A stretch of DNA of 64,000 bases from contig NZ_JACHIR010000001.1 in the NCBI RefSeq assembly GCF_014203355.1, forward strand, positions 5,892,038 to 5,956,037, written 5' to 3'. This stretch comes from Kutzneria kofuensis (GTDB lineage Bacteria; Actinomycetota; Actinomycetes; Mycobacteriales; Pseudonocardiaceae). This document shows, one piece after another, positions 1-64,000 of the stretch. The notes below the pieces were generated by a model, which ran no database searches, had not been told where the DNA came from, and saw only the letters and a program-made list of their open reading frames with translations. The stretch's first letter is position 1; the number at the start of each line of letters is the position of its first letter. The position numbers and the translations under genes were made by a program.

Positions 1-13
1 TATCCTGGTTGGT

Positions 14-33
14 GACGCCCCAAAGTGGGCGTC
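14..33 (+). terminator. Hairpin, probable terminator of the upstream gene
   Basis: GACGCCC and GGGCGTC (7 bp each) are separated by CAAAGT, upstream of the first complete gene. There is no clear T-run, as is usual in high-GC actinobacteria. It may end transcription of a gene lying left of the window. Confidence 0.4.
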
Positions 34-96
34 CGCCGGGTTCGGCGGCAACCGAGACCCTGGCGCCCGCGACCCCACTGTGCCGGAGGAGGAGTC

Positions 97-486
97 ATGC
101 CACTCTCCGAGCACGAGCAGCGACTGCTCGACCAGATCGAGCGTGCGCTCTACGCTGAGGACCCGAAGTTCGCCTCCACTGTGCGTGGTGCTCGTCTCCG
201 CCGGCCGTCCCGACGGCGCAGGCTGTACGGCATCGTCGCCTTCCTTGTTGGTGTGGCTTTGCTCGTATTCGGTGTGATCGTGCCGCTCAAGCTCGCCAGC
301 ATCCCGATTGTCAGCGTGCTTGGCTTCCTGGTCATGTTCGTCGGTGCTCTGCTGACACTGACAACACTGACCAAGGGCGGCGGCGCCTCCGCCGAGGGTT
401 CCGGGCAGTCCGGCGGCACCCCGCACCGCTCCGGCTTCGCGCAGCGCATGGAAGATCGTTTCCGCAAGCGCTTCGAAGAGGAGTGA
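97..486 (+). CDS. DUF3040 membrane protein
   Basis: A 129-residue protein of the actinobacterial DUF3040 family; its function is unknown. It opens with MPLSEHEQRLLDQIERALYA, the family's usual N-terminal acidic segment, then a basic stretch (RRPSRRRR) and two hydrophobic membrane segments at about residues 48-70 and 74-95. The tail is glycine/serine-rich and ends in charged residues. The ATG at 97 was chosen over an in-frame ATG at 25 because GGAGGAGG lies 4-11 nt upstream and the family motif starts here. It is followed by a strong hairpin, so it is probably the last gene of its transcript. Confidence 0.85.
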   Translation: MPLSEHEQRLLDQIERALYAEDPKFASTVRGARLRRPSRRRRLYGIVAFLVGVALLVFGVIVPLKLASIPIVSVLGFLVMFVGALLTLTTLTKGGGASAEGSGQSGGTPHRSGFAQRMEDRFRKRFEEE

Positions 487-519
487 CCCCGACACATCCC
501 TTCGACCTCCACCCGCTTC

Positions 520-546
520 AAGGGCCCCCTCCCCGAGGGGGCCCTT
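520..546 (+). terminator. Strong hairpin after the DUF3040 gene
   Basis: A perfect 11-bp stem (AAGGGCCCCCT / AGGGGGCCCTT) with a 5-nt loop, 34 nt after the stop codon. The A/T-flanked stem could work in both directions. Confidence 0.7.
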
Positions 547-553
547 AGCGTTT

Positions 554-755
554 CCGCGAGTCCCGCTCTCGGGCTGGAGAGTTCCGTCCTCGGGCCCACC
601 CGCTTACGCAACCACGCTGGAAAATGCCCGAGGGCGGAACTCGCCGAGGCGCCCGAGAGCGGGACTCGCGGGGGGCATGCCACCGACACGCCGCCCCCCT
701 CGGCGGACGTGTGCCCGAAACCGTATTTCGGCCTGCCCGAGAGCGGGACTCGCGG
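554..755. repeat. Palindromic repeat array, GAGTCCCGCTCTCGGGC family
   Basis: The 21-bp unit GCCCGAGAGCGGGACTCGCGG occurs inverted at 554-574 and direct at 651-671 and 735-755, identical in all three copies. Nested inside is a diverged pair: 579-595 and 626-642 pair with one mismatch and carry GAGTTCCG..CTCGGGC. The array therefore holds five related units in alternating orientation. No reading frame here looks like a gene. A shorter relative (GGCGAGTCCCGC) flanks the gap between the 25.3-kb genes. Confidence 0.85.
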
Positions 756-760
756 ATGGG

Positions 761-788
761 TTGACATAACGGACAAATCGGATACGGT
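761..788 (+). promoter_or_regulatory. Sigma-70-type promoter of the small secreted protein
   Basis: TTGACA (761-766), a 16-bp spacer and TACGGT (783-788). It begins 5 bp after the last palindromic repeat unit. Transcription would start near 795, which supports the ATG at 816 rather than 804. Confidence 0.65.
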
Positions 789-815
789 CGTGGTGATCAT
801 GACATGGGGGTGCGC

Positions 816-1181
816 ATGACCACGACCCGTCGTATCGCGCTGATCTCCGCGGCAACCCTCGCCTGCGGGCTCGCGTTCACCGGCGCCGCGGCCGCCGGCA
901 GTCCGAACTGCCAGGACTGGTGGACGATCGACGACACGAACAAGACGGTCTTCACCGACCAGACCCGGTCCGTGACCTTCTGGGGCCACCGCAGCTGCGA
1001 CGGCCCGCGGACGCCGTCCTGGTGGTCGGCCCCGTACCGGCCGGACGAGCCCGACGACCACTCCTGGGAGTCCGTGAAGAAGCTGCACGGCAACGACCCC
1101 GGCTCCCTCGCCTACGGCTTCGAGATGCACAACACCCCAAAGGGCTGGGTTGCCACCGGCTTCGCCTCCGCGCACGGCTGA
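816..1181 (+). CDS. Small secreted protein, unknown function
   Basis: A 121-residue protein with a clear Sec signal peptide: MTTTRRIALISAATLACGLA plus an alanine-rich stretch, cleavage probably after GAAAA near residue 26-28. The mature part is about 95 residues, rich in Trp, Asp and His, with two cysteines (SPNCQDWW and HRSCDGP) that could form a disulfide. I recognise no family. The ATG at 816 has GGGGG 5-9 nt upstream; an in-frame ATG at 804 would leave almost no leader after the predicted promoter. It is monocistronic or read through into the hydrolase, which starts 18 nt later. Confidence 0.7.
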   Translation: MTTTRRIALISAATLACGLAFTGAAAAGSPNCQDWWTIDDTNKTVFTDQTRSVTFWGHRSCDGPRTPSWWSAPYRPDEPDDHSWESVKKLHGNDPGSLAYGFEMHNTPKGWVATGFASAHG

Positions 1182-1199
1182 CGGGCCTACCCTGCCGCC

Positions 1200-2099
1200 A
1201 TGACAGCGGGGGAACAGCTCGCACACGACGTCGGTCCCGACCACATCCAGATCTGCTACGAGCGATTCGGCGACCCGGCGGACCCGCCGGTGTTGCTGAT
1301 CATGGGCGCGAACGCCCAGATGATCGGCTGGCACGAGGGGTTCTGCCGGGAGCTGGTCGACCGCGGCCTGCACGTGATCCGGTTCGACAACCGGGACGCC
1401 GGCCGGTCGACGCACTTCCACGGGCAGGCCGACGTGATGGCGGCGCTGGCGGGTGACTTCTCCAGCGCCGCCTACTCGCTGGCGGACATGGTCGGCGACA
1501 CGCTGGGGCTGCTCGACGTGCTGGGCATCGACGGCGCGCACCTCGTCGGGGCCTCGATGGGCGGCTACATCGCCCAGCTCACGGCGATCGAGCACCCGGA
1601 GCGGGTCCGCTCGCTGACGTCGATGATGTCCACCACCGGCAGCCGTGCGGTCGGCCAGGCCGACATGGGGGTCTTCGCCGAGATCGGGTCCCAGCCCGGG
1701 GACGACCGCCAGGCCTACATCGACTGGTACGTCCACGCCCTGCCGATCTTCGGCTCACCGGCCTTCCCGCACGACCCGGCGGAGGTCGCCGAGCGTGGCG
1801 GCCGGTACTACGACCGCGGCTACGACCCGCAGGCGATGATGCGCCAGGGCGTCGCCGCCGTGGTGACGGGCGATCTGACGCCGAGGCTGCGGGCCGTCAG
1901 GACCCCGACCCTGGTGATCCACGGCGACGCCGACCGCATGTGCGACGTCAGCGGCGGCAGGGCCACCGCCGAGGCCATCCCCGGCGCCGAGCTGGTGATC
2001 ATCCCCGGCATGGGGCACAGCGTCCCCCGGCCGCTGTGGTCGGAGCTGGCCACGCGCATCTCCGACCACGTCCACCGGGCCGGAACTAACGCCGGTTGA
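1200..2099 (+). CDS. Alpha/beta hydrolase
   Basis: A 299-residue alpha/beta-hydrolase fold enzyme of the type often annotated as methylesterase or epoxide-hydrolase-like. The nucleophile elbow is GASMGG with Ser119. The oxyanion region HG is replaced by MGAN after the first strand. A late Asp (VIHGDADRMC) and His (GMGHSVP) complete a catalytic triad. FDNRDAGRS is the conserved post-strand-4 motif. The substrate cannot be inferred. Its 3' end overlaps the convergent transglutaminase gene by 14 bp, so there is no room for a terminator between them. Confidence 0.85.
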   Translation: MTAGEQLAHDVGPDHIQICYERFGDPADPPVLLIMGANAQMIGWHEGFCRELVDRGLHVIRFDNRDAGRSTHFHGQADVMAALAGDFSSAAYSLADMVGDTLGLLDVLGIDGAHLVGASMGGYIAQLTAIEHPERVRSLTSMMSTTGSRAVGQADMGVFAEIGSQPGDDRQAYIDWYVHALPIFGSPAFPHDPAEVAERGGRYYDRGYDPQAMMRQGVAAVVTGDLTPRLRAVRTPTLVIHGDADRMCDVSGGRATAEAIPGAELVIIPGMGHSVPRPLWSELATRISDHVHRAGTNAG

Positions 2100-4548
2100 C
2101 CACCGAGCGGGGCAGCACCCGGGCCGTGAACGCCAGCGGCGCGGTCCGGTGCATGCTGGCCCGCAGCTCCGCCACCGCCGACACCAGCGTGGGATCGGCG
2201 GTCTCGCGGCCGCCGTACCACGAGCCCTCGACGGCCGTGATCACCTGACGCAGCGCCTCCCGGCCGGGCTCGTCCAGCTCGTGCTCGCGGGCCAGCCGGC
2301 GGCCCGTAGCCCTGACGGTCTCGGTCGGCGGCACCGTGGTGCCGCGGTCGACCGACTCCGCGATCACCTCGGCCCACGCGGCCGCGGCGGCGTCCGCCCC
2401 GAGCGCGGCGATCTGGTGCAGCCGCCGACGCCGTCGCCACGCCCGGACCGAGGCCGGCGCGGCGCAGATCAGGGCCAGCACCAGGAATCCGGTGAGCCAC
2501 CACGACAGGTACGAGGACAGCAGCAGCACGACCAGCACCCAGCCGCCGACCACCGCCGGCAGCAGCCGCCCGGGCGGAATCCAGCGCGGCAGCCGCAGTG
2601 TGGGCGACCGACGCCCGCGGAGCAGGAAGGTCAGCACGAGCGCCAGCACGAGCAGCGTCCCGGTCAGCCACACCGGCGGCGCGGTCGGGTTGAGCAGCGA
2701 CGTCTCGCCGTCGGTCTGCGTGCTCGCCGCGGCGGCCGAGGACGACGTCGTCGGCTTGGCGGCGGTGGTGCTCGTCGGCCCGGCGGAGCCGCTGGTGCTG
2801 GGCAGGTCGTCGGGGCCGCCGGCCGAGGAGTTGTCGTCCATGTACGGCGGCGGGATCACCCGTGGGGTGGCTGGCGTCGGGTCGAACCGGATCCAGCCGT
2901 AGTCCGGGAAGTTGATCTCGACCCAGGCGTGCGCGTCCCCGCCGGTGATCGTCCGGACGTTCGGGTCGCCGTTGTACGGCACGCCCGGCGTGAAGCCGAT
3001 CGCCACCCGGGTCGGGATGCCCATCGAGCGGGTCATCGCGGCCAGCGCGGTCGCGTACTGCTCGCAGAAGCCGGACTTGGTGTTGAACAGGAAGTCGTCC
3101 AGCTTGGACGCCTTCGGGTCCTGCGGCGTCGCGTCCAGGCTGTACTTGAAGCCGTTCTCGCCGCTGTTGAGGTACCGGGTCAGCGCCCGCACCTTGTCGA
3201 AGGTGGAGCCGAGGTTGCCGGTCACCTGGTTGATCAGGTTCTTGACCCGGGAGTCGACCTGGACCGGCTGCCGGTACCGCGGGTCGACCCGCGACTGGTC
3301 GACGACGCCCTCGGCGCGCAGCTGCTCGGCGGTGGGCACGGCCAGCTGCGCGTGCTCGATGTAGCTGCCGTACTGCTGCGTGCCCGGCGCCCACACGGTC
3401 TGGGCCGTCGGGTCCCAGCGCCACTCCGAGCCCAGCCCGCTCACCGACACCGGCTGCCCGAACACCGGCGCCCACTGGTCCTCGAACTGGTTGGGCTGGA
3501 TGGTGATGGTGCTGACCGGGCCGCCGGCCGGCCTGGTGTCCATGATGTGCTGGCCGAGCTGGTCGCCGCTGGTGATCGGGGTGCCGACCTGCCAGCCCTC
3601 GTTGTCCACGTACCGATCCAGCGTCACCAGCCGCAGGTACTCCTCCGACTTCAGCCCGGTGACGCGGAAGAACTCCACGTTGACCTGGCCGGTGAGCAGA
3701 CCCTCCAGCTTCGTGTACGGCTTGAGCCCGAACGGCCCGCCGGCCGCGCCGCCGCCGGCGGCGCCGGGCAGCCGGCCAACGGTGCCGATCACGGTGAAGG
3801 TGGAGCCGACGATCAGCGCCAGCACCACCGACACCAGGACCACGCTGCTCGCCTCGTGGCTGGGCGTGCCCTGGGCGTAGCCGGGCAGGCCGGTCCGCCG
3901 GCCGCGCCACGCCTTGTGCTTGGCCCGGCCGTCCACGGCGAGCAGGGTGGCGAACGCGGCCGCGCCGAGCACGAAGCTCCACCACGGCAGCATCTCGTCG
4001 GCCAGCGACGCCGGCACCGCGTACACGCACAGCAGCACCAGCCCGGACGCGGCCGGCGCCTTCGCCTCGACGGCGAGCATGTCCACGACCACCGCGACCA
4101 GGCCGATGGCGATCACGATCAGACACAGGATGGGCTGGTCCGCGGGCACCGGCGGCACCTCGGTCTGCACCGCGGTGACCGACCGGCCCAGCACGTCGGC
4201 GATGTCGCCCAGCGCGGCCGGGCCGGGCAGGATGAGCAGGATCCCGTTGGTGCTGAACGACATCGTCACCAGGCACAGCAGCGCGAACAGCTCGCCGACC
4301 GCGACCACCGGCGGCGACAGCCGCAGCGAGCGCAGCAGCATGCCGGTGCCGACGATCAGGCCGATCGCGATCAGCAGGTAGAACAGCCACAGCGTGCCCT
4401 GCACGACCCCGGACAGCGCGGTCGCCGCGGCCAGCACGGCGAAGCCGGCGGCGACCGGCGTCATCGGCAGCGTCCACGCCGGCTCGGCCGGCGGCGGCGC
4501 CGGCTGCCGGGTCCGGTGCCGCGGCGGTTGCACGTCCGCCATGGTCAT
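2086..4548 (-). CDS. Membrane transglutaminase-like protein (TgpA/DUF3488 type)
   Basis: An 820-residue protein. The N-terminal half (about residues 25-250) has a run of hydrophobic membrane helices. An extracytoplasmic region follows, carrying a transglutaminase core with SGFCEQYA (Cys495), DAHAWVE (His540) and a following FDPTP Asp. A Ser/Thr-rich linker, another membrane segment and a DUF4129-like cytoplasmic tail complete it. It is the last gene of the MoxR/DUF58/transglutaminase operon. The ATG at 4548 overlaps the upstream stop by one base (TGATG), indicating translational coupling; a second ATG lies two codons inside. Such proteins are assumed to act at the envelope with their MoxR partner; the substrate is unknown. 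Confidence 0.88.
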   Translation of the reverse strand: MTMADVQPPRHRTRQPAPPPAEPAWTLPMTPVAAGFAVLAAATALSGVVQGTLWLFYLLIAIGLIVGTGMLLRSLRLSPPVVAVGELFALLCLVTMSFSTNGILLILPGPAALGDIADVLGRSVTAVQTEVPPVPADQPILCLIVIAIGLVAVVVDMLAVEAKAPAASGLVLLCVYAVPASLADEMLPWWSFVLGAAAFATLLAVDGRAKHKAWRGRRTGLPGYAQGTPSHEASSVVLVSVVLALIVGSTFTVIGTVGRLPGAAGGGAAGGPFGLKPYTKLEGLLTGQVNVEFFRVTGLKSEEYLRLVTLDRYVDNEGWQVGTPITSGDQLGQHIMDTRPAGGPVSTITIQPNQFEDQWAPVFGQPVSVSGLGSEWRWDPTAQTVWAPGTQQYGSYIEHAQLAVPTAEQLRAEGVVDQSRVDPRYRQPVQVDSRVKNLINQVTGNLGSTFDKVRALTRYLNSGENGFKYSLDATPQDPKASKLDDFLFNTKSGFCEQYATALAAMTRSMGIPTRVAIGFTPGVPYNGDPNVRTITGGDAHAWVEINFPDYGWIRFDPTPATPRVIPPPYMDDNSSAGGPDDLPSTSGSAGPTSTTAAKPTTSSSAAAASTQTDGETSLLNPTAPPVWLTGTLLVLALVLTFLLRGRRSPTLRLPRWIPPGRLLPAVVGGWVLVVLLLSSYLSWWLTGFLVLALICAAPASVRAWRRRRRLHQIAALGADAAAAAWAEVIAESVDRGTTVPPTETVRATGRRLAREHELDEPGREALRQVITAVEGSWYGGRETADPTLVSAVAELRASMHRTAPLAFTARVLPRSVVNRR

Positions 4549-5819
4549 CAGGAGATCCCCCCTTCGGCGACGGTGATCGCGCCGCCGCGGGTGCCGGCCC
4601 GGCACAGCTCCGACCACACCACGCCCATCGGCATGTCCGGCTTGGCGATCACCACGCCCCAGCCGGAGCCGCGCAGCAGCCTGGCCGCCTCGGTCATCTC
4701 GGTCGCCACGGTGGTGTCGGCGCCCGGCGCCCACGCCGTCACGTCCAGCATCACCGCGAGGCTGCGGGTGACGCGCGGCCGCAGCCGCATGAGCTCGGTG
4801 GCGGCCACCGGGTTGGCGGCGCCGAGGATGGCGATCAGCTCCTGCCCGTTGCCGGGGTCGCCGCCGCACACCAGGTCCCGGTGGTGCGAGGAGTGCAGCG
4901 CCGCCAGCGCGTCCAGCACGACCACGTCGCTGTGCCCGGCGTCGGCGAAGCCGCCGGCGAGCACCTTGCCGTCCTCGGTCACCAGCCGCACCTGGTGCCC
5001 CTGGCGGTGCAGATGCAGGCAGACGCTGGCGGTCATCGAGATCGCCCATTCCAGGCTGCTGGTCGGTCCGGTGCCGCGGTGCGCGGCCGAGCGGTGGTCG
5101 AGCAGCACGGTGGTGCCGCCCCGCCACGGCTTCTCCTCCAGCCGCACCATCAGCTCGTCGCGACGGGCCGACGACCGCCAGTGGACCTTGCGCAGGTCGT
5201 CGCCATGCCGGTACTGCCGCACCACGGCGTCGTCCTCGCCCTGCCCCGACCGCAGCCGGACCGCGCCCTCCTCGCCGGCGCCCATGCCGGCGCCGCCGGG
5301 CAGTCCGGTCAGCTGGTGCACGCGGGGCACCACGACCAGCCGGGTGCTGCCGGCGAGCTCGCGATCGAACTCCGCCATGCCGAACGGGTCGGTGATGCGG
5401 CCCAGCAGCGGGCCGACGTGCTGGACGCCGCGCAGAACCGGCCGCAGCTGGTAGCGCAGCGGCACCTGGTGGTGCCGGGGCAGCCGCTCCAGCACGAAGC
5501 GGGGCCGGCTGCCCAGCGCGTACGGCACGCCGTCCTCCAGCAGCAGGCCGCCGGTCGGCAGCCGGCCGTCGCTGCGGATGTCGATGCGGACCTCGGCGGT
5601 GGAGCCGACGGGCACCCGGTCCGGCAGCACGGTCCGGGTGGCGGACAGCCCCACCCGGGAGCGCGACGTCAGCACCGCGGCCAGCACGGGCAACGCCACC
5701 ACGAACACCGCGATGCGCAGCAGGTCGCGTTCGTTGAGCACGAGGGAACAGACGCCCGCCGCCAGTCCCGCCGCCATCAGGCAGCGTCCGCGGGTCGTCA
5801 GTCCGGCGAGCACCTTCAT
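4548..5819 (-). CDS. DUF58 domain protein
   Basis: A 423-residue protein with two hydrophobic segments at about residues 12-48, then an extracytoplasmic-looking beta region. The conserved DUF58 block is GDDLRKVHWRSSARRDELMV, around residues 195-215. DUF58 proteins are regular partners of MoxR ATPases and have a vWA-like fold. The start ATG overlaps the MoxR stop by one base (TGATG) and the stop overlaps the next start in the same way, so all three genes are translated as a coupled unit. An adaptor role is inferred from context only. Confidence 0.88.
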   Translation of the reverse strand: MKVLAGLTTRGRCLMAAGLAAGVCSLVLNERDLLRIAVFVVALPVLAAVLTSRSRVGLSATRTVLPDRVPVGSTAEVRIDIRSDGRLPTGGLLLEDGVPYALGSRPRFVLERLPRHHQVPLRYQLRPVLRGVQHVGPLLGRITDPFGMAEFDRELAGSTRLVVVPRVHQLTGLPGGAGMGAGEEGAVRLRSGQGEDDAVVRQYRHGDDLRKVHWRSSARRDELMVRLEEKPWRGGTTVLLDHRSAAHRGTGPTSSLEWAISMTASVCLHLHRQGHQVRLVTEDGKVLAGGFADAGHSDVVVLDALAALHSSHHRDLVCGGDPGNGQELIAILGAANPVAATELMRLRPRVTRSLAVMLDVTAWAPGADTTVATEMTEAARLLRGSGWGVVIAKPDMPMGVVWSELCRAGTRGGAITVAEGGIS

Positions 5820-6886
5820 CAACGCCCTTGCCGCGTCCCGAACCAGCGGCCGTTGGGCGCGGCCAGTGGTTGGGACACCTGGCCGTTGCCGCCGCCGTGC
5901 GGGATCACGACGCGCTGCAGCACGCTGCGGATCAGGTCGGCCGGCGAACGCCGCGCGGCCAGCGCCTCGGCTGTCAGCACGAGGCGGTGCGCCAGCACCG
6001 GCACCGCGACCGCGTGCACGTCGTCCGGCACCACGAACTCGCGGCCGGCCAGCGCCGCCTGCGCCCGCGCCGCGCGCACCAGGTGCAGCGTCGACCGCGG
6101 CGAGGCGCCCAAGCGCAGCTCCGGCAGCCGTCGGGTGGCGGAGACGAGCTCGACCGCGTACCGCTTGATCTCCGGCGACAGGTGCACCGTGCGGACCGCG
6201 CCGACCAGCTGCCTGACCTGCTCGGCGTCCGAGACGGGCTGCAGGTCCTCCAGCGGGTCCCGGCCGGCGTGCTCGTCCACCATGGCCAGCTCGGCCTGCG
6301 GGTCCGGGTAGCCGATGGACACCCGGCAGGTGAAGCGGTCCCGCTGCGCCTCCGGCAGGGCGTACGTGCCCTCCATCTCGATCGGGTTCTGGGTGGCGAT
6401 GACCATGAACGGGGAGCCCAGCGGGTAGGTCTGCCCGTCGATGGTGACCTGGTGCTCCTCCATGCACTCCAGCAGCGCCGACTGCGTCTTCGGGGAGGCG
6501 CGGTTGATCTCGTCGCCGACCACGATGTTGGCGAACACCGGGCCCGGCCGGAACTCGAAGTCGCTGCTGTTGCGGTTGAAGATCGAGACGCCGGTGATGT
6601 CGCTGGGCAGCAGGTCCGGCGTGAACTGCACGCGGCTGACCGTGCAGTCGATGGACCGGGCCAGCGCCTTGGCCAGCGAGGTCTTGCCCACGCCCGGCAC
6701 GTCCTCCACCAGCAGGTGGCCCTCGGCCAGCAGGGTGACCAGCGCGATCCGCACCACCTCGGGCTTGCCGACCAGCACGTGCTCGACGTTGGCCGCGATC
6801 CGCTGCGCGGTGTCGTGCAGCCGACCGAGCGCCGACGGCTGGTCAGGCACGCCGGCCTGGGCGGCAGGCGGGGTACTCGACGTCAA
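5819..6886 (-). CDS. MoxR-family AAA+ ATPase
   Basis: A 355-residue AAA+ ATPase. Walker A is GVGKTS (residues 65-70), Walker B is VVGDEINRA (Asp125-Glu126), with sensor-1 ATQNP and an arginine finger region EAQRDRF. The C-terminal AAA lid ends near residue 330. MoxR ATPases act as chaperones that mature or regulate partner proteins; here the partners would be the DUF58 and transglutaminase proteins encoded immediately downstream. The predicted start is a TTG at 6886 preceded by a good ribosome site (TTTGGAGGG). It is the first gene of the operon and diverges from mraZ. Confidence 0.88.
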   Translation of the reverse strand: MTSSTPPAAQAGVPDQPSALGRLHDTAQRIAANVEHVLVGKPEVVRIALVTLLAEGHLLVEDVPGVGKTSLAKALARSIDCTVSRVQFTPDLLPSDITGVSIFNRNSSDFEFRPGPVFANIVVGDEINRASPKTQSALLECMEEHQVTIDGQTYPLGSPFMVIATQNPIEMEGTYALPEAQRDRFTCRVSIGYPDPQAELAMVDEHAGRDPLEDLQPVSDAEQVRQLVGAVRTVHLSPEIKRYAVELVSATRRLPELRLGASPRSTLHLVRAARAQAALAGREFVVPDDVHAVAVPVLAHRLVLTAEALAARRSPADLIRSVLQRVVIPHGGGNGQVSQPLAAPNGRWFGTRQGR

Positions 6887-6923
6887 CTTCGCCCTCCAAA
6901 GGCCACCGCGAGGTCCTCGCGTG

Positions 6924-6950
6924 GCATCAGCGTTCTCAGCAGTGTGTCAA
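6924..6950 (-). promoter_or_regulatory. Weak candidate promoter of the MoxR operon
   Basis: On the minus strand TTGACA lies at 6950-6945, but the best -10 at normal spacing (TGATGC / ATGCCA) is poor. The rest of the 424-bp divergent gap (6887-7310) holds GC-rich short inverted repeats and the mraZ promoter described separately; I see no gene in it. Confidence 0.35.
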
Positions 6951-7199
6951 ATCGGAGCGAAGCGCCCCAAGGAATCCACGTAATCCTCTGAGTCGGCGTC
7001 ATTCCGGGGTCCCCACCATGCCCCACCCCGACCACCCACCGGCCCCCGCCCCCGGGTCCGAAGGGCCCTCGGAGGGGGCCGCGGACGATCACGGCGGTGT
7101 CGCCGGGTGGAGTGACCCCGATCCCGCCCCACTCCCACCCCCACCGCGTCTACCTGCGGAAACCGTCGAGAAAAACGCGTCGCGCCGGGCCTGTCGCCG

Positions 7200-7227
7200 T
7201 TGACTGTGGCGGAAAGTGGGGTAGTGT
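7200..7227 (+). promoter_or_regulatory. mraZ / dcw cluster promoter
   Basis: TTGACT (7200-7205), 16-bp spacer, TAGTGT (7222-7227). Transcription would start near 7234, giving an approximately 75-nt leader before the GTG start of mraZ. The MraZ box array overlies the spacer, the -10 and the start site. Confidence 0.65.
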
Positions 7228-7250
7228 GGCGGCCGGTGGGGCGAACGGGG
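7206..7250 (+). promoter_or_regulatory. MraZ box array (autoregulatory operator)
   Basis: GTGGC 7206-7210, GTGGG 7216-7220, GTGGC 7226-7230 and GTGGG 7236-7240 lie at an exact 10-bp period; a weaker fifth unit (CGGGG) is at 7246-7250. MraZ family repressors bind direct repeats of TGGG-type pentamers separated by 5 nt in their own promoter. The position over the -10 predicts repression by occlusion. Confidence 0.65.
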
Positions 7251-7310
7251 GCCCCATCGCCGGTCCGGTCCCTGCCCGGGGACTTGGTTCGGGTTGGAGG
7301 TGGGCGTGAG

Positions 7311-7742
7311 GTGTTCCTCGGTACGCACACCCCCAAGCTGGACGACAAGGGTCGGCTGACGCTGCCGGCGAAGTTTCGGGACGCGCTCGCAGGGGGTCTC
7401 ATGGTCACCAAGGGCCAGGACCACTGCCTCTACGTGTTCCCACGCGCGGAGTTCGAGCAGATGGCCCGCAAGGTGGCGGAGGCTCCCCTGACCAATGAGG
7501 CGGTCCGGGCATACCAGCGCTACCTGTTCGCGGGCACCGACGAGCAGCGGCCGGACGGCCAGGGGCGCGTCACCATCGCCCCCGAGCTGCGCCGCTACGC
7601 CGGGCTGGCCAAGGACTGCGTGGTGATCGGCGCGATCACCCGCCTGGAGATCTGGGACGCGCAGGCCTGGCAGCGCTACCTGGACGAGCACGAGGACGAC
7701 TACGCGCAGGCCCGGGAGGAGGTGCTTCCCGGACTGTTCTGA
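7311..7742 (+). CDS. mraZ: Transcriptional regulator MraZ
   Basis: A 143-residue, two-repeat AbrB/MraZ-fold protein that opens the dcw cluster and is known to act as a DNA-binding regulator of it. The N-terminus [20 protein letters not shown] is the canonical first SpoVT-AbrB repeat; the second repeat contains [18 protein letters not shown]. The GTG at 7311 is preceded by GGAGGTGGG and matches the family's start; in-frame upstream codons would add an unrelated extension. About 200 bp separate it from rsmH. Its likely operator is at 7206-7250. Confidence 0.95.
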
Positions 7743-7945
7743 GATTGGGGTCATGACCGACCCGGGTGCCGTTTGGCCTCGGTCCGCTCGGCTATCGGCC
7801 CTGGCGCACCTTCCCCGGCGCCAGGTTCGACGGGCGGGCGGGGACCTGACTGCATCCGACGCCGGCACGGCGCCAGTGCCCATGAGAGGGCGTCCCACCG
7901 ACGAGAGGGGAGTGAGCGGCAACCGCGTGTGGAAGGGGGTTGGCC
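7743..7945 (+). ncRNA. Structured rsmH leader, candidate mraW RNA motif
   Basis: This 203-nt mraZ-rsmH spacer holds a perfect 8-bp hairpin (CCTGGCGC 7800-7807 / GCGCCAGG 7818-7825) and a small GCGG-CAA-CCGC hairpin at 7916-7926. The latter lies just before the purine-rich ribosome site GGAAGGGGG. A conserved mraW RNA motif has been described upstream of this gene in actinobacteria; position and structure fit, but I cannot align it here. Confidence 0.4.
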
Positions 7946-8917
7946 GTGACCGACATGTCCGACCAGCCGAGGGCGAAGCACGTGCCCGTCCTGCTCGACC
8001 GCATCGTGGAGCTGTTCGCGCCCGCACTGTCCGGCAAGCCCGCCGTGATGGTGGACTGCACCCTGGGCCTGGGCGGCCACTCGCACGCGCTGCTGTCCGC
8101 GTACCCGGAACTCACCGTGATCGGGCTGGACCGCGATCCGGAGGCGCTTTCCCTGGCCGGGCGACGCCTGGCCGAGTTCGGCGACCGGGTCCGTTACGTC
8201 CATGCCGTGTACGACGAGTTGCCGACGGTGTTGGTTCAGCAGGGCGTGACCGAGCTCGACGGCGTGCTGTTCGATCTCGGCGTCTCCTCGCTGCAGCTGG
8301 ACGTCGCCGAGCGCGGCTTCGCCTACTCCCAGGACGCCCCGCTGGACATGCGGATGGACCCGACCACCGGGCCGACCGCCGCCGACGTGCTCAACAGCTA
8401 CCCGTTCGCGGAGCTGGCCCGGATCCTGCGCGAGTACGGCGAGGAGCGGTTCGCCGGCAAGATCGCCAAGGCGATCGTCGCCGAGCGGGCCAAGGAGCCG
8501 TTCACCACCAGCCCGCGGCTGGTGCAGCTGCTGCACGACGTCATCCCGGCGGCCAGCAAGCGCACCGGCGGACACCCGGCCAAGCGCACCTTCCAGGCGC
8601 TGCGCATCGAGGTCAACGGCGAGCTGGAGGTGCTGCGGCGGGCCATCCCGGCGGCGCTGTCGGCGCTGGCCGTCGGCGGCCGGATCGTCGTCGAGTCGTA
8701 CCACTCGCTGGAGGACCGGCTGGTGAAGCGGGCGCTGACGGAGCTGTCCGTCTCCACCAGCCCGCTGGACCTGCCGGTGGAGCTGCCCGGGCACGGCCCG
8801 GAGCTGAAGCTCGTCACCCGCGGCGCGGAGATGGCGGGCGAGCAGGAGATCGCCGACAACCCACGGTCGGCGTCCGTGCGGCTGCGTGCCGCGGAGCGGA
8901 TCCGGAGGGCGTCATGA
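7946..8917 (+). CDS. rsmH: 16S rRNA (cytosine(1402)-N4)-methyltransferase RsmH
   Basis: A 323-residue SAM-dependent methyltransferase that N4-methylates C1402 of 16S rRNA (formerly MraW). It starts [14 protein letters not shown], the family opening. The SAM-binding motif is [14 protein letters not shown], followed by [29 protein letters not shown] and the C-terminal FHSLEDR-equivalent ([11 protein letters not shown]) are diagnostic. The GTG at 7946 sits 6 nt after GGAAGGGGG; a TTG at 7940 would abut the ribosome site. The stop overlaps the next gene by 4 nt (ATGA). Confidence 0.95.
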
Positions 8918-9540
8918 GCGCACCCGCACGGGTGGGCGCCCCGACGCCCCGTACCCGCACGACGCGTCGCAGCGGCGAGCGCAAGATCGAGCGCGATCCG
9001 GCGCAGACCGGGACCAGGGCCACCCGCGGCCGCACCACCGCCGCGCAGCGCGCCTACGCCCGCAAGGCCAACCGCAAGCAGCGGTGGCTGCGGCTGTCGC
9101 CGTCCGGGCTGCCGAAGCTGGCGCCGCGCACGCCGTTCGTGCTGCTGGTGATGGCGCTGCTCGCGGCCGGCGTGCTGGCCACGCTGTTCCTGTCGATCTC
9201 GGCGGTGTCCGACTCGTACCGGCTCGAGGACGCCAAGCAGAAGACCACCGACCTGACCAGCCGGGTCGAGCAGCTCAAGGCCGACGTGGCCAAGGGCGAG
9301 TCGCCCGAGGTGCTCTACGACGAGGCCCGCAAGCTCGGCATGGTGCCGGCCCCGGACCCGGCCCGGATCAAGGTCAACCCGGACGGCTCGGTCAGCGTCA
9401 CCGGCAGCGCTGTGCCCGCGACCACGACCACCACGCCGCCGCCCTCGTCGTCGGCGCCGCCGCCGTCGTCCGGGCAGCCGGCCAACTCCGGCACGACTTC
9501 CACCACCGGTCAGCCGCCAGCCTCAGGGGGAGGCCACTAG
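8914..9540 (+). CDS. ftsL: FtsL-like divisome membrane protein
   Basis: A 208-residue bitopic protein in the ftsL position. It has a very basic cytoplasmic N-terminus of about 75 residues, one membrane helix ([20 protein letters not shown], about residues 73-95) and a leucine-spaced coiled coil ([20 protein letters not shown]). A Thr/Pro/Ser-rich tail ends it. FtsL acts with FtsB and FtsQ to bridge the Z ring and septal peptidoglycan synthesis. Sequence conservation in this family is very low, so the name rests on topology and position between rsmH and ftsI. The Pro/Ser/Thr extension is typical of actinobacteria. Confidence 0.75.
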
Positions 9541-11490
9541 ATGCCCGCCAACCGCACCGCCGGCGGACGTCCGGCCACCCGGCCCCGTCCCGTCGTCCGT
9601 GGCGGGCCCGCACCGCGTCCGGCGTCCGCGCGCAAGCCGCGCCGCGGCGCTCCCGCCGGCGTCGGCAACCACCCCAAGCGGATCGTGCTCAGCCGGCTGC
9701 TCATGGTCGCCGTGCTGGTGGTCGCCGCCGTGCGGCTGGTGCAGGTGCAGGGCGTGCAGGCCGACGAGCTGTCGGCGCTGGCCGAGCAGCAGCGGGCCAC
9801 CCTGACCGTGCAGCAGGCGCTGCGCGGGCAGATCGTCGACCGCAACGGCACCCAGCTGGCGTTCAGCGTGGAGACCCGGTCGCTGTCGATCAACCCCAAG
9901 TGGGTCAAGGACGACTGGGCCAAGGAGCCCGACGTCTACAAGAACCTCAAGCTCGGCACCAGCTACGAGGACTACACCCAGCGGCTGGCCGAGTTCATCC
10001 ACGCCCAGCTCGGCGACCAGGCCAAGACGGCCGACCTGCTGGCCAAGATCCGCGACGTCGGCACCACCTACCAGCTGCTGGTGCGCGACGCCGACCCGGT
10101 CAAGACCAAGCCGATCACCGAGAAGTACGCGTCCATCACCGCCTCCGCGCGGCAGCAGCGGGTCTATCCGGACGGCACCGTCGCGTCCAACGTCGTCGGC
10201 TACGCCAACTGGCGCGAGGACGCCAAGACCCCGCAGGGTCTGATCGGGCTGGAGAACTCCCTCGACGACACCCTCAAGGGCACCAACGGCACCACGCTCG
10301 TGGACACCGCCAACGGCAACAACGACCTGGTGCTGCCCGGCACCATCCGGGACAGCAAGCCGGCCGTGCCCGGCTCCAACGTGCAGCTCACGCTCGACGC
10401 CGACGTGCAGTACCAGGCCCAGAAGATGCTGGACGCCTACAAGACCGCCAGCGGGGCCGCCGACGGCAGCATGGTCGTGATGGACGCCAAGACCGGCGAG
10501 GTCTACGCGCTGGCCGTCACCGACAGCTTCAACCCCAACAACTACGGCGACTACAAGCTCGACCAGCTCGGCAACGCCGCCGTCAGCACGCCGTACGAGC
10601 CGGGGTCGGTGAACAAGGTCGTCACCGCCGCCGGGGCCATCGAGTACGGCATCGAGCAGCCCGACAGCGTGATCGACGTGGCCCCGTCGTTCAAGATGGC
10701 CGACCGCACCGTTACGGACGCGTGGGGGCATGGCGACGTGCAGATGACCTTCGCCGGCGTGATCGGCAAGTCGTCCAACATCGGCACCCTGGAGGTGGCG
10801 CAGAAGATCGGCGCCGACCGCTACGTCGACCTGCTCACGAAGTTCGGGCTCGGGCAGAAGACCGGCATCGGGCTGCCCGGCGAGAGCCCCGGCCTGGTGC
10901 CGCCCCGCAGCCAGTGGTCCGGTTCCACCTTCGCCAACCTGCCCATCGGCCAGGGCCTGTCGATGACCCTGCTGCAGATGGCCGGCATGTACCAGGCCAT
11001 CGCCAACGACGGCCTGCGCGTGCCGCCCCGGATCATCAAGTCCGTCACCAAGCCGGACGGCACCGTCGTGCCCGAGGCCAAGCCCGACCCCGTGCGCGTC
11101 GTCAGCCCGCAGACCGCGAAGACCGTGCGGGACATGATGCGGGCCGTCATGCAGAAGGACCCCAAGGACTCCCTGCAGAACGGCACCGGCTACCCCGCGG
11201 CGATCCCCGGTTACCAGCTCTCCGGCAAGACCGGCACCGCCCAGCAGCCCGACCCCGCGCTCGGCGGCGGCTACAGCCAGACCAAGTACTGGATCACCTT
11301 CGCCGGCATCCTGCCCGCCGACAACCCGCGCCTGGTCGTCGGCATCATGCTGGACAAGCCCAAGTACGGCACCCAGCTCGGCTCCTCGGCGGCCCCGCTG
11401 TTCCACCAGATCGGCACCTACCTGGTCCAGCACTTCCAGATCCCGATGTCCCCCACGGCCTCCCCGGTCGTCACCCTTCAGCTGCCGTAG
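9541..11490 (+). CDS. ftsI: Septal class B penicillin-binding protein FtsI/PBP3
   Basis: A 649-residue peptidoglycan transpeptidase for septation. It has a basic, proline-rich cytoplasmic tail of about 45 residues, one membrane segment (LLMVAVLVVAAVRLV, about residues 53-68), a PBP dimerisation domain (about 90-275) and a transpeptidase domain (about 300-630). Active-site motifs are SVNK (Ser356, Lys359), SSN (411-413) and KTGT (563-566). The ATG directly follows the ftsL stop codon. The C-terminus is short, with no PASTA domains. The cluster is interrupted after this gene by a repeat array and two non-division genes. Confidence 0.94.
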   Translation: MPANRTAGGRPATRPRPVVRGGPAPRPASARKPRRGAPAGVGNHPKRIVLSRLLMVAVLVVAAVRLVQVQGVQADELSALAEQQRATLTVQQALRGQIVDRNGTQLAFSVETRSLSINPKWVKDDWAKEPDVYKNLKLGTSYEDYTQRLAEFIHAQLGDQAKTADLLAKIRDVGTTYQLLVRDADPVKTKPITEKYASITASARQQRVYPDGTVASNVVGYANWREDAKTPQGLIGLENSLDDTLKGTNGTTLVDTANGNNDLVLPGTIRDSKPAVPGSNVQLTLDADVQYQAQKMLDAYKTASGAADGSMVVMDAKTGEVYALAVTDSFNPNNYGDYKLDQLGNAAVSTPYEPGSVNKVVTAAGAIEYGIEQPDSVIDVAPSFKMADRTVTDAWGHGDVQMTFAGVIGKSSNIGTLEVAQKIGADRYVDLLTKFGLGQKTGIGLPGESPGLVPPRSQWSGSTFANLPIGQGLSMTLLQMAGMYQAIANDGLRVPPRIIKSVTKPDGTVVPEAKPDPVRVVSPQTAKTVRDMMRAVMQKDPKDSLQNGTGYPAAIPGYQLSGKTGTAQQPDPALGGGYSQTKYWITFAGILPADNPRLVVGIMLDKPKYGTQLGSSAAPLFHQIGTYLVQHFQIPMSPTASPVVTLQLP

Positions 11491-11500
11491 GCCCCTCTTT

Positions 11501-11632
11501 CGCCACATGCGCTTCCCACTTGCGCGCTAACGCCACATGGGAAGCGCATGTGGCGTCTCCGCGCATAGCCGCAGGCTTCGCCACGCGCGCTTCCCATGTG
11601 GCACCTGGGCGCAAGTGAGAAGCGCATGTGGC
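11501..11632. repeat. Nested palindromic array, CACATGCGCTTCCCA family
   Basis: A perfect 18-bp inverted repeat (11501-11518 and 11538-11555, CGCCACATGCGCTTCCCA) lies inside a larger one: 11502-11524 pairs with 11610-11632 over 23 bp with one mismatch. A further partial unit (GCGCTTCCCATGTGGC) is at 11587-11602. The array begins 11 bp after the ftsI stop and probably serves as its terminator region. The rest of the 279-bp gap shows no gene. Confidence 0.85.
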
Positions 11633-11769
11633 AAACCGTGCAACGGTCGTGCACCGCTACGACGTTCGTCGCAGCAGCGGCGGAACCCGGCTGGGCTCAT
11701 CGGGTGACAGGCGTCGGCTCCTTGACGCCGCGTCAGGTAGAAGGGAATGCCGGACTCGGGGAGGTGCGG

Positions 11770-12990
11770 ATGGTCTGCGAGCAGCAGGCGGCGCGGTATT
11801 CGGACGTCTTTGCCGTACGCGAGTTCCGTGCCGTGTTCGCAGCCCAGCTGCTGTCGGTGATCGGCGACCAGTTCGCCCGGGTGGCGCTGTCGGTCCTGGT
11901 GTTCGACCGCACGCAGTCCCCGGGGCTGACGGCCCTGGCGTACGCGCTGACGTACCTGCCGGACCTGTTCGCGGGGCCGCTGCTGGCGGGCATCGCGGAC
12001 CGCTACCCACGCCGCACGGTGATGGTGGCGACGGACCTGGCCCGAGCGATTCTGGTGGCGCTGATGGCCTTGCCGGGGATGCCGTTGCCGCTGCTGTGCG
12101 GCCTCCTGGTGGGCGTGCACGCACTGGGAGCGCCGTTCAGCGCGGCGCGGGCGGCGACGCTGGCGTCGGTGCTCCGGGGGGACCGCTACGTGCTCGGCAC
12201 GGGCGCGGCGGACATGGTGGACCAGTTCGCGCAGGTGCTGGGCTTCGTGGTCGGCGGCCTGGTGATCGTCGCCACCGGTCCGGACCGCGGCCTGCAGATC
12301 GACGCGGCGACGTTCCTGATCTCGGCGGTGATCGTACGGCTCGGCGTGCACGACCGCCCGGTGCCGGCGTTCCCGACCGTGCGCGACCCGGTGCAGCCGT
12401 GGTGGCCGTCGCTGGTGACGGGCGCGGTGACGGTGTGGACGACGCCGAAGCTGCGGGCCCTGGTGCTGCTCGCCTGCGTCGCCGGTTTCTACGTGACGAT
12501 CGAGGCGTTGGCGGTCCCGTACGCGGTGGACGTGACGGGGTCGGAGGGCGGCGTCGGGCTGCTGCTCGCGGCCGGGCCGGCGGGCACGATCGTCGGCATG
12601 TGGGCGATCAGCCGGCTGCTGCCGGGTCGCCGCCTGCAACTGCTCGGCCCGCTCGCCGTGACGGCCTGCCTTCCGTTGGTGCTGAGCGCCTTGCGCCCTT
12701 CCGTACCGGTGATGGTTGCCCTTCTGGTCGTGTCCGGTATCGGCTCCGCCTACCACATGGTGGCCCGCTCCGCGTTCGTGCAGTCGGTGCCCGATCACGG
12801 CCGTGGCCAGGCATTCGGGCTCGCGGTGATGGCGCTGCGGACCGCGCAGGGCACCGGCCTGCTGCTCGCGGGCGTGTGCGCGGAGACGTTCGGCGCGCCG
12901 AACGTGTTGTCCGGTGCCGGCATCACCGGCACACTGGTCGCGGCGGCGGCGAGCCTGACCTGGTACCAGGCTCGCCGCCGCCGCAGATAG
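11770..12990 (+). CDS. MFS transporter, EntS/MFS_3-like exporter
   Basis: A 406-residue major facilitator protein with about 12 hydrophobic segments. The typical cytoplasmic loop 2-3 motif appears as GIADRYPRRTVM. The opening FREFRAVFAAQLLSVIGDQF is characteristic of MFS_3 proteins such as enterobactin exporter-like carriers. The start at 11770 has GGGAGGTG just upstream and precedes the first helix normally; a longer in-frame start at 11596 would translate repeat DNA. It interrupts the dcw cluster between ftsI and murE together with the next gene. Substrate unknown. Confidence 0.85.
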   Translation: MVCEQQAARYSDVFAVREFRAVFAAQLLSVIGDQFARVALSVLVFDRTQSPGLTALAYALTYLPDLFAGPLLAGIADRYPRRTVMVATDLARAILVALMALPGMPLPLLCGLLVGVHALGAPFSAARAATLASVLRGDRYVLGTGAADMVDQFAQVLGFVVGGLVIVATGPDRGLQIDAATFLISAVIVRLGVHDRPVPAFPTVRDPVQPWWPSLVTGAVTVWTTPKLRALVLLACVAGFYVTIEALAVPYAVDVTGSEGGVGLLLAAGPAGTIVGMWAISRLLPGRRLQLLGPLAVTACLPLVLSALRPSVPVMVALLVVSGIGSAYHMVARSAFVQSVPDHGRGQAFGLAVMALRTAQGTGLLLAGVCAETFGAPNVLSGAGITGTLVAAAASLTWYQARRRRR

Positions 12991-13094
12991 TCGTCACCAG
13001 TTGTTGGCATCGTCGAACACGATGGAATTCCCTTCTGCCGCTGGGAAATCGTCGCGGGTTGCTACGCGTGACGCCGCCGTGACGGTTCACTCGG

Positions 13095-14471
13095 ATGATG
13101 TCCGGCATGCCGCCGATCATCGACACGCCGTGCCCGCAGCTGGTCCCCGGCGACCCGGGCTACGACGACGCGCGCCGGGTCTGGAACGGGGAGATCGACC
13201 GCAAGCCCGCGGTGATCGCCCAGGTCACCGGCCCCGCCGACGTGACCGCCTGCCTCGCCCACGCCCGTGCCCACGGCCTTGACGTCACGGTTCGCGGCGG
13301 CGGTCACAACCTCGGCGGCGCCGCCGTCGCCGACGGGGCCGTACTGATCGACCTGAGCGGCCTGCGGACCGTGCACGTCGACCCTGACACCAGGACCGCC
13401 CGTGTGGCCGGTGGCGCCACCAACGCCGACCTCGACGCCGCCACCCAGGCGCACGGGCTCGCCGTGCCCGCCGGGACGTACAGCGACACCGGCATCGGCG
13501 GCCTCACCCTCGGCGGCGGATTCGGTTGGCTCACGGCAAAACACGGCCTTGCGGTGGACAACCTGATCTCCGCCGAGGTCGTGCTCGCCGACGGCCGGGT
13601 GGTGCGGGCCTCCGCCGACTCGCACCCCGACCTGTTCTGGGCGCTGCGGGGCGGCGGCGGGAACTTCGGTGTCGTCACCGAGTTCGAGTTCCGGCTGCAC
13701 CCCGTCGGCCCGCTCGTCGACGTCGGCTTGTTCTTCTGGGAGCTCGAACGCGGCGCCGAGGCGCTGCGTTTCGTCCGCGACCTCGTGCCGACCCTCGGCA
13801 ACACCGGCCTGATGATCGTCGGCATGACTGCGCCGCCCGCTCCTTTCGTGCCCGAGGAGCATCACGGCAAGCTCGGCTACTCGCTGATCCTCGCCGGCTT
13901 CGACGGCACCGAAGCCCATGCCGCCCTGGCCCGGCGGGTCCGCGACACGCTGCCGCCGCTGTTCGAGCTGGTGACCCCGTTGCCGTACACCGAGTTGCAG
14001 AAGATGCTCGACGGCATCGGCTTCCGGGGCAACTACGCGTACGAGAAGTCGGTCTACGTCGAGGACTTCAGCGACGGGCTCATCGATGTCCTGGTCGCCA
14101 ACCTTCCCGCCAAGGCTTCTCCCATGTCCGCCACCCCCATCGCCCTTCTCGGCGGCGCCTACACCGACACCCCCGACCACTCCACCGCCTTCGGGGGCAT
14201 CCGTCGCACCGGCTTCGTCGTCGGCCTCACCGCCATCTGCCCCGTGCCCGAGCTCCTCCCCGCCGACCGGGCGTGGGTCCGGTCCCACTGGGAGCAGCTC
14301 CTCCCGTACGCCAGCAACACGGGCGGCTACGTGAACTTCATGTCCGACTACGAACAGGACCGCGTCAAGGTCACCTACGGCCCGCTGAAGTACGAGCGCC
14401 TGGCCCGGATCAAGGCCGCCTACGACCCCGACAACGTCTTCCACCACAACGGCAACATCAAGCCGCGGTAA
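13095..14471 (+). CDS. FAD-linked oxidase (PCMH/BBE family)
   Basis: A 458-residue flavoprotein oxidase. The PCMH FAD-binding domain spans about residues 35-205. RGGGHN at 68-73 puts His71 at the position that covalently holds the 8-alpha carbon of FAD. GTYSDTGIGGLTLGGG is the second loop and has Ser where bicovalent enzymes carry the cysteine, so a single covalent link is expected. The berberine-bridge C-terminal element is NFMSDYEQDRVKVTYG followed by YDPDNVFHHN. Relatives oxidise sugars or secondary metabolites; the substrate is not evident. Three clustered starts (13095, 13098, 13107) are possible and none has a strong ribosome site. Confidence 0.85.
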   Translation: MMSGMPPIIDTPCPQLVPGDPGYDDARRVWNGEIDRKPAVIAQVTGPADVTACLAHARAHGLDVTVRGGGHNLGGAAVADGAVLIDLSGLRTVHVDPDTRTARVAGGATNADLDAATQAHGLAVPAGTYSDTGIGGLTLGGGFGWLTAKHGLAVDNLISAEVVLADGRVVRASADSHPDLFWALRGGGGNFGVVTEFEFRLHPVGPLVDVGLFFWELERGAEALRFVRDLVPTLGNTGLMIVGMTAPPAPFVPEEHHGKLGYSLILAGFDGTEAHAALARRVRDTLPPLFELVTPLPYTELQKMLDGIGFRGNYAYEKSVYVEDFSDGLIDVLVANLPAKASPMSATPIALLGGAYTDTPDHSTAFGGIRRTGFVVGLTAICPVPELLPADRAWVRSHWEQLLPYASNTGGYVNFMSDYEQDRVKVTYGPLKYERLARIKAAYDPDNVFHHNGNIKPR

Positions 14472-14477
14472 TTTGGC

Positions 14478-14546
14478 CCCGCCTTCGGCGGGCGGGCTCG
14501 GCCCCTTCGGGGCCCCTGCCTCGCCCTTGCCGGGCGAAGCAGGGGC
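14478..14546 (+). terminator. Tandem and nested hairpins after the FAD oxidase
   Basis: Three stems in a row begin 7 nt after the stop. They are CCCGCC-TTC-GGCGGG (14478-14492), GGCCCC-TTC-GGGGCC (14500-14514), and GCCCCTGC / GCAGGGGC (14512-14519 and 14539-14546) enclosing TCGCCC-TTGCC-GGGCGA. The second and third overlap and are mutually exclusive. Confidence 0.6.
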
Positions 14547-14791
14547 GGGGCTCTTGGCGGCCGAGATGGGAATGGTTGAGCCGGGCCGAAATGCGATTTG
14601 CAGCCGGCAAGGCGTGATCCACTTCACGGCCGAGCAACCTTTTGCCGCCGGGACAACCGACCGCGAGGCCCCGCCGGTGCCTGGACTGTCGCCGGATTTC
14701 ACCCGCCGCCCCAGAACGCAACCACCACCCAGGCCGATGCGGCGGGTTAAATCCGGCTAAGGAAGGCACCGGCCCCGAAGGGGCCGAGCCC
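14494..14791. repeat. 298-bp segment bounded by 21-bp inverted repeats
   Basis: GGGCTCGGCCCCTTCGGGGCC occurs at 14494-14514 and perfectly inverted at 14771-14791. Inside, 14691-14709 and 14739-14757 form a second inverted pair of 19 bp with one mismatch (GCCGGATTTmACCCGCCGC). No convincing coding frame lies within. It may be a MITE-like element or a structured regulatory region ahead of murE; I see no target-site duplication. Confidence 0.55.
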
Positions 14792-14824
14792 CGCGCGGAA
14801 CGCGCGGCAAAAGCACAGTAGCCT
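14791..14824 (+). promoter_or_regulatory. Hairpin plus -10, candidate leaderless promoter of murE
   Basis: CCGCGCG-GAA-CGCGCGG (14791-14807) is followed by CAAAAG and TAGCCT (14819-14824), then 7 nt to the GTG start of murE. The same hairpin with the same GGCAAA flank precedes the lipoprotein gene at 62276-62292. Confidence 0.45.
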
Positions 14825-14831
14825 TCCGCGC

Positions 14832-16355
14832 GTGCCTGCCAACTCACTACCGGGCAAGGTCGCGACCGCCCCGCCACGCCCGACCAAGATCGAGCCGACC
14901 GCGCCCGAGCGGCTGGCCGCGTCCATCGGCGCGCGGCTGGAGCATGTCGACGCCGCGCGGCCCGTCACGGGCGTGACGCTGCGCGCTCAGCACGTGCAGA
15001 GAGGCGACCTGTTCGCGGCGCTGCCGGGATCGAGGGCCCACGGGGCGGACTTCGCCCACGAGGCTATCGAGGCGGGCGCGGTGGCGGTGCTGACGGACCC
15101 GGCAGGCGCGGAGCGGCAGTCCCTGAAGGACGTGCCGGTCCTCATCCACGACGACCCCCGAGCGGTGCTCGGCGCGGCGGCGGCGACGGTGTACGGCAAC
15201 CCGTCGCAGCGGCTGAAGGTCCTGGGCGTCACGGGCACGTCGGGCAAGACGACAACGACGTACATGCTGGAGGCGGGTCTCGCGGCGGCGGGGCTGACCA
15301 CGGGCCTGGTGGGCGGCGTGGAGATGCGCATCGCGGGGGAGCGCATCACGAGCGCGCTGACCACGCCGGAGGCACCGGACCTGCAGGCGCTGTTCGCGGT
15401 GATGCTGGAGCAGGGCGTCACGCACGTGCCGATGGAGGTCTCCAGCCACGCCCTGGCCCTGGGCCGCGTGGGCGGCACGCACTACGCGGCGGGCGCCTTC
15501 ACCAACCTGTCCCAGGACCACCTGGACTTCCACCCGGACATGGAGGACTACTTCCGCACGAAGGCGAAGCTGTTCGACGGCCGCGCCGACCTGGAGATCG
15601 TCTGCACGGACACGCCGTGGGGCGAGCGGCTGGTGAAGCCGACCACGATCACGGTGTCCACGGCGCACGAGGCGACGTGGACGGCCAGCGACATCGTGGT
15701 GTCGAGGTCCGGCTCGCAGACGTTCTACGCGCACGGCCACGGCCGCAAGCTGCCGGTGGAGATCCTGCTCGCGGGCTCGTACAACGTGGCCAACGCGCTG
15801 ACGGCGATCGCGGTGCTGGACGCGATCGGCGTGGACGAGAAGGCGATCGTGGCGGGCCTGGCCAAGGTGCAGGTGCCGGGCCGGATGGAGCGGGTCGATC
15901 TCGGCCAGGACTTCACGGCGGTGGTGGACTACTCGCACAAGCCCGCGGCGGTGGCGCTGGCGCTGGACGCGGTGCGCGCCCGAACCGACGGTCGCGTCAT
16001 CGTGGTGCTGGGTTGCGGCGGCGACCGCGACGCGGCCAAGCGCCCGCTGATGGGCGAGGCGGCGGCGGTCCGCGCCGACCTGACGATCGTCACAGACGAC
16101 AACCCCCGCAGCGAGAACGCGTCTGACATCAGGGCGCAGATGCTCGCGGGCGTGCCGGCCGACCGGCGGGACACGGTGGTGGAGATCGCCGACCGACGGG
16201 CGGCCATCCGGCACGCCGTGGCGCAGGCCCGCACCGGCGACGTCGTGGTCGTCGCCGGCAAGGGACACGAGACCGGCCAGGAGGTCGCAGGAGTGATCCA
16301 CCCGTTCTCCGATCGGGACGAGCTGACGGCGGCGATCCGCGAGGTCGCCAAGTGA
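14832..16355 (+). CDS. murE: UDP-MurNAc-L-Ala-D-Glu:meso-DAP ligase MurE
   Basis: A 507-residue Mur ligase that adds meso-diaminopimelate to UDP-MurNAc-L-Ala-D-Glu in the cytoplasm. The ATP loop GTSGKTTTT lies near residues 135-143. The central domain contains TTPEAPDLQ and NLSQDHLDFH. The C-terminal DNPR motif (residues 423-426) is the signature of meso-DAP specificity, and GKGHE follows. The GTG at 14832 appears leaderless. Its stop overlaps the murF start by 4 nt. It heads a run of eight overlapping cell-wall genes. Confidence 0.95.
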   Translation: MPANSLPGKVATAPPRPTKIEPTAPERLAASIGARLEHVDAARPVTGVTLRAQHVQRGDLFAALPGSRAHGADFAHEAIEAGAVAVLTDPAGAERQSLKDVPVLIHDDPRAVLGAAAATVYGNPSQRLKVLGVTGTSGKTTTTYMLEAGLAAAGLTTGLVGGVEMRIAGERITSALTTPEAPDLQALFAVMLEQGVTHVPMEVSSHALALGRVGGTHYAAGAFTNLSQDHLDFHPDMEDYFRTKAKLFDGRADLEIVCTDTPWGERLVKPTTITVSTAHEATWTASDIVVSRSGSQTFYAHGHGRKLPVEILLAGSYNVANALTAIAVLDAIGVDEKAIVAGLAKVQVPGRMERVDLGQDFTAVVDYSHKPAAVALALDAVRARTDGRVIVVLGCGGDRDAAKRPLMGEAAAVRADLTIVTDDNPRSENASDIRAQMLAGVPADRRDTVVEIADRRAAIRHAVAQARTGDVVVVAGKGHETGQEVAGVIHPFSDRDELTAAIREVAK

Positions 16356-17803
16356 TCGAACTGACCCTGCGCGAGATCGCCGACGCCGTCGGCGGCCGCC
16401 TGCACAAGGCTTCGGGTGACGAGAAGGTCACCGGCACCGTCGAGTTCGACACCCGCAAGGTCACGGCCAACGGCCTGTTCGTGGCGCTGCCCGGCGCGCG
16501 CGTCGACGGCCACGACTTCGCGGCACAGGCCGTCGAGCAGGGTGCGGCCGCCGTGCTGGCGGCCCGCGAGGTCGACGCCCCGGCGGTGATCGTGCCGCCG
16601 ACGACCGACGCGCACGCCCGCTCGTACGTGCTCAGCGGCGACAAGGACGGCGCCGGCGCGGCCGTGCTGGCCGGTCTGGCCCGGCTGGCCCGCTACGTCG
16701 TGGACCGGCTGCCGGACCTGGCCGTCGTCGGCGTCACCGGCTCGTCCGGCAAGACCTCGACCAAGGACCTGATCGCGCAGGTGGTGGCCCCGATGGGCGC
16801 CACCGTCGCGCCGCCCGGCTCGTTCAACAACGAGCTCGGCCACCCGTGGACGGTGCTGCGCGCCGACCGGGACACCAGGCACCTGGTGCTGGAACTGTCC
16901 GCCCGCGGCCCGGGCCACATCGCGCACCTGTGCGAGGTGGCGCCGCCCCGCATCGGCGTCGTGCTCAACGTCGGGAGCGCTCACCTCGGCGAGTTCGGCT
17001 CCCGGGAGGGCATCGCCCAGACCAAGGGCGAGCTCGTCGAGGCCCTGCCCGAGGACGGCCTGGCGGTGCTCAACGCCGACGATCCGCTGGTCGCCGCCAT
17101 GGCCAGCCGGACGAAGGCCCGGGTGGTCTTCGTCGGCGAGGACGAAAAGGCCCAGATCCGGGCCACCGACATCGTGCTGGACGAGCAGGCCCGCGCCACG
17201 TTCCACCTGGTCACGCCGCAAGGCGAGGCCGACGTGACGCTGGGCGTGCACGGCGCCCACCAGGTCGGCAACGCGCTGTCCGCGGTCGCGGTCGCCCTGG
17301 AGTTGGGGGCGACCGTCGAGCAGGTCGCGCAGTGGCTGGGCAACGCACAGCGGGTCTCCGAGCGTCGCATGGACGTGCGCACCCGGGCCGACGGCGTGAC
17401 GGTCGTCAACGACGCCTACAACGCCAACCCCGAATCGGTCCGCGCGGCCCTCAAGAGCCTCGCGGCGATGGCCCGTGCGGGCGGCGGGCAGCGCCGCTCC
17501 TGGGCGGTGCTGGGCATGATGGGCGAGCTCGGCGACGAGCACGTGCGGGCGCACGACGAGATCGGTCGGCTGGCGGTGCGGCTGGACATCAGCCGGCTGG
17601 TCGTGATCGGCGAGGCGGCCCGGCCGATGCACCAGGGCGCGCATCTGGAAGGCTCGTGGGGAGAGGAGTCCGTGCTGGTGCCGGACGTCGACGCGGCCGT
17701 GGCGCTGCTGCGTGACGAACTGCAAGCCGGTGACGTCGTGCTGGTCAAGGCGTCCAAGTCCGAGGCCCTGTGGCGGGTCGCCGAGGAGCTGCTCAACACA
17801 TGA
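16352..17803 (+). CDS. murF: UDP-MurNAc-tripeptide:D-Ala-D-Ala ligase MurF
   Basis: A 483-residue Mur ligase that adds D-Ala-D-Ala to complete the UDP-MurNAc-pentapeptide. The opening [12 protein letters not shown] is typical of MurF. The ATP loop is GSSGKTSTK (from residue 130). [12 protein letters not shown] and [10 protein letters not shown] are conserved substrate and Mg regions. The GTG start overlaps murE by 4 nt and the stop overlaps mraY by 4 nt. Length is normal for the family. Confidence 0.95.
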
Positions 17804-18891
17804 AGAACATCCTGGTCGCGGCCGCCGTCGCGCTGGTCGTGTCCATCCTGCTCACGCCGTACCTGATCCGGGTGTTCTCCCGGCAGGGCTTCGGCCAGGA
17901 GATCCGGGAGGAGGGGCCGGAGAGCCACCAGAAGAAGCGCGGCACGCCCACCATGGGCGGCGTCGCCATCCTGGTCGCGATGTGGGCCGGCTACCTGGTC
18001 TCCCATCTGTACAGCTACATGGCCAAGGGCCCGACCCAGGCCGACGTGCCGGTCAGCGTCACCGGCCTGCTGATCCTGATGCTGACCTCGGCGCTGGGCC
18101 TGGTCGGCTTCCTGGACGACTTCATCAAGATCCGCAAGCAGCGCAACCTGGGCCTGAACAAGACGGCCAAGCTGGTCGGGCAGTTCGTGGCCACCATCGC
18201 GTTCGCGCTGCTGGCGGTCCAGTTCGCCAACCGGGACGGCATCACGCCCGCCTCGGTGAACCTGTCCTTCGTGCGCGACCTGCCGGTGATCTCCTTCGGC
18301 GTCATCGGCTTCGTGGTCTTCTGCTACGGCGTGGTCAGCGCCTGGTCCAACGCGGTCAACCTGACCGACGGCCTGGACGGCCTGGCCGGCGGCTCGTCGG
18401 CGATGGTGCTCGGCTCGTACGTGATCATCTCGTTCTGGCAGTTCCGCTGGAACTGCGCGACGGTGTCCTCGCTGGGCTGCTACATCGTGCGCGACCCGCT
18501 GGACGTGGCCCTGGTGGCGGCCTCGGCGATGGCCGGCTGCATCGGCTTCCTGTGGTGGAACGCGGCCCCGGCCAAGATCTTCATGGGTGACACCGGCTCG
18601 CTGGCGCTGGGCGGCCTGGTCGCCGGCCTGTCCATGGTCACCCGCACCGAGCTGCTGATGATCATCATCGGCGGCCTGTTCGTGGTCGAGGTGGTCTCGG
18701 TCGGCAGCCAGATCGCGGTGTTCCGCACGACCCGGCGGCGGCTGTTCCGGATGGCGCCGTTCCACCACCACTTCGAGCTGGCCGGCTGGGCCGAGACGAC
18801 AGTGATCATCAGGTTCTGGCTGCTCGCCGGCATCTGCTGCATGTTCGGCCTCGGCCTGTTCTACAGCGACTGGCTGAGCCTGACCGGATGA
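17800..18891 (+). CDS. mraY: Phospho-MurNAc-pentapeptide translocase MraY
   Basis: A 363-residue polytopic membrane enzyme that transfers phospho-MurNAc-pentapeptide to undecaprenyl phosphate, making lipid I. About ten hydrophobic helices are visible. Diagnostic motifs are [12 protein letters not shown] near residue 45-57, the Asp pair LDDF (Asp106, Asp107), [12 protein letters not shown] (from Asn187) and APFHHHFE near the C-terminus. The ATG at 17800 overlaps the murF stop; an upstream in-frame start would lie inside murF. Confidence 0.95.
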
Positions 18892-20273
18892 GCGGCCCGG
18901 GGGTGTTCGCGTCGAAGCGGGTTCTGGTCGCGGGGGCCGGTGTCACCGGCCCCTCGGTGGTGCGCGCGCTGCTGCGCGAGGGCGCGTCCGTCACGGTCAC
19001 CGACGCCGACGAGGGCCGGCTGGCCAAGCTGGCCGACAGTGTCGACGGACTTGGGGTGGCCGAGCCGGCCGTCGGCCTGACCGAGCCGCCGGCCGGCACG
19101 GACCTCGTGGTCACCGCGCCGGGGTGGAAGCCCACCGCGCCGCTGCTGGTCGCGGCGGCCGACGCCGGCATCGAGGTCATCGGTGACGTGGAGCTGGCCT
19201 GGCGACTGTGCCGGCGGATGGACGAGCCGTCGGCGTGGCTGGTCGTCACCGGCACGAACGGCAAGACCACCACCGTCGGCATGCTGGAGTCGATCCTCAA
19301 GGCCGCTGGCCTGGACGCGATCGCCTGCGGCAACATCGGCCTGCCGGTGCTGGAGGCCATCGAAGGCGGCCACCGGGTGCTGGCCGTGGAGCTGTCCAGC
19401 TTCCAGCTGCACTGGGCGCCGTCGGTGCGGCCGGTCGCCGGCGCGCTGCTCAACATCGCCGAGGACCACCTGGACTGGCACGGCTCCCTGGAGGCGTACG
19501 CGCAGGCCAAGGCCCGGGTCCTGACCGGCGACGTGGCCATCGGCGGCGTCGACGACCCGTACGTGGCGAAGCTGCTGGTCAACTCGCCGGCGGCGCGCAA
19601 GGTCGGCGTCACGCTGGAGGAGCCGCTGGCCGACCAGCTCGGCGTGCACGACGGCAAGCTGGTCGACCGCGCCTTCGGCGACGCTGATCTGGTCGACGTC
19701 GACGACGTCAGGCCGGGCGGCCCGCCGGGACTGACCGACGCCCTCGTGGCGGCGGCCGTGGCGCGGGCGTACGGCGTCACGGCGCAGGCGGTCGCGGATG
19801 GGTTGCGCGCCTACCGGCCGGCGGCGCACCGCGCCGCTGTCGTCGCGGAGCAGGGCGGCATCACGTACGTGAACGACTCCAAGGCGACCAACCCGCACGC
19901 GGCGGCGGCGTCCATCCGTGCCCACGACCGGGTGGTCTGGATCGCCGGCGGCCTGCTCAAGGGCGCCTCCGTGGACGACCTGGTGGCCGAGACCGCGCCG
20001 CGGCTGGCGGGCGTGGTGCTGATCGGGCAGGACCGCGACGTGATCGCCGCCGCGCTGGCGCGACACGCGCCCGATGTCCCGGTGAGCCAGGTGGCCACGG
20101 GAGACGATGACGCCATGACGAGGGCGGTTGACCTGGCGGGCGCAATGGCACATCCGGGTGATGTCGTGCTGTTGGCGCCGGCGGCGGCATCCATGGACAT
20201 GTTCACCGACTACGGGCACCGGGGGCGGGCATTCGCCGAGGCGGTGCTGACCCGTCTCGGTCTGCCGACATGA
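18888..20273 (+). CDS. murD: UDP-MurNAc-L-Ala:D-Glu ligase MurD
   Basis: A 461-residue Mur ligase adding D-glutamate to UDP-MurNAc-L-Ala. The Rossmann-like N-terminus is [13 protein letters not shown], the ATP loop is GTNGKTTT (from residue 122), and [12 protein letters not shown] and [10 protein letters not shown] are the central and C-terminal signatures. Overlaps with mraY and ftsW are 4 nt each. Nothing is missing compared with family members. Confidence 0.95.
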
Positions 20274-21739
20274 GCCCCGGCACTACGAGCACAGGGGTGG
20301 AGCGCTCGGCCCGCTCGTCCCGCCGCACGGCGAAGGGAAGCCGGTTCACGGCGCTGCGGCAGGGCCTGACCGCGTGGCTGGGCCGGCCGCTGGCGTCGTT
20401 CCACCTGCTGCTGGCCGTGTTCGGCCTGCTCGCCGTGATCGGCCTGGTGATGGTGCTGTCCGCGTCGGCGGTGCAGGACGCGCAGAAGACCACGCTGTCC
20501 AGCTTCGGCAAGCCGATGCTGCTGGACGCGCTGGGCCTGATCGGGTTCTACCTCGGACTGCGCGTCCCGCTGCGCTGGCTGCGCCAGTTCAGCCCCACAC
20601 TGCTGCTGATCGCCGCCGGGCTGCTGGCGCTCGTGCTGACGCCGCTCGGCTCCGGCGCCAACGGCCGTGAGCACTCCTGGTTCACGCTCGGCTCGCTGTC
20701 CTTCCAGCCGGTCGAGCTGGCCAAGGTCGCGCTGGCGCTGTGGGGCGCGCACGTGCTCGTGACCAAGCGGGCGCTGCTGACCCAGTACCGGCACCTGCTG
20801 GTGCCGCTGGTGCCGGTGTCCATGGTGCTGTTCGCGCTGATCATGCTGCAGCCCGACCTGGGCAGCACCGTCAGCCTGGGCATCGTGCTGCTGGCCCTGC
20901 TCTGGTACGTCGGCGCGCCGATGCGGCTGTTCGCGGTCGTGCTGGGCAGCGCCACCGCCGCGGTCATCGTGTCGTCCATCGGCAGCGGCTACCGCAACAC
21001 CCGGCTCACCGTGTTCCTCAACCCGGACTCGGACCCGCTCGGCGCTGGCCAGCAGCCGCTGCAGGCGCTGTACGCGCTGGCCGACGGCGGCCTGTTCGGC
21101 CGCGGCCTCGGGCAGGGGGCGGCCAAGTTCAACTACCTGTCCAACGTCCAGAACGACTTCATCTTCGCCCTCATCGGCGAGGAGCTCGGCTTCATCGGCG
21201 CCATCGTGGTGCTGGGCCTTTTCGGCATGCTCGCCGTCGTCGGCCTGCGGATCGCCGCCCGCAACACCGACCCGTGGATCCGGCTGGTGGCCTCCGCGCT
21301 GACCGCGTGGATCGTCGGCCAGGCCGCCATCAACGTCGGGTACGTGATCGGGTTGCTTCCCGTCACGGGTATCACACTGCCGCTCATCTCGGCGGGCGGC
21401 ACGTCAATCGTGATAACCATGATGGCGTTCGGGATCCTCGCCAACTGCGCCCGCAACGAGCCGGACGCGGTGGCGGCGCTGCGCTCCCTCGGCCCCGGTC
21501 GGGTCGGCGGGCTGCTGCGCCTGCCGGCGCCCGAACCGTACCGGCCGCCGGCCCGGCGCAAACCGGTGCGACCATCGACACCGCCGCGCGGCGCCGCGCG
21601 CACCGGTGGCAGCCGGGCCGCCGCGCCCTCGCCCGAGGAGCGGCGACGGGTGCACCGCTCTGCGCCGCCGACCGAGTACCGGCGGCGTAGCGCCTGGCGC
21701 TCCGGCCACGGACGTTCGACAGAAGGAGGACGGCGTTGA
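20270..21739 (+). CDS. ftsW: SEDS peptidoglycan polymerase FtsW
   Basis: A 489-residue SEDS glycosyltransferase that polymerises septal glycan with FtsI. About ten membrane segments span residues 40-410. Conserved elements are [33 protein letters not shown] and the loop [19 protein letters not shown]. The N-terminal 35 residues and the C-terminal 80 residues are cytoplasmic and Arg/Pro-rich, as in actinobacterial FtsW. The stop codon overlaps the TTG start of murG. Confidence 0.94.
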
Positions 21740-22836
21740 CCGCCCCAGACCGGATGGGCCCCTGCGTTGTCGTCGCGGGCGGCGGGACCGCCGGACACAT
21801 CGAGCCGGCGCTGGCGCTGGCGGACGCCGTGATGCGGGCCCGCCCCGACGCCCGCGTGGTCGCGCTGGGCACCGCGCGCGGCCTGGAGAGCAAGATCGTG
21901 CCGGCCCGCGGCTACCCGCTGGAGATGATCCCGCCGGTGCCGATGCCCCGGAAGCCCTCGCCCGACCTGCTCAAGCTGCCGCTGAAGGTGCGGGAGTCGA
22001 TCAAGCAGACCAAGGCGGTGCTGGACCGGGTCGGCGCCGACGTGGTGGTCGGCTTCGGCGGCTACGTGTCGCTGCCGGCGTACCTGGCCGCCCGCGGCAA
22101 GGTGCCGATCGTCGTGCACGAGGCCAACGCGCGGGCCGGCCTGGCCAACAAGGTCGGCGCGAAGTTCGCCGAGCGGGTCGCCGCCGCGGTGCCCAACTCG
22201 GGGCTGCCGGACGCGCAGGTGATCGGCATCCCGCTGCGGCACTCGATCACGTCCATGGACCGCGCCGCGCTGCGCGCCCAGGCCCGCCAGTTCTTCGGGC
22301 TGCACCCGACCGCCCCGGTGCTGTTCGTGTCCGGCGGCTCGCAGGGCGCCCGGTCGCTGAACAACGCCGTGTCCAACGCGGCCGCCGCGTTCGCCCAGGC
22401 CGGCGTCGGCGTGCTGCACGCCCACGGCCCCAAGAACACGCTCGTGGTGCAGGACGTGCCAGGCGCGCCGCCGTACGTGGCGGTGCCGTACGTGGAACGC
22501 ATGGACCTCGCCTACGCGGCGGCGGACCTGATGCTGTGCCGGTCCGGCGCGATGACCGTCGCCGAGGTGTCCGCAGTCGGGCTGCCGGCGGTGTTCGTGC
22601 CGCTGCCGCACGGCAACGGTGAGCAGGCGCTGAACGCGCTGCCGATCGTGGAGGCCGGTGGCGGCCTGCTGATCCCGGACGAGGAGCTCACGCCGGAGCG
22701 GGTCGTGGAGGACGTGCTGCCGCTGGTCGGCGACCGCACACGGCTGGCCGTGATGAGCAACGCCGCCCGGTCCGGTGGCCACCGCGTGGCCGCCGACGTG
22801 CTGGCGCAGATAGTGCTGTCGGTGGTGAACAAGTGA
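21736..22836 (+). CDS. murG: UDP-GlcNAc:lipid I glycosyltransferase MurG
   Basis: A 366-residue GT-B enzyme that converts lipid I to lipid II at the inner membrane face. The glycine-rich loop is [15 protein letters not shown] (from about residue 14), with [21 protein letters not shown] and the C-terminal donor motif [11 protein letters not shown]. The TTG at 21736 overlaps the ftsW stop (TTGA) and has GAAGGAGG 6 nt upstream. An ATG at 21754 is possible but would lose coupling. Confidence 0.95.
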
Positions 22837-24191
22837 AGGCGCCCATCCACTTCGTCGGCATCGGCGGCGCCGGCATGAGCGGCATCGCCCGCATCCTGCT
22901 GGCCCGTGGCGTCGAGGTGTCCGGTTCGGACGCCAAGGACTCGCGCACCGTGCTCGCGCTGCGGGCGCAGGGGGCGCGCATCGAGCTGGGGCACGCGGCG
23001 TCGCATCTCGGCAACGCGCAGACGCTCGTCGTGTCGAGCGCCATCAAGCCGGACAACCCGGAGCTGGTCGAGGCCAAGGCGCGCGGCATCACCGTGCTGC
23101 ACCGGTCGCAGGCGCTGGCGTCCCTGATGGTCGGGCGGCGCGCGGCGTGCATCGCCGGCACCCACGGCAAGACGTCCACGACCTCGATGCTCACGGTGGC
23201 GTTGCAGCACTGCGGGCTGGACCCGTCGTTCGCCATCGGCGGCGACCTCAACGAGTCCGGTGCGAACGCCCACCACGGCTCCGGAGACGTGTTCGTGGCC
23301 GAGGCCGACGAGAGCGACGGCTCGTTCCTCGTGTTCGAGCCGGCCGTCGCGGTCGTCACCAACGTCGAGGCCGACCACCTGGACCACCACGGCACCGTCG
23401 AGGCGTATGTCGGCGTGTTCGACTCGTTCGTGCAGCGCATCGAGCCCGACGGCGTGCTGATCGCGTGCGTCGACGACCCCGGCTCCGCCGCGTTGGCCGA
23501 CCGTGCCGAGAAGCTCGGCGTGCGGGTCCGGCGATACGGCGCCGATGGCCCGGACGCGCGGATCCTTTCGTACACGCCGGTCGAGACCGGCGGCCTGGCC
23601 GTCGTGGAGATCGACGGGCAGCGGGTCGAGGTGCGGACCGCCGTGCCCGGCTCGCACATGGCCGCCAACGCCATCGGCGCCCTGCTGGCCGGTCTGGAAC
23701 TGGGCGCACCCCTCGACGGGCTGCTCGCCGGGCTCGCCGCGTTCGGCGGTGTGCGGCGGCGGTTCGAGTTCAAGGGCGTCAGCGGCGGGGTTCGGCTGTA
23801 CGACGACTACGCCCACCACCCCACCGAGGTCGCCGCCGCTTTGACGGCGGCCCGGCCCGTGGCCGGCGACGGTCGGCTACTGGTGATCTTCCAGCCGCAT
23901 CTGTACTCGCGGACGCGGGAGTTCTCCGTGCAGTTCGGGGAGGCCCTCGGGTTGGCGGATGAGGTTGTGGTGCTTGACGTCTACGGCGCCCGTGAGGACC
24001 CGATGCCCGGCGTCACCGGTGCCGTGGTCGCCGACGCCGTGACGCTGCCCGAGGGGGCCGTGCACTACGAGCCGTCGTTCGACCGGGTGCCGGGGTTGGT
24101 CGCCGGTCTCGTCAAGCCCGGCGATCTCGTGCTGACCATGGGGGCCGGCGACGTGACCATGCTCGGTCCCGAGATCATCGCGGCGCTATGA
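22833..24191 (+). CDS. murC: UDP-MurNAc:L-Ala ligase MurC
   Basis: A 452-residue Mur ligase for the first peptide-addition step. The N-terminus [14 protein letters not shown] is the MurC UDP-binding signature, the ATP loop is GTHGKTST (from residue 109) and [11 protein letters not shown] and DDYAHHPTE are conserved. The GTG overlaps the murG stop by 4 nt, and its own stop overlaps ftsQ by 4 nt. Confidence 0.95.
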
Positions 24192-25273
24192 CCGAGGAGG
24201 ACCCGGCTCGCCGGCGACCCGCGTCCGACCGGACCGCCTCGGAGCATTCCGGTTCGGACCGGGCTGCGTCGGAGGCGGCCGGTTCGGACCGGGCGTCGGA
24301 GGGTGCCGGTTCGGACCGGGCGGTCTCCGGACGGTCGGGTTCGGACCGGGCTGGTTCGGAGGGAGCCGGCCCCGAGCGGGCTGCCTCCGGACGGTCGGAC
24401 CGGGTCGGTTCCGGGGATTCCCGTCCTGGGCGCGGCGCCTCCGAGCGGGTGTCGAGGCGGGCCGGTTCCGACCGGTCGGCCCGTCCGGGTCGGGGAGCTT
24501 CCGGCCGGGTCGTCTCCGATCGCACCGGCTCCGGACGCATCGTCTCCAACCGCGCCCGCCGGACGACCCGCGGCCGGGTCCGCCGCCGTGGCCCCAGCCG
24601 CGGCAAGATCATCCGCCGCCGCGTCATCGCCCTGGTTGTCGTCTTCGGCACGCTCGGGCTGCTCTACGGCGTGTACTTCACGCCCCTGCTGGGCGTGCGG
24701 TCCGTGCAGGTGCTCGGCACCAAGGACCTCACCCAGCGGCAGGTCCTCGACGCCGCCGCCGTGCCGTCCGGCAATCCCATGCTCACCATCGACCTGGCCG
24801 CCATCCGCGACCGGGTCGCCGCCATCGACCGGGTCGCCTCCGTCAACGTTTCCCGCTCCTGGCCCGCCACCGTCCGCATCGACGTCGCCGAACGCGTCGC
24901 CGTCGGCGTCATCAAGACTCCTGGCGGGGCGCATCTCGTCGACCACACCGCCAAGGACTTCGCCACCGTCCCCTCGGCTCCCGCCGGCCTCCCGGAGCTG
25001 CAGCTGACGCGCTCCGCCACCACGGATCCGACTGCCGTCGCCGTGGTCCAGGTCCTCATGGCCGTGCCCGAGAAGATCCGCGCCGAGGTCCTCTCGGTGT
25101 CCGCGAAGTCCCCCAACTCCGTCGTCCTCGCCCTCTCCGCCGGGCGCCAGGTCCGCTGGGGCGGCACCGCGGATTCCACGCGCAAGGCCGCCGTGCTGAC
25201 CGCCCTGATGTCCCAGCCCGGCAAGGTCTACGACGTCTCCAGCCCCCAGCTGGCCACCATCTCCAACCCGTAG
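24188..25273 (+). CDS. ftsQ: Divisome protein FtsQ with long repetitive N-terminus
   Basis: A 361-residue bitopic divisome scaffold. Residues 1-145 are an unusually long cytoplasmic region built of repeated GSDRA-type units (GSDRA at 22, 32, 41 and 51, GSDRS at 93), rich in Ser, Arg, Gly, Asp and Glu. The DNA shows the matching GGTTCGGACCGGG repeat. A membrane helix follows at about 146-164. The POTRA domain begins [20 protein letters not shown] near 169, and the FtsQ beta domain runs to the end. It closes the overlapping operon; ftsZ does not follow directly because a minus-strand gene intervenes. Confidence 0.9.
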
Positions 25274-25275
25274 AA

Positions 25276-25360
25276 CCCCGGCGAGTCCCGCCCACAGTCA
25301 CACCGAATGCACGAAACGGATTCACGCATTCGGGGTGACGCTAAGCGGGACTCGCCGGGG
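25276..25360. repeat. 85-bp nested palindrome between convergent genes
   Basis: Outer arms CCCCGGCGAGTCCCGC (25276-25291) and its exact complement (25345-25360) enclose inner arms GTCACACCGAATGC (25297-25310) and GCATTCGGGGTGAC (25326-25339), which have one mismatch. It starts within 3 bp of the ftsQ stop. Its right arm lies inside the 3' end of the convergent gene and encodes that protein's last residues. It likely terminates both transcripts. Confidence 0.85.
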
Positions 25361-26444
25361 TCCAGCCGGTCTTCAAGCCGGCGCCGGACAGCGGCACGAC
25401 AACCTCGCCCCACGAACCGCCGGCTGCGCGGGCGGCCGCCCAGCACACGGCGGCGGTGTCCTCGACGTACCAACCCTTCCGCGCCAGCTCGGACCGGCCC
25501 GCCAGCACCTGCTCCTCGGTCACGGTCGCGAACTCGTCAACGGCGGCGAGGATCTCCGCGCCACGGGCTGGCGCGGCGATGGCGATGCCCTCGGCGATGG
25601 TCGGCGAAGCGTCAACCGCAAGCGGCATCGAGGATCCGGCGCGCCAAGCGGCAGCCAAGGGGGCACAGTTCGCTGCCTGTACGGCCACGATGCGTGGGGC
25701 CGAGGGGATGAGTCCCGCGGCCAGCAACCCTGCCACCGCACGGGTGACTCCGAGCACGAGCGTCCCGTTCCCGACGGGCAGCACGAAGGTGTCGGGCAGC
25801 CGCCCGCCCAACTGCTCCCACACCTCGAACGCGTAGGTGGCGGTGCCGAGGTGGAACACGGGGTTGTAGACGTGACTCGCGTAGAAGGCCCCGCCGGATT
25901 CGACGGCCGAGATGGCCGCCGCGGCGGTGGCCTCCCGGTTGCCGGGCACCAGGTTGACGACGGCGCCGTGCGCCCTGACCTGGGCGATCTTCTTGGGCGA
26001 CGTCGACGACGGCACGAAGATCTCGGCCGGCAACCCGACCCGTGCCGAGTACGCGGCGACGGCGGTGCCGGCGTTGCCGCTGGAGTCGGCGATCACCCGG
26101 GACGCGCCGGCGGCGAGGGCTTGGGCGAGCAGGAGAACAACGCCGCGGTCCTTGAACGACAGTGTGGGGCTGGCGTACTCGACCTTGACGGAGATGCCGT
26201 CGCCGGCGGGCAGCAGTGGGGTGATCCCCTCACCGAGCGTGGCCGGCTGCCACCACCGAGCCGGCACGCCGAGGGCCTCGGCGTAACGCCAGGTCGTCAG
26301 CGGTCGGCCGGCGAGCTGTCCCAGCGGCACGGGGGCCGCGGGCGGCGCGGCCAGCCGCATCGGCACGCCGCAGCAGCGCCACGCCGGATCGCTGAACTCG
26401 AACTGTCGACCGCACTCGGGGCACACGCGCACAGGACCAGCCAC
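25341..26444 (-). CDS. Threonine-synthase-like PLP enzyme with N-terminal zinc ribbon
   Basis: A 367-residue fold-type II PLP enzyme. It begins with a small Cys motif (VCPECG ... WRCCG) seen in threonine-synthase-like proteins. It then has SFKDRG carrying the PLP lysine, DSSGNAGTAVAAY for the phosphate/substrate loop and PVGNGTLVLG for cofactor phosphate binding. Whether it makes threonine or uses another phosphorylated amino acid is undecided. The GTG at 26444 is chosen because TACCGT ends 6 nt upstream, a leaderless arrangement; a GTG at 26468 is the alternative. It lies in inverted orientation between ftsQ and ftsZ. Confidence 0.82.
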   Translation of the reverse strand: MAGPVRVCPECGRQFEFSDPAWRCCGVPMRLAAPPAAPVPLGQLAGRPLTTWRYAEALGVPARWWQPATLGEGITPLLPAGDGISVKVEYASPTLSFKDRGVVLLLAQALAAGASRVIADSSGNAGTAVAAYSARVGLPAEIFVPSSTSPKKIAQVRAHGAVVNLVPGNREATAAAAISAVESGGAFYASHVYNPVFHLGTATYAFEVWEQLGGRLPDTFVLPVGNGTLVLGVTRAVAGLLAAGLIPSAPRIVAVQAANCAPLAAAWRAGSSMPLAVDASPTIAEGIAIAAPARGAEILAAVDEFATVTEEQVLAGRSELARKGWYVEDTAAVCWAAARAAGGSWGEVVVPLSGAGLKTGWTPASPA

Positions 26445-26756
26445 GCGCTTACGGTACTGGCTACCCACCGTGACCGCGGCGGGCTTGGAGGTGATCTACG
26501 TCAAGGCCTCGCCGCGCCGCATTCCACAAGTGGGGCGGCGCTGTCCGGGAACGGGCCGGACCTCGCCCCACGGCACACGCGCGGCGGCCGCACAGACTAC
26601 GCTCTGCAGTGCGTGGTTCGGCGTGGACGCCGTACTCGGGGACATGCCTGAAAGAGGGGCGGCCGACGCGTCGGCCGTCGAAGACCTGGGTCCGTGTTCG
26701 GCGTGGCTGCTGGACCGTCGCACCTGTGGTGCATACCGTCCACCCCAATGTCGGGG

Positions 26757-26790
26757 TTGACATAACTCAAAGCCTTCGGTTGAGGTTGAG
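26757..26790 (+). promoter_or_regulatory. Candidate ftsZ promoter and operator
   Basis: TTGACA at 26757-26762 is followed by TAACTCAA, a spacer and TTGAGGTTGAG; AACTCAA (26764-26770) and TTGAGGTT (26780-26787) form an imperfect inverted repeat. No consensus -10 is evident at 16-18 bp, so an activator or alternative sigma is possible. The rest of the 438-bp gap (26445-26882) is non-coding leader. It must supply ftsZ transcription because read-through from ftsQ would cross an antisense gene. Confidence 0.45.
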
Positions 26791-26882
26791 AGTTTGACCG
26801 GAGCCTGGCCGGGGGCGGCCAGGACGGGAAGGTGACCACCGCAGGACGAGAGCTCGGTACCACGATCAGGAAGGCGGATCCG

Positions 26883-28223
26883 ATGACGCCCCCGCACAAC
26901 TACCTCGCGGTGATCAAAGTCGTCGGCATCGGCGGCGGCGGCGTCAACGCCGTGAACCGCATGATCGAGGTCGGGCTCAAGGGCGTCGAGTTCATCGCGG
27001 TGAACACCGACGCGCAGGCGCTGCTGATGTCCGACGCCGACGTCAAGCTGGACATCGGCCGCGAGCTGACCCGTGGCCTCGGCGCGGGCGCCAACCCCGA
27101 GGTCGGGCACAAGGCCGCCGAGGACCACCGTGAGGAGATCGAGGAGGTCCTCAAGGGGGCCGACATGGTCTTCGTGACGGCCGGCGAGGGCGGCGGCACG
27201 GGCACCGGCGGCGCGCCGGTGGTCGCCTCGATCGCCCGCAAGCTCGGCGCGCTCACCATCGGCGTGGTCACGCGGCCGTTCAGCTTCGAGGGCAAGCGCC
27301 GCGCGAAGCAGGCCGAGGACGGCATCACGCAGCTGCGCAACGAGTGCGACACCCTGATCGTCATCCCCAACGACCGGCTGCTGCAGCTCGGCGACGTGGG
27401 CGTGAGCCTGATGGACGCCTTCCGCTCCGCGGACGAGGTGCTGCTGTCCGGTGTCCAGGGCATCACCGACCTGATCACCACGCCCGGTCTGATCAACCTG
27501 GACTTCGCCGACGTGAAGAGCGTCATGTCCGGCGCGGGCAGCGCGCTGATGGGCATCGGCTCGGCCCGCGGCGAGGGCCGGGCGGTGCAGGCCGCGCAGA
27601 AGGCGATCAACTCGCCGCTGCTGGAGGCCTCGATGGACGGCGCGCACGGCGTGCTGCTGGCCATCGCCGGCGGCTCCGACCTGGGCCTGTTCGAGATCAA
27701 CGAGTCCGCGTCGCTGGTCCAGGAGGCCGCGCACCCGGACGCCAACATCATCTTCGGCACGGTGATCGACGACTCCCTCGGCGACGAGGTTCGGGTCACC
27801 GTGATCGCGGCCGGCTTCGACAGCGGCGGGCCGACGCACAAGAAGCTGGAGCCGACCGCGCTGACCTCGCCCCCGCGGTCCAGCACGGCCACCGCCGTCG
27901 CGGAGTCCGGCCAGCTCAGCAACCCGGTGCCGCAGCAGCAGGCCCAGCCGGCGACCCCACCGCCGGCGCAGCAGCACACGCCGCCGCCGGCCACGCACAA
28001 CCCGCCGCCGTCCAACGGCTACACCTCGGTCCCGCCGGCCAACACCGGCTACCAGCCGCCGAGCAGCACCCCGAGCAGCGGGCTGCCGCCGGTGAGCCGC
28101 CCCGCCACCGGCAACGGCTACCCGTCCCAGCCGGAGCGGCACGGCTCGCTGCCGTCCCGCGCCGTCCCGTTGCCCGAGGACCCGGACGACGAGGTGGACG
28201 TGCCGCCGTTCATGCGGCGCTGA
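26883..28223 (+). CDS. ftsZ: Cell division GTPase FtsZ
   Basis: A 446-residue tubulin homologue that forms the Z ring. The N-terminus is [20 protein letters not shown], the GTP-binding signature GGGTGTGG lies at residues 103-110, and the T7 synergy loop contains [11 protein letters not shown]. After the globular core (to about residue 315) comes a Pro/Gln/Ser-rich linker of about 110 residues. The conserved C-terminal peptide is [12 protein letters not shown], the SepF/FtsW contact site. The ATG at 26883 has AGGAAGG upstream; a longer in-frame start at 26832 would add an atypical extension. Confidence 0.95.
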
Positions 28224-28283
28224 GCTGCCGCGAGCCACGCACGCCGCCCCCGACCGTCGGCCCCACAAGGCCCCGCCGGCCAC

Positions 28284-28421
28284 GTGAGTGGCTCATTTCG
28301 CTTCTGGAGCCACCTGAGCCACTCACATGCCTCCTCCGTGGAGCACGTGAGTGGCTCAGGTGCCTCCTGGGGGTAAGTAAGCCACTCACGTGCCCCCCCG
28401 GGAACCAACTGAGCCACTCAG
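28284..28421. repeat. Palindromic array, GTGAGTGGCTCA family
   Basis: Five copies of a 12-bp unit lie in alternating orientation: GTGAGTGGCTCA at 28284-28295 and 28347-28358, and its complement at 28315-28326, 28378-28389 (one mismatch) and 28410-28421 (last base differs). AGGTGCCTCC spacers are also shared. The array fills the ftsZ-pgeF gap, and the same family occurs at 41972-42026. Confidence 0.85.
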
Positions 28422-28472
28422 GTAGCGAAGTGCCGGGGCAGGGTCATGGTCGGACCGGGGAGAATCACCCTC

Positions 28473-29177
28473 ATGCGTGTTCGTCGAGTCGTCACCACCA
28501 GGGCCGGCGGTCGGTCCAAGGCCCCCTACGAGTCGTTCAACCTGGGTGATCACGTCGGTGACGACCCGGCGGCGGTGCGGGCCAACCGGCAGCGCCTGGC
28601 CGAGGGCGTCGGCCTGAGCGCCGACCGCCTGGTGTGGATGGAGCAGGTGCACGGCCGGACCATCACCACCGTGGACGGCCCGGTCGCGGCGCCGGCGGAG
28701 GCCACGGACGGCCTGGTCACCGCCCAGCCGGGCCTGGCGTTGGTGGCGCTGGTCGCCGACTGCGTGCCGGTGCTGCTGGCCGATCCCGACAACGGCGTGG
28801 TCGCGGCCGTGCACGCCGGCCGGGTGGGAGCCCGGGTCGGCGTGGTGCCGGCGGCGGTCGCCGCGATGGTCGAGGCGGGCGCGAAGGCCGACCGGATCGA
28901 GGTCCTGCTGGGCCCGAGCGTCTGCGGCGAGTGCTACGAGGTGCCGGCCGCGATGCGCGACGACGTCGAGGCGCACCTGCCGGGCAGCGCCGCCAAATCC
29001 CGCAAGGGCACGCCCGCCCTGGACCTGCGGGCCGGCCTCTGGAACCAGCTGGCCGACCTGGGCGTGGCCAAGATCGGCGTGGACCCGCGCTGCACGGTCG
29101 AGGACAAGACCCTGTTCAGCCACCGCCGGGACGGCCAGACCGGCCGACTGGCCGCCGTGACCTGGATCGAGGCATGA
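28473..29177 (+). CDS. pgeF: Peptidoglycan editing factor / laccase-domain protein
   Basis: A 234-residue YfiH/DUF152 protein. Family members hydrolyse purine nucleosides, and in E. coli the protein limits misincorporation of amino acids into muropeptides (PgeF). Zinc-site elements are WMEQVHG, ADCVPVLL, AVHAG and CGECYEVP. The usual HAGWRG is HAGRVG here. The ATG at 28473 gives the normal family N-terminus (RVRRVVTTRAGG); GGGGAG lies 10 nt upstream. It is coupled to yggS by a 4-nt overlap, an order common downstream of ftsZ. Confidence 0.88.
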   Translation: MRVRRVVTTRAGGRSKAPYESFNLGDHVGDDPAAVRANRQRLAEGVGLSADRLVWMEQVHGRTITTVDGPVAAPAEATDGLVTAQPGLALVALVADCVPVLLADPDNGVVAAVHAGRVGARVGVVPAAVAAMVEAGAKADRIEVLLGPSVCGECYEVPAAMRDDVEAHLPGSAAKSRKGTPALDLRAGLWNQLADLGVAKIGVDPRCTVEDKTLFSHRRDGQTGRLAAVTWIEA

Positions 29178-29905
29178 CCGACGACCGCCGGCGGCAGATC
29201 GCCGAGAACCTGGCGGCCGTGCGGGAGCAGATCGCCGACGCTTGCCGCGACGCCGGGCGCAGCCCCGATGAGGTGAAGCTGCTCGCCGTCACGAAGACCT
29301 TCCCGGCCGCCGACGCCCTCCTGCTGGCCGAGTTGGGCGTCACCGACTTCGCCGAGAACCGGGACCAGGAGGCCGCCCCGAAGGCCGCCGAGGTGGCCGC
29401 CGCGCGGCCCGGCGTGCCCGTCCGGTGGCACATGGTGGGTCGGATGCAGCGCAACAAGGCTCGCTCGATCGTGGGATGGGCGGACGAGGTGCAGTCCGTG
29501 GACTCGCCCAGGCTGGCCGCTGCGCTCGCGAAGGCCGTCGCGGGCGCCCGGACCAGGGGGAGCCGCTCCGAGCCGCTCAGCGTGCTGATCCAGGCCAGCC
29601 TGGACGGTGATCCGGAGCGCGGTGGCGTTCCGCTGTCGGGACTCATGGAACTGGCCGACGAGATAGCCCGATCGGGTGAACTGATCTTGCGCGGTGTGAT
29701 GGGAGTCGCACCATTGTCGATGGATCCAGGAGCGGCTTTCGAACTCCTGTCCAAGGCGGCCGCCAGGGTTCGGGCCGATCATCCGACGGCAGTGGAGCTG
29801 TCCGCCGGCATGACGGGCGACCTGGCTGCGGCTATCGGGCAGGGTTCGACGTGCGTGCGTGTCGGAACGGGCCTGCTGGGGTACAGAGGGCTAGCCTCGC
29901 CTTAG
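29174..29905 (+). CDS. yggS: PLP homeostasis protein, YggS family
   Basis: A 243-residue PLP-binding barrel protein (PLPBP) that maintains vitamin B6 balance and has no known enzymatic activity. The PLP lysine is in LLAVTKTFP, followed by [22 protein letters not shown] and the C-terminal [29 protein letters not shown], which holds the phosphate-binding site. The canonical GENYVQE and HFIGxLQ versions are modified to AENRDQE and HMVGRMQ. The ATG overlaps the pgeF stop by 4 nt. Confidence 0.92.
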
Positions 29906-29972
29906 GCGGTGGGGAACCCGGGCGCGTCGCCGCGCGTCCAGGTCGTCGGGGAGTCGCGGAGGAAGGGCTGGC

Positions 29973-30629
29973 ATGAGTGCGCTTCAGAAGCTGAAGGCCT
30001 ACTTCGGGATGGTGCCGGCCGACGACCTGGACGGCTACGACGACGAGGGCCGCTACGTGTCCGACTACCGGGACGACTACGACGACCGCACCCGCGATGA
30101 TCGTTCCGTCGGCGGCGACGACTACGATCGGTACTCGAGCGGTCGGCGACGCTCGGGCGGCAGCACGCTGTCGGCCCGCTCGTCCTACCGCGCCGACTAC
30201 GACGAGGACGGCTACGAGCTGCCCGAGGACCGGACCCGTGGCCGCCGCAGCTGGGCGACCGAGGCGCCGACCCACGGCGCGCTCGCGGTCGAGCCCAAGC
30301 ACGAGCCGGTCACGCGACTGCGACCGGCACAGGATCCGGTGGCACACCCCTTGGCCAAGATCATCACCCTGCACCCGCGCAGCTACACCGAGGCGCGGAC
30401 CATCGGCGAGCACTACCGGGACGGCACGCCGGTGATCATCAACCTGACCGACATGGACAACGCGGACGCCAAGCGGCTCGTCGACTTCGCCGCCGGGCTG
30501 GCCTTCGCGCTGCGCGGCAGCATGGACAAGGTCACCAACAAGGTGTTCCTTCTCTCACCGCCGAACACGGAAGTGACGGCCGAGGACCGCAGGCGCCTCG
30601 CGGAGGGTGGCTTCCTCCCCAAGTCATGA
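29973..30629 (+). CDS. sepF: Cell division protein SepF
   Basis: A 218-residue Z-ring membrane anchor. The N-terminus [15 protein letters not shown] is the amphipathic membrane-targeting helix. A long Asp/Tyr/Arg-rich linker occupies residues 16-115, and the SepF dimer domain (about 120-210) contains [18 protein letters not shown] and [19 protein letters not shown]. Actinobacteria lack FtsA, so SepF is expected to be the main FtsZ tether. A GGAGGAAGGG ribosome site precedes the ATG. Confidence 0.94.
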
Positions 30630-30648
30630 CGGATGGCACAGTGGTGGC

Positions 30649-30945
30649 GTGCAACCGGTCTTCGTGGTCGTCTACTACGTGCTGTTCTTCTTCTGGCTGC
30701 TGCTCTCGGCACGCCTGGTCGTGGAGTACGTCCGGGCGTTCTCCCGGGAGTGGCGACCGGCCGGTGGGGTTGCGGTCACGCTGGAGACCATCTACACAGT
30801 GACAGACCCTCCGGTCCGGTTGGCCCGTCGCGTGATACCGATGGTACGAATCGGGGGCGTCGGGCTGGACCTATCGATTATGGTCGTGTTCCTGGTCGTG
30901 TACATACTGATGCAACTGAGCCTGCAACTGACGCATACATCCTGA
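30649..30945 (+). CDS. YggT family membrane protein
   Basis: A 98-residue protein with two hydrophobic helices (about residues 3-25 and 74-94). Between them lie RLVVEYVRAFSREWRP and TDPPVRLARRVIPMVRIGG, the YggT signature. It lies in the usual sepF-yggT-wag31 order of actinobacteria and is suspected to act at the division or polar membrane, but its function is unproven. The GTG at 30649 gives the standard N-terminus; the earlier ATG at 30607 would overlap sepF. Confidence 0.88.
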   Translation: MQPVFVVVYYVLFFFWLLLSARLVVEYVRAFSREWRPAGGVAVTLETIYTVTDPPVRLARRVIPMVRIGGVGLDLSIMVVFLVVYILMQLSLQLTHTS

Positions 30946-31015
30946 TGCGGCTGACGCAGCCCGGGTGACGGGGATCCTGGTGCTGCACCGGTCGTGACTG
31001 CCGTGAGGTGATCTG

Positions 31016-31819
31016 ATGCCGTTGACCCCCGCTGACGTGCACAACGTCGCGTTCAGCAAGCCTCCTATCGGGAAGCGGGGCTACAACGAGGACGAGGTGG
31101 ACGCCTTCCTCGACCTGGTTGAGGGCGAGCTGGCCCGCCTGATCGAGGAGAACTCCGACCTGCGCGCCCAGGTCGAGCAGCTGGACTCCCAGCTGGAGGC
31201 CGCGCGCGCCGACCTGGACGACGCTCGGAGCAAGGTCGGTTCCGGCCCCATGCCCGGCCGCGAGGAACCCCGTCGCCTCGCTTCCGTCCCGCCGCCGTCG
31301 GTGATGGAGCAGACCACGCCCGGTGGCGACCACCACGTGCAGGCGGCCAAGGTCCTGGGCCTCGCCCAGGAGATGGCCGACCGGCTCACCGGTGAGGCCA
31401 AGGGCGAGGCGGACTCGATGCTGGCCGAGGCCCGCACCAAGTCCGAGCAGCTGCTCTCCGAGGCGCGGGCGAAGGCGGACACCATGGTCAACGAGGCGCG
31501 CACGCGCGCCGAGACCATGCTCAACGACGCCCGGACCCGGTCCGAGACCCTGGAGCGCAACGCCCGGGAGAAGGCCGCGGCCCTGGACCGCGACGCGCAG
31601 CGCAAGCACGCCGAGGTGATGGGCAACATCACCCAGGAGAAGAACGCGCTGGAGAAGAAGATCGACATGCTCCGCACCATGGAGCGCGAGTACCGGACCC
31701 GACTCAAGAGCCTGCTCGAGTCGCAGCTGGCCGAACTGAACGACCGCACCTCGGCCGCCCCCAGCGAGGGACGCCAGAGCGGTGGTTACACCTTCGGCGC
31801 CCGCGCCGAAGCCGGCTGA
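31016..31819 (+). CDS. wag31: DivIVA-family polar growth protein Wag31
   Basis: A 267-residue DivIVA coiled-coil protein that marks cell poles and directs tip growth. The N-terminal membrane-curvature domain is [20 protein letters not shown] plus [18 protein letters not shown] variable Pro-rich insert (about 80-105) separates it from a long C-terminal coiled coil of Glu/Ala/Arg heptads (about 110-245). GAGGTGATCTG provides the ribosome site. An internal Thr in the insert could be the phosphorylation site known in mycobacteria; this is inference. Confidence 0.94.
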
Positions 31820-31845
31820 GCGGTCCGGTCGGATCTTCCGAGGGA

Positions 31846-31867
31846 GGCAGGCCCAGGTGGGTCTGCC
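31846..31867 (+). terminator. Hairpin after wag31
   Basis: GGCAGGCCC (31846-31854) and GGGTCTGCC (31859-31867) pair over 9 positions including one G-T, with a 4-nt loop, 27 nt after the stop. Confidence 0.5.
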
Positions 31868-31942
31868 CGCGATGACACGTGTCGACGAACCGGCACGCGT
31901 CGTTCTGCCGTGAACGGTCGCGTGGTGACGTAGGGTCGCCAT

Positions 31943-32572
31943 GTGTCGTCGAACAACACAGCGTCGTCCGGCGGCGCCGGAAGGGCATCTTCCGGGCTGC
32001 TGTACGTCGTGCTGCTGTGCGTGCTGGCCGCGTTCGCGCTGCTCGTCGTCGCGCTCGTGTCCACCCAGACCCTGTGGGCGTGGGGCTCCGTCGCGCTCAG
32101 CGTCGTCGGCGCCGTGGTGCTGCTGCTGGACTGGCAGCGCCGGCGCCGCGCCGACGCGCGCCCGTCCACGGGCGGGCTGGCTGCCGCCGGGTCGACCGTC
32201 GACGGCGGAGACGACGATGCTGATGCGGACCCCCAGGAAGACGAGGGTGGACCGGGAGAAACGCAGGCTACAGGTGATCTTGACAGCCCTGCCACCGGGG
32301 GTGTCCGGATCGGCACGAATCGTGATGATCAGCAGGAACCGGCGGAGGAGGACACCGACGCGGCCGACGCGCTGGTGGTCTCCGAGTTGACCGACGAGGT
32401 GCTGGTGCTCGACGAGCGACCCCGCTACCACCTCGCCGCGTGCGGCTGGCTCGGCGAGCGCCCGACGATCCCGCTGCCGGTCGGCGAGGCCCGGCAACTG
32501 GGGTTCACGCCCTGCGCGCTGTGCACCCCGGACGCCACGCTCGCGGCGGCGGCCCGGGCCGCCAAGGACTAG
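31943..32572 (+). CDS. Membrane protein with C-terminal Cys motif, unknown function
   Basis: A 209-residue protein. There are two membrane segments at about residues 19-41 and 46-64, then an acidic disordered linker (about 75-135). A conserved-looking C-terminal block follows: RYHLAACGWLGERPTIPLPV, then FTPCALC. His, Cys and the CxxC-like pair suggest metal binding. Proteins with this tail are common next to wag31 in actinobacteria but have no assigned role. The GTG start follows TAGGGT by 6 nt, a leaderless arrangement. Confidence 0.75.
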   Translation: MSSNNTASSGGAGRASSGLLYVVLLCVLAAFALLVVALVSTQTLWAWGSVALSVVGAVVLLLDWQRRRRADARPSTGGLAAAGSTVDGGDDDADADPQEDEGGPGETQATGDLDSPATGGVRIGTNRDDQQEPAEEDTDAADALVVSELTDEVLVLDERPRYHLAACGWLGERPTIPLPVGEARQLGFTPCALCTPDATLAAAARAAKD

Positions 32573-32604
32573 TCACAACCGATTTGCTGCCTCGCGTTAC
32601 CCTT

Positions 32605-32815
32605 GACGTCGCACAGGCGCTGATCCGGCCATCACCGGGGAGCCTCCGGAAGAACGGGCCGGCACGGCCCCAGTAGAACCGGACGGGTGGGCCCGTCACA
32701 GCCCGCAAACGAGTGGCCGCCACCTCGCTGGCGGCAATCGGGGTGGTACCGCGGTGCGCCGAGCCATGGCGCGTCGTCCCCGTCACGACAGACGACGGGA
32801 CCGCGAGGAGCAGCA
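32605..32815 (+). ncRNA. T-box riboswitch of ileS (actinobacterial type)
   Basis: The T-box sequence TGGTACCGCG is at 32744-32753, offering UGGU to pair with the uncharged tRNA 3' end. The short Stem I region (about 32615-32665) contains an ATC isoleucine specifier candidate at 32631-32633. The distal part contains CGTCGTC / GACGACG hairpin arms. It ends at the GAGGAG ribosome site of ileS, so control is probably at translation initiation, as known for actinobacterial ileS T-boxes. Confidence 0.88.
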
Positions 32816-32818
32816 CCG

Positions 32819-35800
32819 ATGGCCTACCCACTCGAATCCTTCACCGACGGCGGCGTGCCGGCGCAGCCGTCGTTCCCGCAGCTCGAGAAGGCTGTCCTCG
32901 ACTACTGGGGCGCCGACGGCACGTTCCAGGCCAGCGTGGCCGGCCGGCCCACCGGCGAGAACGGCGCCAACGAGTTCGTCTTCTACGACGGCCCGCCGTT
33001 CGCCAACGGCCTGCCGCACTACGGCCACCTGCTCACGGGCTACGCCAAGGACGTCGTCCCGCGCTACCGGACGATGCGCGGCGAGCACGTGGAGCGCCGC
33101 TTCGGCTGGGACTGCCACGGCCTGCCGGCCGAGGTCCGCGCCGAGAAGGAGCTGGGCATCTCCTCCAAGGCGGAGATCGAGGCGCTCGGCGTCGACAAGT
33201 TCAACGACGCCTGCCGCACCTCCGTGCTGCGCTACACCTCCGAGTGGCGCGACTACGTCACCCGCCAGGCCCGCTGGGTGGACTTCGACAACGACTACAA
33301 GACGCTCGACCTGGACTACATGGAAAGCGTCATGTGGGCGTTCAAGACCCTGTGGGACAAGGGTCTCGTCTACGAGGGCTTCCGCGTCCTCTGGTACTGC
33401 TGGCGCTGCGAGACGCCGCTGTCCAACTCCGAGACCCGCATGGACGACACCTACCGGGACCGGCAGGACCCGGCCGTCACGGTCGGGATGCGGCTGGAGA
33501 CCGGCGAGTTGGCGCTGATCTGGACGACCACGCCGTGGACACTGCCGTCCAACCTGGCCATCGCCGTGCACCCGGACGTCGACTACGTGACGGTCGAGGC
33601 CAACGGCGAGAAGTACGTGCTGGCCGAGGCCCGGGTCCGCGCGTATGCCCGCGAGCTGGGCGAGGAGCCGACGGTGTTGGCCCGCTTCAAGGGCGCCGAC
33701 CTGCTGGGCCGCCGCTACACGCCGGTGTTCGACTTCTTCGCCGGCCGGCCGAACGCGCACCAGGTGCTGTCCGCCGACTACGTCACCACCGAGGACGGCA
33801 CCGGCCTGGTGCACATCGCGCCGGCCTTCGGTGAGGAGGACAAGGTCGTCACCGACGCGGCCGGCATCGAGCCGGTGGTGCCGGTCGACGCGCGCGGCCG
33901 GTTCACCGCCGAGGTGCCGCCGTACGCGGAGCTGCAGGTGTTCGAGGCCAACAAGCCGATCATCCGGGACCTCCGCGACCGCGGCGTGCTGCTGCGGCAC
34001 GAGACCTACGACCACTCCTACCCGCACTGCTGGCGCTGCGACACGCCGCTGATCCAGCGCGCGGTGTCGTCCTGGTTCGTCGCGGTGAGCACGTTCCGGG
34101 ACCGCATGGTCGAGCTGAACCAGGAGATCAACTGGGTGCCCGACCACGTGCGGGACGGCCAGATGGGCAAATGGCTGGCCAACGCGCGGGACTGGAACAT
34201 CTCCCGCAACCGGTTCTGGGGCTCGCCGATCCCGGTGTGGATGTCCGACGACCCGGCCTACCCGCGGGTCGACGTGTACGGGTCGCTGGACGAGCTGGAG
34301 CGGGACTTCGGCGTGCGGCCGACCGACCTGCACCGGCCGACCATCGACGAGCTGACCCGGCCCAACCCGGACGACCCGACCGGCCGGTCCACCATGCGCC
34401 GGGTGCCCGAGGTGCTGGACTGCTGGTTCGAGTCCGGCTCGATGCCGTTCGCGCAGGTGCACTACCCGTTCGAGAACACCGACTGGTTCGAGCACCACTA
34501 CCCCGGCGACTTCATCGTCGAGTACAGCGCGCAGACCCGCGGCTGGTTCTACAACATGCACGTGCTGGCCACGGCGCTGTTCGACCGGCCGGCGTTCCGC
34601 AACTGCATCGCGCACGGCATCGTGCTCGGCGACGACGGCCAGAAGATGTCCAAGTCGCTGAACAACTACCCGGACGTCAACGAGGTGTTCGAGCGGGACG
34701 GCTCGGACGCCATGCGCTGGTTCCTGATGTCCAGCCCGATCCTGCGCGGCGGCAACCTGATCGTCACCGAGCGTGGCATCCGCGACTCGGTGCGCCAGGC
34801 CGTGCTGCCGCTGTGGAACTCGTGGTACTTCCTCGCGCTGTACGCCAACGCGGCCGGCGTGCAGGGCACCTGGCGGGTGGACAGCGAGCACGTGCTCGAC
34901 CGGTACGTGCTGGCCAAGACCCACGACCTGGTGGTCGCGGTGTCGAGCGCGTTGGACGACTACGACCTGGCCGGCGCGTGCTTCGCCGTCCGCGACTTCC
35001 TCGAGGTCCTGACCAACTGGTACGTCCGCCGCTCGCGGGACCGGTTCTGGGCCGGCGAGCAGGACGCGATCGACACCCTGCACACAGTGCTGGAGTTGGT
35101 CAGCCGGGTGGCGGCGCCGCTGCTGCCGCTGACCACGGAGTCGGTGTGGCGCGGCCTGACCGGCGGCCGCTCGGTGCACCTGACGGACTTCCCGAAGCCG
35201 GCGGAGGTGCCCGCGGACGCGGCGCTGGTGTCGGCGATGGACGAGGTGCGGCAGGTCTGCTCGGCGGCGCTGTCCCTGCGCAAGGCCAACAAGCTGCGGG
35301 TGCGGCTGCCGCTGGCCGGGCTCGTGGTGGCCACGCCGGACGCCGAGGCGCTGCGGCCGTTCGTCGGCCTGATCGGCGACGAGGTCAACGTGAAGTCGGT
35401 CGAGCTGACCACGGACGTGGCGGCGCACGGCCAGTTCCAGCTCACCGTCAACGCGCGGGCCTGCGGTCCGCGGCTCGGCGCGGCCGTGCAGAAGGTGATC
35501 AAGGCCGTGAAGGCGGGCGAGTGGACCGCGGCCGAGGACGGCTCGGTGTCCGCGGCCGGCATCGACCTGCTGCCCGGCGAGTACGAGCAGCGGCTGGTCG
35601 CCACCGACCCGGCCGCGACGGCGGCGCTGCCCGGTGGCGCGGGCCTGGTCGTGCTGGACACCGTCGTCACCGACGAACTGGCGGCCGAGGGCGTGGCCCG
35701 GGACGTGGTCCGCGTGGTGCAGCAGGCCCGTCGCGACGCCGGCCTCGACGTGTCGGACCGGATCACGCTGACCGTGTCGGCGGCCGACGACGTGGTGGCG

Positions 35801-35935
35801 GCGGTCCGGGCGCACGAGGCGTTCCTGGCGGCGGAGACGCTGGCCGACGCGGTGGCCTACGGGTCGGTGGAGAACGGAGTGACCGGCGCGGTCGGCGACG
35901 GCGGCGAGGTGGCGGTCGAGGTGCTCAAGGCCTGA
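32819..35935 (+). CDS. ileS: Isoleucyl-tRNA synthetase, type II (IleS2-like)
   Basis: A 1038-residue class I synthetase that charges tRNA-Ile. The HIGH motif is HYGH (residues 67-70) and KMSKS is at 609-613; the editing domain lies between them with [13 protein letters not shown]. The DALR-like anticodon region follows. Length and the GLPHYGHLL / [14 protein letters not shown] features fit the eukaryote-like type II enzymes, which are generally less sensitive to mupirocin than type I. The ATG at 32819 follows GAGGAG and the T-box. Confidence 0.95.
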
Positions 35936-35942
35936 GCGAGGT

Positions 35943-35984
35943 GGTGGCGACCCCGGTCACCCCCATGACACCGGGGTCGCCACC
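35943..35984 (+). terminator. Perfect 15-bp hairpin after ileS
   Basis: GGTGGCGACCCCGGT (35943-35957) and its exact complement (35970-35984) flank a 12-nt loop, 7 nt after the stop. Confidence 0.7.
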
Positions 35985-36018
35985 GGCTGTGTGGCCCGCA
36001 CGTTCCCCCCACCAGATT

Positions 36019-36061
36019 CCATACGCTGCCGTACGGATCACGTCCATACGCTACCGTATGG
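36019..36061. promoter_or_regulatory. Two TetR-type operator palindromes
   Basis: CCATACGCTGCCGTACGG (36019-36036) and CCATACGCTACCGTATGG (36044-36061) are 18-bp palindromes set 25 bp apart; the second is perfect in its 7-bp arms. The second contains TACCGT (36052-36057), a plausible -10, and ends 4 nt before the regulator's start. Binding would block transcription, so autoregulation is expected. Confidence 0.7.
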
Positions 36062-36065
36062 AATC

Positions 36066-36614
36066 GTGGCCGGGAAGCGCCGGACGAAGGATGACTGGGT
36101 CGCCGCGGCCCTCGAGATGATCGCCGAGCGGGGCGTGAGCGCCCTCGCCGTCGAGCCGCTCGCGCAGCGGCTCGGCGCCACCAAGGGCAGCGCGTACTGG
36201 CACTTCCCCAGTCGGGAGGCGCTGTTGTCGGCCGCGCTGGACCAGTGGACGGGGTCGATCTCCGACGGGCTGGGCGCGTTCGCGGCGGTCGACCGGCCGC
36301 CGGACGAGCAGCTGTGGCTGGTGTTCAGCCGGGTCGTCGTGGACCGCGTGGACAACGACCTCGAGTTCGCCATGCTCGCGGCGGCCGACGACCCGCTGGT
36401 GGCGCAGGCGATGCGCTGCCTGACCGAGGTACGGTTGTCGTTCCTCTGCGGCCGGTTCGTGGCGCTCGGCTTCGCCGAGCCCGTGGCCCGGGAGCGGGCG
36501 CTGCAGATGCACACCTTCCTCCTCGGTCACGTGCAGATCGTTCGCCGGGGCGCGGAGATCGGCGACCTCGTCGAGTACGCGCGCGGCGTCTACCGGCTGC
36601 TGACCGCCCCGTAG
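36066..36614 (+). CDS. TetR family transcriptional regulator
   Basis: A 182-residue regulator. The helix-turn-helix is MIAERGVSALAVEPLAQRLG followed by ATKGSAYWHFPSREALL (about residues 17-55). The C-terminal ligand domain is all-helical. The GTG at 36066 was chosen because it gives the standard family N-terminus and lies directly behind the two operators; the longer in-frame start at 35991 would translate the operators. The transcript may be almost leaderless. No divergent target gene is present, so the regulon may be elsewhere or be this gene with yggU. Confidence 0.85.
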   Translation: MAGKRRTKDDWVAAALEMIAERGVSALAVEPLAQRLGATKGSAYWHFPSREALLSAALDQWTGSISDGLGAFAAVDRPPDEQLWLVFSRVVVDRVDNDLEFAMLAAADDPLVAQAMRCLTEVRLSFLCGRFVALGFAEPVARERALQMHTFLLGHVQIVRRGAEIGDLVEYARGVYRLLTAP

Positions 36615-36624
36615 AATCCGCGCC

Positions 36625-36882
36625 GTGAGGTTCGCTGTGCGCGTAAAACCCGGCGCGCGGCGCGACGCCGTCGGCGGTGTGTGGGGCGACGGGGCGCTGG
36701 TGGTGGCCGTCGCCGCGCCCGCGGTGGAGGGCAAGGCCAACGAGGCCGTGCGCAAGGCGCTGGCCGGCGCATTCGGCATCCGCCGTCAGGACGTGGTCAT
36801 CGTGTCCGGGGAGCGCAGTCGCGACAAGATCGTGGAGGTGCCGGACGGCACTGTCGATCGGCTGCGCGAACTTCTAGCATAA
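36625..36882 (+). CDS. DUF167 / YggU family protein
   Basis: An 85-residue single-domain alpha/beta protein of the DUF167 family. RVKPGARRDAVGG and VAVAAPAVEGKANEAVRKAL are the family signatures, followed by VIVSGERSRDKIVEV. Function unknown. It starts 11 nt after the TetR stop, so it is probably co-transcribed. A ribosome site is not obvious. Confidence 0.88.
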   Translation: MRFAVRVKPGARRDAVGGVWGDGALVVAVAAPAVEGKANEAVRKALAGAFGIRRQDVVIVSGERSRDKIVEVPDGTVDRLRELLA

Positions 36883-36895
36883 CATCGAACTGTAT

Positions 36896-36931
36896 TGTCC
36901 ATTTTGGACATCCAAAGTGGTCGATTAGTAC
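36896..36931 (+). promoter_or_regulatory. Promoter with overlapping palindromes, antiporter gene
   Basis: TTGGAC (36904-36909), 16-bp spacer and TAGTAC (36926-36931). TGTCCA-TTT-TGGACA (36896-36910) is a perfect palindrome overlapping the -35, and CCATTTTGG / CCAAAGTGG (36899-36907, 36912-36920) is a second, with one mismatch. The stretch is strikingly AT-rich for this genome. Confidence 0.5.
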
Positions 36932-36988
36932 TTTTCCGTGATCGTCACGCACAATGTTCAGGCGAACAGGTGACATCCGGGAGGTGGG

Positions 36989-38470
36989 ATGCCCAATCTT
37001 TCGACAGCGCTCGGTATCGGCGCGGCGGTGCTCCTGCTCTCCGTGTTCGCCGTCCGCGTGTCGGTCCGCCTCGGCCTGCCGTCGCTGCTGCTGTACCTGG
37101 GCATCGGCCTGCTGATCGGCGAGGCCGGGCTGGGCATCCGGTTCGACAACGCCGTGCTCACCCAGTCGCTGGGCATCGCCGCGCTGGTGCTGATCCTGGC
37201 CGAGGGCGGTCTCACCACGCGGTGGTCGTCCGTGAAAGGCTCGCTGGGGCTGGGAATCGCACTGTCCACAGTGGCGGTCGCGATCAGCATCGCCGTCACC
37301 GGCGCGGCGCTACACGTGTTGCTCGGCCTCGACTGGCGTACCGCCCTGCTGTGGGGCGCGGTGCTGTCCTCGACCGACGCCGCGGCGGTCTTCAGCGTGC
37401 TGCGCGGTGTTGGCGTGGCCAAGCGGCTGGTCGGCGCGCTCGAGCTGGAATCCGGCCTCAACGACGCCCCGGTGTTCATCGCCGTCATCCTGCTCGTCTC
37501 ACCCGATCCGGTGAGCTGGACAACGCCGCTGCTGGCCGGCTACGAGCTGGTCGTCGGCGCCGCGATCGGCGTGATCGTCGGCTGGTTGGGGGCTTTCGGC
37601 CTGAGACGGGCGGCCCTGCCCGCAACTGGCCTGTACCCGGTCGCGACCGTCGCGATGTGTGTTCTGGCCTACGCATTCGGTGACATGGTGCACGCTTCCG
37701 GCCTGCTCGCGACCTACGTGACCGGCCTGGTGCTGGGGAATTCCCGGCTGCCGCACCGGTCCGACACGCTGTCGTTCGCCGAGGGACTCGGCTGGCTGGC
37801 CCAGATCGGACTGTTCGTTCTGCTCGGCCTCTTCGCCTCACCGGCGCGGCTGGTGAGCGCCCTGATCCCGGCCTTGGTCGCCGGCGCGGTGGTGCTGCTG
37901 CTGGCCCGGCCGCTCTCGGTGTTGCTGTCCATGACGCCCTTCCGGGTGAAGTGGCGGGAACAGGTCTTCCTTTCGTGGTCCGGACTTCGCGGCGCCGTGC
38001 CCATCGTGCTGGCCCTGATTCCGTTGACCCAGGGCGTTCCCGGCGCCCAACGCCTCGTCGACGCCGTCTTCGTGCTCGTCGTCGTGCTGACCCTCGTCCA
38101 GGGCGGCACCCTGCCGCTCGTCGCCCGCTGGCTCGGGCTCGTGAAGCCCGGCGACACCCAGGAGATCGAGGTCGACTCCGCACCGCTGGACACCCTCGGC
38201 GCCGAGCTCCTGCAGGTCCGCGTGCAGCCCGGATCCAAGCTGCACGGCGTCTACCTGTCGGAACTACGGCTGCCCGTGGGGGCCACCATCAGCCTGATCG
38301 TGCGCGACGACGCCGGTTTCACCCCGACGCCGACGACCCGGCTGCAGGAGGAGGACCAGCTGCTGGTCGTCGCCACCGAGAAGGTCCGGGACGCCACCGA
38401 GCGCCGGATCCGCGCCGTCGACCGGGCCGGGCGGTTTGCCCGCTGGAAGGGCGAGTCGGGCCGCGAGTGA
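36989..38470 (+). CDS. CPA1 potassium/proton antiporter with RCK_C domain (NhaP2/CvrA-like)
   Basis: A 493-residue cation/proton antiporter. About 12-13 membrane helices occupy residues 5-390. Transport motifs are SSTDAAAVFSVLRG and LESGLNDAPVF (the Asn-Asp pair). A cytoplasmic TrkA-C (RCK_C) domain (about 405-470) contains LLQVRVQPGSKLHGVYLSEL; such domains bind nucleotides and gate K+ transport. The length and architecture match the NhaP2/CvrA group exporting K+ or Na+. GGGAGGTGGG is the ribosome site. Confidence 0.88.
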   Translation: MPNLSTALGIGAAVLLLSVFAVRVSVRLGLPSLLLYLGIGLLIGEAGLGIRFDNAVLTQSLGIAALVLILAEGGLTTRWSSVKGSLGLGIALSTVAVAISIAVTGAALHVLLGLDWRTALLWGAVLSSTDAAAVFSVLRGVGVAKRLVGALELESGLNDAPVFIAVILLVSPDPVSWTTPLLAGYELVVGAAIGVIVGWLGAFGLRRAALPATGLYPVATVAMCVLAYAFGDMVHASGLLATYVTGLVLGNSRLPHRSDTLSFAEGLGWLAQIGLFVLLGLFASPARLVSALIPALVAGAVVLLLARPLSVLLSMTPFRVKWREQVFLSWSGLRGAVPIVLALIPLTQGVPGAQRLVDAVFVLVVVLTLVQGGTLPLVARWLGLVKPGDTQEIEVDSAPLDTLGAELLQVRVQPGSKLHGVYLSELRLPVGATISLIVRDDAGFTPTPTTRLQEEDQLLVVATEKVRDATERRIRAVDRAGRFARWKGESGRE

Positions 38471-38476
38471 CCCCGG

Positions 38477-38752
38477 TCAGGTGAGGGTGCCGGCGAAGAG
38501 GGCCCGGTGCACGGCCAGGTAGGCGGGGCAGGGGAAGGCGGGGCGGGGCTGCCACCAGTGGTCGGGGCGGCAGGCGCCGCAGCGGCCTCCTGCGTCGGGG
38601 GAGTGCTCGCTGAGCAGCGTGGCGACGGCGTCCACGACCCGCGGCAGCTGGGCCCGGGTGACGCCGCTGACCAGCCGGTCGTCCGGGTCCTGCGCGAGGT
38701 CGGCCAGCATCGCCAGATGCCGGTTGAGCTCGTCGTCGAGCTCGCGGAACAT
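38477..38752 (-). CDS. Small Cys/His-containing protein, unknown function
   Basis: A 91-residue protein. An acidic helical N-terminus (FRELDDELNRHLAMLADLAQ) is followed by a compact C-terminal block GRCGACRPDHWWQPRPAFPC, whose cysteines and histidine could bind metal. I do not recognise a named family. The ATG at 38752 has CGGAGGT 5 nt upstream and is preferred to an in-frame ATG at 38833. It converges on the antiporter gene, with 6 bp between stops, and diverges from the SAM-IV-controlled gene. Confidence 0.65.
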   Translation of the reverse strand: MFRELDDELNRHLAMLADLAQDPDDRLVSGVTRAQLPRVVDAVATLLSEHSPDAGGRCGACRPDHWWQPRPAFPCPAYLAVHRALFAGTLT

Positions 38753-38927
38753 GACTACCTCCGAGCGGTCGGCCACACGTGGTGCGCCCGCCGAGTCTGC
38801 GCCGGTCGCGCCGGGAAAAGACCGGCGTTTCACCCCTCCGGGAACGAAATCACTCGTTAGTGACGCCTCTCACGATGTGGAAGGGGCCTCGACCGAACCG
38901 CACACCGTCGGTTACGGTGGTCGCCGA

Positions 38928-39010
38928 AAGGTCATGAGTGCCAGCGTCAAGCCCCGGCTAGCTGGCCGGCAACCCTCCTCCGCGGTGGGGTGCCCCGGGT
39001 GAGGACCAGG
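38928..39010 (+). ncRNA. SAM-IV riboswitch
   Basis: The sequence from GGTCATGAGTGCCAGCG (38931) through AGCCCCGGCTAGCTGGCCGG, CAACCCTCC, CGCGGTGGGGTGCCCCGGG to GAGGACC follows the SAM-IV consensus almost base for base. A TACGGT -10 lies at 38913-38918. Downstream, GGACC...GGTCC and CGGGTC-CCT-GACCCG hairpins stand immediately before the GAGGAG ribosome site, suggesting translational sequestration. S-adenosylmethionine binding should repress the aminotransferase gene. Confidence 0.92.
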
Positions 39011-39081
39011 CCCGTCGCACACGGCGACCGGGCAAGCGCGGACCCTCTCCAAGGCGGGTCCCTGACCCGAGGAGCACCCCG

Positions 39082-40452
39082 GTGACCATCGCGATCCCGC
39101 CGGCCCGCAACACCGACAGCGCCATCACCCCCACCGACATCCCCACCGTGCCGGCGGTGGTCGGCGCCCGTCTGTCGGTGCCGCTGGTCACCGGCGACCG
39201 CGTCACGTACGCCAACCTCGACCACGCGGCCAGCGCCCCCTGTCTGGAGCAGGTGCGCGACGCGGTCGACGAGCTGCTGCCCTGGTACGCGAGTGTCCAC
39301 CGGGGAGCGGGTTTCGCCTCCCAGGTGTCCACAAAGGTCTACGAGCAGGCCCGCGACACGTTGCGGCGCTTCGTGGGCGCGCGGTCCTCGGACACCGTCG
39401 TGTTCACCCGCAACACCACGGACTCGCTCAACCTGCTCGCGAAGTCGTTGCCGCGCCGCACTTCCGTGGTGCTGTTCGACACCGAGCACCACGCGGCGCT
39501 GCTGCCCTGGCGCGGCCCGAACGTCCGTCGCGTTCAGACTCCGGAGTCGCCGGCCGCGGCCGTGCCGGCGCTGGAGGCGGCCCTGAAGCTGTGCCCGGAG
39601 GGCCCGCGGCTGGTGGTCGTGACGGGCGCGTCCAATGTCACCGGTGAGCTGTGGCCGGTCGCCGACCTCGCCGCCGTCGCCCGTCGCTACGGCGCCCGCA
39701 TCGCCCTGGACGCCGCGCAGCTCGCGCCGCACCGTCCCGTGGACATCAAGGCCCTCGACGTCGACTACGTCGCGCTGTCGGGCCACAAGCTGTACGCCCC
39801 CTACGGCGCCGGCGCGCTGATCGGCCGGGCCGACTGGCTGCAGGCCGCCGAGCCGTACCTGGTCGGCGGCGGCGCCACCAAGAACGTCGTCGACTGGGGC
39901 GACCACCTGGGCGTCGCGTGGTCGGCGGTGCCGGAGCGGCACGAGGCCGGCTCGCCGAACGTGGTCGGTGTGCACGCGCTCGCCGCCGCCTGCGACACCA
40001 TCACCCGTCACGGCTGGGACCGCATCGTCGCCCACGAGCAGGCGCTGCTGACCCGCCTCCGTGAGGGCCTGCGCACCATCCCCGGCCTGCACGAGCTGAG
40101 CATCTTCCACGGCGACCACGACCGCGTCGGCGTCGTCAGCTTCACCATCCACGGCCACGAGGCCGGCCTCATCGCCGCGGCGCTGTCCGCCGAGTACGGC
40201 ATCGGCGTCCGCGACGGCGCGTTCTGCGCGCACGTGGCGACCCGGCGGCTGCTGGACCGCGTCGACGCCACCGAGCAGCGCGCGCTGCGGGCCAGCCTCG
40301 GCCTCGGCAGCACCGTCGAGCACGTGGACCGCCTCGTCGCCGCGCTGCGCACGCTGGTCACCGAGGGACCGAAGTGGACGTACGCGCAGCAGGACGGCCG
40401 GTGGGTGCCCGCCGACGACACCCGGCCGCTGCCGCCGTTCGTCGCGAGCTGA
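39082..40452 (+). CDS. Class V aminotransferase, cysteine desulfurase-like, SAM-IV controlled
   Basis: A 456-residue fold-type I PLP enzyme of the NifS/SufS/selenocysteine-lyase class. The PLP lysine is Lys236 in SGHKLYAPYG. VFTRNTTDSLN and DAAQLAPHRPVD are cofactor-contact motifs. Cys382 in RDGAFCAH occupies the position of the persulfide-forming cysteine of SufS-type desulfurases. It resembles EgtE-like C-S lyases too, but no egt genes are nearby. Placement under a SAM-IV riboswitch argues for a role in sulfur amino acid supply; substrate undetermined. The N-terminal 35 residues look unstructured. GTG start with GAGGAG 7-12 nt upstream. Confidence 0.82.
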   Translation: MTIAIPPARNTDSAITPTDIPTVPAVVGARLSVPLVTGDRVTYANLDHAASAPCLEQVRDAVDELLPWYASVHRGAGFASQVSTKVYEQARDTLRRFVGARSSDTVVFTRNTTDSLNLLAKSLPRRTSVVLFDTEHHAALLPWRGPNVRRVQTPESPAAAVPALEAALKLCPEGPRLVVVTGASNVTGELWPVADLAAVARRYGARIALDAAQLAPHRPVDIKALDVDYVALSGHKLYAPYGAGALIGRADWLQAAEPYLVGGGATKNVVDWGDHLGVAWSAVPERHEAGSPNVVGVHALAAACDTITRHGWDRIVAHEQALLTRLREGLRTIPGLHELSIFHGDHDRVGVVSFTIHGHEAGLIAAALSAEYGIGVRDGAFCAHVATRRLLDRVDATEQRALRASLGLGSTVEHVDRLVAALRTLVTEGPKWTYAQQDGRWVPADDTRPLPPFVAS

Positions 40453-40466
40453 GGGACAATGGGCCG

Positions 40467-41030
40467 GTGAGCACCGAGCCCAACACCGAACCGGTCGCGG
40501 CCCAGCGCCTGCTGCCCCGCCGGATCGGCCTGCTGGTGACGGCCGCCGTCGTCGCGCTGGCCCTGGACATCGTCACCAAGGCGCTGGTCGTCGCCAACCT
40601 CGAGGGCCGGCCGCCGCTCGAACTCGCCGGCGGCCTGGTCTACCTGGACGTGATCCGCAACCCGTACGCCGCCTTCTCGCTCGGCGTCACCGGCATGACG
40701 TGGGTGTTCAGCGTGATCTGCGTCGGCGTGCTGGCCGCGATCATCTGGGTGGCGCCCCGGCTGCGCTCGCGCGGCTGGGCCGTCGGCCTCGGCTTCGTGT
40801 TCGGCGGCGCCCTCGGCAACCTGCTGGACCGGATCTTCCGGGCGCCCGGCGCGCTGCAGGGGCACGTGGTCGACTTCATCTCGGTGTTCGGGCCGAACGC
40901 GCAGTACTTCCCGGTGTTCAACTTCGCCGACTCGGCGATCTGCGTCGGTGGCGCGCTCATCGTGCTGATGGCGATCATCGGCCGGGACTACGACGGCCGC
41001 TCCACGCGGGAGGCCAAGGCCGGTGAGTGA
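40467..41030 (+). CDS. lspA: Lipoprotein signal peptidase LspA
   Basis: A 187-residue aspartyl signal peptidase II with four membrane helices. It cleaves prolipoproteins after diacylglyceryl transfer. Catalytic Asp motifs are GNLLDRI and [17 protein letters not shown] and NPYAAFSLG are the conserved first-helix and loop motifs. The GTG at 40467 lies 14 nt after the upstream stop. The 3' end overlaps the pseudouridine synthase by 8 nt, a frequent lspA-rluD pairing. Confidence 0.93.
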
Positions 41031-41952
41031 CCTGCGCACGCTGCCCGTGCCCGACGGCCTCGACGGCATGCGCGTCGACGCCGGCCTGTCCAAGCTGCTC
41101 GGCCTGTCCCGGACCACCGTCGCCACGCTGGCCGACTCCGGTGACGTGCTGGTCGACGGCCGCGCCGTCGGCAAGTCCGACCGGCTGGTCGCCGGCGCGT
41201 GGCTCGAAGTGACGCTGCCGGCGCCCGCGCAGCCCGTCACCGTGCAGGCGATCCCCGTCGAGGGCCTGGTCGTGCTGTACGAGGACGACGACGTGGTCGT
41301 GGTGGACAAGCCCGTGGGCGTCGCCGTGCACCCGAGTCCCGGGTGGACCGGTCCGACCGTGGTCGGCGGGCTGGCCGCCGCCGGCATCCGGATCTCCACC
41401 TCCGGCGCCGCCGAGCGGCAGGGCGTGGTGCACCGGCTGGACGCCGGCACCACCGGCGTGATGGTCGTGGCCAAGAGCGAGCACGCGTACACCGTGCTGA
41501 AGCGGGCGTTCAAGGAACGCACCGTGGACAAGGTCTACCACGCGCTCGTGCAGGGGCATCCCGACCCGACGCGCGGCACCATCGACGCGCCCATCGACCG
41601 GCACCCCAAGCACGACTACAAGTGGGCGGTCGTGGCCAGCGGGCGGCCCAGCGTCACCCACTACGAGATGATCGAGGCGTTCCGGGCGGCGTCGCTGCTG
41701 GAGGTGCACCTGGAGACGGGGCGTACCCACCAGATCCGCGTGCACTTCTCCGCGCTGCGCCACCCCTGCGTCGGCGACCTGACCTACGGGGCGGACCCGG
41801 TGCTGGCCAAGCGGCTCAACCTGACCCGGCAGTGGCTGCAGGCCAAGACGCTGTCGTTCCACCACCCCGCCGACGGCGAGTGGGTGACGTTCGAGAGCCA
41901 GTACCCGGACGACCTGCGCGACGCCCTGGAAACACTCCGCGCCGAGGGCTGA
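41023..41952 (+). CDS. RluA/RluD-family pseudouridine synthase
   Basis: A 309-residue rRNA pseudouridine synthase. An S4-like RNA-binding domain occupies about residues 12-70 ([25 protein letters not shown]). The catalytic domain follows, with HRLDAGTTG carrying Asp140. [11 protein letters not shown] and VGDLTYG are RluD signatures. Operon with lspA. It is followed by a hairpin of the GTGAGTGGCTCA family. Confidence 0.9.
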
Positions 41953-41971
41953 CCCCTTCTCCCCTTTTTTC

Positions 41972-42026
41972 CGCTACGTGAGTGGCTCATTTTCGCTCAG
42001 GAGGCACCTGAGCCACTCACGTAGCG
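41972..42026. repeat. Palindrome, GTGAGTGGCTCA family; bidirectional terminator
   Basis: CGCTACGTGAGTGGCTCA (41972-41989) and its exact complement (42009-42026) form an 18-bp stem with a 19-nt loop. It is flanked by a T-run on the left and an A-run on the right, as expected for a terminator serving both convergent genes. The unit matches the five-copy array at 28284-28421. Confidence 0.85.
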
Positions 42027-42040
42027 AAAAATGCCCGGTG

Positions 42041-42979
42041 TCAGGCCTCGATCTCCCAGGTGAGGGAGTGCTGGGGGTCGTCGGGGCGTGGGCTCCAGCG
42101 CACCGACGTGAGCTCGGTGGAGTCCGGCAGCACGTAGACGGTGTGCCCGCCGGCGGTCTCGCCCGGCTGCACGCCGATGCGGTGCGGCGGCCGGGACGAC
42201 AGCGACACCGGTGCCTTGGAGATGGTCTGGCCGTCGGCGGTGACCAGGAGCAGGTACAGGTCGGGCAGCGAGGAGAACGGCACCGTGCCGCGGTTGGTCA
42301 GCTCCGTGTGCACCACCACAGCCCGCTCGCCCTCCTGCAGCCGGTAGCCGGCGGCGGTGAACAGGAAGTCCGCCGGGTCGACGACCTCGACCAGCTGGAT
42401 GGACAACTGCTCGCCCTCAAGGCCGACGGTCTGCTGCGAGGTCCCGACCGTGAACTTCGGCGGCGGCACCGGCGCGGCCGTGACGGTCTGCTCGTCGCCA
42501 CGCGCCCACGCCGACGTCTGCGGCGGCCCCCAGGTGCCGCCCGCCGGCGGCTGCGAAGGCGCCGGTGCCTGCGTCGGCTGAGGCTGCGGCTGTGCGGGCG
42601 GCTGCTGCACGGGGAACGGCACGCTCTGCGGCGCCGGCGCGTACTGCTGGGGCGGCGGAGCGTACTGCGGCTGGGGGTGCTGCTGCTGGAACTGGGGCGG
42701 CATTTGCTGTTGCGGCGGTCCGTACTGCGGCTGTTGCTGCGGGTACGCCTGCCACTGCTGCTGCGGACGGCTCGCCGCGGCCAGCGCTGCCCTGATCCCG
42801 TTCGGGTCGCACTCCACGCCCACCAGCAGCGGCATGCCCTGTGCGGACAGCGCCACCAGCCGCGCGGCCGCCTCCCGCGGGTCCATGCCCAGCCGCGCGG
42901 CGACGTCGTGCACGGCGGCCCGACCCATCTCGGCGATCAGCGAGAGCAGACGGAAGTCGACAGGATCCGGCACGGCCAC
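42041..42979 (-). CDS. Pro/Gln-rich protein with winged-helix-like N-terminus, unknown function
   Basis: A 312-residue protein. Residues 5-60 look like a winged helix (FRLLSLIAEMGRAAVHDVAA, RLGMDPREAAARLVALSAQG). Residues 70-165 are a Gln/Pro/Tyr low-complexity linker. The C-terminal 150 residues are predicted beta-rich, resembling the DUF4352-type telokin fold (VVVHTELTNRGTVPFSSLP). No membrane segment or signal peptide is seen. The GTG at 42979 follows TAGCGT by 7 nt, so the gene is probably leaderless. It converges on the rluD-type gene through a palindrome. Confidence 0.72.
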   Translation of the reverse strand: MAVPDPVDFRLLSLIAEMGRAAVHDVAARLGMDPREAAARLVALSAQGMPLLVGVECDPNGIRAALAAASRPQQQWQAYPQQQPQYGPPQQQMPPQFQQQHPQPQYAPPPQQYAPAPQSVPFPVQQPPAQPQPQPTQAPAPSQPPAGGTWGPPQTSAWARGDEQTVTAAPVPPPKFTVGTSQQTVGLEGEQLSIQLVEVVDPADFLFTAAGYRLQEGERAVVVHTELTNRGTVPFSSLPDLYLLLVTADGQTISKAPVSLSSRPPHRIGVQPGETAGGHTVYVLPDSTELTSVRWSPRPDDPQHSLTWEIEA

Positions 42980-43110
42980 GCCTGGCACGCTACCCGGTCG
43001 GCCCGCGCACCGTCCGTCCCGGTGCGCCGCGCCGGAGAAGATCACCTGCCCAGGTGGGGGTAACAGCGACGGAACCTGGACGTAAAGGGCGCTTCCTACG
43101 GTCGGAACCC

Positions 43111-44784
43111 ATGACCGTCACCGCAGTGAAGACCGGACCCAAGCGCCGCTACGCGTGGCTCGCGGCCAACGAGGCCAGCGAGGACTTCTCGCTGCGCTAC
43201 GCCGCCCACTCCTTTCGCCGCTGGTCCCCGTTCGCGGTGGCGAGCACGGCGCTGGGCGGCATCGCCTACCTGGCCGACTTCGCCATCGGCGCGAGCATCG
43301 TGATGCTGCACGGCTTCTCGTCGGCGGCGCTGGCGATCGGCATCGCCGCGGTGGTCATCTTCGCCACCGGCGTCCCGATCGCCGTCGCCTGCGCCCGTTA
43401 CGGCGTGGACATGGACCTGCTCACCCGCGGCGCCGGCTTCGGCTACTTCGGGTCGACGCTCACGTCGCTGATCTACGCCAGCTTCACGGTGATCTTCTTC
43501 TCGCTGGAGGGGTCGATCATGGCGCAGGCGTTCCAGCTGGCCTTCGGCTTACCCCTGGCGCTGGGCTACCTGCTGACCACGTTGATCGTGCTGCCGTTCG
43601 TGCTGTTCGGGATGCGCGCGCTGGCCCGGATGCAGGTGTGGACGCAGCCGGTGTGGCTGGTCGGGCTGGTGCTGCCGTTCGTGGTCGTGCTGGCGACGCA
43701 CCCGGAGCGGTTCGGCCAGTTCACGGCGTTCGGCGGCGGCCTGTCGCTGACCGGGGTCGGGCTCGGCGCGGGCGTCGCGCTGTCGCTGATCGGGCAGATC
43801 GGCGAGCAGGCCGACTACCTGCGGTTCATGCCGGCGAAGACGGAGGCCAACCGGCGGGCCTGGTGGGCGGCGGTGATCGCCGCCGGGCCCGGCTGGGTGG
43901 TGCTGGGGGCGCTGAAGCAACTCGGCGGCGCGTTCCTGGCGTTCTGCGCGTTGGGGGCGATCGGGCAGTCCGCCGTCCTGGAACCGATCGCCCCCTACGT
44001 GGAGGCCGTGCGGCCGGCGCTCGGCGCCGTGACGCTGCCGCTGGCGGCGCTGTTCGTGATCGTCTCCCAGATCAAGATCAACACGACCAACGCCTACTCC
44101 GGCTCGCTGTCGTTCGCGAACTTCTTCTCCCGCGTCCTGCACCGCCACCCCGGCCGCGCCTGGTACGTGCTGGTCAACTGCGGCATCGCGCTGGCGCTGA
44201 TGGAGTTCGGCGCGTTCGCCTTCCTGAACACCATCCTCGGCTTCTACTCGAACGTGGCGATCGCCTGGATCGGCGCCGTCGTCGCCGACCTGGTGATCTG
44301 CAAGCCGCTCGGCTGGAGCCCGCCCTACGTCGAGTTCAAGCGCGCCTACCTGTACGCGGTGAACCCGGTCGGCTTCGGCTCGATGGTGCTGGCCTCGGTC
44401 GTGTCCGTGATCGCCTACTTCGGCGCGTTCGGGCCGATCGCCGCAGCGTGGAGCCCGTTCATCGCCCTCGTGCTGGCCATGGTCGCGGTCCCGGTGACGG
44501 CGCGGCTGACCGGCGGCCGGTACTACCTCGCGCGGCCGAACCTGGTGTCCGGTCCCGATTCCGGCGCGGCCGACCTCACCGAGACCCACGTGTGCGAGGT
44601 GTGCGAGGACCCCTACGAGCTGCCGGACATCGTCGACTGCGTCCACCACGGCGGCGCGGTCTGCTCCCTGTGCTGCACGCTGGAGACCGACTGCGGCCAG
44701 GCCTGCCAGCGCAGCGGCCCGGTCCTGGTGCAGCTGACGGCCACCCCTCGTGACAGGTCGCATACAGCGCCGAAAACCGGGTGA
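43111..44784 (+). CDS. NCS1-family cytosine/purine permease with Cys-rich tail
   Basis: A 557-residue transporter. The NCS1 core (about residues 20-470) has 12 hydrophobic helices with ASIVMLHGFSSAALAIGI and NAYSGSLSFANFFSR as recognisable elements. The last about 75 residues are unusual: HVCEVCEDPYELPDIVDC, then CSLCCTLETDCGQAC, nine cysteines and several His/Asp that look like a zinc or Fe-S binding domain. The ATG at 43111 lies 8 nt after TACGGT (near-leaderless). The transported compound, perhaps a nucleobase or allantoin, is not determined. Confidence 0.82.
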   Translation: MTVTAVKTGPKRRYAWLAANEASEDFSLRYAAHSFRRWSPFAVASTALGGIAYLADFAIGASIVMLHGFSSAALAIGIAAVVIFATGVPIAVACARYGVDMDLLTRGAGFGYFGSTLTSLIYASFTVIFFSLEGSIMAQAFQLAFGLPLALGYLLTTLIVLPFVLFGMRALARMQVWTQPVWLVGLVLPFVVVLATHPERFGQFTAFGGGLSLTGVGLGAGVALSLIGQIGEQADYLRFMPAKTEANRRAWWAAVIAAGPGWVVLGALKQLGGAFLAFCALGAIGQSAVLEPIAPYVEAVRPALGAVTLPLAALFVIVSQIKINTTNAYSGSLSFANFFSRVLHRHPGRAWYVLVNCGIALALMEFGAFAFLNTILGFYSNVAIAWIGAVVADLVICKPLGWSPPYVEFKRAYLYAVNPVGFGSMVLASVVSVIAYFGAFGPIAAAWSPFIALVLAMVAVPVTARLTGGRYYLARPNLVSGPDSGAADLTETHVCEVCEDPYELPDIVDCVHHGGAVCSLCCTLETDCGQACQRSGPVLVQLTATPRDRSHTAPKTG

Positions 44785-44814
44785 TGACCTGCTGTTTCGG
44801 GCCGGCCTGAAGTT

Positions 44815-44833
44815 CGGCGGCGAAACGCCGCCG
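44815..44833 (+). terminator. Hairpin after the NCS1 permease
   Basis: CGGCGGCG-AAA-CGCCGCCG, a perfect 8-bp stem with a 3-nt loop, 30 nt after the stop and before the dnaE leader. Confidence 0.55.
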
Positions 44834-44910
44834 GGGTACCCGTGCTCACCCTGAGAGACGAGGCAAGATAGACGGCGCTCGTCGTTGAAGCCCAGGGGAG
44901 GCCGTCACCA

Positions 44911-47900
44911 ATGTCCGACTCGTTCGTGCACCTGCACGTGCACACCGAGTACTCGATGCTCGACGGGGCCGCCAAGCTCAAGGACATGTTCGCCGAGTGC
45001 GACCGGCTGGGCATGCCGGCGGCCGCGATCACCGACCACGGCAACATGTACGGGGCCTACGACTTCTTCAAGCAGGCCACCGCGGCCGGGGTGAAGCCGA
45101 TCATCGGCATCGAGGCGTACATGGCGCCGGGCTCCCGACACGACAAGCGGCGGATCACCTGGGGCGAGCCGCACCAGAAGAACGACGACGTCTCGGCCAG
45201 CGGCGCCTACACGCACCAGACGATCTGGGCGGCCAACAAGGAGGGCCTGCACAACCTGATGCGGGCCTCCAGCTACGCGAGCATCGACGGCCAGCTGGGC
45301 AAGTGGCCCCGCATGGACCGGGAGCTGCTGGCCGAGAACGCCAAGGGCCTGATGGCGACGACGGGCTGCCCGTCGGGCGAGGTGCAGACCAGGCTGCGGC
45401 TGGGCCAGGAGAAGGAGGCCCTGCAGGCGGCCTCGGACTGGAAGGACATCTACGGCGAGGGCAACTTCTTCGTCGAGCTGATGGACCACGGCATCGAGAT
45501 CGAGCGCCGGGTCCGCGACGGCCTGCTGAACGTGGCCAAGCAGCTGAACCTGCCGTTCGTGGTGACCAACGACTCGCACTACACCTACGACTCGGACCGG
45601 GACGCCCACGGCGTGCTGCTGTGCGTGCAGACCGGCAAGACCCTGCAGGACCCGACCCGGTTCAAGTTCGACGGCACGGGCTACTACCTGAAGTCGCCGG
45701 ACGAGATGCGCGCGATCGACTCCTCCGACGCCTGGCAGGAGGGCTGCCGCAACACGCTGCTGGTGGCCGAGAAGGTCGACACCACCGGCATGTTCGAGTT
45801 CCACAACCTGATGCCGCGGTTCCCGATCCCCGAGGGCATGACCGAGGACGAGTACTTCAAGCAGCAGGTGTGGGCGGGCATGGAGCGCCGCTTCCCGGAC
45901 GGCATCGACGAGGAACACCGCAAGCAGGTCGAGTTCGAGATCGGCGTCATCCTGCAGATGGGCTTCCCGTCCTACTTCCTCGTGGTCGCGGACTTCATCA
46001 ACTGGGCCAAGCGCAACGGCATCCGGGTCGGCCCCGGCCGTGGCTCGGCCGCGGGCGCGCTGATCGCGTACGCGATGGGCATCACCGACCTGGACCCGCT
46101 GGCCCACGGGCTGATCTTCGAGCGGTTCCTCAACCCGGACCGCGTCAGCCCCCCCGACATCGACATCGACTTCGACGAGCGCCGGCGCGGCGACGTCATC
46201 CGCTACGTGACCGAGAAGTGGGGCGAGGACAAGGTCGCCCAGGTGATCACCTTCGGCACCATCAAGGCGAAGGCGGCGATCAAGGACTCCGCCCGGGTGC
46301 TGTACGGCCAGCCCGGCTACGCGGTGGCCGACCGGATCTCCAAGGCCTACCCGCCGGCCGTGATGGCCAAGGACATCCCGCTCAACGGCCTGTTCGACCC
46401 CAGCCACAAGCGGTACGCCGAGGCCACCGAGATCCGCGCGCTCTACGAGCAGGACCCGCAGGTCAAGGAGATCATCGACACCGGCCGCGGGCTGGAGGGC
46501 CTGATCCGCAACGCCGGCGTGCACGCCTGCGCGGTGATCATGTCCGCGGAGACGCTGACCGACCACATCCCGGTGTGGAAGCGGCCGCAGGACGGCTCGA
46601 TCATCACGCAGTTCGACTACCCGACCTGCGAGACGCTCGGCCTGCTGAAGATGGACTTCCTGGGGCTGCGCAACCTCACGGTCATCGACGACACGATGAA
46701 GAACATCACGCTCAACGGCAAGACCCCGCCCGACCTGGACACCTTGCCGCTGGACGACAAGAAGACCTACGAGCTGCTGTCCCGGGGCGACACGCTCGGC
46801 GTGTTCCAGCTCGACGGTGGCCCCATGCGCGACCTGCTGCGCCTGATGCGTCCCGACAACTTCGAGGACATCTCCGCGGTCGGCGCGCTCTACCGGCCGG
46901 GCCCGATGGGCGCCAAGTCGCACACGAACTACGCGCTGCGCAAGAACAAGCAGCAGGAGATCACGCCGATCCACCCGGCGCTGGAGGAGCCGCTCAAGGA
47001 CATCCTCGGCACCACCTACGGCCTGATCGTGTACCAGGAGCAGGTCATGGCCATCGCGCAGAAGCTGGCCGGGTACACGCTGGGACAAGCGGACCTGCTG
47101 CGCCGCGCGATGGGCAAGAAGAAGAAGGAGATCCTGGACAAGGAGTACGCCGGCTTCGAGAAGGGCATGCTGGACAACGGCTACCCGCAGGACGCCGTCA
47201 AGACCCTCTGGGAGATCCTGGTCCCGTTCGCCGACTACGCCTTCAACAAGGCGCACTCCGCCGCGTACGGCCTGGTGTCGTACTGGACGGCGTACCTGAA
47301 GGCGAACTACCCGGCCGAGTACATGGCCGGCCTGCTCACCTCCGTCGGCGACGACAAGGACAAGGCCGCGATCTACCTGGCCGAGTGCCGCAAGATGGGC
47401 ATCACCGTGCTGCCGCCGGACGTCAACGACTCGATGCGCGAGTTCGCGCCGGTCGGCGACAGCATCCGGTTCGGCCTGGGCGCGATCCGCAACGTCGGCG
47501 CGAACGTGGTCGACTCGATCGTGGCGGCGCGCACGCAGAAGGGCGCGTTCACCGACTTCTCCGACTACCTGCGCAAGGTGGACGCGGCGGCCTGCAACAA
47601 GAAGGTCATCGAATCGCTGATCAAGGCCGGCGCGTTCGACTCGCTCGGCCACCCGCGCAAGGGCCTGCACATGGTGCACGTCGAGGCCGTCGACGCGATC
47701 ATGGAGACCAAGAAGGCGGAGGCGGTCGGCCAGTTCGACCTGTTCGGCGGCGGGGACGACGGCGAGGAGAACGCCGGCAGCGTGTTCGACGTGAAGGTGC
47801 CCGACGAGCAGTGGGAGTCCAAGCACCAGCTGACGCTGGAGCGGGAGATGCTCGGCCTGTACGTGTCGGGGCACCCGCTCAACGGCGTGGAGCGGGTGCT

Positions 47901-48447
47901 GGAGGCGCAGTCGGACACGGCGATCGCGACCATCCTCGAAGGCAACCTGCCCGACGGCGCGCAGGTGACCGTCGGCGGCATCCTGGCCTCGGTGACGCGG
48001 CGCATCAACAAGTCCGGCGAGTCGTGGGCGTCCGCGCAGCTGGAGGACCTGGCCGGTGGCATCGAGGTGCTGTTCTTCCCGAAGACCTACTCGGTGGTCG
48101 GGATGAGCGTGGCCGAGGACGCGATCGTGCTGGTCAAGGCCCGCATCGCCAAGCGGGACGACCGGATCTCGCTGATCGCCAACGACCTGGCCCTGCCGGA
48201 CCTGGAGATGGCCGCCAGCGGCATGCCGGTGAAGCTGACCATGCACGCCGCCAAGTGCACCCGGCCGCTGGTGGCGCAGCTCAAGGACGTGCTCAAGTCG
48301 CATCCCGGCTCCACCGAGGTGCACCTGAACCTGATGAACGGCCGGCGCGGCACGATGCTGCGGCTGGACGACGCGCTGCGGGTGGACCCGTCACCCTCAC
48401 TGATGGGCGACCTCAAGGCTCTGTTGGGACCGGGTTGCCTGGGCTGA
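44911..48447 (+). CDS. dnaE: DNA polymerase III alpha subunit DnaE1
   Basis: A 1178-residue replicative polymerase. The N-terminal PHP domain starts [13 protein letters not shown] (residues 7-19) and may hold proofreading exonuclease activity, as in mycobacterial DnaE1. Polymerase active-site acidic residues lie in [13 protein letters not shown] (415-427), the third further on. Helix-hairpin-helix, OB-fold ([16 protein letters not shown]) and C-terminal domains follow. Length and order match the replicative DnaE1 rather than the error-prone DnaE2. The ATG has AGGGGAGG upstream. Confidence 0.95.
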
Positions 48448-48467
48448 GAGGGCTGTGACCCCAGGCA
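48436..48467 (+). terminator. Inverted repeat at the dnaE end
   Basis: TGCCTGGG (48436-48443, in the last codons) and CCCAGGCA (48460-48467) form an 8-bp stem with a 16-nt loop. Confidence 0.45.
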
Positions 48468-48525
48468 CATTCGCCGATAATGGGTGCGCCCCGGGGGACC
48501 GCGTGGGCACACTGGTGTAAACGGG

Positions 48526-48546
48526 GTTAACCTATCGTTGGTTAAC
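48526..48546. promoter_or_regulatory. GTTAAC palindromes upstream of the P450
   Basis: GGTTAACC (48526-48533) and GGTTAAC (48540-48546) lie 14 bp apart; TATTAC at 48551-48556 is a possible -10. This resembles a tandem operator but no regulator can be assigned. Confidence 0.35.
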
Positions 48547-48577
48547 ACCTATTACGTGGCATGGAGGGGGAAGGCCC

Positions 48578-49792
48578 ATGACAGGCACCGAGACGGCGCC
48601 CGCGACCTTTTTCACGCCGGAGTTCTTCCAGGATCCGCAGCGCTACCAGGCCGAGCTGCGGGCCGACGCGCCGGCCCGGCAGGTGATCACGCCCAACGGC
48701 TTCAAGGTGTGGGTGGTCAGCCGGTACGAGGAGGCCAAGGCGGTGCTGGCCGACCCGACCGTGCAGAAGAGCGGCGCCCGGATGGGCGAGATCTCGGCCA
48801 AGAACAAGGTCGACGACAGCGAGGGCCGCCCGTTCGCCGACGAGCTGAACCAGCACATGCTGGCGATGGACCCGCCGGACCACACCCGGCTGCGCCGGCT
48901 GGTCACCAAGGCGTTCACCGCGCGGCGCATCGAGCAGATGCGGCCGCGGATCGAGGAGATCACCGCCGAGCTGCTGGGCAAGCTGACCGCCGGCGACCGC
49001 GTCGACCTGCTCGACGTGTTCGCGTTCCCGCTGCCGATCACCGTGATCAGCGAGCTGCTCGGTGTCGACGACGAGGACCGCGACACGTTCCGCGTCAACT
49101 CCAACATCCTCATCTCCAGCGGCGGCGCCGAGGAGGTCGGGGCGGCCGGCCAGTGGATGGTCGCGTACTTCATGAAGCTGATCGCCGACAAGCGGGCCAA
49201 CCTCGGCGACGACCTGCTGTCCGCGCTGATCGAGACCAGCGAGGACGACGACCGGTTCAGTGAGCAGGAACTGGTCTCCATGGCCTTCCTGCTGCTGATC
49301 GCCGGGCACGAGACCACCGTCAACCTGATCGGCAACGGCGTGCTGGCCCTGCTGACCAACCCCGACCAGCTGGAGCGGCTCAAGGCCGATCCGTCGCTGC
49401 TGGCCACCGCGGTCGACGAGTTCCTGCGCTACCGCAGCCCGGTCAACATGTCGACGTTCCGGTTCACCACCGAGCCGGTCGTGCTGGGCGACGTGACCAT
49501 CCCGGCCGAGCAGCTCGTGCTGGTCGGCCTCGGCTCGGCCAACCGGGACGAGAACCACTTCGAGAACGCGGACCAGCTGGACATCACCCGTCCGGTGGGC
49601 GGCCACCTGGCCTTCGGCCACGGCATCCACTACTGCCTCGGCGCGCCCCTGGCCCGACTGGAGGGCGAAATCGCCTTCCGCGGCCTGCTCACCGCGTTCC
49701 CGGACATGAAGCTCGCCGTGCCCGCGAGCGAGCTGCAGTGGCGGTTCAGCATGCTGATGCACGGGCTTGAGGAGCTGCCGGTGGTCCTGTGA
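48578..49792 (+). CDS. Cytochrome P450
   Basis: A 404-residue soluble bacterial P450, CYP107-like by motifs. The I-helix oxygen-activation motif is AGHETT (from residue 242), the ExxR motif is EFLR, and the heme ligand is Cys353 in FGHGIHYCLGAPLAR. No ferredoxin or reductase gene adjoins it. GGAGGGGGAAGG is the ribosome site. The substrate is unknown; the neighbours (a protease and an esterase) do not form an obvious biosynthetic cluster. Confidence 0.92.
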   Translation: MTGTETAPATFFTPEFFQDPQRYQAELRADAPARQVITPNGFKVWVVSRYEEAKAVLADPTVQKSGARMGEISAKNKVDDSEGRPFADELNQHMLAMDPPDHTRLRRLVTKAFTARRIEQMRPRIEEITAELLGKLTAGDRVDLLDVFAFPLPITVISELLGVDDEDRDTFRVNSNILISSGGAEEVGAAGQWMVAYFMKLIADKRANLGDDLLSALIETSEDDDRFSEQELVSMAFLLLIAGHETTVNLIGNGVLALLTNPDQLERLKADPSLLATAVDEFLRYRSPVNMSTFRFTTEPVVLGDVTIPAEQLVLVGLGSANRDENHFENADQLDITRPVGGHLAFGHGIHYCLGAPLARLEGEIAFRGLLTAFPDMKLAVPASELQWRFSMLMHGLEELPVVL

Positions 49793-49880
49793 CCGAGCTT
49801 GCGAGGGCGCCATTGAACACAGGGACCTGGGGCGCAGACCCGCCGAGCGCCAGCGAGGTGGGGTCTGTGACCATCGGGGC

Positions 49881-51407
49881 ATGCCAGAACGGGTTGTCCT
49901 AGCAGGAAGCACTCGACCGGCGGCCCAGGGCGTCTCCCCGGCCGGCACGCTCGATCCCGCGACCGTGATCACCGCTACGGTGGTGCTGCGGCGGCGGGCC
50001 GAGCTGCCGCCCGGCCTCGTGTCCGGGCCCGCCGTGATCGGCCGGCAGGAGCTCTCCGACCGGTACGGGGCCGATCCTGCCGACGTGCAACGGGTTCGCA
50101 CCGTCCTCGGTGGACTCGGCGTCGAGGTGGTCGCCGCGGATCCCGCGTCGCGGCGGCTGACCGTGCGGGGCGACCTGGCGGCGATGCACCGGGCGTTCGG
50201 CGTGTCGCTGGAAGCGGTGTGCCTCGGGGACAAGCAGCATCGGCACCGGGTCGGGGCGCTGGAGGTGCCGGCCGAGCTGGCCGGCATCGTGCAGGCCGTG
50301 CTGGGCCTGGACGACCGCCCGCAGGCCCGGCGTCCCGCCGCCGACTCCGCCGAGGCGAAGCTGAGCTACACGCCGCCCGGTCTGGGCAAGATCTACGCCT
50401 TTCCGCCGGCAGTCGACGGCGTCGCGCCGACCATCGCCGTGATCGAACTTGGCGGCGGCTACACGGACGCCGAGCTGGTTGCGTACTTCCAGAACCTCGG
50501 CGTCGGTTCGGTCCACGTGCAAGCGGTCAGTGTGGACGGTGGCGCCAACGCACCGAACACCCCCGCCGACGACGAGGTGTTGCTGGACATCGAGGTCATC
50601 GGCGGCCTCGTGCCCGAGGTGCAGCAGCTCGTCTACTTCGCGCCCAACACCGACCAGGGCTTTGTCGACGCCGTCAGCACGGCCGTGCACGCCTCGCCGA
50701 CACCGGCCGCCCTGAGCATCAGCTGGGGCGCGGCCGAGGACCTGTGGACCGAGCAGACCCGGATCGCCCTGGACGACGCCTTCGCCGACGCCGCCGCCCT
50801 CGGCGTCACCGTCGTCGCGTCGAGCGGGGACTGGGGCGCCAGCGACGAGCAGACCGACGGCAAGCAGCACGTCGACTTCCCGGCGTCGAGCCCGCATGTG
50901 TTGTCCTGCGGCGGAACCTCCCTTCACGCCGATCCTGTGAGCGGCGTGATCAGCAGCGAGACGGTGTGGAACAACGGCGCCGGCGACCACGCCACCGGCG
51001 GCGGGGTCAGCGTCTTCTTCCCGCGCCCCGACTACCAATCCGCTTGCGGCGTACCGGAATCCGGGCGCGGCGTGCCCGACGTCGCCGGCGTCGCCGATCC
51101 CAACACCGGGTATTTGGTGCTGGTGCACGGCAAGAGCAGTCCCGCCGGTGGCACCAGCGCCGTCGCCCCGCTCTGGGCGGCGCTCGTCGCACGGCTCGTG
51201 CAACAGCTGGGGCGGCCGCTCGGGTTGCTGCAGCCGTTGCTGTACCGCGACGCCAAGCCGGGCGTGCTCGCCGCCGGCTTCCGGGACGTGACCGCCGGGG
51301 ACAACCAGGGTTACCCCGCGTCGCCGGGCTGGGATCCGTGCACCGGCCTCGGTTCGCCCGACGGGAACGCCCTGCTGGCGGTTCTGCGGCAGCGCCTTCC
51401 TAGTTGA
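49881..51407 (+). CDS. Sedolisin (S53) serine protease with pro-kumamolisin domain
   Basis: A 508-residue S53 peptidase. Residues 1-155 are the activation (pro-kumamolisin) domain. The catalytic domain carries Glu232 and Asp236 (DEVLLDIE), the oxyanion Asp317 (SSGDWG) and Ser426 in GGTSAVAP. The C-terminal calcium site is FRDVTAGDN and GWDPCTGLGSPDG. Sedolisins are acid endopeptidases. No N-terminal signal peptide is visible, so export is unexplained. The ATG at 49881 was chosen because the N-terminal domain begins there. It overlaps the convergent esterase by 8 bp. Confidence 0.9.
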   Translation: MPERVVLAGSTRPAAQGVSPAGTLDPATVITATVVLRRRAELPPGLVSGPAVIGRQELSDRYGADPADVQRVRTVLGGLGVEVVAADPASRRLTVRGDLAAMHRAFGVSLEAVCLGDKQHRHRVGALEVPAELAGIVQAVLGLDDRPQARRPAADSAEAKLSYTPPGLGKIYAFPPAVDGVAPTIAVIELGGGYTDAELVAYFQNLGVGSVHVQAVSVDGGANAPNTPADDEVLLDIEVIGGLVPEVQQLVYFAPNTDQGFVDAVSTAVHASPTPAALSISWGAAEDLWTEQTRIALDDAFADAAALGVTVVASSGDWGASDEQTDGKQHVDFPASSPHVLSCGGTSLHADPVSGVISSETVWNNGAGDHATGGGVSVFFPRPDYQSACGVPESGRGVPDVAGVADPNTGYLVLVHGKSSPAGGTSAVAPLWAALVARLVQQLGRPLGLLQPLLYRDAKPGVLAAGFRDVTAGDNQGYPASPGWDPCTGLGSPDGNALLAVLRQRLPS

Positions 51408-52440
51408 ACCTCACCTCCGGATTCTCCGGAGTGGGGCCGTCCAGGATCGGCTCCCGCTGGCACTCCAGCGTCTGGTCGAAGAACGCCGTGACGTAGGTCC
51501 TGGTGATGGCGATGGCTCGATCCGCCGGTAATCCCGACATCGGCAAGCCGATCTGCGCCAACAGCGTTGGCGCGTCGGTGAAAGACAGGTGCGTGGAGCC
51601 GTTGACGGTGAGCCAGCGTTTCCAGCCGTCGAGCTCCGACCAGACCTGGTCCCACGTCTGGTCGGAGCTGCCGGGCCCGTGCATGTCGGTGCCGAGCATG
51701 AGGAACGGCCGGCCGCCGATGCCGGTTGGGGCGTCCACATGGAACGCGCCGTCGAGGTTGACGCCGGCCTTGACCCGCGGATCCGCCTCCATCGCGGCCA
51801 GCGCGCTCGCGCCGCCGATGGAGTGCCCGGCCATGCCGATCCGGTTGCCGTCGATCAGGCCGGGGAATCGCGCGGTCAGCTGGTCGATCACGAACGAGGC
51901 GTCCTCGGCGCGGTTGAGGGTCAACGGCCGCAGATCCGTTGCCTGGCAGGCGATGCAGGTCAGCATGCGGTTGCCGGGGAACAGCGTGCCGGCGGATTCG
52001 TAGGCGTGGTCGATGGACGCGACGACGTAGCCGTGACTGGCCAGGTCCTCGGCCAGCGTGGTCATGGTGTACCGCGGCGCGCCGAGACCCGGGGACAGCA
52101 GCACCAGCGGATGCCGGCCGGGTAATGGCGCCTGCGCACGGCTGTTCGTCCTGGCGTCGGCGACGTCCTGGGCGGCGTCGGTCGGCAATCCCTGTGCCTG
52201 CAGCAAAAGCTTCGTCTCGGCCGCCGTCGCGTAGGGGACGGGTTGCCCACCGGGGACCGCCGGGTAGTGGAGGCTGACCATCAGCTCGCGGGGATTCGCC
52301 GGCACCCACAGGTCTCGGCGGCTGTGGTCGACGAGGTGCACTGTGCTGCTGCCGACCGGATACGGCCCGGTCGGCGCGGGCAGGTGGATGCCCGTCACGG
52401 TCGCGGCGACCATCGCCGCCGCGGTCAGGAGATTCATCAC
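51400..52440 (-). CDS. Secreted alpha/beta hydrolase (lipase/PAF-acetylhydrolase-like)
   Basis: A 346-residue exported hydrolase. The N-terminus [17 protein letters not shown] is a short signal peptide. The nucleophile elbow is GHSIGG, and [20 protein letters not shown] carries the oxyanion loop. Asp in NLDGAFHVD or a later strand and His in STHLSFTD complete the triad. The arrangement resembles platelet-activating-factor acetylhydrolase/dienelactone-type esterases. It is divergent from the LuxR-type gene, sharing a 117-bp control region. A second ATG one codon in is equally possible. Confidence 0.82.
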
Positions 52441-52557
52441 GAGCCCGACGCTAGGTCGCCGGCCTGGGGCGACGCGTCCGTCCAGAGATGTCAGTTGGGG
52501 TACATCCCGAGATATAGCTCAGGGACTTCTCAGCTGCCCGGAGATAGATTTCGCCGC

Positions 52558-53238
52558 GTGAAACGTGCTGTGGCGGCCGACGCGTTGCTCGCCGCCGCGA
52601 TCTTCGTGGCCACCTTCGCCCTGGCGCACGACGCGGTGCCGCTCCAGATCGCGTTGGTCGCGGCGCTGGCATGGCGTCGGCAGGCGCCGGCGCTGGTGTT
52701 CGGCCTGATCGCTGCCGCCGCGTTCGTCCAGTGGCTGCTGGATCTTCGGCTGCCGGCGGACATTGCGCTGCTGGTGGCGGTCTACACCGTCGGCGCGCAC
52801 ATGACCCTGCGCTGGCTGGTCGCCGCCTGGGCGGTGCTCGAAGCCGGCATCGTCATGTACGCCATCGGCTGGGGAGGATTCCTCGTCTCCGCCACCTTCC
52901 TGACCGTGGCCGGCGTCGTCGCGGCGGTGCTGGGCGTGGTGATGCGGCTGCGCCGGGCGCAGGTGGTGCTCGACCGGGAACGGGCCGTCGCCGCCGCCCG
53001 GGAACGGACCAGCATCGTCCGGGAACCCGAGCGGCTGGGCCTGCTCACCGCTCGTGAACGCGAGGTTCTGGTGGAGCTGGCCGCCGGCCGGTCCAACGCG
53101 GAGATCGCCGGCCGGCTGCACCTCGCCCACTCCACCGTCAAGACGCACGTCAGCCGGATCCTGCCGAAACTGGGGTTACGCGACCGCGCGCAGGCAGTGG
53201 TGTTCGCGTACGAGACCGGACTGGTCCGCCCGGGTTAG
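52558..53238 (+). CDS. Membrane-anchored LuxR protein, apparent kinase/response-regulator fusion
   Basis: A 226-residue protein with two parts. Residues 1-130 contain four or five membrane helices like the sensor part of actinobacterial NarL-type histidine kinases. [20 protein letters not shown] (131-150) is the coiled stretch that normally leads into the kinase H-box. Instead, from about residue 152 the sequence is a LuxR DNA-binding domain ([32 protein letters not shown]). H-box, ATPase and receiver domains are all absent. This looks like an in-frame deletion fusing a kinase N-terminus to its response regulator's C-terminus. It may act as a membrane-tethered one-component regulator or be a remnant. 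Confidence 0.75.
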
Positions 53239-53249
53239 GGTCCTGGCTC

Positions 53250-54515
53250 GTGAGACCCGACGAGCTCATCGCCCTCGACCGCGCCCACGTCTGGCACCCC
53301 TACGCGCCCATGCCCGGCCGGATCGACCCGCTGGTCGTGACCGACGCCGAGGGCGTGCGGCTGCGGCTGGCCGACGGGCGGGAACTGGTCGACGGGATGG
53401 CCTCGTGGTGGTCGGCCATCCACGGCTACCGGCACCCGGTGCTGGACGAGGCCGTGCGCGACCAGCTGGGCCGGATGAGCCACGTCATGTTCGGCGGCCT
53501 GACCCACGAGCCGGCCGTGCGCCTGGCCACCACCCTCGTGGAGATCACGCCGGAGCCGCTGCGGCACGTGTTCCTGGCCGACTCCGGGTCGGTGTCGGTC
53601 GAGGTCGCGATCAAGATGTGCCTGCAGTACTGGCGGTCGCTGGGGCGGCCCGGCAAGCGCCGGCTGCTGACGTGGCGGCGCGGCTACCACGGCGACACGT
53701 TCCACCCGATGAGCGTCTGCGACCCCGACGGCGGCATGCACTCGCTGTGGACCGGCGTCCTGCCGCAGCAGGTCTTCGCCGATCCGCCGCCGGCCGCCTT
53801 CGAGCACGACTACGTGCGGCATCTCGTGGACCTCGTCGAAGAACACGCCGACGAGCTGGCGGCGATCGTCGTCGAACCGGTCGTGCAGAACGCCGGCGGC
53901 ATGCGCTTCCACGACCCCCGCTACCTGCACGTGCTGCGCGAAGTCAGCCTCGCCAACGACGTGCTGCTGGTCTTCGACGAGATCGCCACCGGCTTCGGCC
54001 GCACCGGCGAGCTGTTCGCCGCCGACCATGCCGGCATCAGCCCGGACGTCATGTGCGTCGGCAAGGCCATGACCGGCGGCTACATGACCATGTCCGCCGC
54101 GCTGTGCACGTCCCAGGTCGCCGACGGCATCTCCCGCGGCGAGCTCCCGGTGCTCGCCCACGGGCCCACCTACATGGGCAACCCGCTGTCGTCCGCGGTC
54201 GCCAACGCCTCCATCGACCTGCTGCTTCGCCAGGACTGGCGGGCCGAGATCAAGCGCATCGAGACCGGCCTGCGCGCCCTGGAGCGGGCCCGGTCCGTCC
54301 CCGGAGTGGCCGACGTGCGGGTGCTCGGCGCGATCGGGGCCGTGCAGCTCGACCATCCGGTGGACATGGCTGCCGCCCAGAAGGCTGCCGTCGACCACGG
54401 CGTGTGGCTGCGCCCGTTCAACGACCTGATCTACACCATGCCGCCGTACGTGATCGGGGACGAGGACCTGTCTCAAGTCTGCAACGCCATCGTTGCGGCG
54501 GCGATGGTCGGCTGA
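53250..54515 (+). CDS. bioA: Adenosylmethionine-8-amino-7-oxononanoate aminotransferase BioA
   Basis: A 421-residue class III PLP aminotransferase of biotin synthesis, converting KAPA to DAPA with SAM as amino donor. The PLP lysine is Lys272 in CVGKAMTGG, with [11 protein letters not shown] before it. [10 protein letters not shown] and [15 protein letters not shown] are BioA-specific substrate motifs, and [10 protein letters not shown] is the conserved C-terminal loop. The GTG lies 8 nt after TAGGGT, which itself overlaps the upstream stop, suggesting its own near-leaderless promoter. Confidence 0.95.
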
Positions 54516-54550
54516 GCTCGCCACGAGCCCAACCACTAATCTGATGGGTC

Positions 54551-55267
54551 GTGAACATCCTCGTGATCACCGGCACCGGCACCGGTGTCGGCAAGACCAT
54601 GGTCACCGCGGCCTGCGCGGCCCTCGCGGTGGACAGCGGCCAGCGGGTCGCCGTGGTCAAGCCCGCGCAGACGGGCGTCGGCCCGCAGGAGCCGGGTGAC
54701 CTGGACGAGGTCGCGAGGTTCGCGGGCAAGATCACCACGAGGGAGCTGCGCCGCTACCCCGAGCCGCTGGCCCCGGACACCGCCGCGGCCCGCGCCGGCA
54801 TGCCGCAGGTGCACCCCGGGGAGATCGCCTCGGCCGTCGCCGAGCTGGCCGCCGAGCACGACCTGGTGCTGGTCGAGGGCGCGGGCGGCCTGCTCGTCCG
54901 CTTCGACGACGAGGGCGCGACGCTGGCCGACGTGGCCTGGGCGCTCAACGCCCTCGTGCTGATCGTCGCCGAGGCCGGCCTGGGCACGCTCAACCACACC
55001 GCGCTGACCGCCGAGGTGCTGCTCAAGCGGGGAATCGAGTGCGCGGGGGTGGTGATCGGCAGCTGGCCGGCCGAGCCGGACCTGGCCTCCCGCTGCAACC
55101 TGGTCGACCTACCCGAGGCGGCCGGTGGTCCGCTGCTCGGCGCGCTGCCGGAGGGCGCAGGTCTGTTGGACCCCTCAGACTTTCTTGAGGTCGCCCGGGC
55201 CGCCATGTCACCGTGGCTCGGCGGCACGTTCGACCCGGACGTGTTCGCCGAGCAGTTCACGGCGTGA
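54551..55267 (+). CDS. bioD: Dethiobiotin synthetase BioD
   Basis: A 238-residue ATP-dependent enzyme closing the ureido ring of dethiobiotin. The P-loop is [12 protein letters not shown] (residues 8-19), with KPAQTG and [12 protein letters not shown] as the substrate and Mg motifs. It starts 36 nt after bioA; bioF, usually between them, is missing. TAATCT lies 8 nt before the GTG start, so a separate start site is possible. Confidence 0.94.
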
Positions 55268-55272
55268 GTCTC

Positions 55273-55285
55273 GTAACACCGTTCG
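55273..55285. promoter_or_regulatory. BioQ-like operator upstream of bioB
   Basis: GTAAC-ACC-GTTCG; its complement CGAAC-GGT-GTTAC differs at one base from the 13-bp TGAAC-N3-GTTAC site that I recall for the TetR-type biotin regulator BioQ of corynebacteria and mycobacteria. It stands 59 nt before the bioB start. Confidence 0.55.
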
Positions 55286-55343
55286 ACGAGGTCACGTGCG
55301 GCAGACTGCACCCGGACGTCGCCCCGAGACAGGAGAGCTGCCT

Positions 55344-56357
55344 GTGACCGCCAGCGTGGACACCGACATCATCGCCGTCGCCCGTGAGCAGGTGCTCGAA
55401 CGGGGCGAAGGGCTGTCGCAGGAGCAGCTGCTCCAGGTGCTCAAGCTCGGCGACGACCGGCTGGCGGAGCTCCTGCAGTTGGCCCACGAGGTGCGGATGC
55501 GCTGGTGCGGGCCGGAGGTCGAGGTCGAGGGCATCGTCAGCCTGAAGACCGGCGGCTGCCCCGAGGACTGCCACTTCTGCTCCCAGTCCGGACGCTTCCC
55601 GTCGCCGGTGCGCTCGGCCTGGCTGGACATCCCCGGCCTGGTGCGGTCGGCCCGGGAGACCCGGGCCACCGGCGCCACCGAGTTCTGCATCGTCGCCGCC
55701 GTCCGCGGTCCGGACGCCCGGCTGCTGTCCCAGGTCCGTGAGGGCATCAAGGCCATCCGCGAGGACGGCAACGACATCCAGATCGCCTGCTCGCTCGGCA
55801 TGCTCACGCAGGAGCAGGTGGACGAGCTGGTGGCGATGGGCGTGCACCGCTACAACCACAACCTGGAGACCGCCCGCTCGCACTTCCCGAACGTGGTCAC
55901 CACGCACACGTGGGAGGAGCGCTGGGAGACCCTGCGCATGGTCCGCGAGGCCGGCATGGAGGTCTGCTGCGGCGGCATCATCGGCATGGGCGAGACGGTC
56001 GAGCAGCGCGCCGAGTTCGCCGCCCAGCTGGCCGAGCTCGGCCCGGACGAGTGCACGATGAACTTCCTCATCCCGCAGCCGGGCACCCCGTACGAGCAGT
56101 ACGAGGTCGTCGAGGGCCGTGACGCGCTGCGCACGGTCGCCGCGTTCCGGCTGGCCATGCCCCGGCCGCTGCTGCGCTTCTCCGGCGGCCGCGAGCTCAC
56201 GTTCGGCGACCTGGGCACCAAGCAGGGCATGCTCGGCGGCATCAACGCCATCATCGTCGGCAACTACCTGACCAACCTGGGCCGCCCGGCCGCCCAGGAC
56301 CTGGAGATGCTGGACGAGCTGAAGATGCCGGTCAAGGCGTTGAACCAGACGCTGTAG
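55344..56357 (+). CDS. bioB: Biotin synthase BioB
   Basis: A 337-residue radical-SAM enzyme that inserts sulfur into dethiobiotin. The [4Fe-4S] cysteines are Cys72, Cys76 and Cys79 in [29 protein letters not shown] and FSGGREL are conserved [2Fe-2S]/substrate regions, with the auxiliary cluster residues in the barrel. The GTG at 55344 has AGGAGAG 7-13 nt upstream. A candidate BioQ box lies ahead of it and bsaP follows within 10 nt. Confidence 0.95.
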
Positions 56358-56366
56358 AGGGTGGAC

Positions 56367-56573
56367 GTGAACGCCGAATTCTGCGCCCGCTGCGGCACCG
56401 CCGCCGCCGAGGGCGACCACGCGCACTGCGCCGTCATGCTCGCCTCGATCGACCCGCCGCGGTTCTGCGTCGAGTGCGGGCGGCGCATGGTCGTCCAGGT
56501 GACACCCGCCGGATGGGTGGCGAATTGCAGCCGACACGGCGAGCGAACGTCGACGTCACCGAGCGTCGGCTAG
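56367..56573 (+). CDS. bsaP: Biotin synthase auxiliary protein BsaP
   Basis: A 68-residue cysteine-rich protein directly after bioB. The block [20 protein letters not shown] and CSRHGE closely match the mycobacterial protein (Rv1590-type) reported to be needed for BioB function, probably through an Fe-S cluster. Cysteines are in FCARCG, HCAVM, FCVECG and NCSRHG. The GTG at 56367 is spaced well from AGAGGG; a GTG at 56361 is the alternative and would add two residues. Co-transcription with bioB is clear from the 9-nt gap. Confidence 0.85.
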
Positions 56574-56583
56574 GGTCGCTCGA

Positions 56584-57240
56584 ATGTCGGAGCATGCGGG
56601 CGAGCGGGCCGAGCCGATGCGCATCCCGCCGGTGACCGAGAAGGAACCGGAGCCTGTCTCGTCAGAGGTGCGGATCACGCCGCCGACGCCAACGGTGGCG
56701 GAGATCATGGCGATGCTGCCGCAGGCCAGACGCCCCCGGGTGGTGGTCAAGCGGGACCTGCTGCCGGCCGTGAGCGTGCTGTCCACGGTGGCGCTGACCG
56801 GGCTCCTGGTCGGCTGGCTGTGGTCCATCCTGGCGCCGCCGCAGCGCGTGATCCTGGTGGACGGCCAGCAGCTGCCGCTGCTGGACGAGAGCTACCACCG
56901 GTTCGACGACCTCATCCTGTTCGTGCTCATCGGCCTCGGCATGGGCCTCGTGGTCGGCGGCGTCGTGTGGATGCTGCGGGAACGCCGCGGCCCGGTGATC
57001 ATGATCGCCGCCGTGCTGGGCTCCGCGCTGGGCGCGTGGCTGGCGATGAAGGTCGGCGTCTCCTGGGCCGGCAGCCACTACGCGCTGACCGGCACGCCCG
57101 CGAACCGCGCCGTGTTCGACCAGGCGCCGGTTCTGGAGTCCACCTGGGTCGTTCTCGCCCAGCCGCTGGCCACCGCGCTGGCATACGGGACCCTGACGGC
57201 CTGGAACGGCATGGACGACCTGGGCCGCCGCCTCGGCTAG
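56584..57240 (+). CDS. DUF2567 membrane protein
   Basis: A 218-residue protein with four hydrophobic segments (about residues 60-80, 105-128, 138-158 and 185-205). An extracytoplasmic loop, ILVDGQQLPLLDESYHRFDD, follows the first helix. It matches the DUF2567 gene that follows bioB-bsaP in mycobacteria (Rv1591-type); function unknown. TAGGGT ends 7 nt before the ATG and overlaps the bsaP stop, so it may be leaderless with its own promoter. Confidence 0.85.
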   Translation: MSEHAGERAEPMRIPPVTEKEPEPVSSEVRITPPTPTVAEIMAMLPQARRPRVVVKRDLLPAVSVLSTVALTGLLVGWLWSILAPPQRVILVDGQQLPLLDESYHRFDDLILFVLIGLGMGLVVGGVVWMLRERRGPVIMIAAVLGSALGAWLAMKVGVSWAGSHYALTGTPANRAVFDQAPVLESTWVVLAQPLATALAYGTLTAWNGMDDLGRRLG

Positions 57241-57257
57241 TTTGTCAACCCTTCGTC

Positions 57258-57310
57258 GTTCGGAACGGACCATTCCTAAACTCGGAGTTTAGGAATGGTC
57301 CGTTCCGAAC
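57258..57310. repeat. 53-bp perfect palindrome between convergent genes
   Basis: GTTCGGAACGGACCATTCCT plus AAACTC (57258-57283) is followed after a single base by its exact complement (57285-57310): 26-bp arms with no mismatch. It lies 17 bp after the DUF2567 stop and 6 bp from the end of the convergent LON-domain gene. Confidence 0.9.
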
Positions 57311-57316
57311 GTCGGG

Positions 57317-57997
57317 TCAGTTCGTGCTGGGGCGGACGCTGAACTCCGACAGGGCGGCGGGGATGGCGCGTAGTTCGCGCAGGATGCCCGTCTCCCGGTT
57401 GAGCACGCGGCGGACCATTCGCAGGCGCCGCAAGGGGTTGCGCTCCTCCAGCAGTCCCTGGCGGTCCTCGATGGTCAGCAGGCAGTCGGCCGCCAGCAGG
57501 TGCGCCAGCGTCCCCGTGTCGGCGCCGATCTCCGGCTCCGACCAGTCCTCACGGTGCCAGGCGGCGTTGCAGTAGCGCCGGTGCGCGGCCCGCGCCGACT
57601 CGGACAGTTGCGGCGCCGCCGTGACGCTCGCCCCGGCCACTTCCGCGTCGGGCAGCCATTCCACGCTGCCCAGCAGGTACGGGGCGCTGCCGGAGTCCAG
57701 GTCCAGCAGGCGAAACCGGCGCTCGCCCCGGGTGACGATGTCGAACCGGCCGTCGGGCAGCCGGTTGACCTGCCGCAGCGTCGCCGAACAGCCGACCTCG
57801 TGCAGCTGGGAAAGCTCGTCCACGTCGGTGAACCAGCCCTGTCTGATCGCGACCACGCCGAAGCTGCGCCCGGTCACCGCGCCCGTCACGAGGTCGATGG
57901 TGAGCTGCCGGTAGCGCGGCTCGAAGATGTGCAACGGCAACGACGCCCCGGGCAACAGCACCGTGCCCAGCGGGAAGATGGGGAGCGTCTCGGCCAC
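57317..57997 (-). CDS. LON substrate-binding domain protein
   Basis: A 226-residue protein consisting only of the LON N-terminal (ATP-dependent protease La substrate-binding) domain. LPIFPLGTVLLPGASLPLHI, then FEPRYRQL and the C-terminal helix bundle are diagnostic. ATPase and protease domains are absent. Such stand-alone proteins are widespread in actinobacteria with no defined role. The GTG at 57997 follows TACGGT by 6 nt, a leaderless arrangement; that -10 overlaps the stop of the upstream nrtR-like gene. Confidence 0.88.
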   Translation of the reverse strand: MAETLPIFPLGTVLLPGASLPLHIFEPRYRQLTIDLVTGAVTGRSFGVVAIRQGWFTDVDELSQLHEVGCSATLRQVNRLPDGRFDIVTRGERRFRLLDLDSGSAPYLLGSVEWLPDAEVAGASVTAAPQLSESARAAHRRYCNAAWHREDWSEPEIGADTGTLAHLLAADCLLTIEDRQGLLEERNPLRRLRMVRRVLNRETGILRELRAIPAALSEFSVRPSTN

Positions 57998-58001
57998 GGC
58001 T

Positions 58002-58718
58002 CTACCGTACGTCGACCCCGGATCCCTTGCTGGGTGGTCGGAGCACGGCGAACGGATCGGTCACGAGCATGCCGTGCCCGGTGAACCGGAACAGCGCAGC
58101 TGGGCGGCCCCCGGACGGTCCCGGCGGCGAGGTGTGACCGGTCGGCTCGAGAAGTCCGCGCCGGGACAGCACCCGCTGCAGGTTGGTCGCCGCGACCCGG
58201 TAGCCCAGCGCCGCCGAGTACAGCCCGCGCAGCGCCGAGATGGTGAACTCCGGCGGCGCCAGCGCGAAGCCGAGATTGGTGTATGAGAGCTTGGCCCGCA
58301 GCCGGCCCTGGGCCCGCCGCACGATCGCCTCGTGGTCGAACGCGGTGTCGGGCAGGTTGTCCACGGGATACCAGGCGGTGTCCTCGGGCACCTCGGGGTC
58401 GACGTCGCAGGGGATGAGCCCGAGGAAGGCGCTGGCGACGATCCGCCCGCCCGGCACCCGGTCCGGGGCACTGAACACGGCCAGCTGCTCGACATGTGCC
58501 AGCTTCCTGACGTCCACCTTCTCCGCGAGCTGCCGGCGGATCGAGGCCTCCACGTCCTCGTCGTCGCGGAGCCGCCCACCGGGCAGTGACCAGCGGCGGG
58601 CGTGCGGTTCCTGAGCGCGCTGCCAGAGCAGCACCTGAAGTGATTCCCGCCTCACCTGGAGCACTGCTGCCAAGACTTCATTGCCTGTTAACCCCGGTTG
58701 GCTGATAGGATCTGGCAC
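58002..58718 (-). CDS. nrtR: NrtR-type Nudix transcriptional regulator
   Basis: A 238-residue protein with an N-terminal Nudix domain (about residues 10-150) and a C-terminal winged-helix region (about 155-230, [29 protein letters not shown]). The Nudix box is degenerate: [20 protein letters not shown] keeps only part of the REUxEExGU core, with Gln and Lys in catalytic-Glu positions. It therefore probably senses ADP-ribose or a related NAD product rather than hydrolysing it. It is divergent from nadABC with a palindrome between, the classic NrtR repressor layout. GTG at 58718. Confidence 0.85.
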
Positions 58719-58741
58719 GTTTTCGATTCTAAGGCGAAAAC
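58719..58741. promoter_or_regulatory. Candidate NrtR operator
   Basis: GTTTTCG (58719-58725) and CGAAAAC (58735-58741) form a perfect inverted repeat around a 9-bp AT-rich centre containing ATTCTAA. It starts directly at the nrtR start codon and lies 30 nt before nadA, so one bound dimer could control both. Confidence 0.65.
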
Positions 58742-58770
58742 TGGGGGACCCGCAACAGAGGAGGACACCG

Positions 58771-59787
58771 ATGGCCGCTACCGCACAGTTGGAGCGGACC
58801 GAGGACGGCTGGACCGGTGTGCAGCCGGACGCCGCCTGGCGGGACGAGGTCCGACGGCTGGTCGACGAGCACGACGCCGTCCTGCTCGCGCACAACTACC
58901 AGCTGCCCGAGATCCAGGACATCGCCGACCACACCGGCGACTCGCTCGCGCTGTCCCGCATCGCGGCCAGCAGCAGCGCGTCGACCATCGTGTTCTGCGG
59001 CGTGCACTTCATGGCCGAGACGGCGAAGATCCTCAGCCCGGACAAGCGCGTGCTCATCCCGGACGCCCGCGCCGGCTGCTCGCTGGCCGACTCCATCACC
59101 GGCGCGCAGCTGCGTGAGTGGAAGGCCGAGCACCCGGGGGCCGTGGTCGTCTCGTACGTGAACACGACCGCCGAGGTCAAGGCGGAGACCGACATCTGCT
59201 GCACGTCCTCGAACGCGGTGGACGTGGTCGCCTCCATCCCGGCCGACCGCGAGGTGCTGTTCTGCCCGGACCAGTTCCTCGGCGCCCACGTGCGCCGGGT
59301 GACCGGCCGGGACAACGTGCACGTGTGGGCCGGCGAGTGCCACGTGCACGCCGGCATCAACGGTCCCGAGCTGGCCGACCGGGCCGCCGCGAACCCGGAC
59401 GCGGACCTGTTCATCCACCCGGAGTGCGGCTGCGCCACCTCGGCGCTGTACCTGGCCGGCGAGGGCGCGGTGGCCGCGGAGAAGGTCAAGATCCTCTCCA
59501 CCGGCGACATGCTGACCGCCGCTCGCGACACCAAGGCCCGCAGCGTGCTGGTGGCCACCGAGGTCGGCATGCTGCACCAGCTGCGCAAGGCCGCGCCGGA
59601 GATCGACTTCCAGGCCGTCAACGACCGCGCGTCCTGCCGGTACATGAAGATGATCACGCCCGCGGCGCTGCTGCGCTGCCTGCGGGACGAGGCCGACGAG
59701 GTCTTCGTCGACGCCGACACGGCGGCCCGGGCCCGGGGCGCGGTGCAGCGGATGATCGAGATCGGGCAGCCCGGCGGTGCCGAATGA
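58771..59787 (+). CDS. nadA: Quinolinate synthase NadA
   Basis: A 338-residue [4Fe-4S] enzyme that condenses iminoaspartate with dihydroxyacetone phosphate to quinolinate. The three cluster cysteines are Cys103 (RAGCSLAD), Cys190 (GECHVHAG) and Cys289 (RASCRYMK). [20 protein letters not shown] is the conserved N-terminal substrate motif. GAGGAGGA precedes the ATG. First gene of nadABC. Confidence 0.95.
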
Positions 59788-61400
59788 GGGCCCGCTGGGA
59801 GGCCGCCGCCGACCTGGTCGTCGTCGGCACCGGCGTGGCGGGCCTGACCGCCGCCCTCGACGCGCAGGCCCTGGGCCTGCGGGTTCTGGTCGTCACCAAG
59901 GCGGCGCTGGGAGACGGGAACACCCGCTGGGCGCAGGGCGGCGTGGCCGTGGTGCTGCCCGGCGAACACGAGGAGGGCGACACCGTCGACCGGCACGTCG
60001 CCGACACCCTGACCGCCGGCGCTGGATTGTGTGATGTGGCCGCGGTGGAGGCGATCGTCAGCGGCGGCCCGGCCGCGGTGACCCGCCTGCGGCAGTGGGG
60101 CGCGGTGTTCGACCGGGGCGAGGACGGCAAGCTGGCGCGTACCCGGGAAGGCGGCCACACGGCGTTCCGCGTGGTGCACGCCGGCGGCGACGCGACCGGT
60201 GCCGAGGTCGAGCGCGCGCTGCTGGCGCAGACCCGTGACGGCCGGATTGCCATGCTGGACAACCACGTCGCGGTGGAGGCGCTGCGGACGCCGTCCGGTG
60301 CGGTGGCCGGATTGCTCGTGCTGGACGGGGATGGCGTGCCGGGAGTGCTGCGCGCGCCGGCGGTGTTGCTGGCGACCGGTGGCGTCGGCCAGATGTACCA
60401 GGCGACCTCGAACCCCGAGGTCGCCACCGCCGACGGCATCGCGCTGGCGCTGCGGGCCGGCGCGGTCGTGGCGGACCTGGAGTTCGTGCAGTTCCACCCG
60501 ACCGTGCTGTACACCGGTTCCGGTGCCCGCGGGCGCTGCCCGCTGGTGACGGAGGCGGTTCGCGGCGAGGGCGCGGTTCTGGTCGACGCCAACGGTTCCC
60601 GCGTGATGGTCGGCGTGCATCCGCTGGCGGACCTGGCTCCTCGTGACGTCGTGTCGGCGGCGATCACCCGTCGGATGAACGAGACCGGCACCGACCACGT
60701 CTTCCTCGACGCCACGCACCTGGACGGGGCGGCGTTCCGCAAGCGGTTCCCGACCGTGTTCTCCGCGTGCGCGGCGGTCGGCGTCGACCCGTCGGTGGAC
60801 CCGATTCCCGTTGCCCCGGCGGCACATTTCTCGTGCGGCGGCGTCGTCGCGACCGTCGACGGCCGGACGGCCGTGACCGGCCTCTACGCCGCCGGCGAGG
60901 TGGCCCGGTCCGGTCTGCACGGCGCGAACCGGTTGGCCTCCAACAGCTTGCTGGAGGGCTTGGTCGTCGGTTCGCGCGCCGCGCGTGCCGTCGCCGCCGA
61001 CCGGGCCGCCGGTCTGCTCGGTGACCCGCGCAAGGCGGAGCTGCTCGGTCCGCTGGCTGCCGCCGTGACGGAGCGGGATGTCCTGCAGCGCACCATGTCC
61101 CGGCACGCGGCGATCGGCCGCAACGTCGAGGGCCTGGCCGCTGCCGCCGCCGTGCTGGAGAAGTCGACCGTCGTGCGTCCACTCCGGACGCGCGAGTCGG
61201 TCGAGGACGCCGCCCTGACCATGGCGGCGGAGATCCTGCTCACCGTGGCCGCCGAGCGCACCGAATCGCGTGGCTGCCACGTCCGCACCGACTACCCGAA
61301 CCGCAACGACGGTTCGTGGCAGCGGTCCATCCCGGTTCGGCTGGACGCGGCCGGGCGGCCGTTCCTGTTCGACCGGCCAGTGCTCGGAGGTGTGGCATGA
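59784..61400 (+). CDS. nadB: L-aspartate oxidase NadB
   Basis: A 538-residue FAD enzyme oxidising L-aspartate to iminoaspartate. The dinucleotide fold is [13 protein letters not shown] near residue 12, [12 protein letters not shown] and [11 protein letters not shown] are conserved active-site segments, and the C-terminal helical domain is complete. The ATG overlaps the nadA stop by 4 nt. Confidence 0.95.
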
Positions 61401-62236
61401 CCATCGACACCGAGGACCTGCGGCGGGTCATCAAGACCGCCCTGGCCGAGGACCTCCGTTACGGCCCGGACGTCACCACCGCCGCGACCGTGCCGGCCGA
61501 TGCCATCGCCGTCGGCAGCTTCACGCCGCGCAAGGCCGGCGTGATCGCCGGCGTGCCCGCCGCGTTGGCCGTGCTGGACGAGGTCACCGACTACGAGGTC
61601 GTGTCCAAGGTGGAGGACGGCTCGCGGCTGGCCGCCGGCGAGCCCGCGCTGGTCGTGCGGGGGCCGGTCCGTGGCCTGGTCACCGCCGAGCGCACCGCGT
61701 TGAACCTCCTGTGCCACCTCTCCGGCATCGCCACCGCGACCGCCGCGTGGGTCGAGGTCATCGCCGGAACCGGTTGTGCGGTCAGGGATTCCCGCAAGAC
61801 GCTGCCCGGCCTGCGGCTGCTGGAGAAGTACGCCGTGCGCTGCGGCGGCGGCGTCAACCACCGGCTCGGGCTCGGCGACGCCATCCTGATCAAGGACAAC
61901 CACGTGCGGGCCGCCGGCTCCGTCACGGCGGCGTTGGAAGCCGCCCGCGCCTACGCGCCCACGTTGACGTGCGAGGTCGAGGTCGACACCCTCGCCCAGC
62001 TGGATGAGGCCCTCGCCGCCGACGCCGAGCTCGTGCTGCTCGACAACTTCACCCCCGCGGAGTGCGCCGAGGCCTTCCGGCGCACCAAGGCCGCCGGCAC
62101 CGGCACCCTGCTGGAGGCCTCCGGCGGCCTGACCCTGGACGTGGCCCGCGCCTACGCCGAGACCGGCGTCGACTACCTCTCCGTCGGCGGGCTCACGCAC
62201 TCGTCCCCGGCGTTGGACCTGGGGCTGGACATGTGA
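61397..62236 (+). CDS. nadC: Nicotinate-nucleotide pyrophosphorylase NadC
   Basis: A 279-residue quinolinate phosphoribosyltransferase that makes nicotinate mononucleotide, the third step of de novo NAD synthesis. DSRKTLPGLRLLEKYAVRCG, DAILIKDNH and LLEASGG / SVGGLTHS carry the PRPP and quinolinate residues. Overlaps nadB by 4 nt and closes the operon. Confidence 0.95.
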   Translation: MTIDTEDLRRVIKTALAEDLRYGPDVTTAATVPADAIAVGSFTPRKAGVIAGVPAALAVLDEVTDYEVVSKVEDGSRLAAGEPALVVRGPVRGLVTAERTALNLLCHLSGIATATAAWVEVIAGTGCAVRDSRKTLPGLRLLEKYAVRCGGGVNHRLGLGDAILIKDNHVRAAGSVTAALEAARAYAPTLTCEVEVDTLAQLDEALAADAELVLLDNFTPAECAEAFRRTKAAGTGTLLEASGGLTLDVARAYAETGVDYLSVGGLTHSSPALDLGLDM

Positions 62237-62247
62237 GGTTCGCGACC

Positions 62248-62276
62248 GGGCCAGCCAAGTCGTCCGGGGCTGGCCC
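62248..62276 (+). terminator. nadABC terminator hairpin
   Basis: GGGCCAGCC (62248-62256) and GGCTGGCCC (62268-62276), a perfect 9-bp stem with an 11-nt loop, 11 nt after the nadC stop. Confidence 0.65.
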
Positions 62277-62304
62277 CGCGCGGACCGCGCGGCAAAGATA
62301 CTGT
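62276..62304 (+). promoter_or_regulatory. Hairpin plus -10, leaderless promoter of the lipoprotein gene
   Basis: CCGCGCG-GAC-CGCGCGG (62276-62292), CAAAGA, then TACTGT (62299-62304) and 6 nt to the GTG. The hairpin and its CAAA flank are shared with the murE promoter region at 14791-14811. Confidence 0.5.
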
Positions 62305-62310
62305 CAGGGC

Positions 62311-63846
62311 GTGCGTCGACTCCTGCTTCCCGTCTCCCTGCTCACCGCCGCCGTGGTCGTGGCGGCGTGCACAGGCGAGCCGGCGCCGAGCCGACCGGGC
62401 GGCACCGTCGACGACAACACGACCATGACCCTGGCCGACTCCGCCGAACCCAGCACCTTGAACCCCGTTCAGGGATTCGCGCCGCAGGGCGGCTCGCGGA
62501 TGTACGACGGGCTCGTCGGTTACACCGCCGACCGCACCCTGCGGCCCGTGCTGGCCACCGAGTTGCCGCAGCCGTCGGCCGACGGCAGGTCGTGGACCGT
62601 GAAGCTGCACCAGAAGGTGCGGTTCTCCGACGGCAGCCTGCTCACCGCCGCCGACGTCGTCACCGAGTACAACGCCGTGCTGAATCCCGCCGTGAAGTCG
62701 CCGCTGCGGCCCGACTTCGACATGCTCACCGGCGTCACGGCCGTGGACGAGCTGACCGTCCGGTTCGACCTGGCGTTCCCGTTCCCGTCCTTCCCGACCC
62801 GGCTGGTGCTGGGCATCGTCCCGCACACCGCGACGCCGGCCGACCCCCAGCCGCCCGGCACCGGCGCTTACGCCGTGACCACATGGGACAAGGGCAAGCA
62901 GTTGGTGCTGGGGTTGAACAAGTACTACTACGGCGTGCCGCCGAAGGTCGTGAAGGTGACCGTCGCCTTCGTATCCGACGACGCCAAGCGGATCGAGCGG
63001 ATGCGCAACGGCGACTTCGACGGCATCGAGGTGCCGCCGGACGAGGCCGTCGCCGTGGCCAAGTTCGACGGCGTCAAGGTGATCACCGAGGACACCGCCG
63101 ACTACCGGGCCGTGACGCTGCCGTCGTCGAATCCCGTCACCGCCGACCGGTCCGTCCGGCTGGCGCTGAACTTCGCCGTCGACCGCAAGGACCTCATCGG
63201 CACCGCCCTCGGCGGCAAGGGGACTCCCGCCTACACCCCCATGCCCGATTCCCTGCCCGAGTTCGTCGATCCGCAGGCCACCTACCGTTTCGACCGCTCC
63301 GCCGCGGGCCGCATCCTCGACCAGGCCGGCTGGCTCGCCGGCACCGACGGCATCCGCTCCAAGGATGGTGTCCGCGCCGCCTTCACCGTGGGCTACCCCG
63401 CCGGGGACCTCGAACGCCGCGCCATCGCGCAAGCGTTTGCCAAGCAGCTGCGGGCCGTCGGCTTCGACGTCACCGCCACTCAGGACGCCGGCCCCGACGC
63501 CGTCCAGATCGTCTCCGGCGGCAACCCCTTCGACCCCGGCCTGGCCATCCGTTCCGTCCTTCGCACCGGCGGCTCCGCCAACACCACCGGCTACACCAAC
63601 CCCGGCGTCGACACCGCCCTCGACGCCGCCCACAAGGCCACCGACCCCGCCGCCCGTGCCACCGCCTTCCGCTCCGCCCAGCGTGCGTACATCGGCGACC
63701 CCAGCCTGGTGACCCTCGCCTTCGTCACCCACACCTACGCCATCCACGACAACTGGTCCGGTTCCGTTCCGATCACCGAGCCTTCCGTGCACGGCCCCCT
63801 GACCTGGGGCCCTTGGTGGAACATGGAGACCTGGACCGTTCGTTAG
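62311..63846 (+). CDS. Family 5 extracellular solute-binding lipoprotein
   Basis: A 511-residue periplasm-side substrate-binding lipoprotein of the oligopeptide/dipeptide ABC type (SBP_bac_5). The signal peptide ends in a lipobox with Cys20 (VVVAAC-TG). STLNPVQGF and VRFSDGSLLTAADVVTEYNA are family signatures. The ligand is unknown, and no permease or ATPase gene is visible before the window ends. The GTG start is probably leaderless. Confidence 0.88.
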   Translation: MRRLLLPVSLLTAAVVVAACTGEPAPSRPGGTVDDNTTMTLADSAEPSTLNPVQGFAPQGGSRMYDGLVGYTADRTLRPVLATELPQPSADGRSWTVKLHQKVRFSDGSLLTAADVVTEYNAVLNPAVKSPLRPDFDMLTGVTAVDELTVRFDLAFPFPSFPTRLVLGIVPHTATPADPQPPGTGAYAVTTWDKGKQLVLGLNKYYYGVPPKVVKVTVAFVSDDAKRIERMRNGDFDGIEVPPDEAVAVAKFDGVKVITEDTADYRAVTLPSSNPVTADRSVRLALNFAVDRKDLIGTALGGKGTPAYTPMPDSLPEFVDPQATYRFDRSAAGRILDQAGWLAGTDGIRSKDGVRAAFTVGYPAGDLERRAIAQAFAKQLRAVGFDVTATQDAGPDAVQIVSGGNPFDPGLAIRSVLRTGGSANTTGYTNPGVDTALDAAHKATDPAARATAFRSAQRAYIGDPSLVTLAFVTHTYAIHDNWSGSVPITEPSVHGPLTWGPWWNMETWTVR

Positions 63847-64000
63847 GAAATCGGTGGTTGTCTCCGCGGCCGACAATTCCCAGAGTGAGCCGTGTTGCGA
63901 ATACGCGCCGCCGCGGCCGGACGAAAGGATTGGGGCCGGAGAACACACACGCCGCTGTCCGATAGCAGAATTGCGAACTCGGGTGGGAAGGGCGATGTAG
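63847..64000. other. Window end, no supported gene
   Basis: I see no convincing coding region. A 20-codon frame from the GTG at 63893 ends at 63964, and GGGAAGGG near the end looks like a ribosome site but is followed by ATG-TAG. The next gene lies outside the window. Confidence 0.5.

What the first reader, a model, noticed from the sequence alone, without database searches (positions are those of the whole stretch)
554..57310. Four unrelated intergenic palindrome families share one architecture
Loci 554-755 and 25276-25360 (GAGTCCCGC), 11501-11632 (CACATGCGCTTCCCA), 28284-28421 and 41972-42026 (GTGAGTGGCTCA) and 57258-57310 (GGAACGGACCATTCC) all consist of long near-perfect inverted repeats, often nested or alternating. 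All are intergenic and usually within 20 bp of stop codons. Perfect arms of 16-26 bp, and identical units at distant loci, imply recent spread or active homogenisation. They could be REP/BIME-like elements moved by a RayT-type transposase, terminators, or gyrase/protein binding sites.
Basis: partly seen in the sequence, partly recalled or inferred. Interest (0 to 1): 0.7.

Follow-up and report, generated by a model that had tools for sequence, protein, structure and literature searches.

The report
REP-like palindromes at Kutzneria gene ends
Short palindromic DNA repeats, copied to many places and mostly sitting just after genes, mark this soil actinobacterium's genome much as REP repeats mark other bacteria, but the transposase thought to spread REPs was not found in it or in six relatives.

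Summary
The six loci are real, very stable inverted repeats and their core words are dispersed genome-wide. The genome is a Kutzneria (seven genomes of the genus held). The families F1-F4, with at least three more (F5-F7) seen in the window or in relatives, differ in copy number between species; F2-F4 were tested and are near-absent outside the genus. They sit at gene 3' ends, half of them between convergent genes. Each element is a doublet or array of a short near-palindromic unit, as in REP/BIME/REPIN elements.

Canonical U-tailed terminators fit poorly. No target-site duplication was detected.

Extras: the same gene end carries different families in different species at 8 of 18 shared sites, not shown to exceed chance; unit arms stay 96-97% identical at orthologous sites while flanks do not; F2 units lie 29-33 or 41-44 bp apart whatever their orientation, about 3 or 4 helical turns, hinting at a constraint on double-stranded DNA.

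Verdict: untagged, RAYT-less REP-like families; how they spread and what they do is inferred, not shown.

The parts
554..755 (.). F1a locus: GCGAGTCCCGCTCTCGGGC words, inverted and nested (558 +, 651 -, 735 -, plus weaker copies at 579 + and 626 -)
   Evidence: between genes ending 486 and starting 804
11501..11633 (.). F3 locus: two hairpins of CCACATGCGCTTCC units after ftsI
14691..14757 (.). F6 element GCCGGATTTCACCCGCCGC, 29-nt loop, upstream of the Mur ligase gene
   Evidence: not in the finding
25275..25361 (.). F1b element (85-bp form) directly after the ftsQ stop codon; overlaps the end of the called minus-strand PALP-family gene 25341-26366
28281..28421 (.). F2 array, five units with at most 1 mismatch in orientation + - + - -, between ftsZ and a Cu-oxidase_4 gene
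41967..42031 (.). F2 doublet with T-run on the 5' side and A-run on the 3' side, between convergent genes
57257..57311 (.). F4 doublet GGAACGGACCATTCC, 26-bp arms, between convergent genes

Best explanation
REP-like dispersed repeats of the genus Kutzneria: short near-palindromic units (about 15-23 bp), mostly paired head to head at a fixed distance or strung into arrays, that expanded separately in each species and persist almost only in the untranslated DNA after genes. Shown: dispersal, near-restriction of F2-F4 to the genus, species-specific copy number, 3'-end placement, doublet and array structure, no RAYT or intact Y1 transposase. Inferred: that the doublet is the copied unit; that copying passes through a hairpin or single-stranded intermediate handled by an enzyme not identified, or since lost; that in RNA the hairpins stabilise 3' ends or limit read-through, which is why gene ends tolerate or favour them.
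For: Counts against reversed words. Genus restriction: F2 word 108, 48, 24, 14, 7, 0, 0 in the 7 Kutzneria genomes and 0-4 in each of 143 others; F4 in 3 of 7 and F3 in 5 of 7, with 1 hit in 53 other genomes each. Placement: 48 of 97 clusters convergent, 5 divergent; all hairpins of score 13 or more in gaps of at least 10 bp, six Kutzneria stretches: 63 of 125 convergent, 71 of 491 tandem, 6 of 182 divergent. F2 head-to-head distance 31 bp in 43 of 46 pairs. Arms 96-97% identical at orthologous sites (F3 10 pairs, F4 7 pairs) while flanks are 45-52%. Same placement described for REPs, conv-REPs mostly within 20 bp of both 3' ends (PMC3733652 section 15).
Against: The defining GTAG/CGTC tag and RAYT of known REPs are missing. 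Head-to-tail pairs are common in F2 (44 of 100 neighbouring pairs), whereas PMC3733652 calls them absent or rare in most genomes. No clean gain of an element at a precise empty site was proved; one absence (G001 at 57240) looks like a loss between AGTT repeats. Long hairpins at convergent ends also occur in other genera (11 of 51 gaps). The F4 unit does not fold alone. No RNA data.
Confidence: 0.7

Rival explanations
1. Intrinsic, mostly bidirectional terminators whose words are shared because good terminators were duplicated.
For: 3'-end and convergent placement; very stable hairpins; Streptomyces terminators are U-poor and long (PMC12207403 passages).
Against: 6 or more T in 12 nt in 1 of 114 3' flanks. 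Mean U in 10 nt after the stem 1.12 (F2), 1.75 (F4), 1.29 (F3), 2.50 (F1); 4 or more U in 10 of 122 ends, against 3-4 reported for Streptomyces. Arm pairing equals column shuffles in F1-F3, slightly above in F4 (0.887 vs mean 0.872, max 0.887). Arrays of units all in one orientation (L066, L089) have no long hairpin. At 520-550, before F1a, a separate hairpin is kept in relatives with compensating changes.
Confidence: 0.25
2. F2 arrays (perhaps all families) are double-stranded DNA binding sites, phased on the helix, for a nucleoid or insulator protein at gene ends.
For: Centre distances of neighbouring F2 units in three species, 102 after removing similar spacers from 172: 81 at 29-33 bp, 15 at 41-44, one each at 26, 35, 36, 51, 54, 73; outside head-to-head pairs n 57, vector length 0.76 at 10.5 bp. 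Unit nearly dyad-symmetric. Arms conserved without covariation.
Against: Distances are related by duplication; best-fit period wandered from 9.8 to 10.8 bp between subsets. The 20 loci from G005 and G006 were picked by me, favouring places with several words. F3 distances that can be read do not clearly follow the rule. No protein known.
Confidence: 0.2
3. Miniature transposons (MITEs) moved by a DDE transposase.
For: Inverted-repeat ends and dispersed copies.
Against: No target-site duplication in F1 (11 copies), F2 (46), F3 (13), F4 (19); best z 3.1 of 63 tests for F2, 2.2 or less for the others. No transposase-like group recurs among 481 neighbour proteins (groups judged from sequence, no family search).
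Confidence: 0.06
4. REPs mobilised by a RAYT.
For: Architecture like REPINs, inverted doublets at a set distance (PMC3116915 passages).
Against: NF047646 0 of 7 genomes, E. coli control rings; Y1_Tnp 0 of 6 relatives, one fragment in own genome.
Confidence: 0.04

Closest known systems
REP / BIME elements, GTAG and CGTC superfamilies (Di Nocera et al. 2013, PMC3733652; abstract, passages and section 15 seen)
   Same: Short palindromic units, head-to-head dimers, clusters, several families per species, uneven copy number between relatives, placement after genes and between convergent genes; CGTC families also lack a dedicated transposase; the paper mentions untagged REP-like repeats in a few bacteria.
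   Different: No conserved GTAG or unpaired CGTC tag; F2 has many head-to-tail pairs; hosts are Actinomycetota, for which the words actinobacter and Streptomyces do not occur in that paper.
REPINs of Pseudomonas (Bertels and Rainey 2011, PMC3116915; passages seen)
   Same: Two inverted conserved words at a fixed distance with a variable spacer.
   Different: No RAYT; distance about 30 bp centre to centre in F2-F4 instead of 71 or 110 bp between REPs; spacer changes are not compensated within F1-F3.
Streptomyces intrinsic terminators (TERMITe, PMC12207403; passages seen)
   Same: Long, stable hairpins after genes in GC-rich actinobacteria.
   Different: Fewer U after the stem, repeated words, lineage-specific families.

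Membership tests
REP in the broad sense (repetitive extragenic palindrome) | Short palindromic word in many copies | tested here: met
REP in the broad sense (repetitive extragenic palindrome) | Extragenic, mainly after genes, rarely between divergent genes | tested here: met
   genes called by my own script
REP in the broad sense (repetitive extragenic palindrome) | Inverted dimers and clusters | tested here: met
GTAG or CGTC REP superfamily | Conserved unpaired GTAG or CGTC at one end of the unit | tested here: not met
   Unit logos; F7 has CGTC at both ends but paired, F4 only weakly
RAYT-mobilised REP / REPIN | RAYT (Y1) transposase gene in the genome | tested here: not met
RAYT-mobilised REP / REPIN | Inverted doublet at a fixed distance | tested here: met
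   F2 31 bp in 43 of 46 head-to-head pairs; F4 and F3 matched at fixed spacers
Canonical intrinsic terminator | U-tract after the hairpin | tested here: not met
Canonical intrinsic terminator | Transcripts end there | not testable with these tools
   no RNA data
MITE of a DDE transposon | Target-site duplication | tested here: not met
BIME as gyrase or protein site | Binding of gyrase or another protein | not testable with these tools
   spacing is suggestive only

The most novel reading that the evidence does not exclude
The F2 arrays are helically phased arrays of a nearly dyad-symmetric unit (CAC-N-TGAGTGGCTCA-N-TTG, one conserved mismatch), each about 3 or 4 turns from the next whatever its orientation, read as double-stranded DNA by an unknown protein that marks or insulates gene ends; the other Kutzneria palindrome families are exchangeable versions of such marks, spread without any RAYT.
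Probability: 0.18. Interest if true: 0.75.

Novelty: new variant of a known kind. Interest (0 to 1): 0.45.

Why it matters
REP spread is usually explained by RAYT transposases. A genus with several palindrome families, species-specific expansions and no RAYT found in any held genome is a natural test of how REP-like repeats spread and why they stay at gene ends. The F2 spacing rule gives a simple prediction, a protein on one face of the DNA, that a pull-down could settle.

Tried and rejected
Streptomyces as host: my first guess, dropped. Rfam on the window at gathering threshold: only SAM-IV and mraW RNA. RAYT/Y1: negative. Target-site duplication: none. Recurrent neighbour gene: nothing telling; the largest groups look to me like common superfamilies, and the near-identical pairs are overlapping stretches or one duplicated gene beside near-identical F2 arrays (L060, L065). 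Compensating change within families: not seen in F1-F3, weak in F4; between species the F4 site at 57240 does keep pairing with other letters in G005, which counts against a pure sequence reading. Family exchange as a special process: families differ at 8 of 18 sites with a named family in two or more genomes, but two of the 8 are F4 vs related F7 and one is F2 vs F3; different-family genome pairs are 11 at convergent sites (15.9 pairs of any two families expected at random) and 10 at tandem sites (2.5 expected, but from only 3 sites). I do not claim an excess. Helical phasing in F3: the few distances readable do not clearly show it. Other genera: 11 of 51 convergent gaps with a hairpin in 100-kb samples of four genera, against 23 of 41 in the first 100 kb of four Kutzneria stretches. 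F1, F5, F6, F7 were not counted in whole genomes outside the genus. Literature: searches listed no paper that by title or abstract start describes such families in Kutzneria or Pseudonocardiaceae; only open-licence PubMed Central papers are held. PMC12306157 (one table passage seen) lists three Actinomycetota species in a REP survey. PMC1525189, PMC2817692, PMC3686654, PMC4210621 were seen in listings only.
Full report
Where it is. The window holds the division and cell-wall cluster of a 10.4-Mb actinobacterial genome. Its genus has seven held genomes.

Observation. The six loci are present. Seven hairpins of score 16 or more are in the window against a mean of 0.05 in 20 shuffles: five loci of the finding, the F6 element at 14691-14757, and one at 12940-12984 inside a called gene; 554-755 exceeds the finder's loop limit. 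Six stretches fold far better than shuffles.

Dispersal. Own genome, both strands, against the word read backwards: F2 108 vs 1, F4 191 vs 21 with up to 2 mismatches, F3 48 vs 21 with up to 2 mismatches, 12 exact, F1 13 vs 0 paired places. The F3 count with mismatches is the weakest; its exact 14-base core gives 18 vs 1.

Genus restriction. The F2 word in 150 genomes: 108, 48, 24, 14, 7, 0, 0 in the genus and 0-4 in each of 143 others, whose reversed-word controls run 0-6. F4: 69, 38 and 4 in three of seven, one hit in 53 others. F3 core: 104, 70, 69, 18, 14 in five of seven, one hit in 53 others. F2 and F4 peak in the own genome, F3 in G005, G001 and G002. I count about 40 places of the F1 element in G005 in the capped list. 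Two genus members, G003 and G004, have none of F2, F3 or F4 in these exact-word searches.

Placement. In 97 clusters of F1-F4 with two or more units: 48 convergent, 39 tandem, 5 overlapping a called gene, 5 divergent; core word within 20 bp of a facing stop codon in 11 of 12 (F1), 27 of 43 (F2), 14 of 15 (F3), 17 of 21 (F4). Stretches were fetched around listed places only, so not every copy was examined, and lone words were dropped. All hairpins of score 13 or more, named or not, in gaps of at least 10 bp in six Kutzneria stretches: 63 of 125 convergent, 71 of 491 tandem, 6 of 182 divergent. Genes were called by my own script.

Anatomy. The F2 unit is CAC-N-TGAGTGGCTCA-N-TTG, nearly dyad-symmetric with one conserved mismatch (149 own units); its consensus folds alone. 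Units form head-to-head doublets and arrays of up to seven, in mixed or uniform orientation. The F3 consensus unit also folds alone; the F4 unit does not. F2 and F3 match at 16 of 23 consensus positions, F4 and F7 at 18 of 26 (0 of 400 shuffles each), F5 and F7 at 16 of 26 (3 of 400), uncorrected for 28 comparisons. So the families may be four superfamilies: F2/F3, F4/F5/F7, F1, F6.

F2 spacing. Centre-to-centre distances of neighbouring units (up to 110 bp) in the own genome, G005 and G006, 102 left of 172 after removing similar spacers: 81 at 29-33 bp, 15 at 41-44, one each at 26, 35, 36, 51, 54, 73. For pairs that are not head to head, where a hairpin cannot impose the distance, the vector length at 10.5 bp is 0.76 (n 57); for those above 33 bp 0.70 (n 20); the best-fitting period varied from 9.8 to 10.8 bp among subsets. 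The samples are related by duplication and the 20 relative loci were picked by me from the list, so this is a hint, not proof.

Turnover. After ftsZ the own genome, G005 and G006 carry F2, G001 and G002 carry F5; at 41952 the own genome carries F2 and G001, G002, G005 carry F3; at 486 the own genome carries F1 and G002 F2. Families differ at 8 of 18 sites with a named family in two or more genomes. Genome pairs sharing an occupied site: 35 convergent (24 same family, 11 different) vs 15.9 expected, 28 tandem (18 same, 10 different) vs 2.5; pairs are not independent, and much is shared descent. Two words of one family within 150 bp occurred in none of up to 3000 random coding draws (genes under 400 bp skipped).

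Conservation. At orthologous sites with the same family and equal loop length: arms 96% (F3, 10 pairs), 97% (F4, 7), 100% (F2, 1); loops 77, 62, 53%; flanks 45, 52, 25% (arms were found allowing up to 3 mismatches, 2 for F2, which biases them upward). Within families the arms do not covary in F1-F3 and barely in F4. So letters, not only pairing, are kept, by selection or renewed copying.

What it is not. Canonical terminators: few U after the stem and, at 41967, the T-run lies on the 5' side; F1 has the most U (mean 2.50, 5 of 22 ends with 4 or more). RAYT-REPs: models fail in the genus while E. coli rings. MITEs: no target duplication. Known RNA families: none at these loci.

Conclusion. REP-like gene-end palindromes, ordinary in kind, unusual in lacking the expected transposase and tag, in the number of families in one genus, and in the F2 spacing. 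Spread and function remain inferred.

Noticed in passing
window 36015-36065: Two near-identical palindromes (CCATACGCT.CCGTA.GGA) directly upstream of a TetR-family gene (36066-36614), kept in the five relatives examined; probably its operator, not one of the dispersed families.
   Followed up: partly
window 11770-14471: An MFS transporter gene and an FAD-binding/berberine-bridge-like gene lie between ftsI and the Mur ligase gene of the division cluster.
   Followed up: no
window 25341-26366 (minus): A PALP-family (pyridoxal-phosphate enzyme) gene on the opposite strand sits between ftsQ and ftsZ; the F1b element overlaps its called 3' end.
   Followed up: no
window 520-550: A separate terminator-like hairpin before the F1a locus, kept in relatives with changes on both sides of the stem in G001, G002 and G005.
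   Followed up: partly
window 38930-39044 and 7758-7867: SAM-IV riboswitch and mraW RNA matches.
   Followed up: no
L060 2353-2531 and L065 2393-2571: Two near-identical six-unit F2 arrays far apart in the genome, each beside a copy of the same gene (98% identical proteins), so larger segments were duplicated.
   Followed up: partly
L195-L199 (G009) and L185-L189 (G060): Long hairpins with words of their own at some convergent gene ends in other genera, e.g. GAGGCGTTGTGG arms at two places in G009.
   Followed up: no
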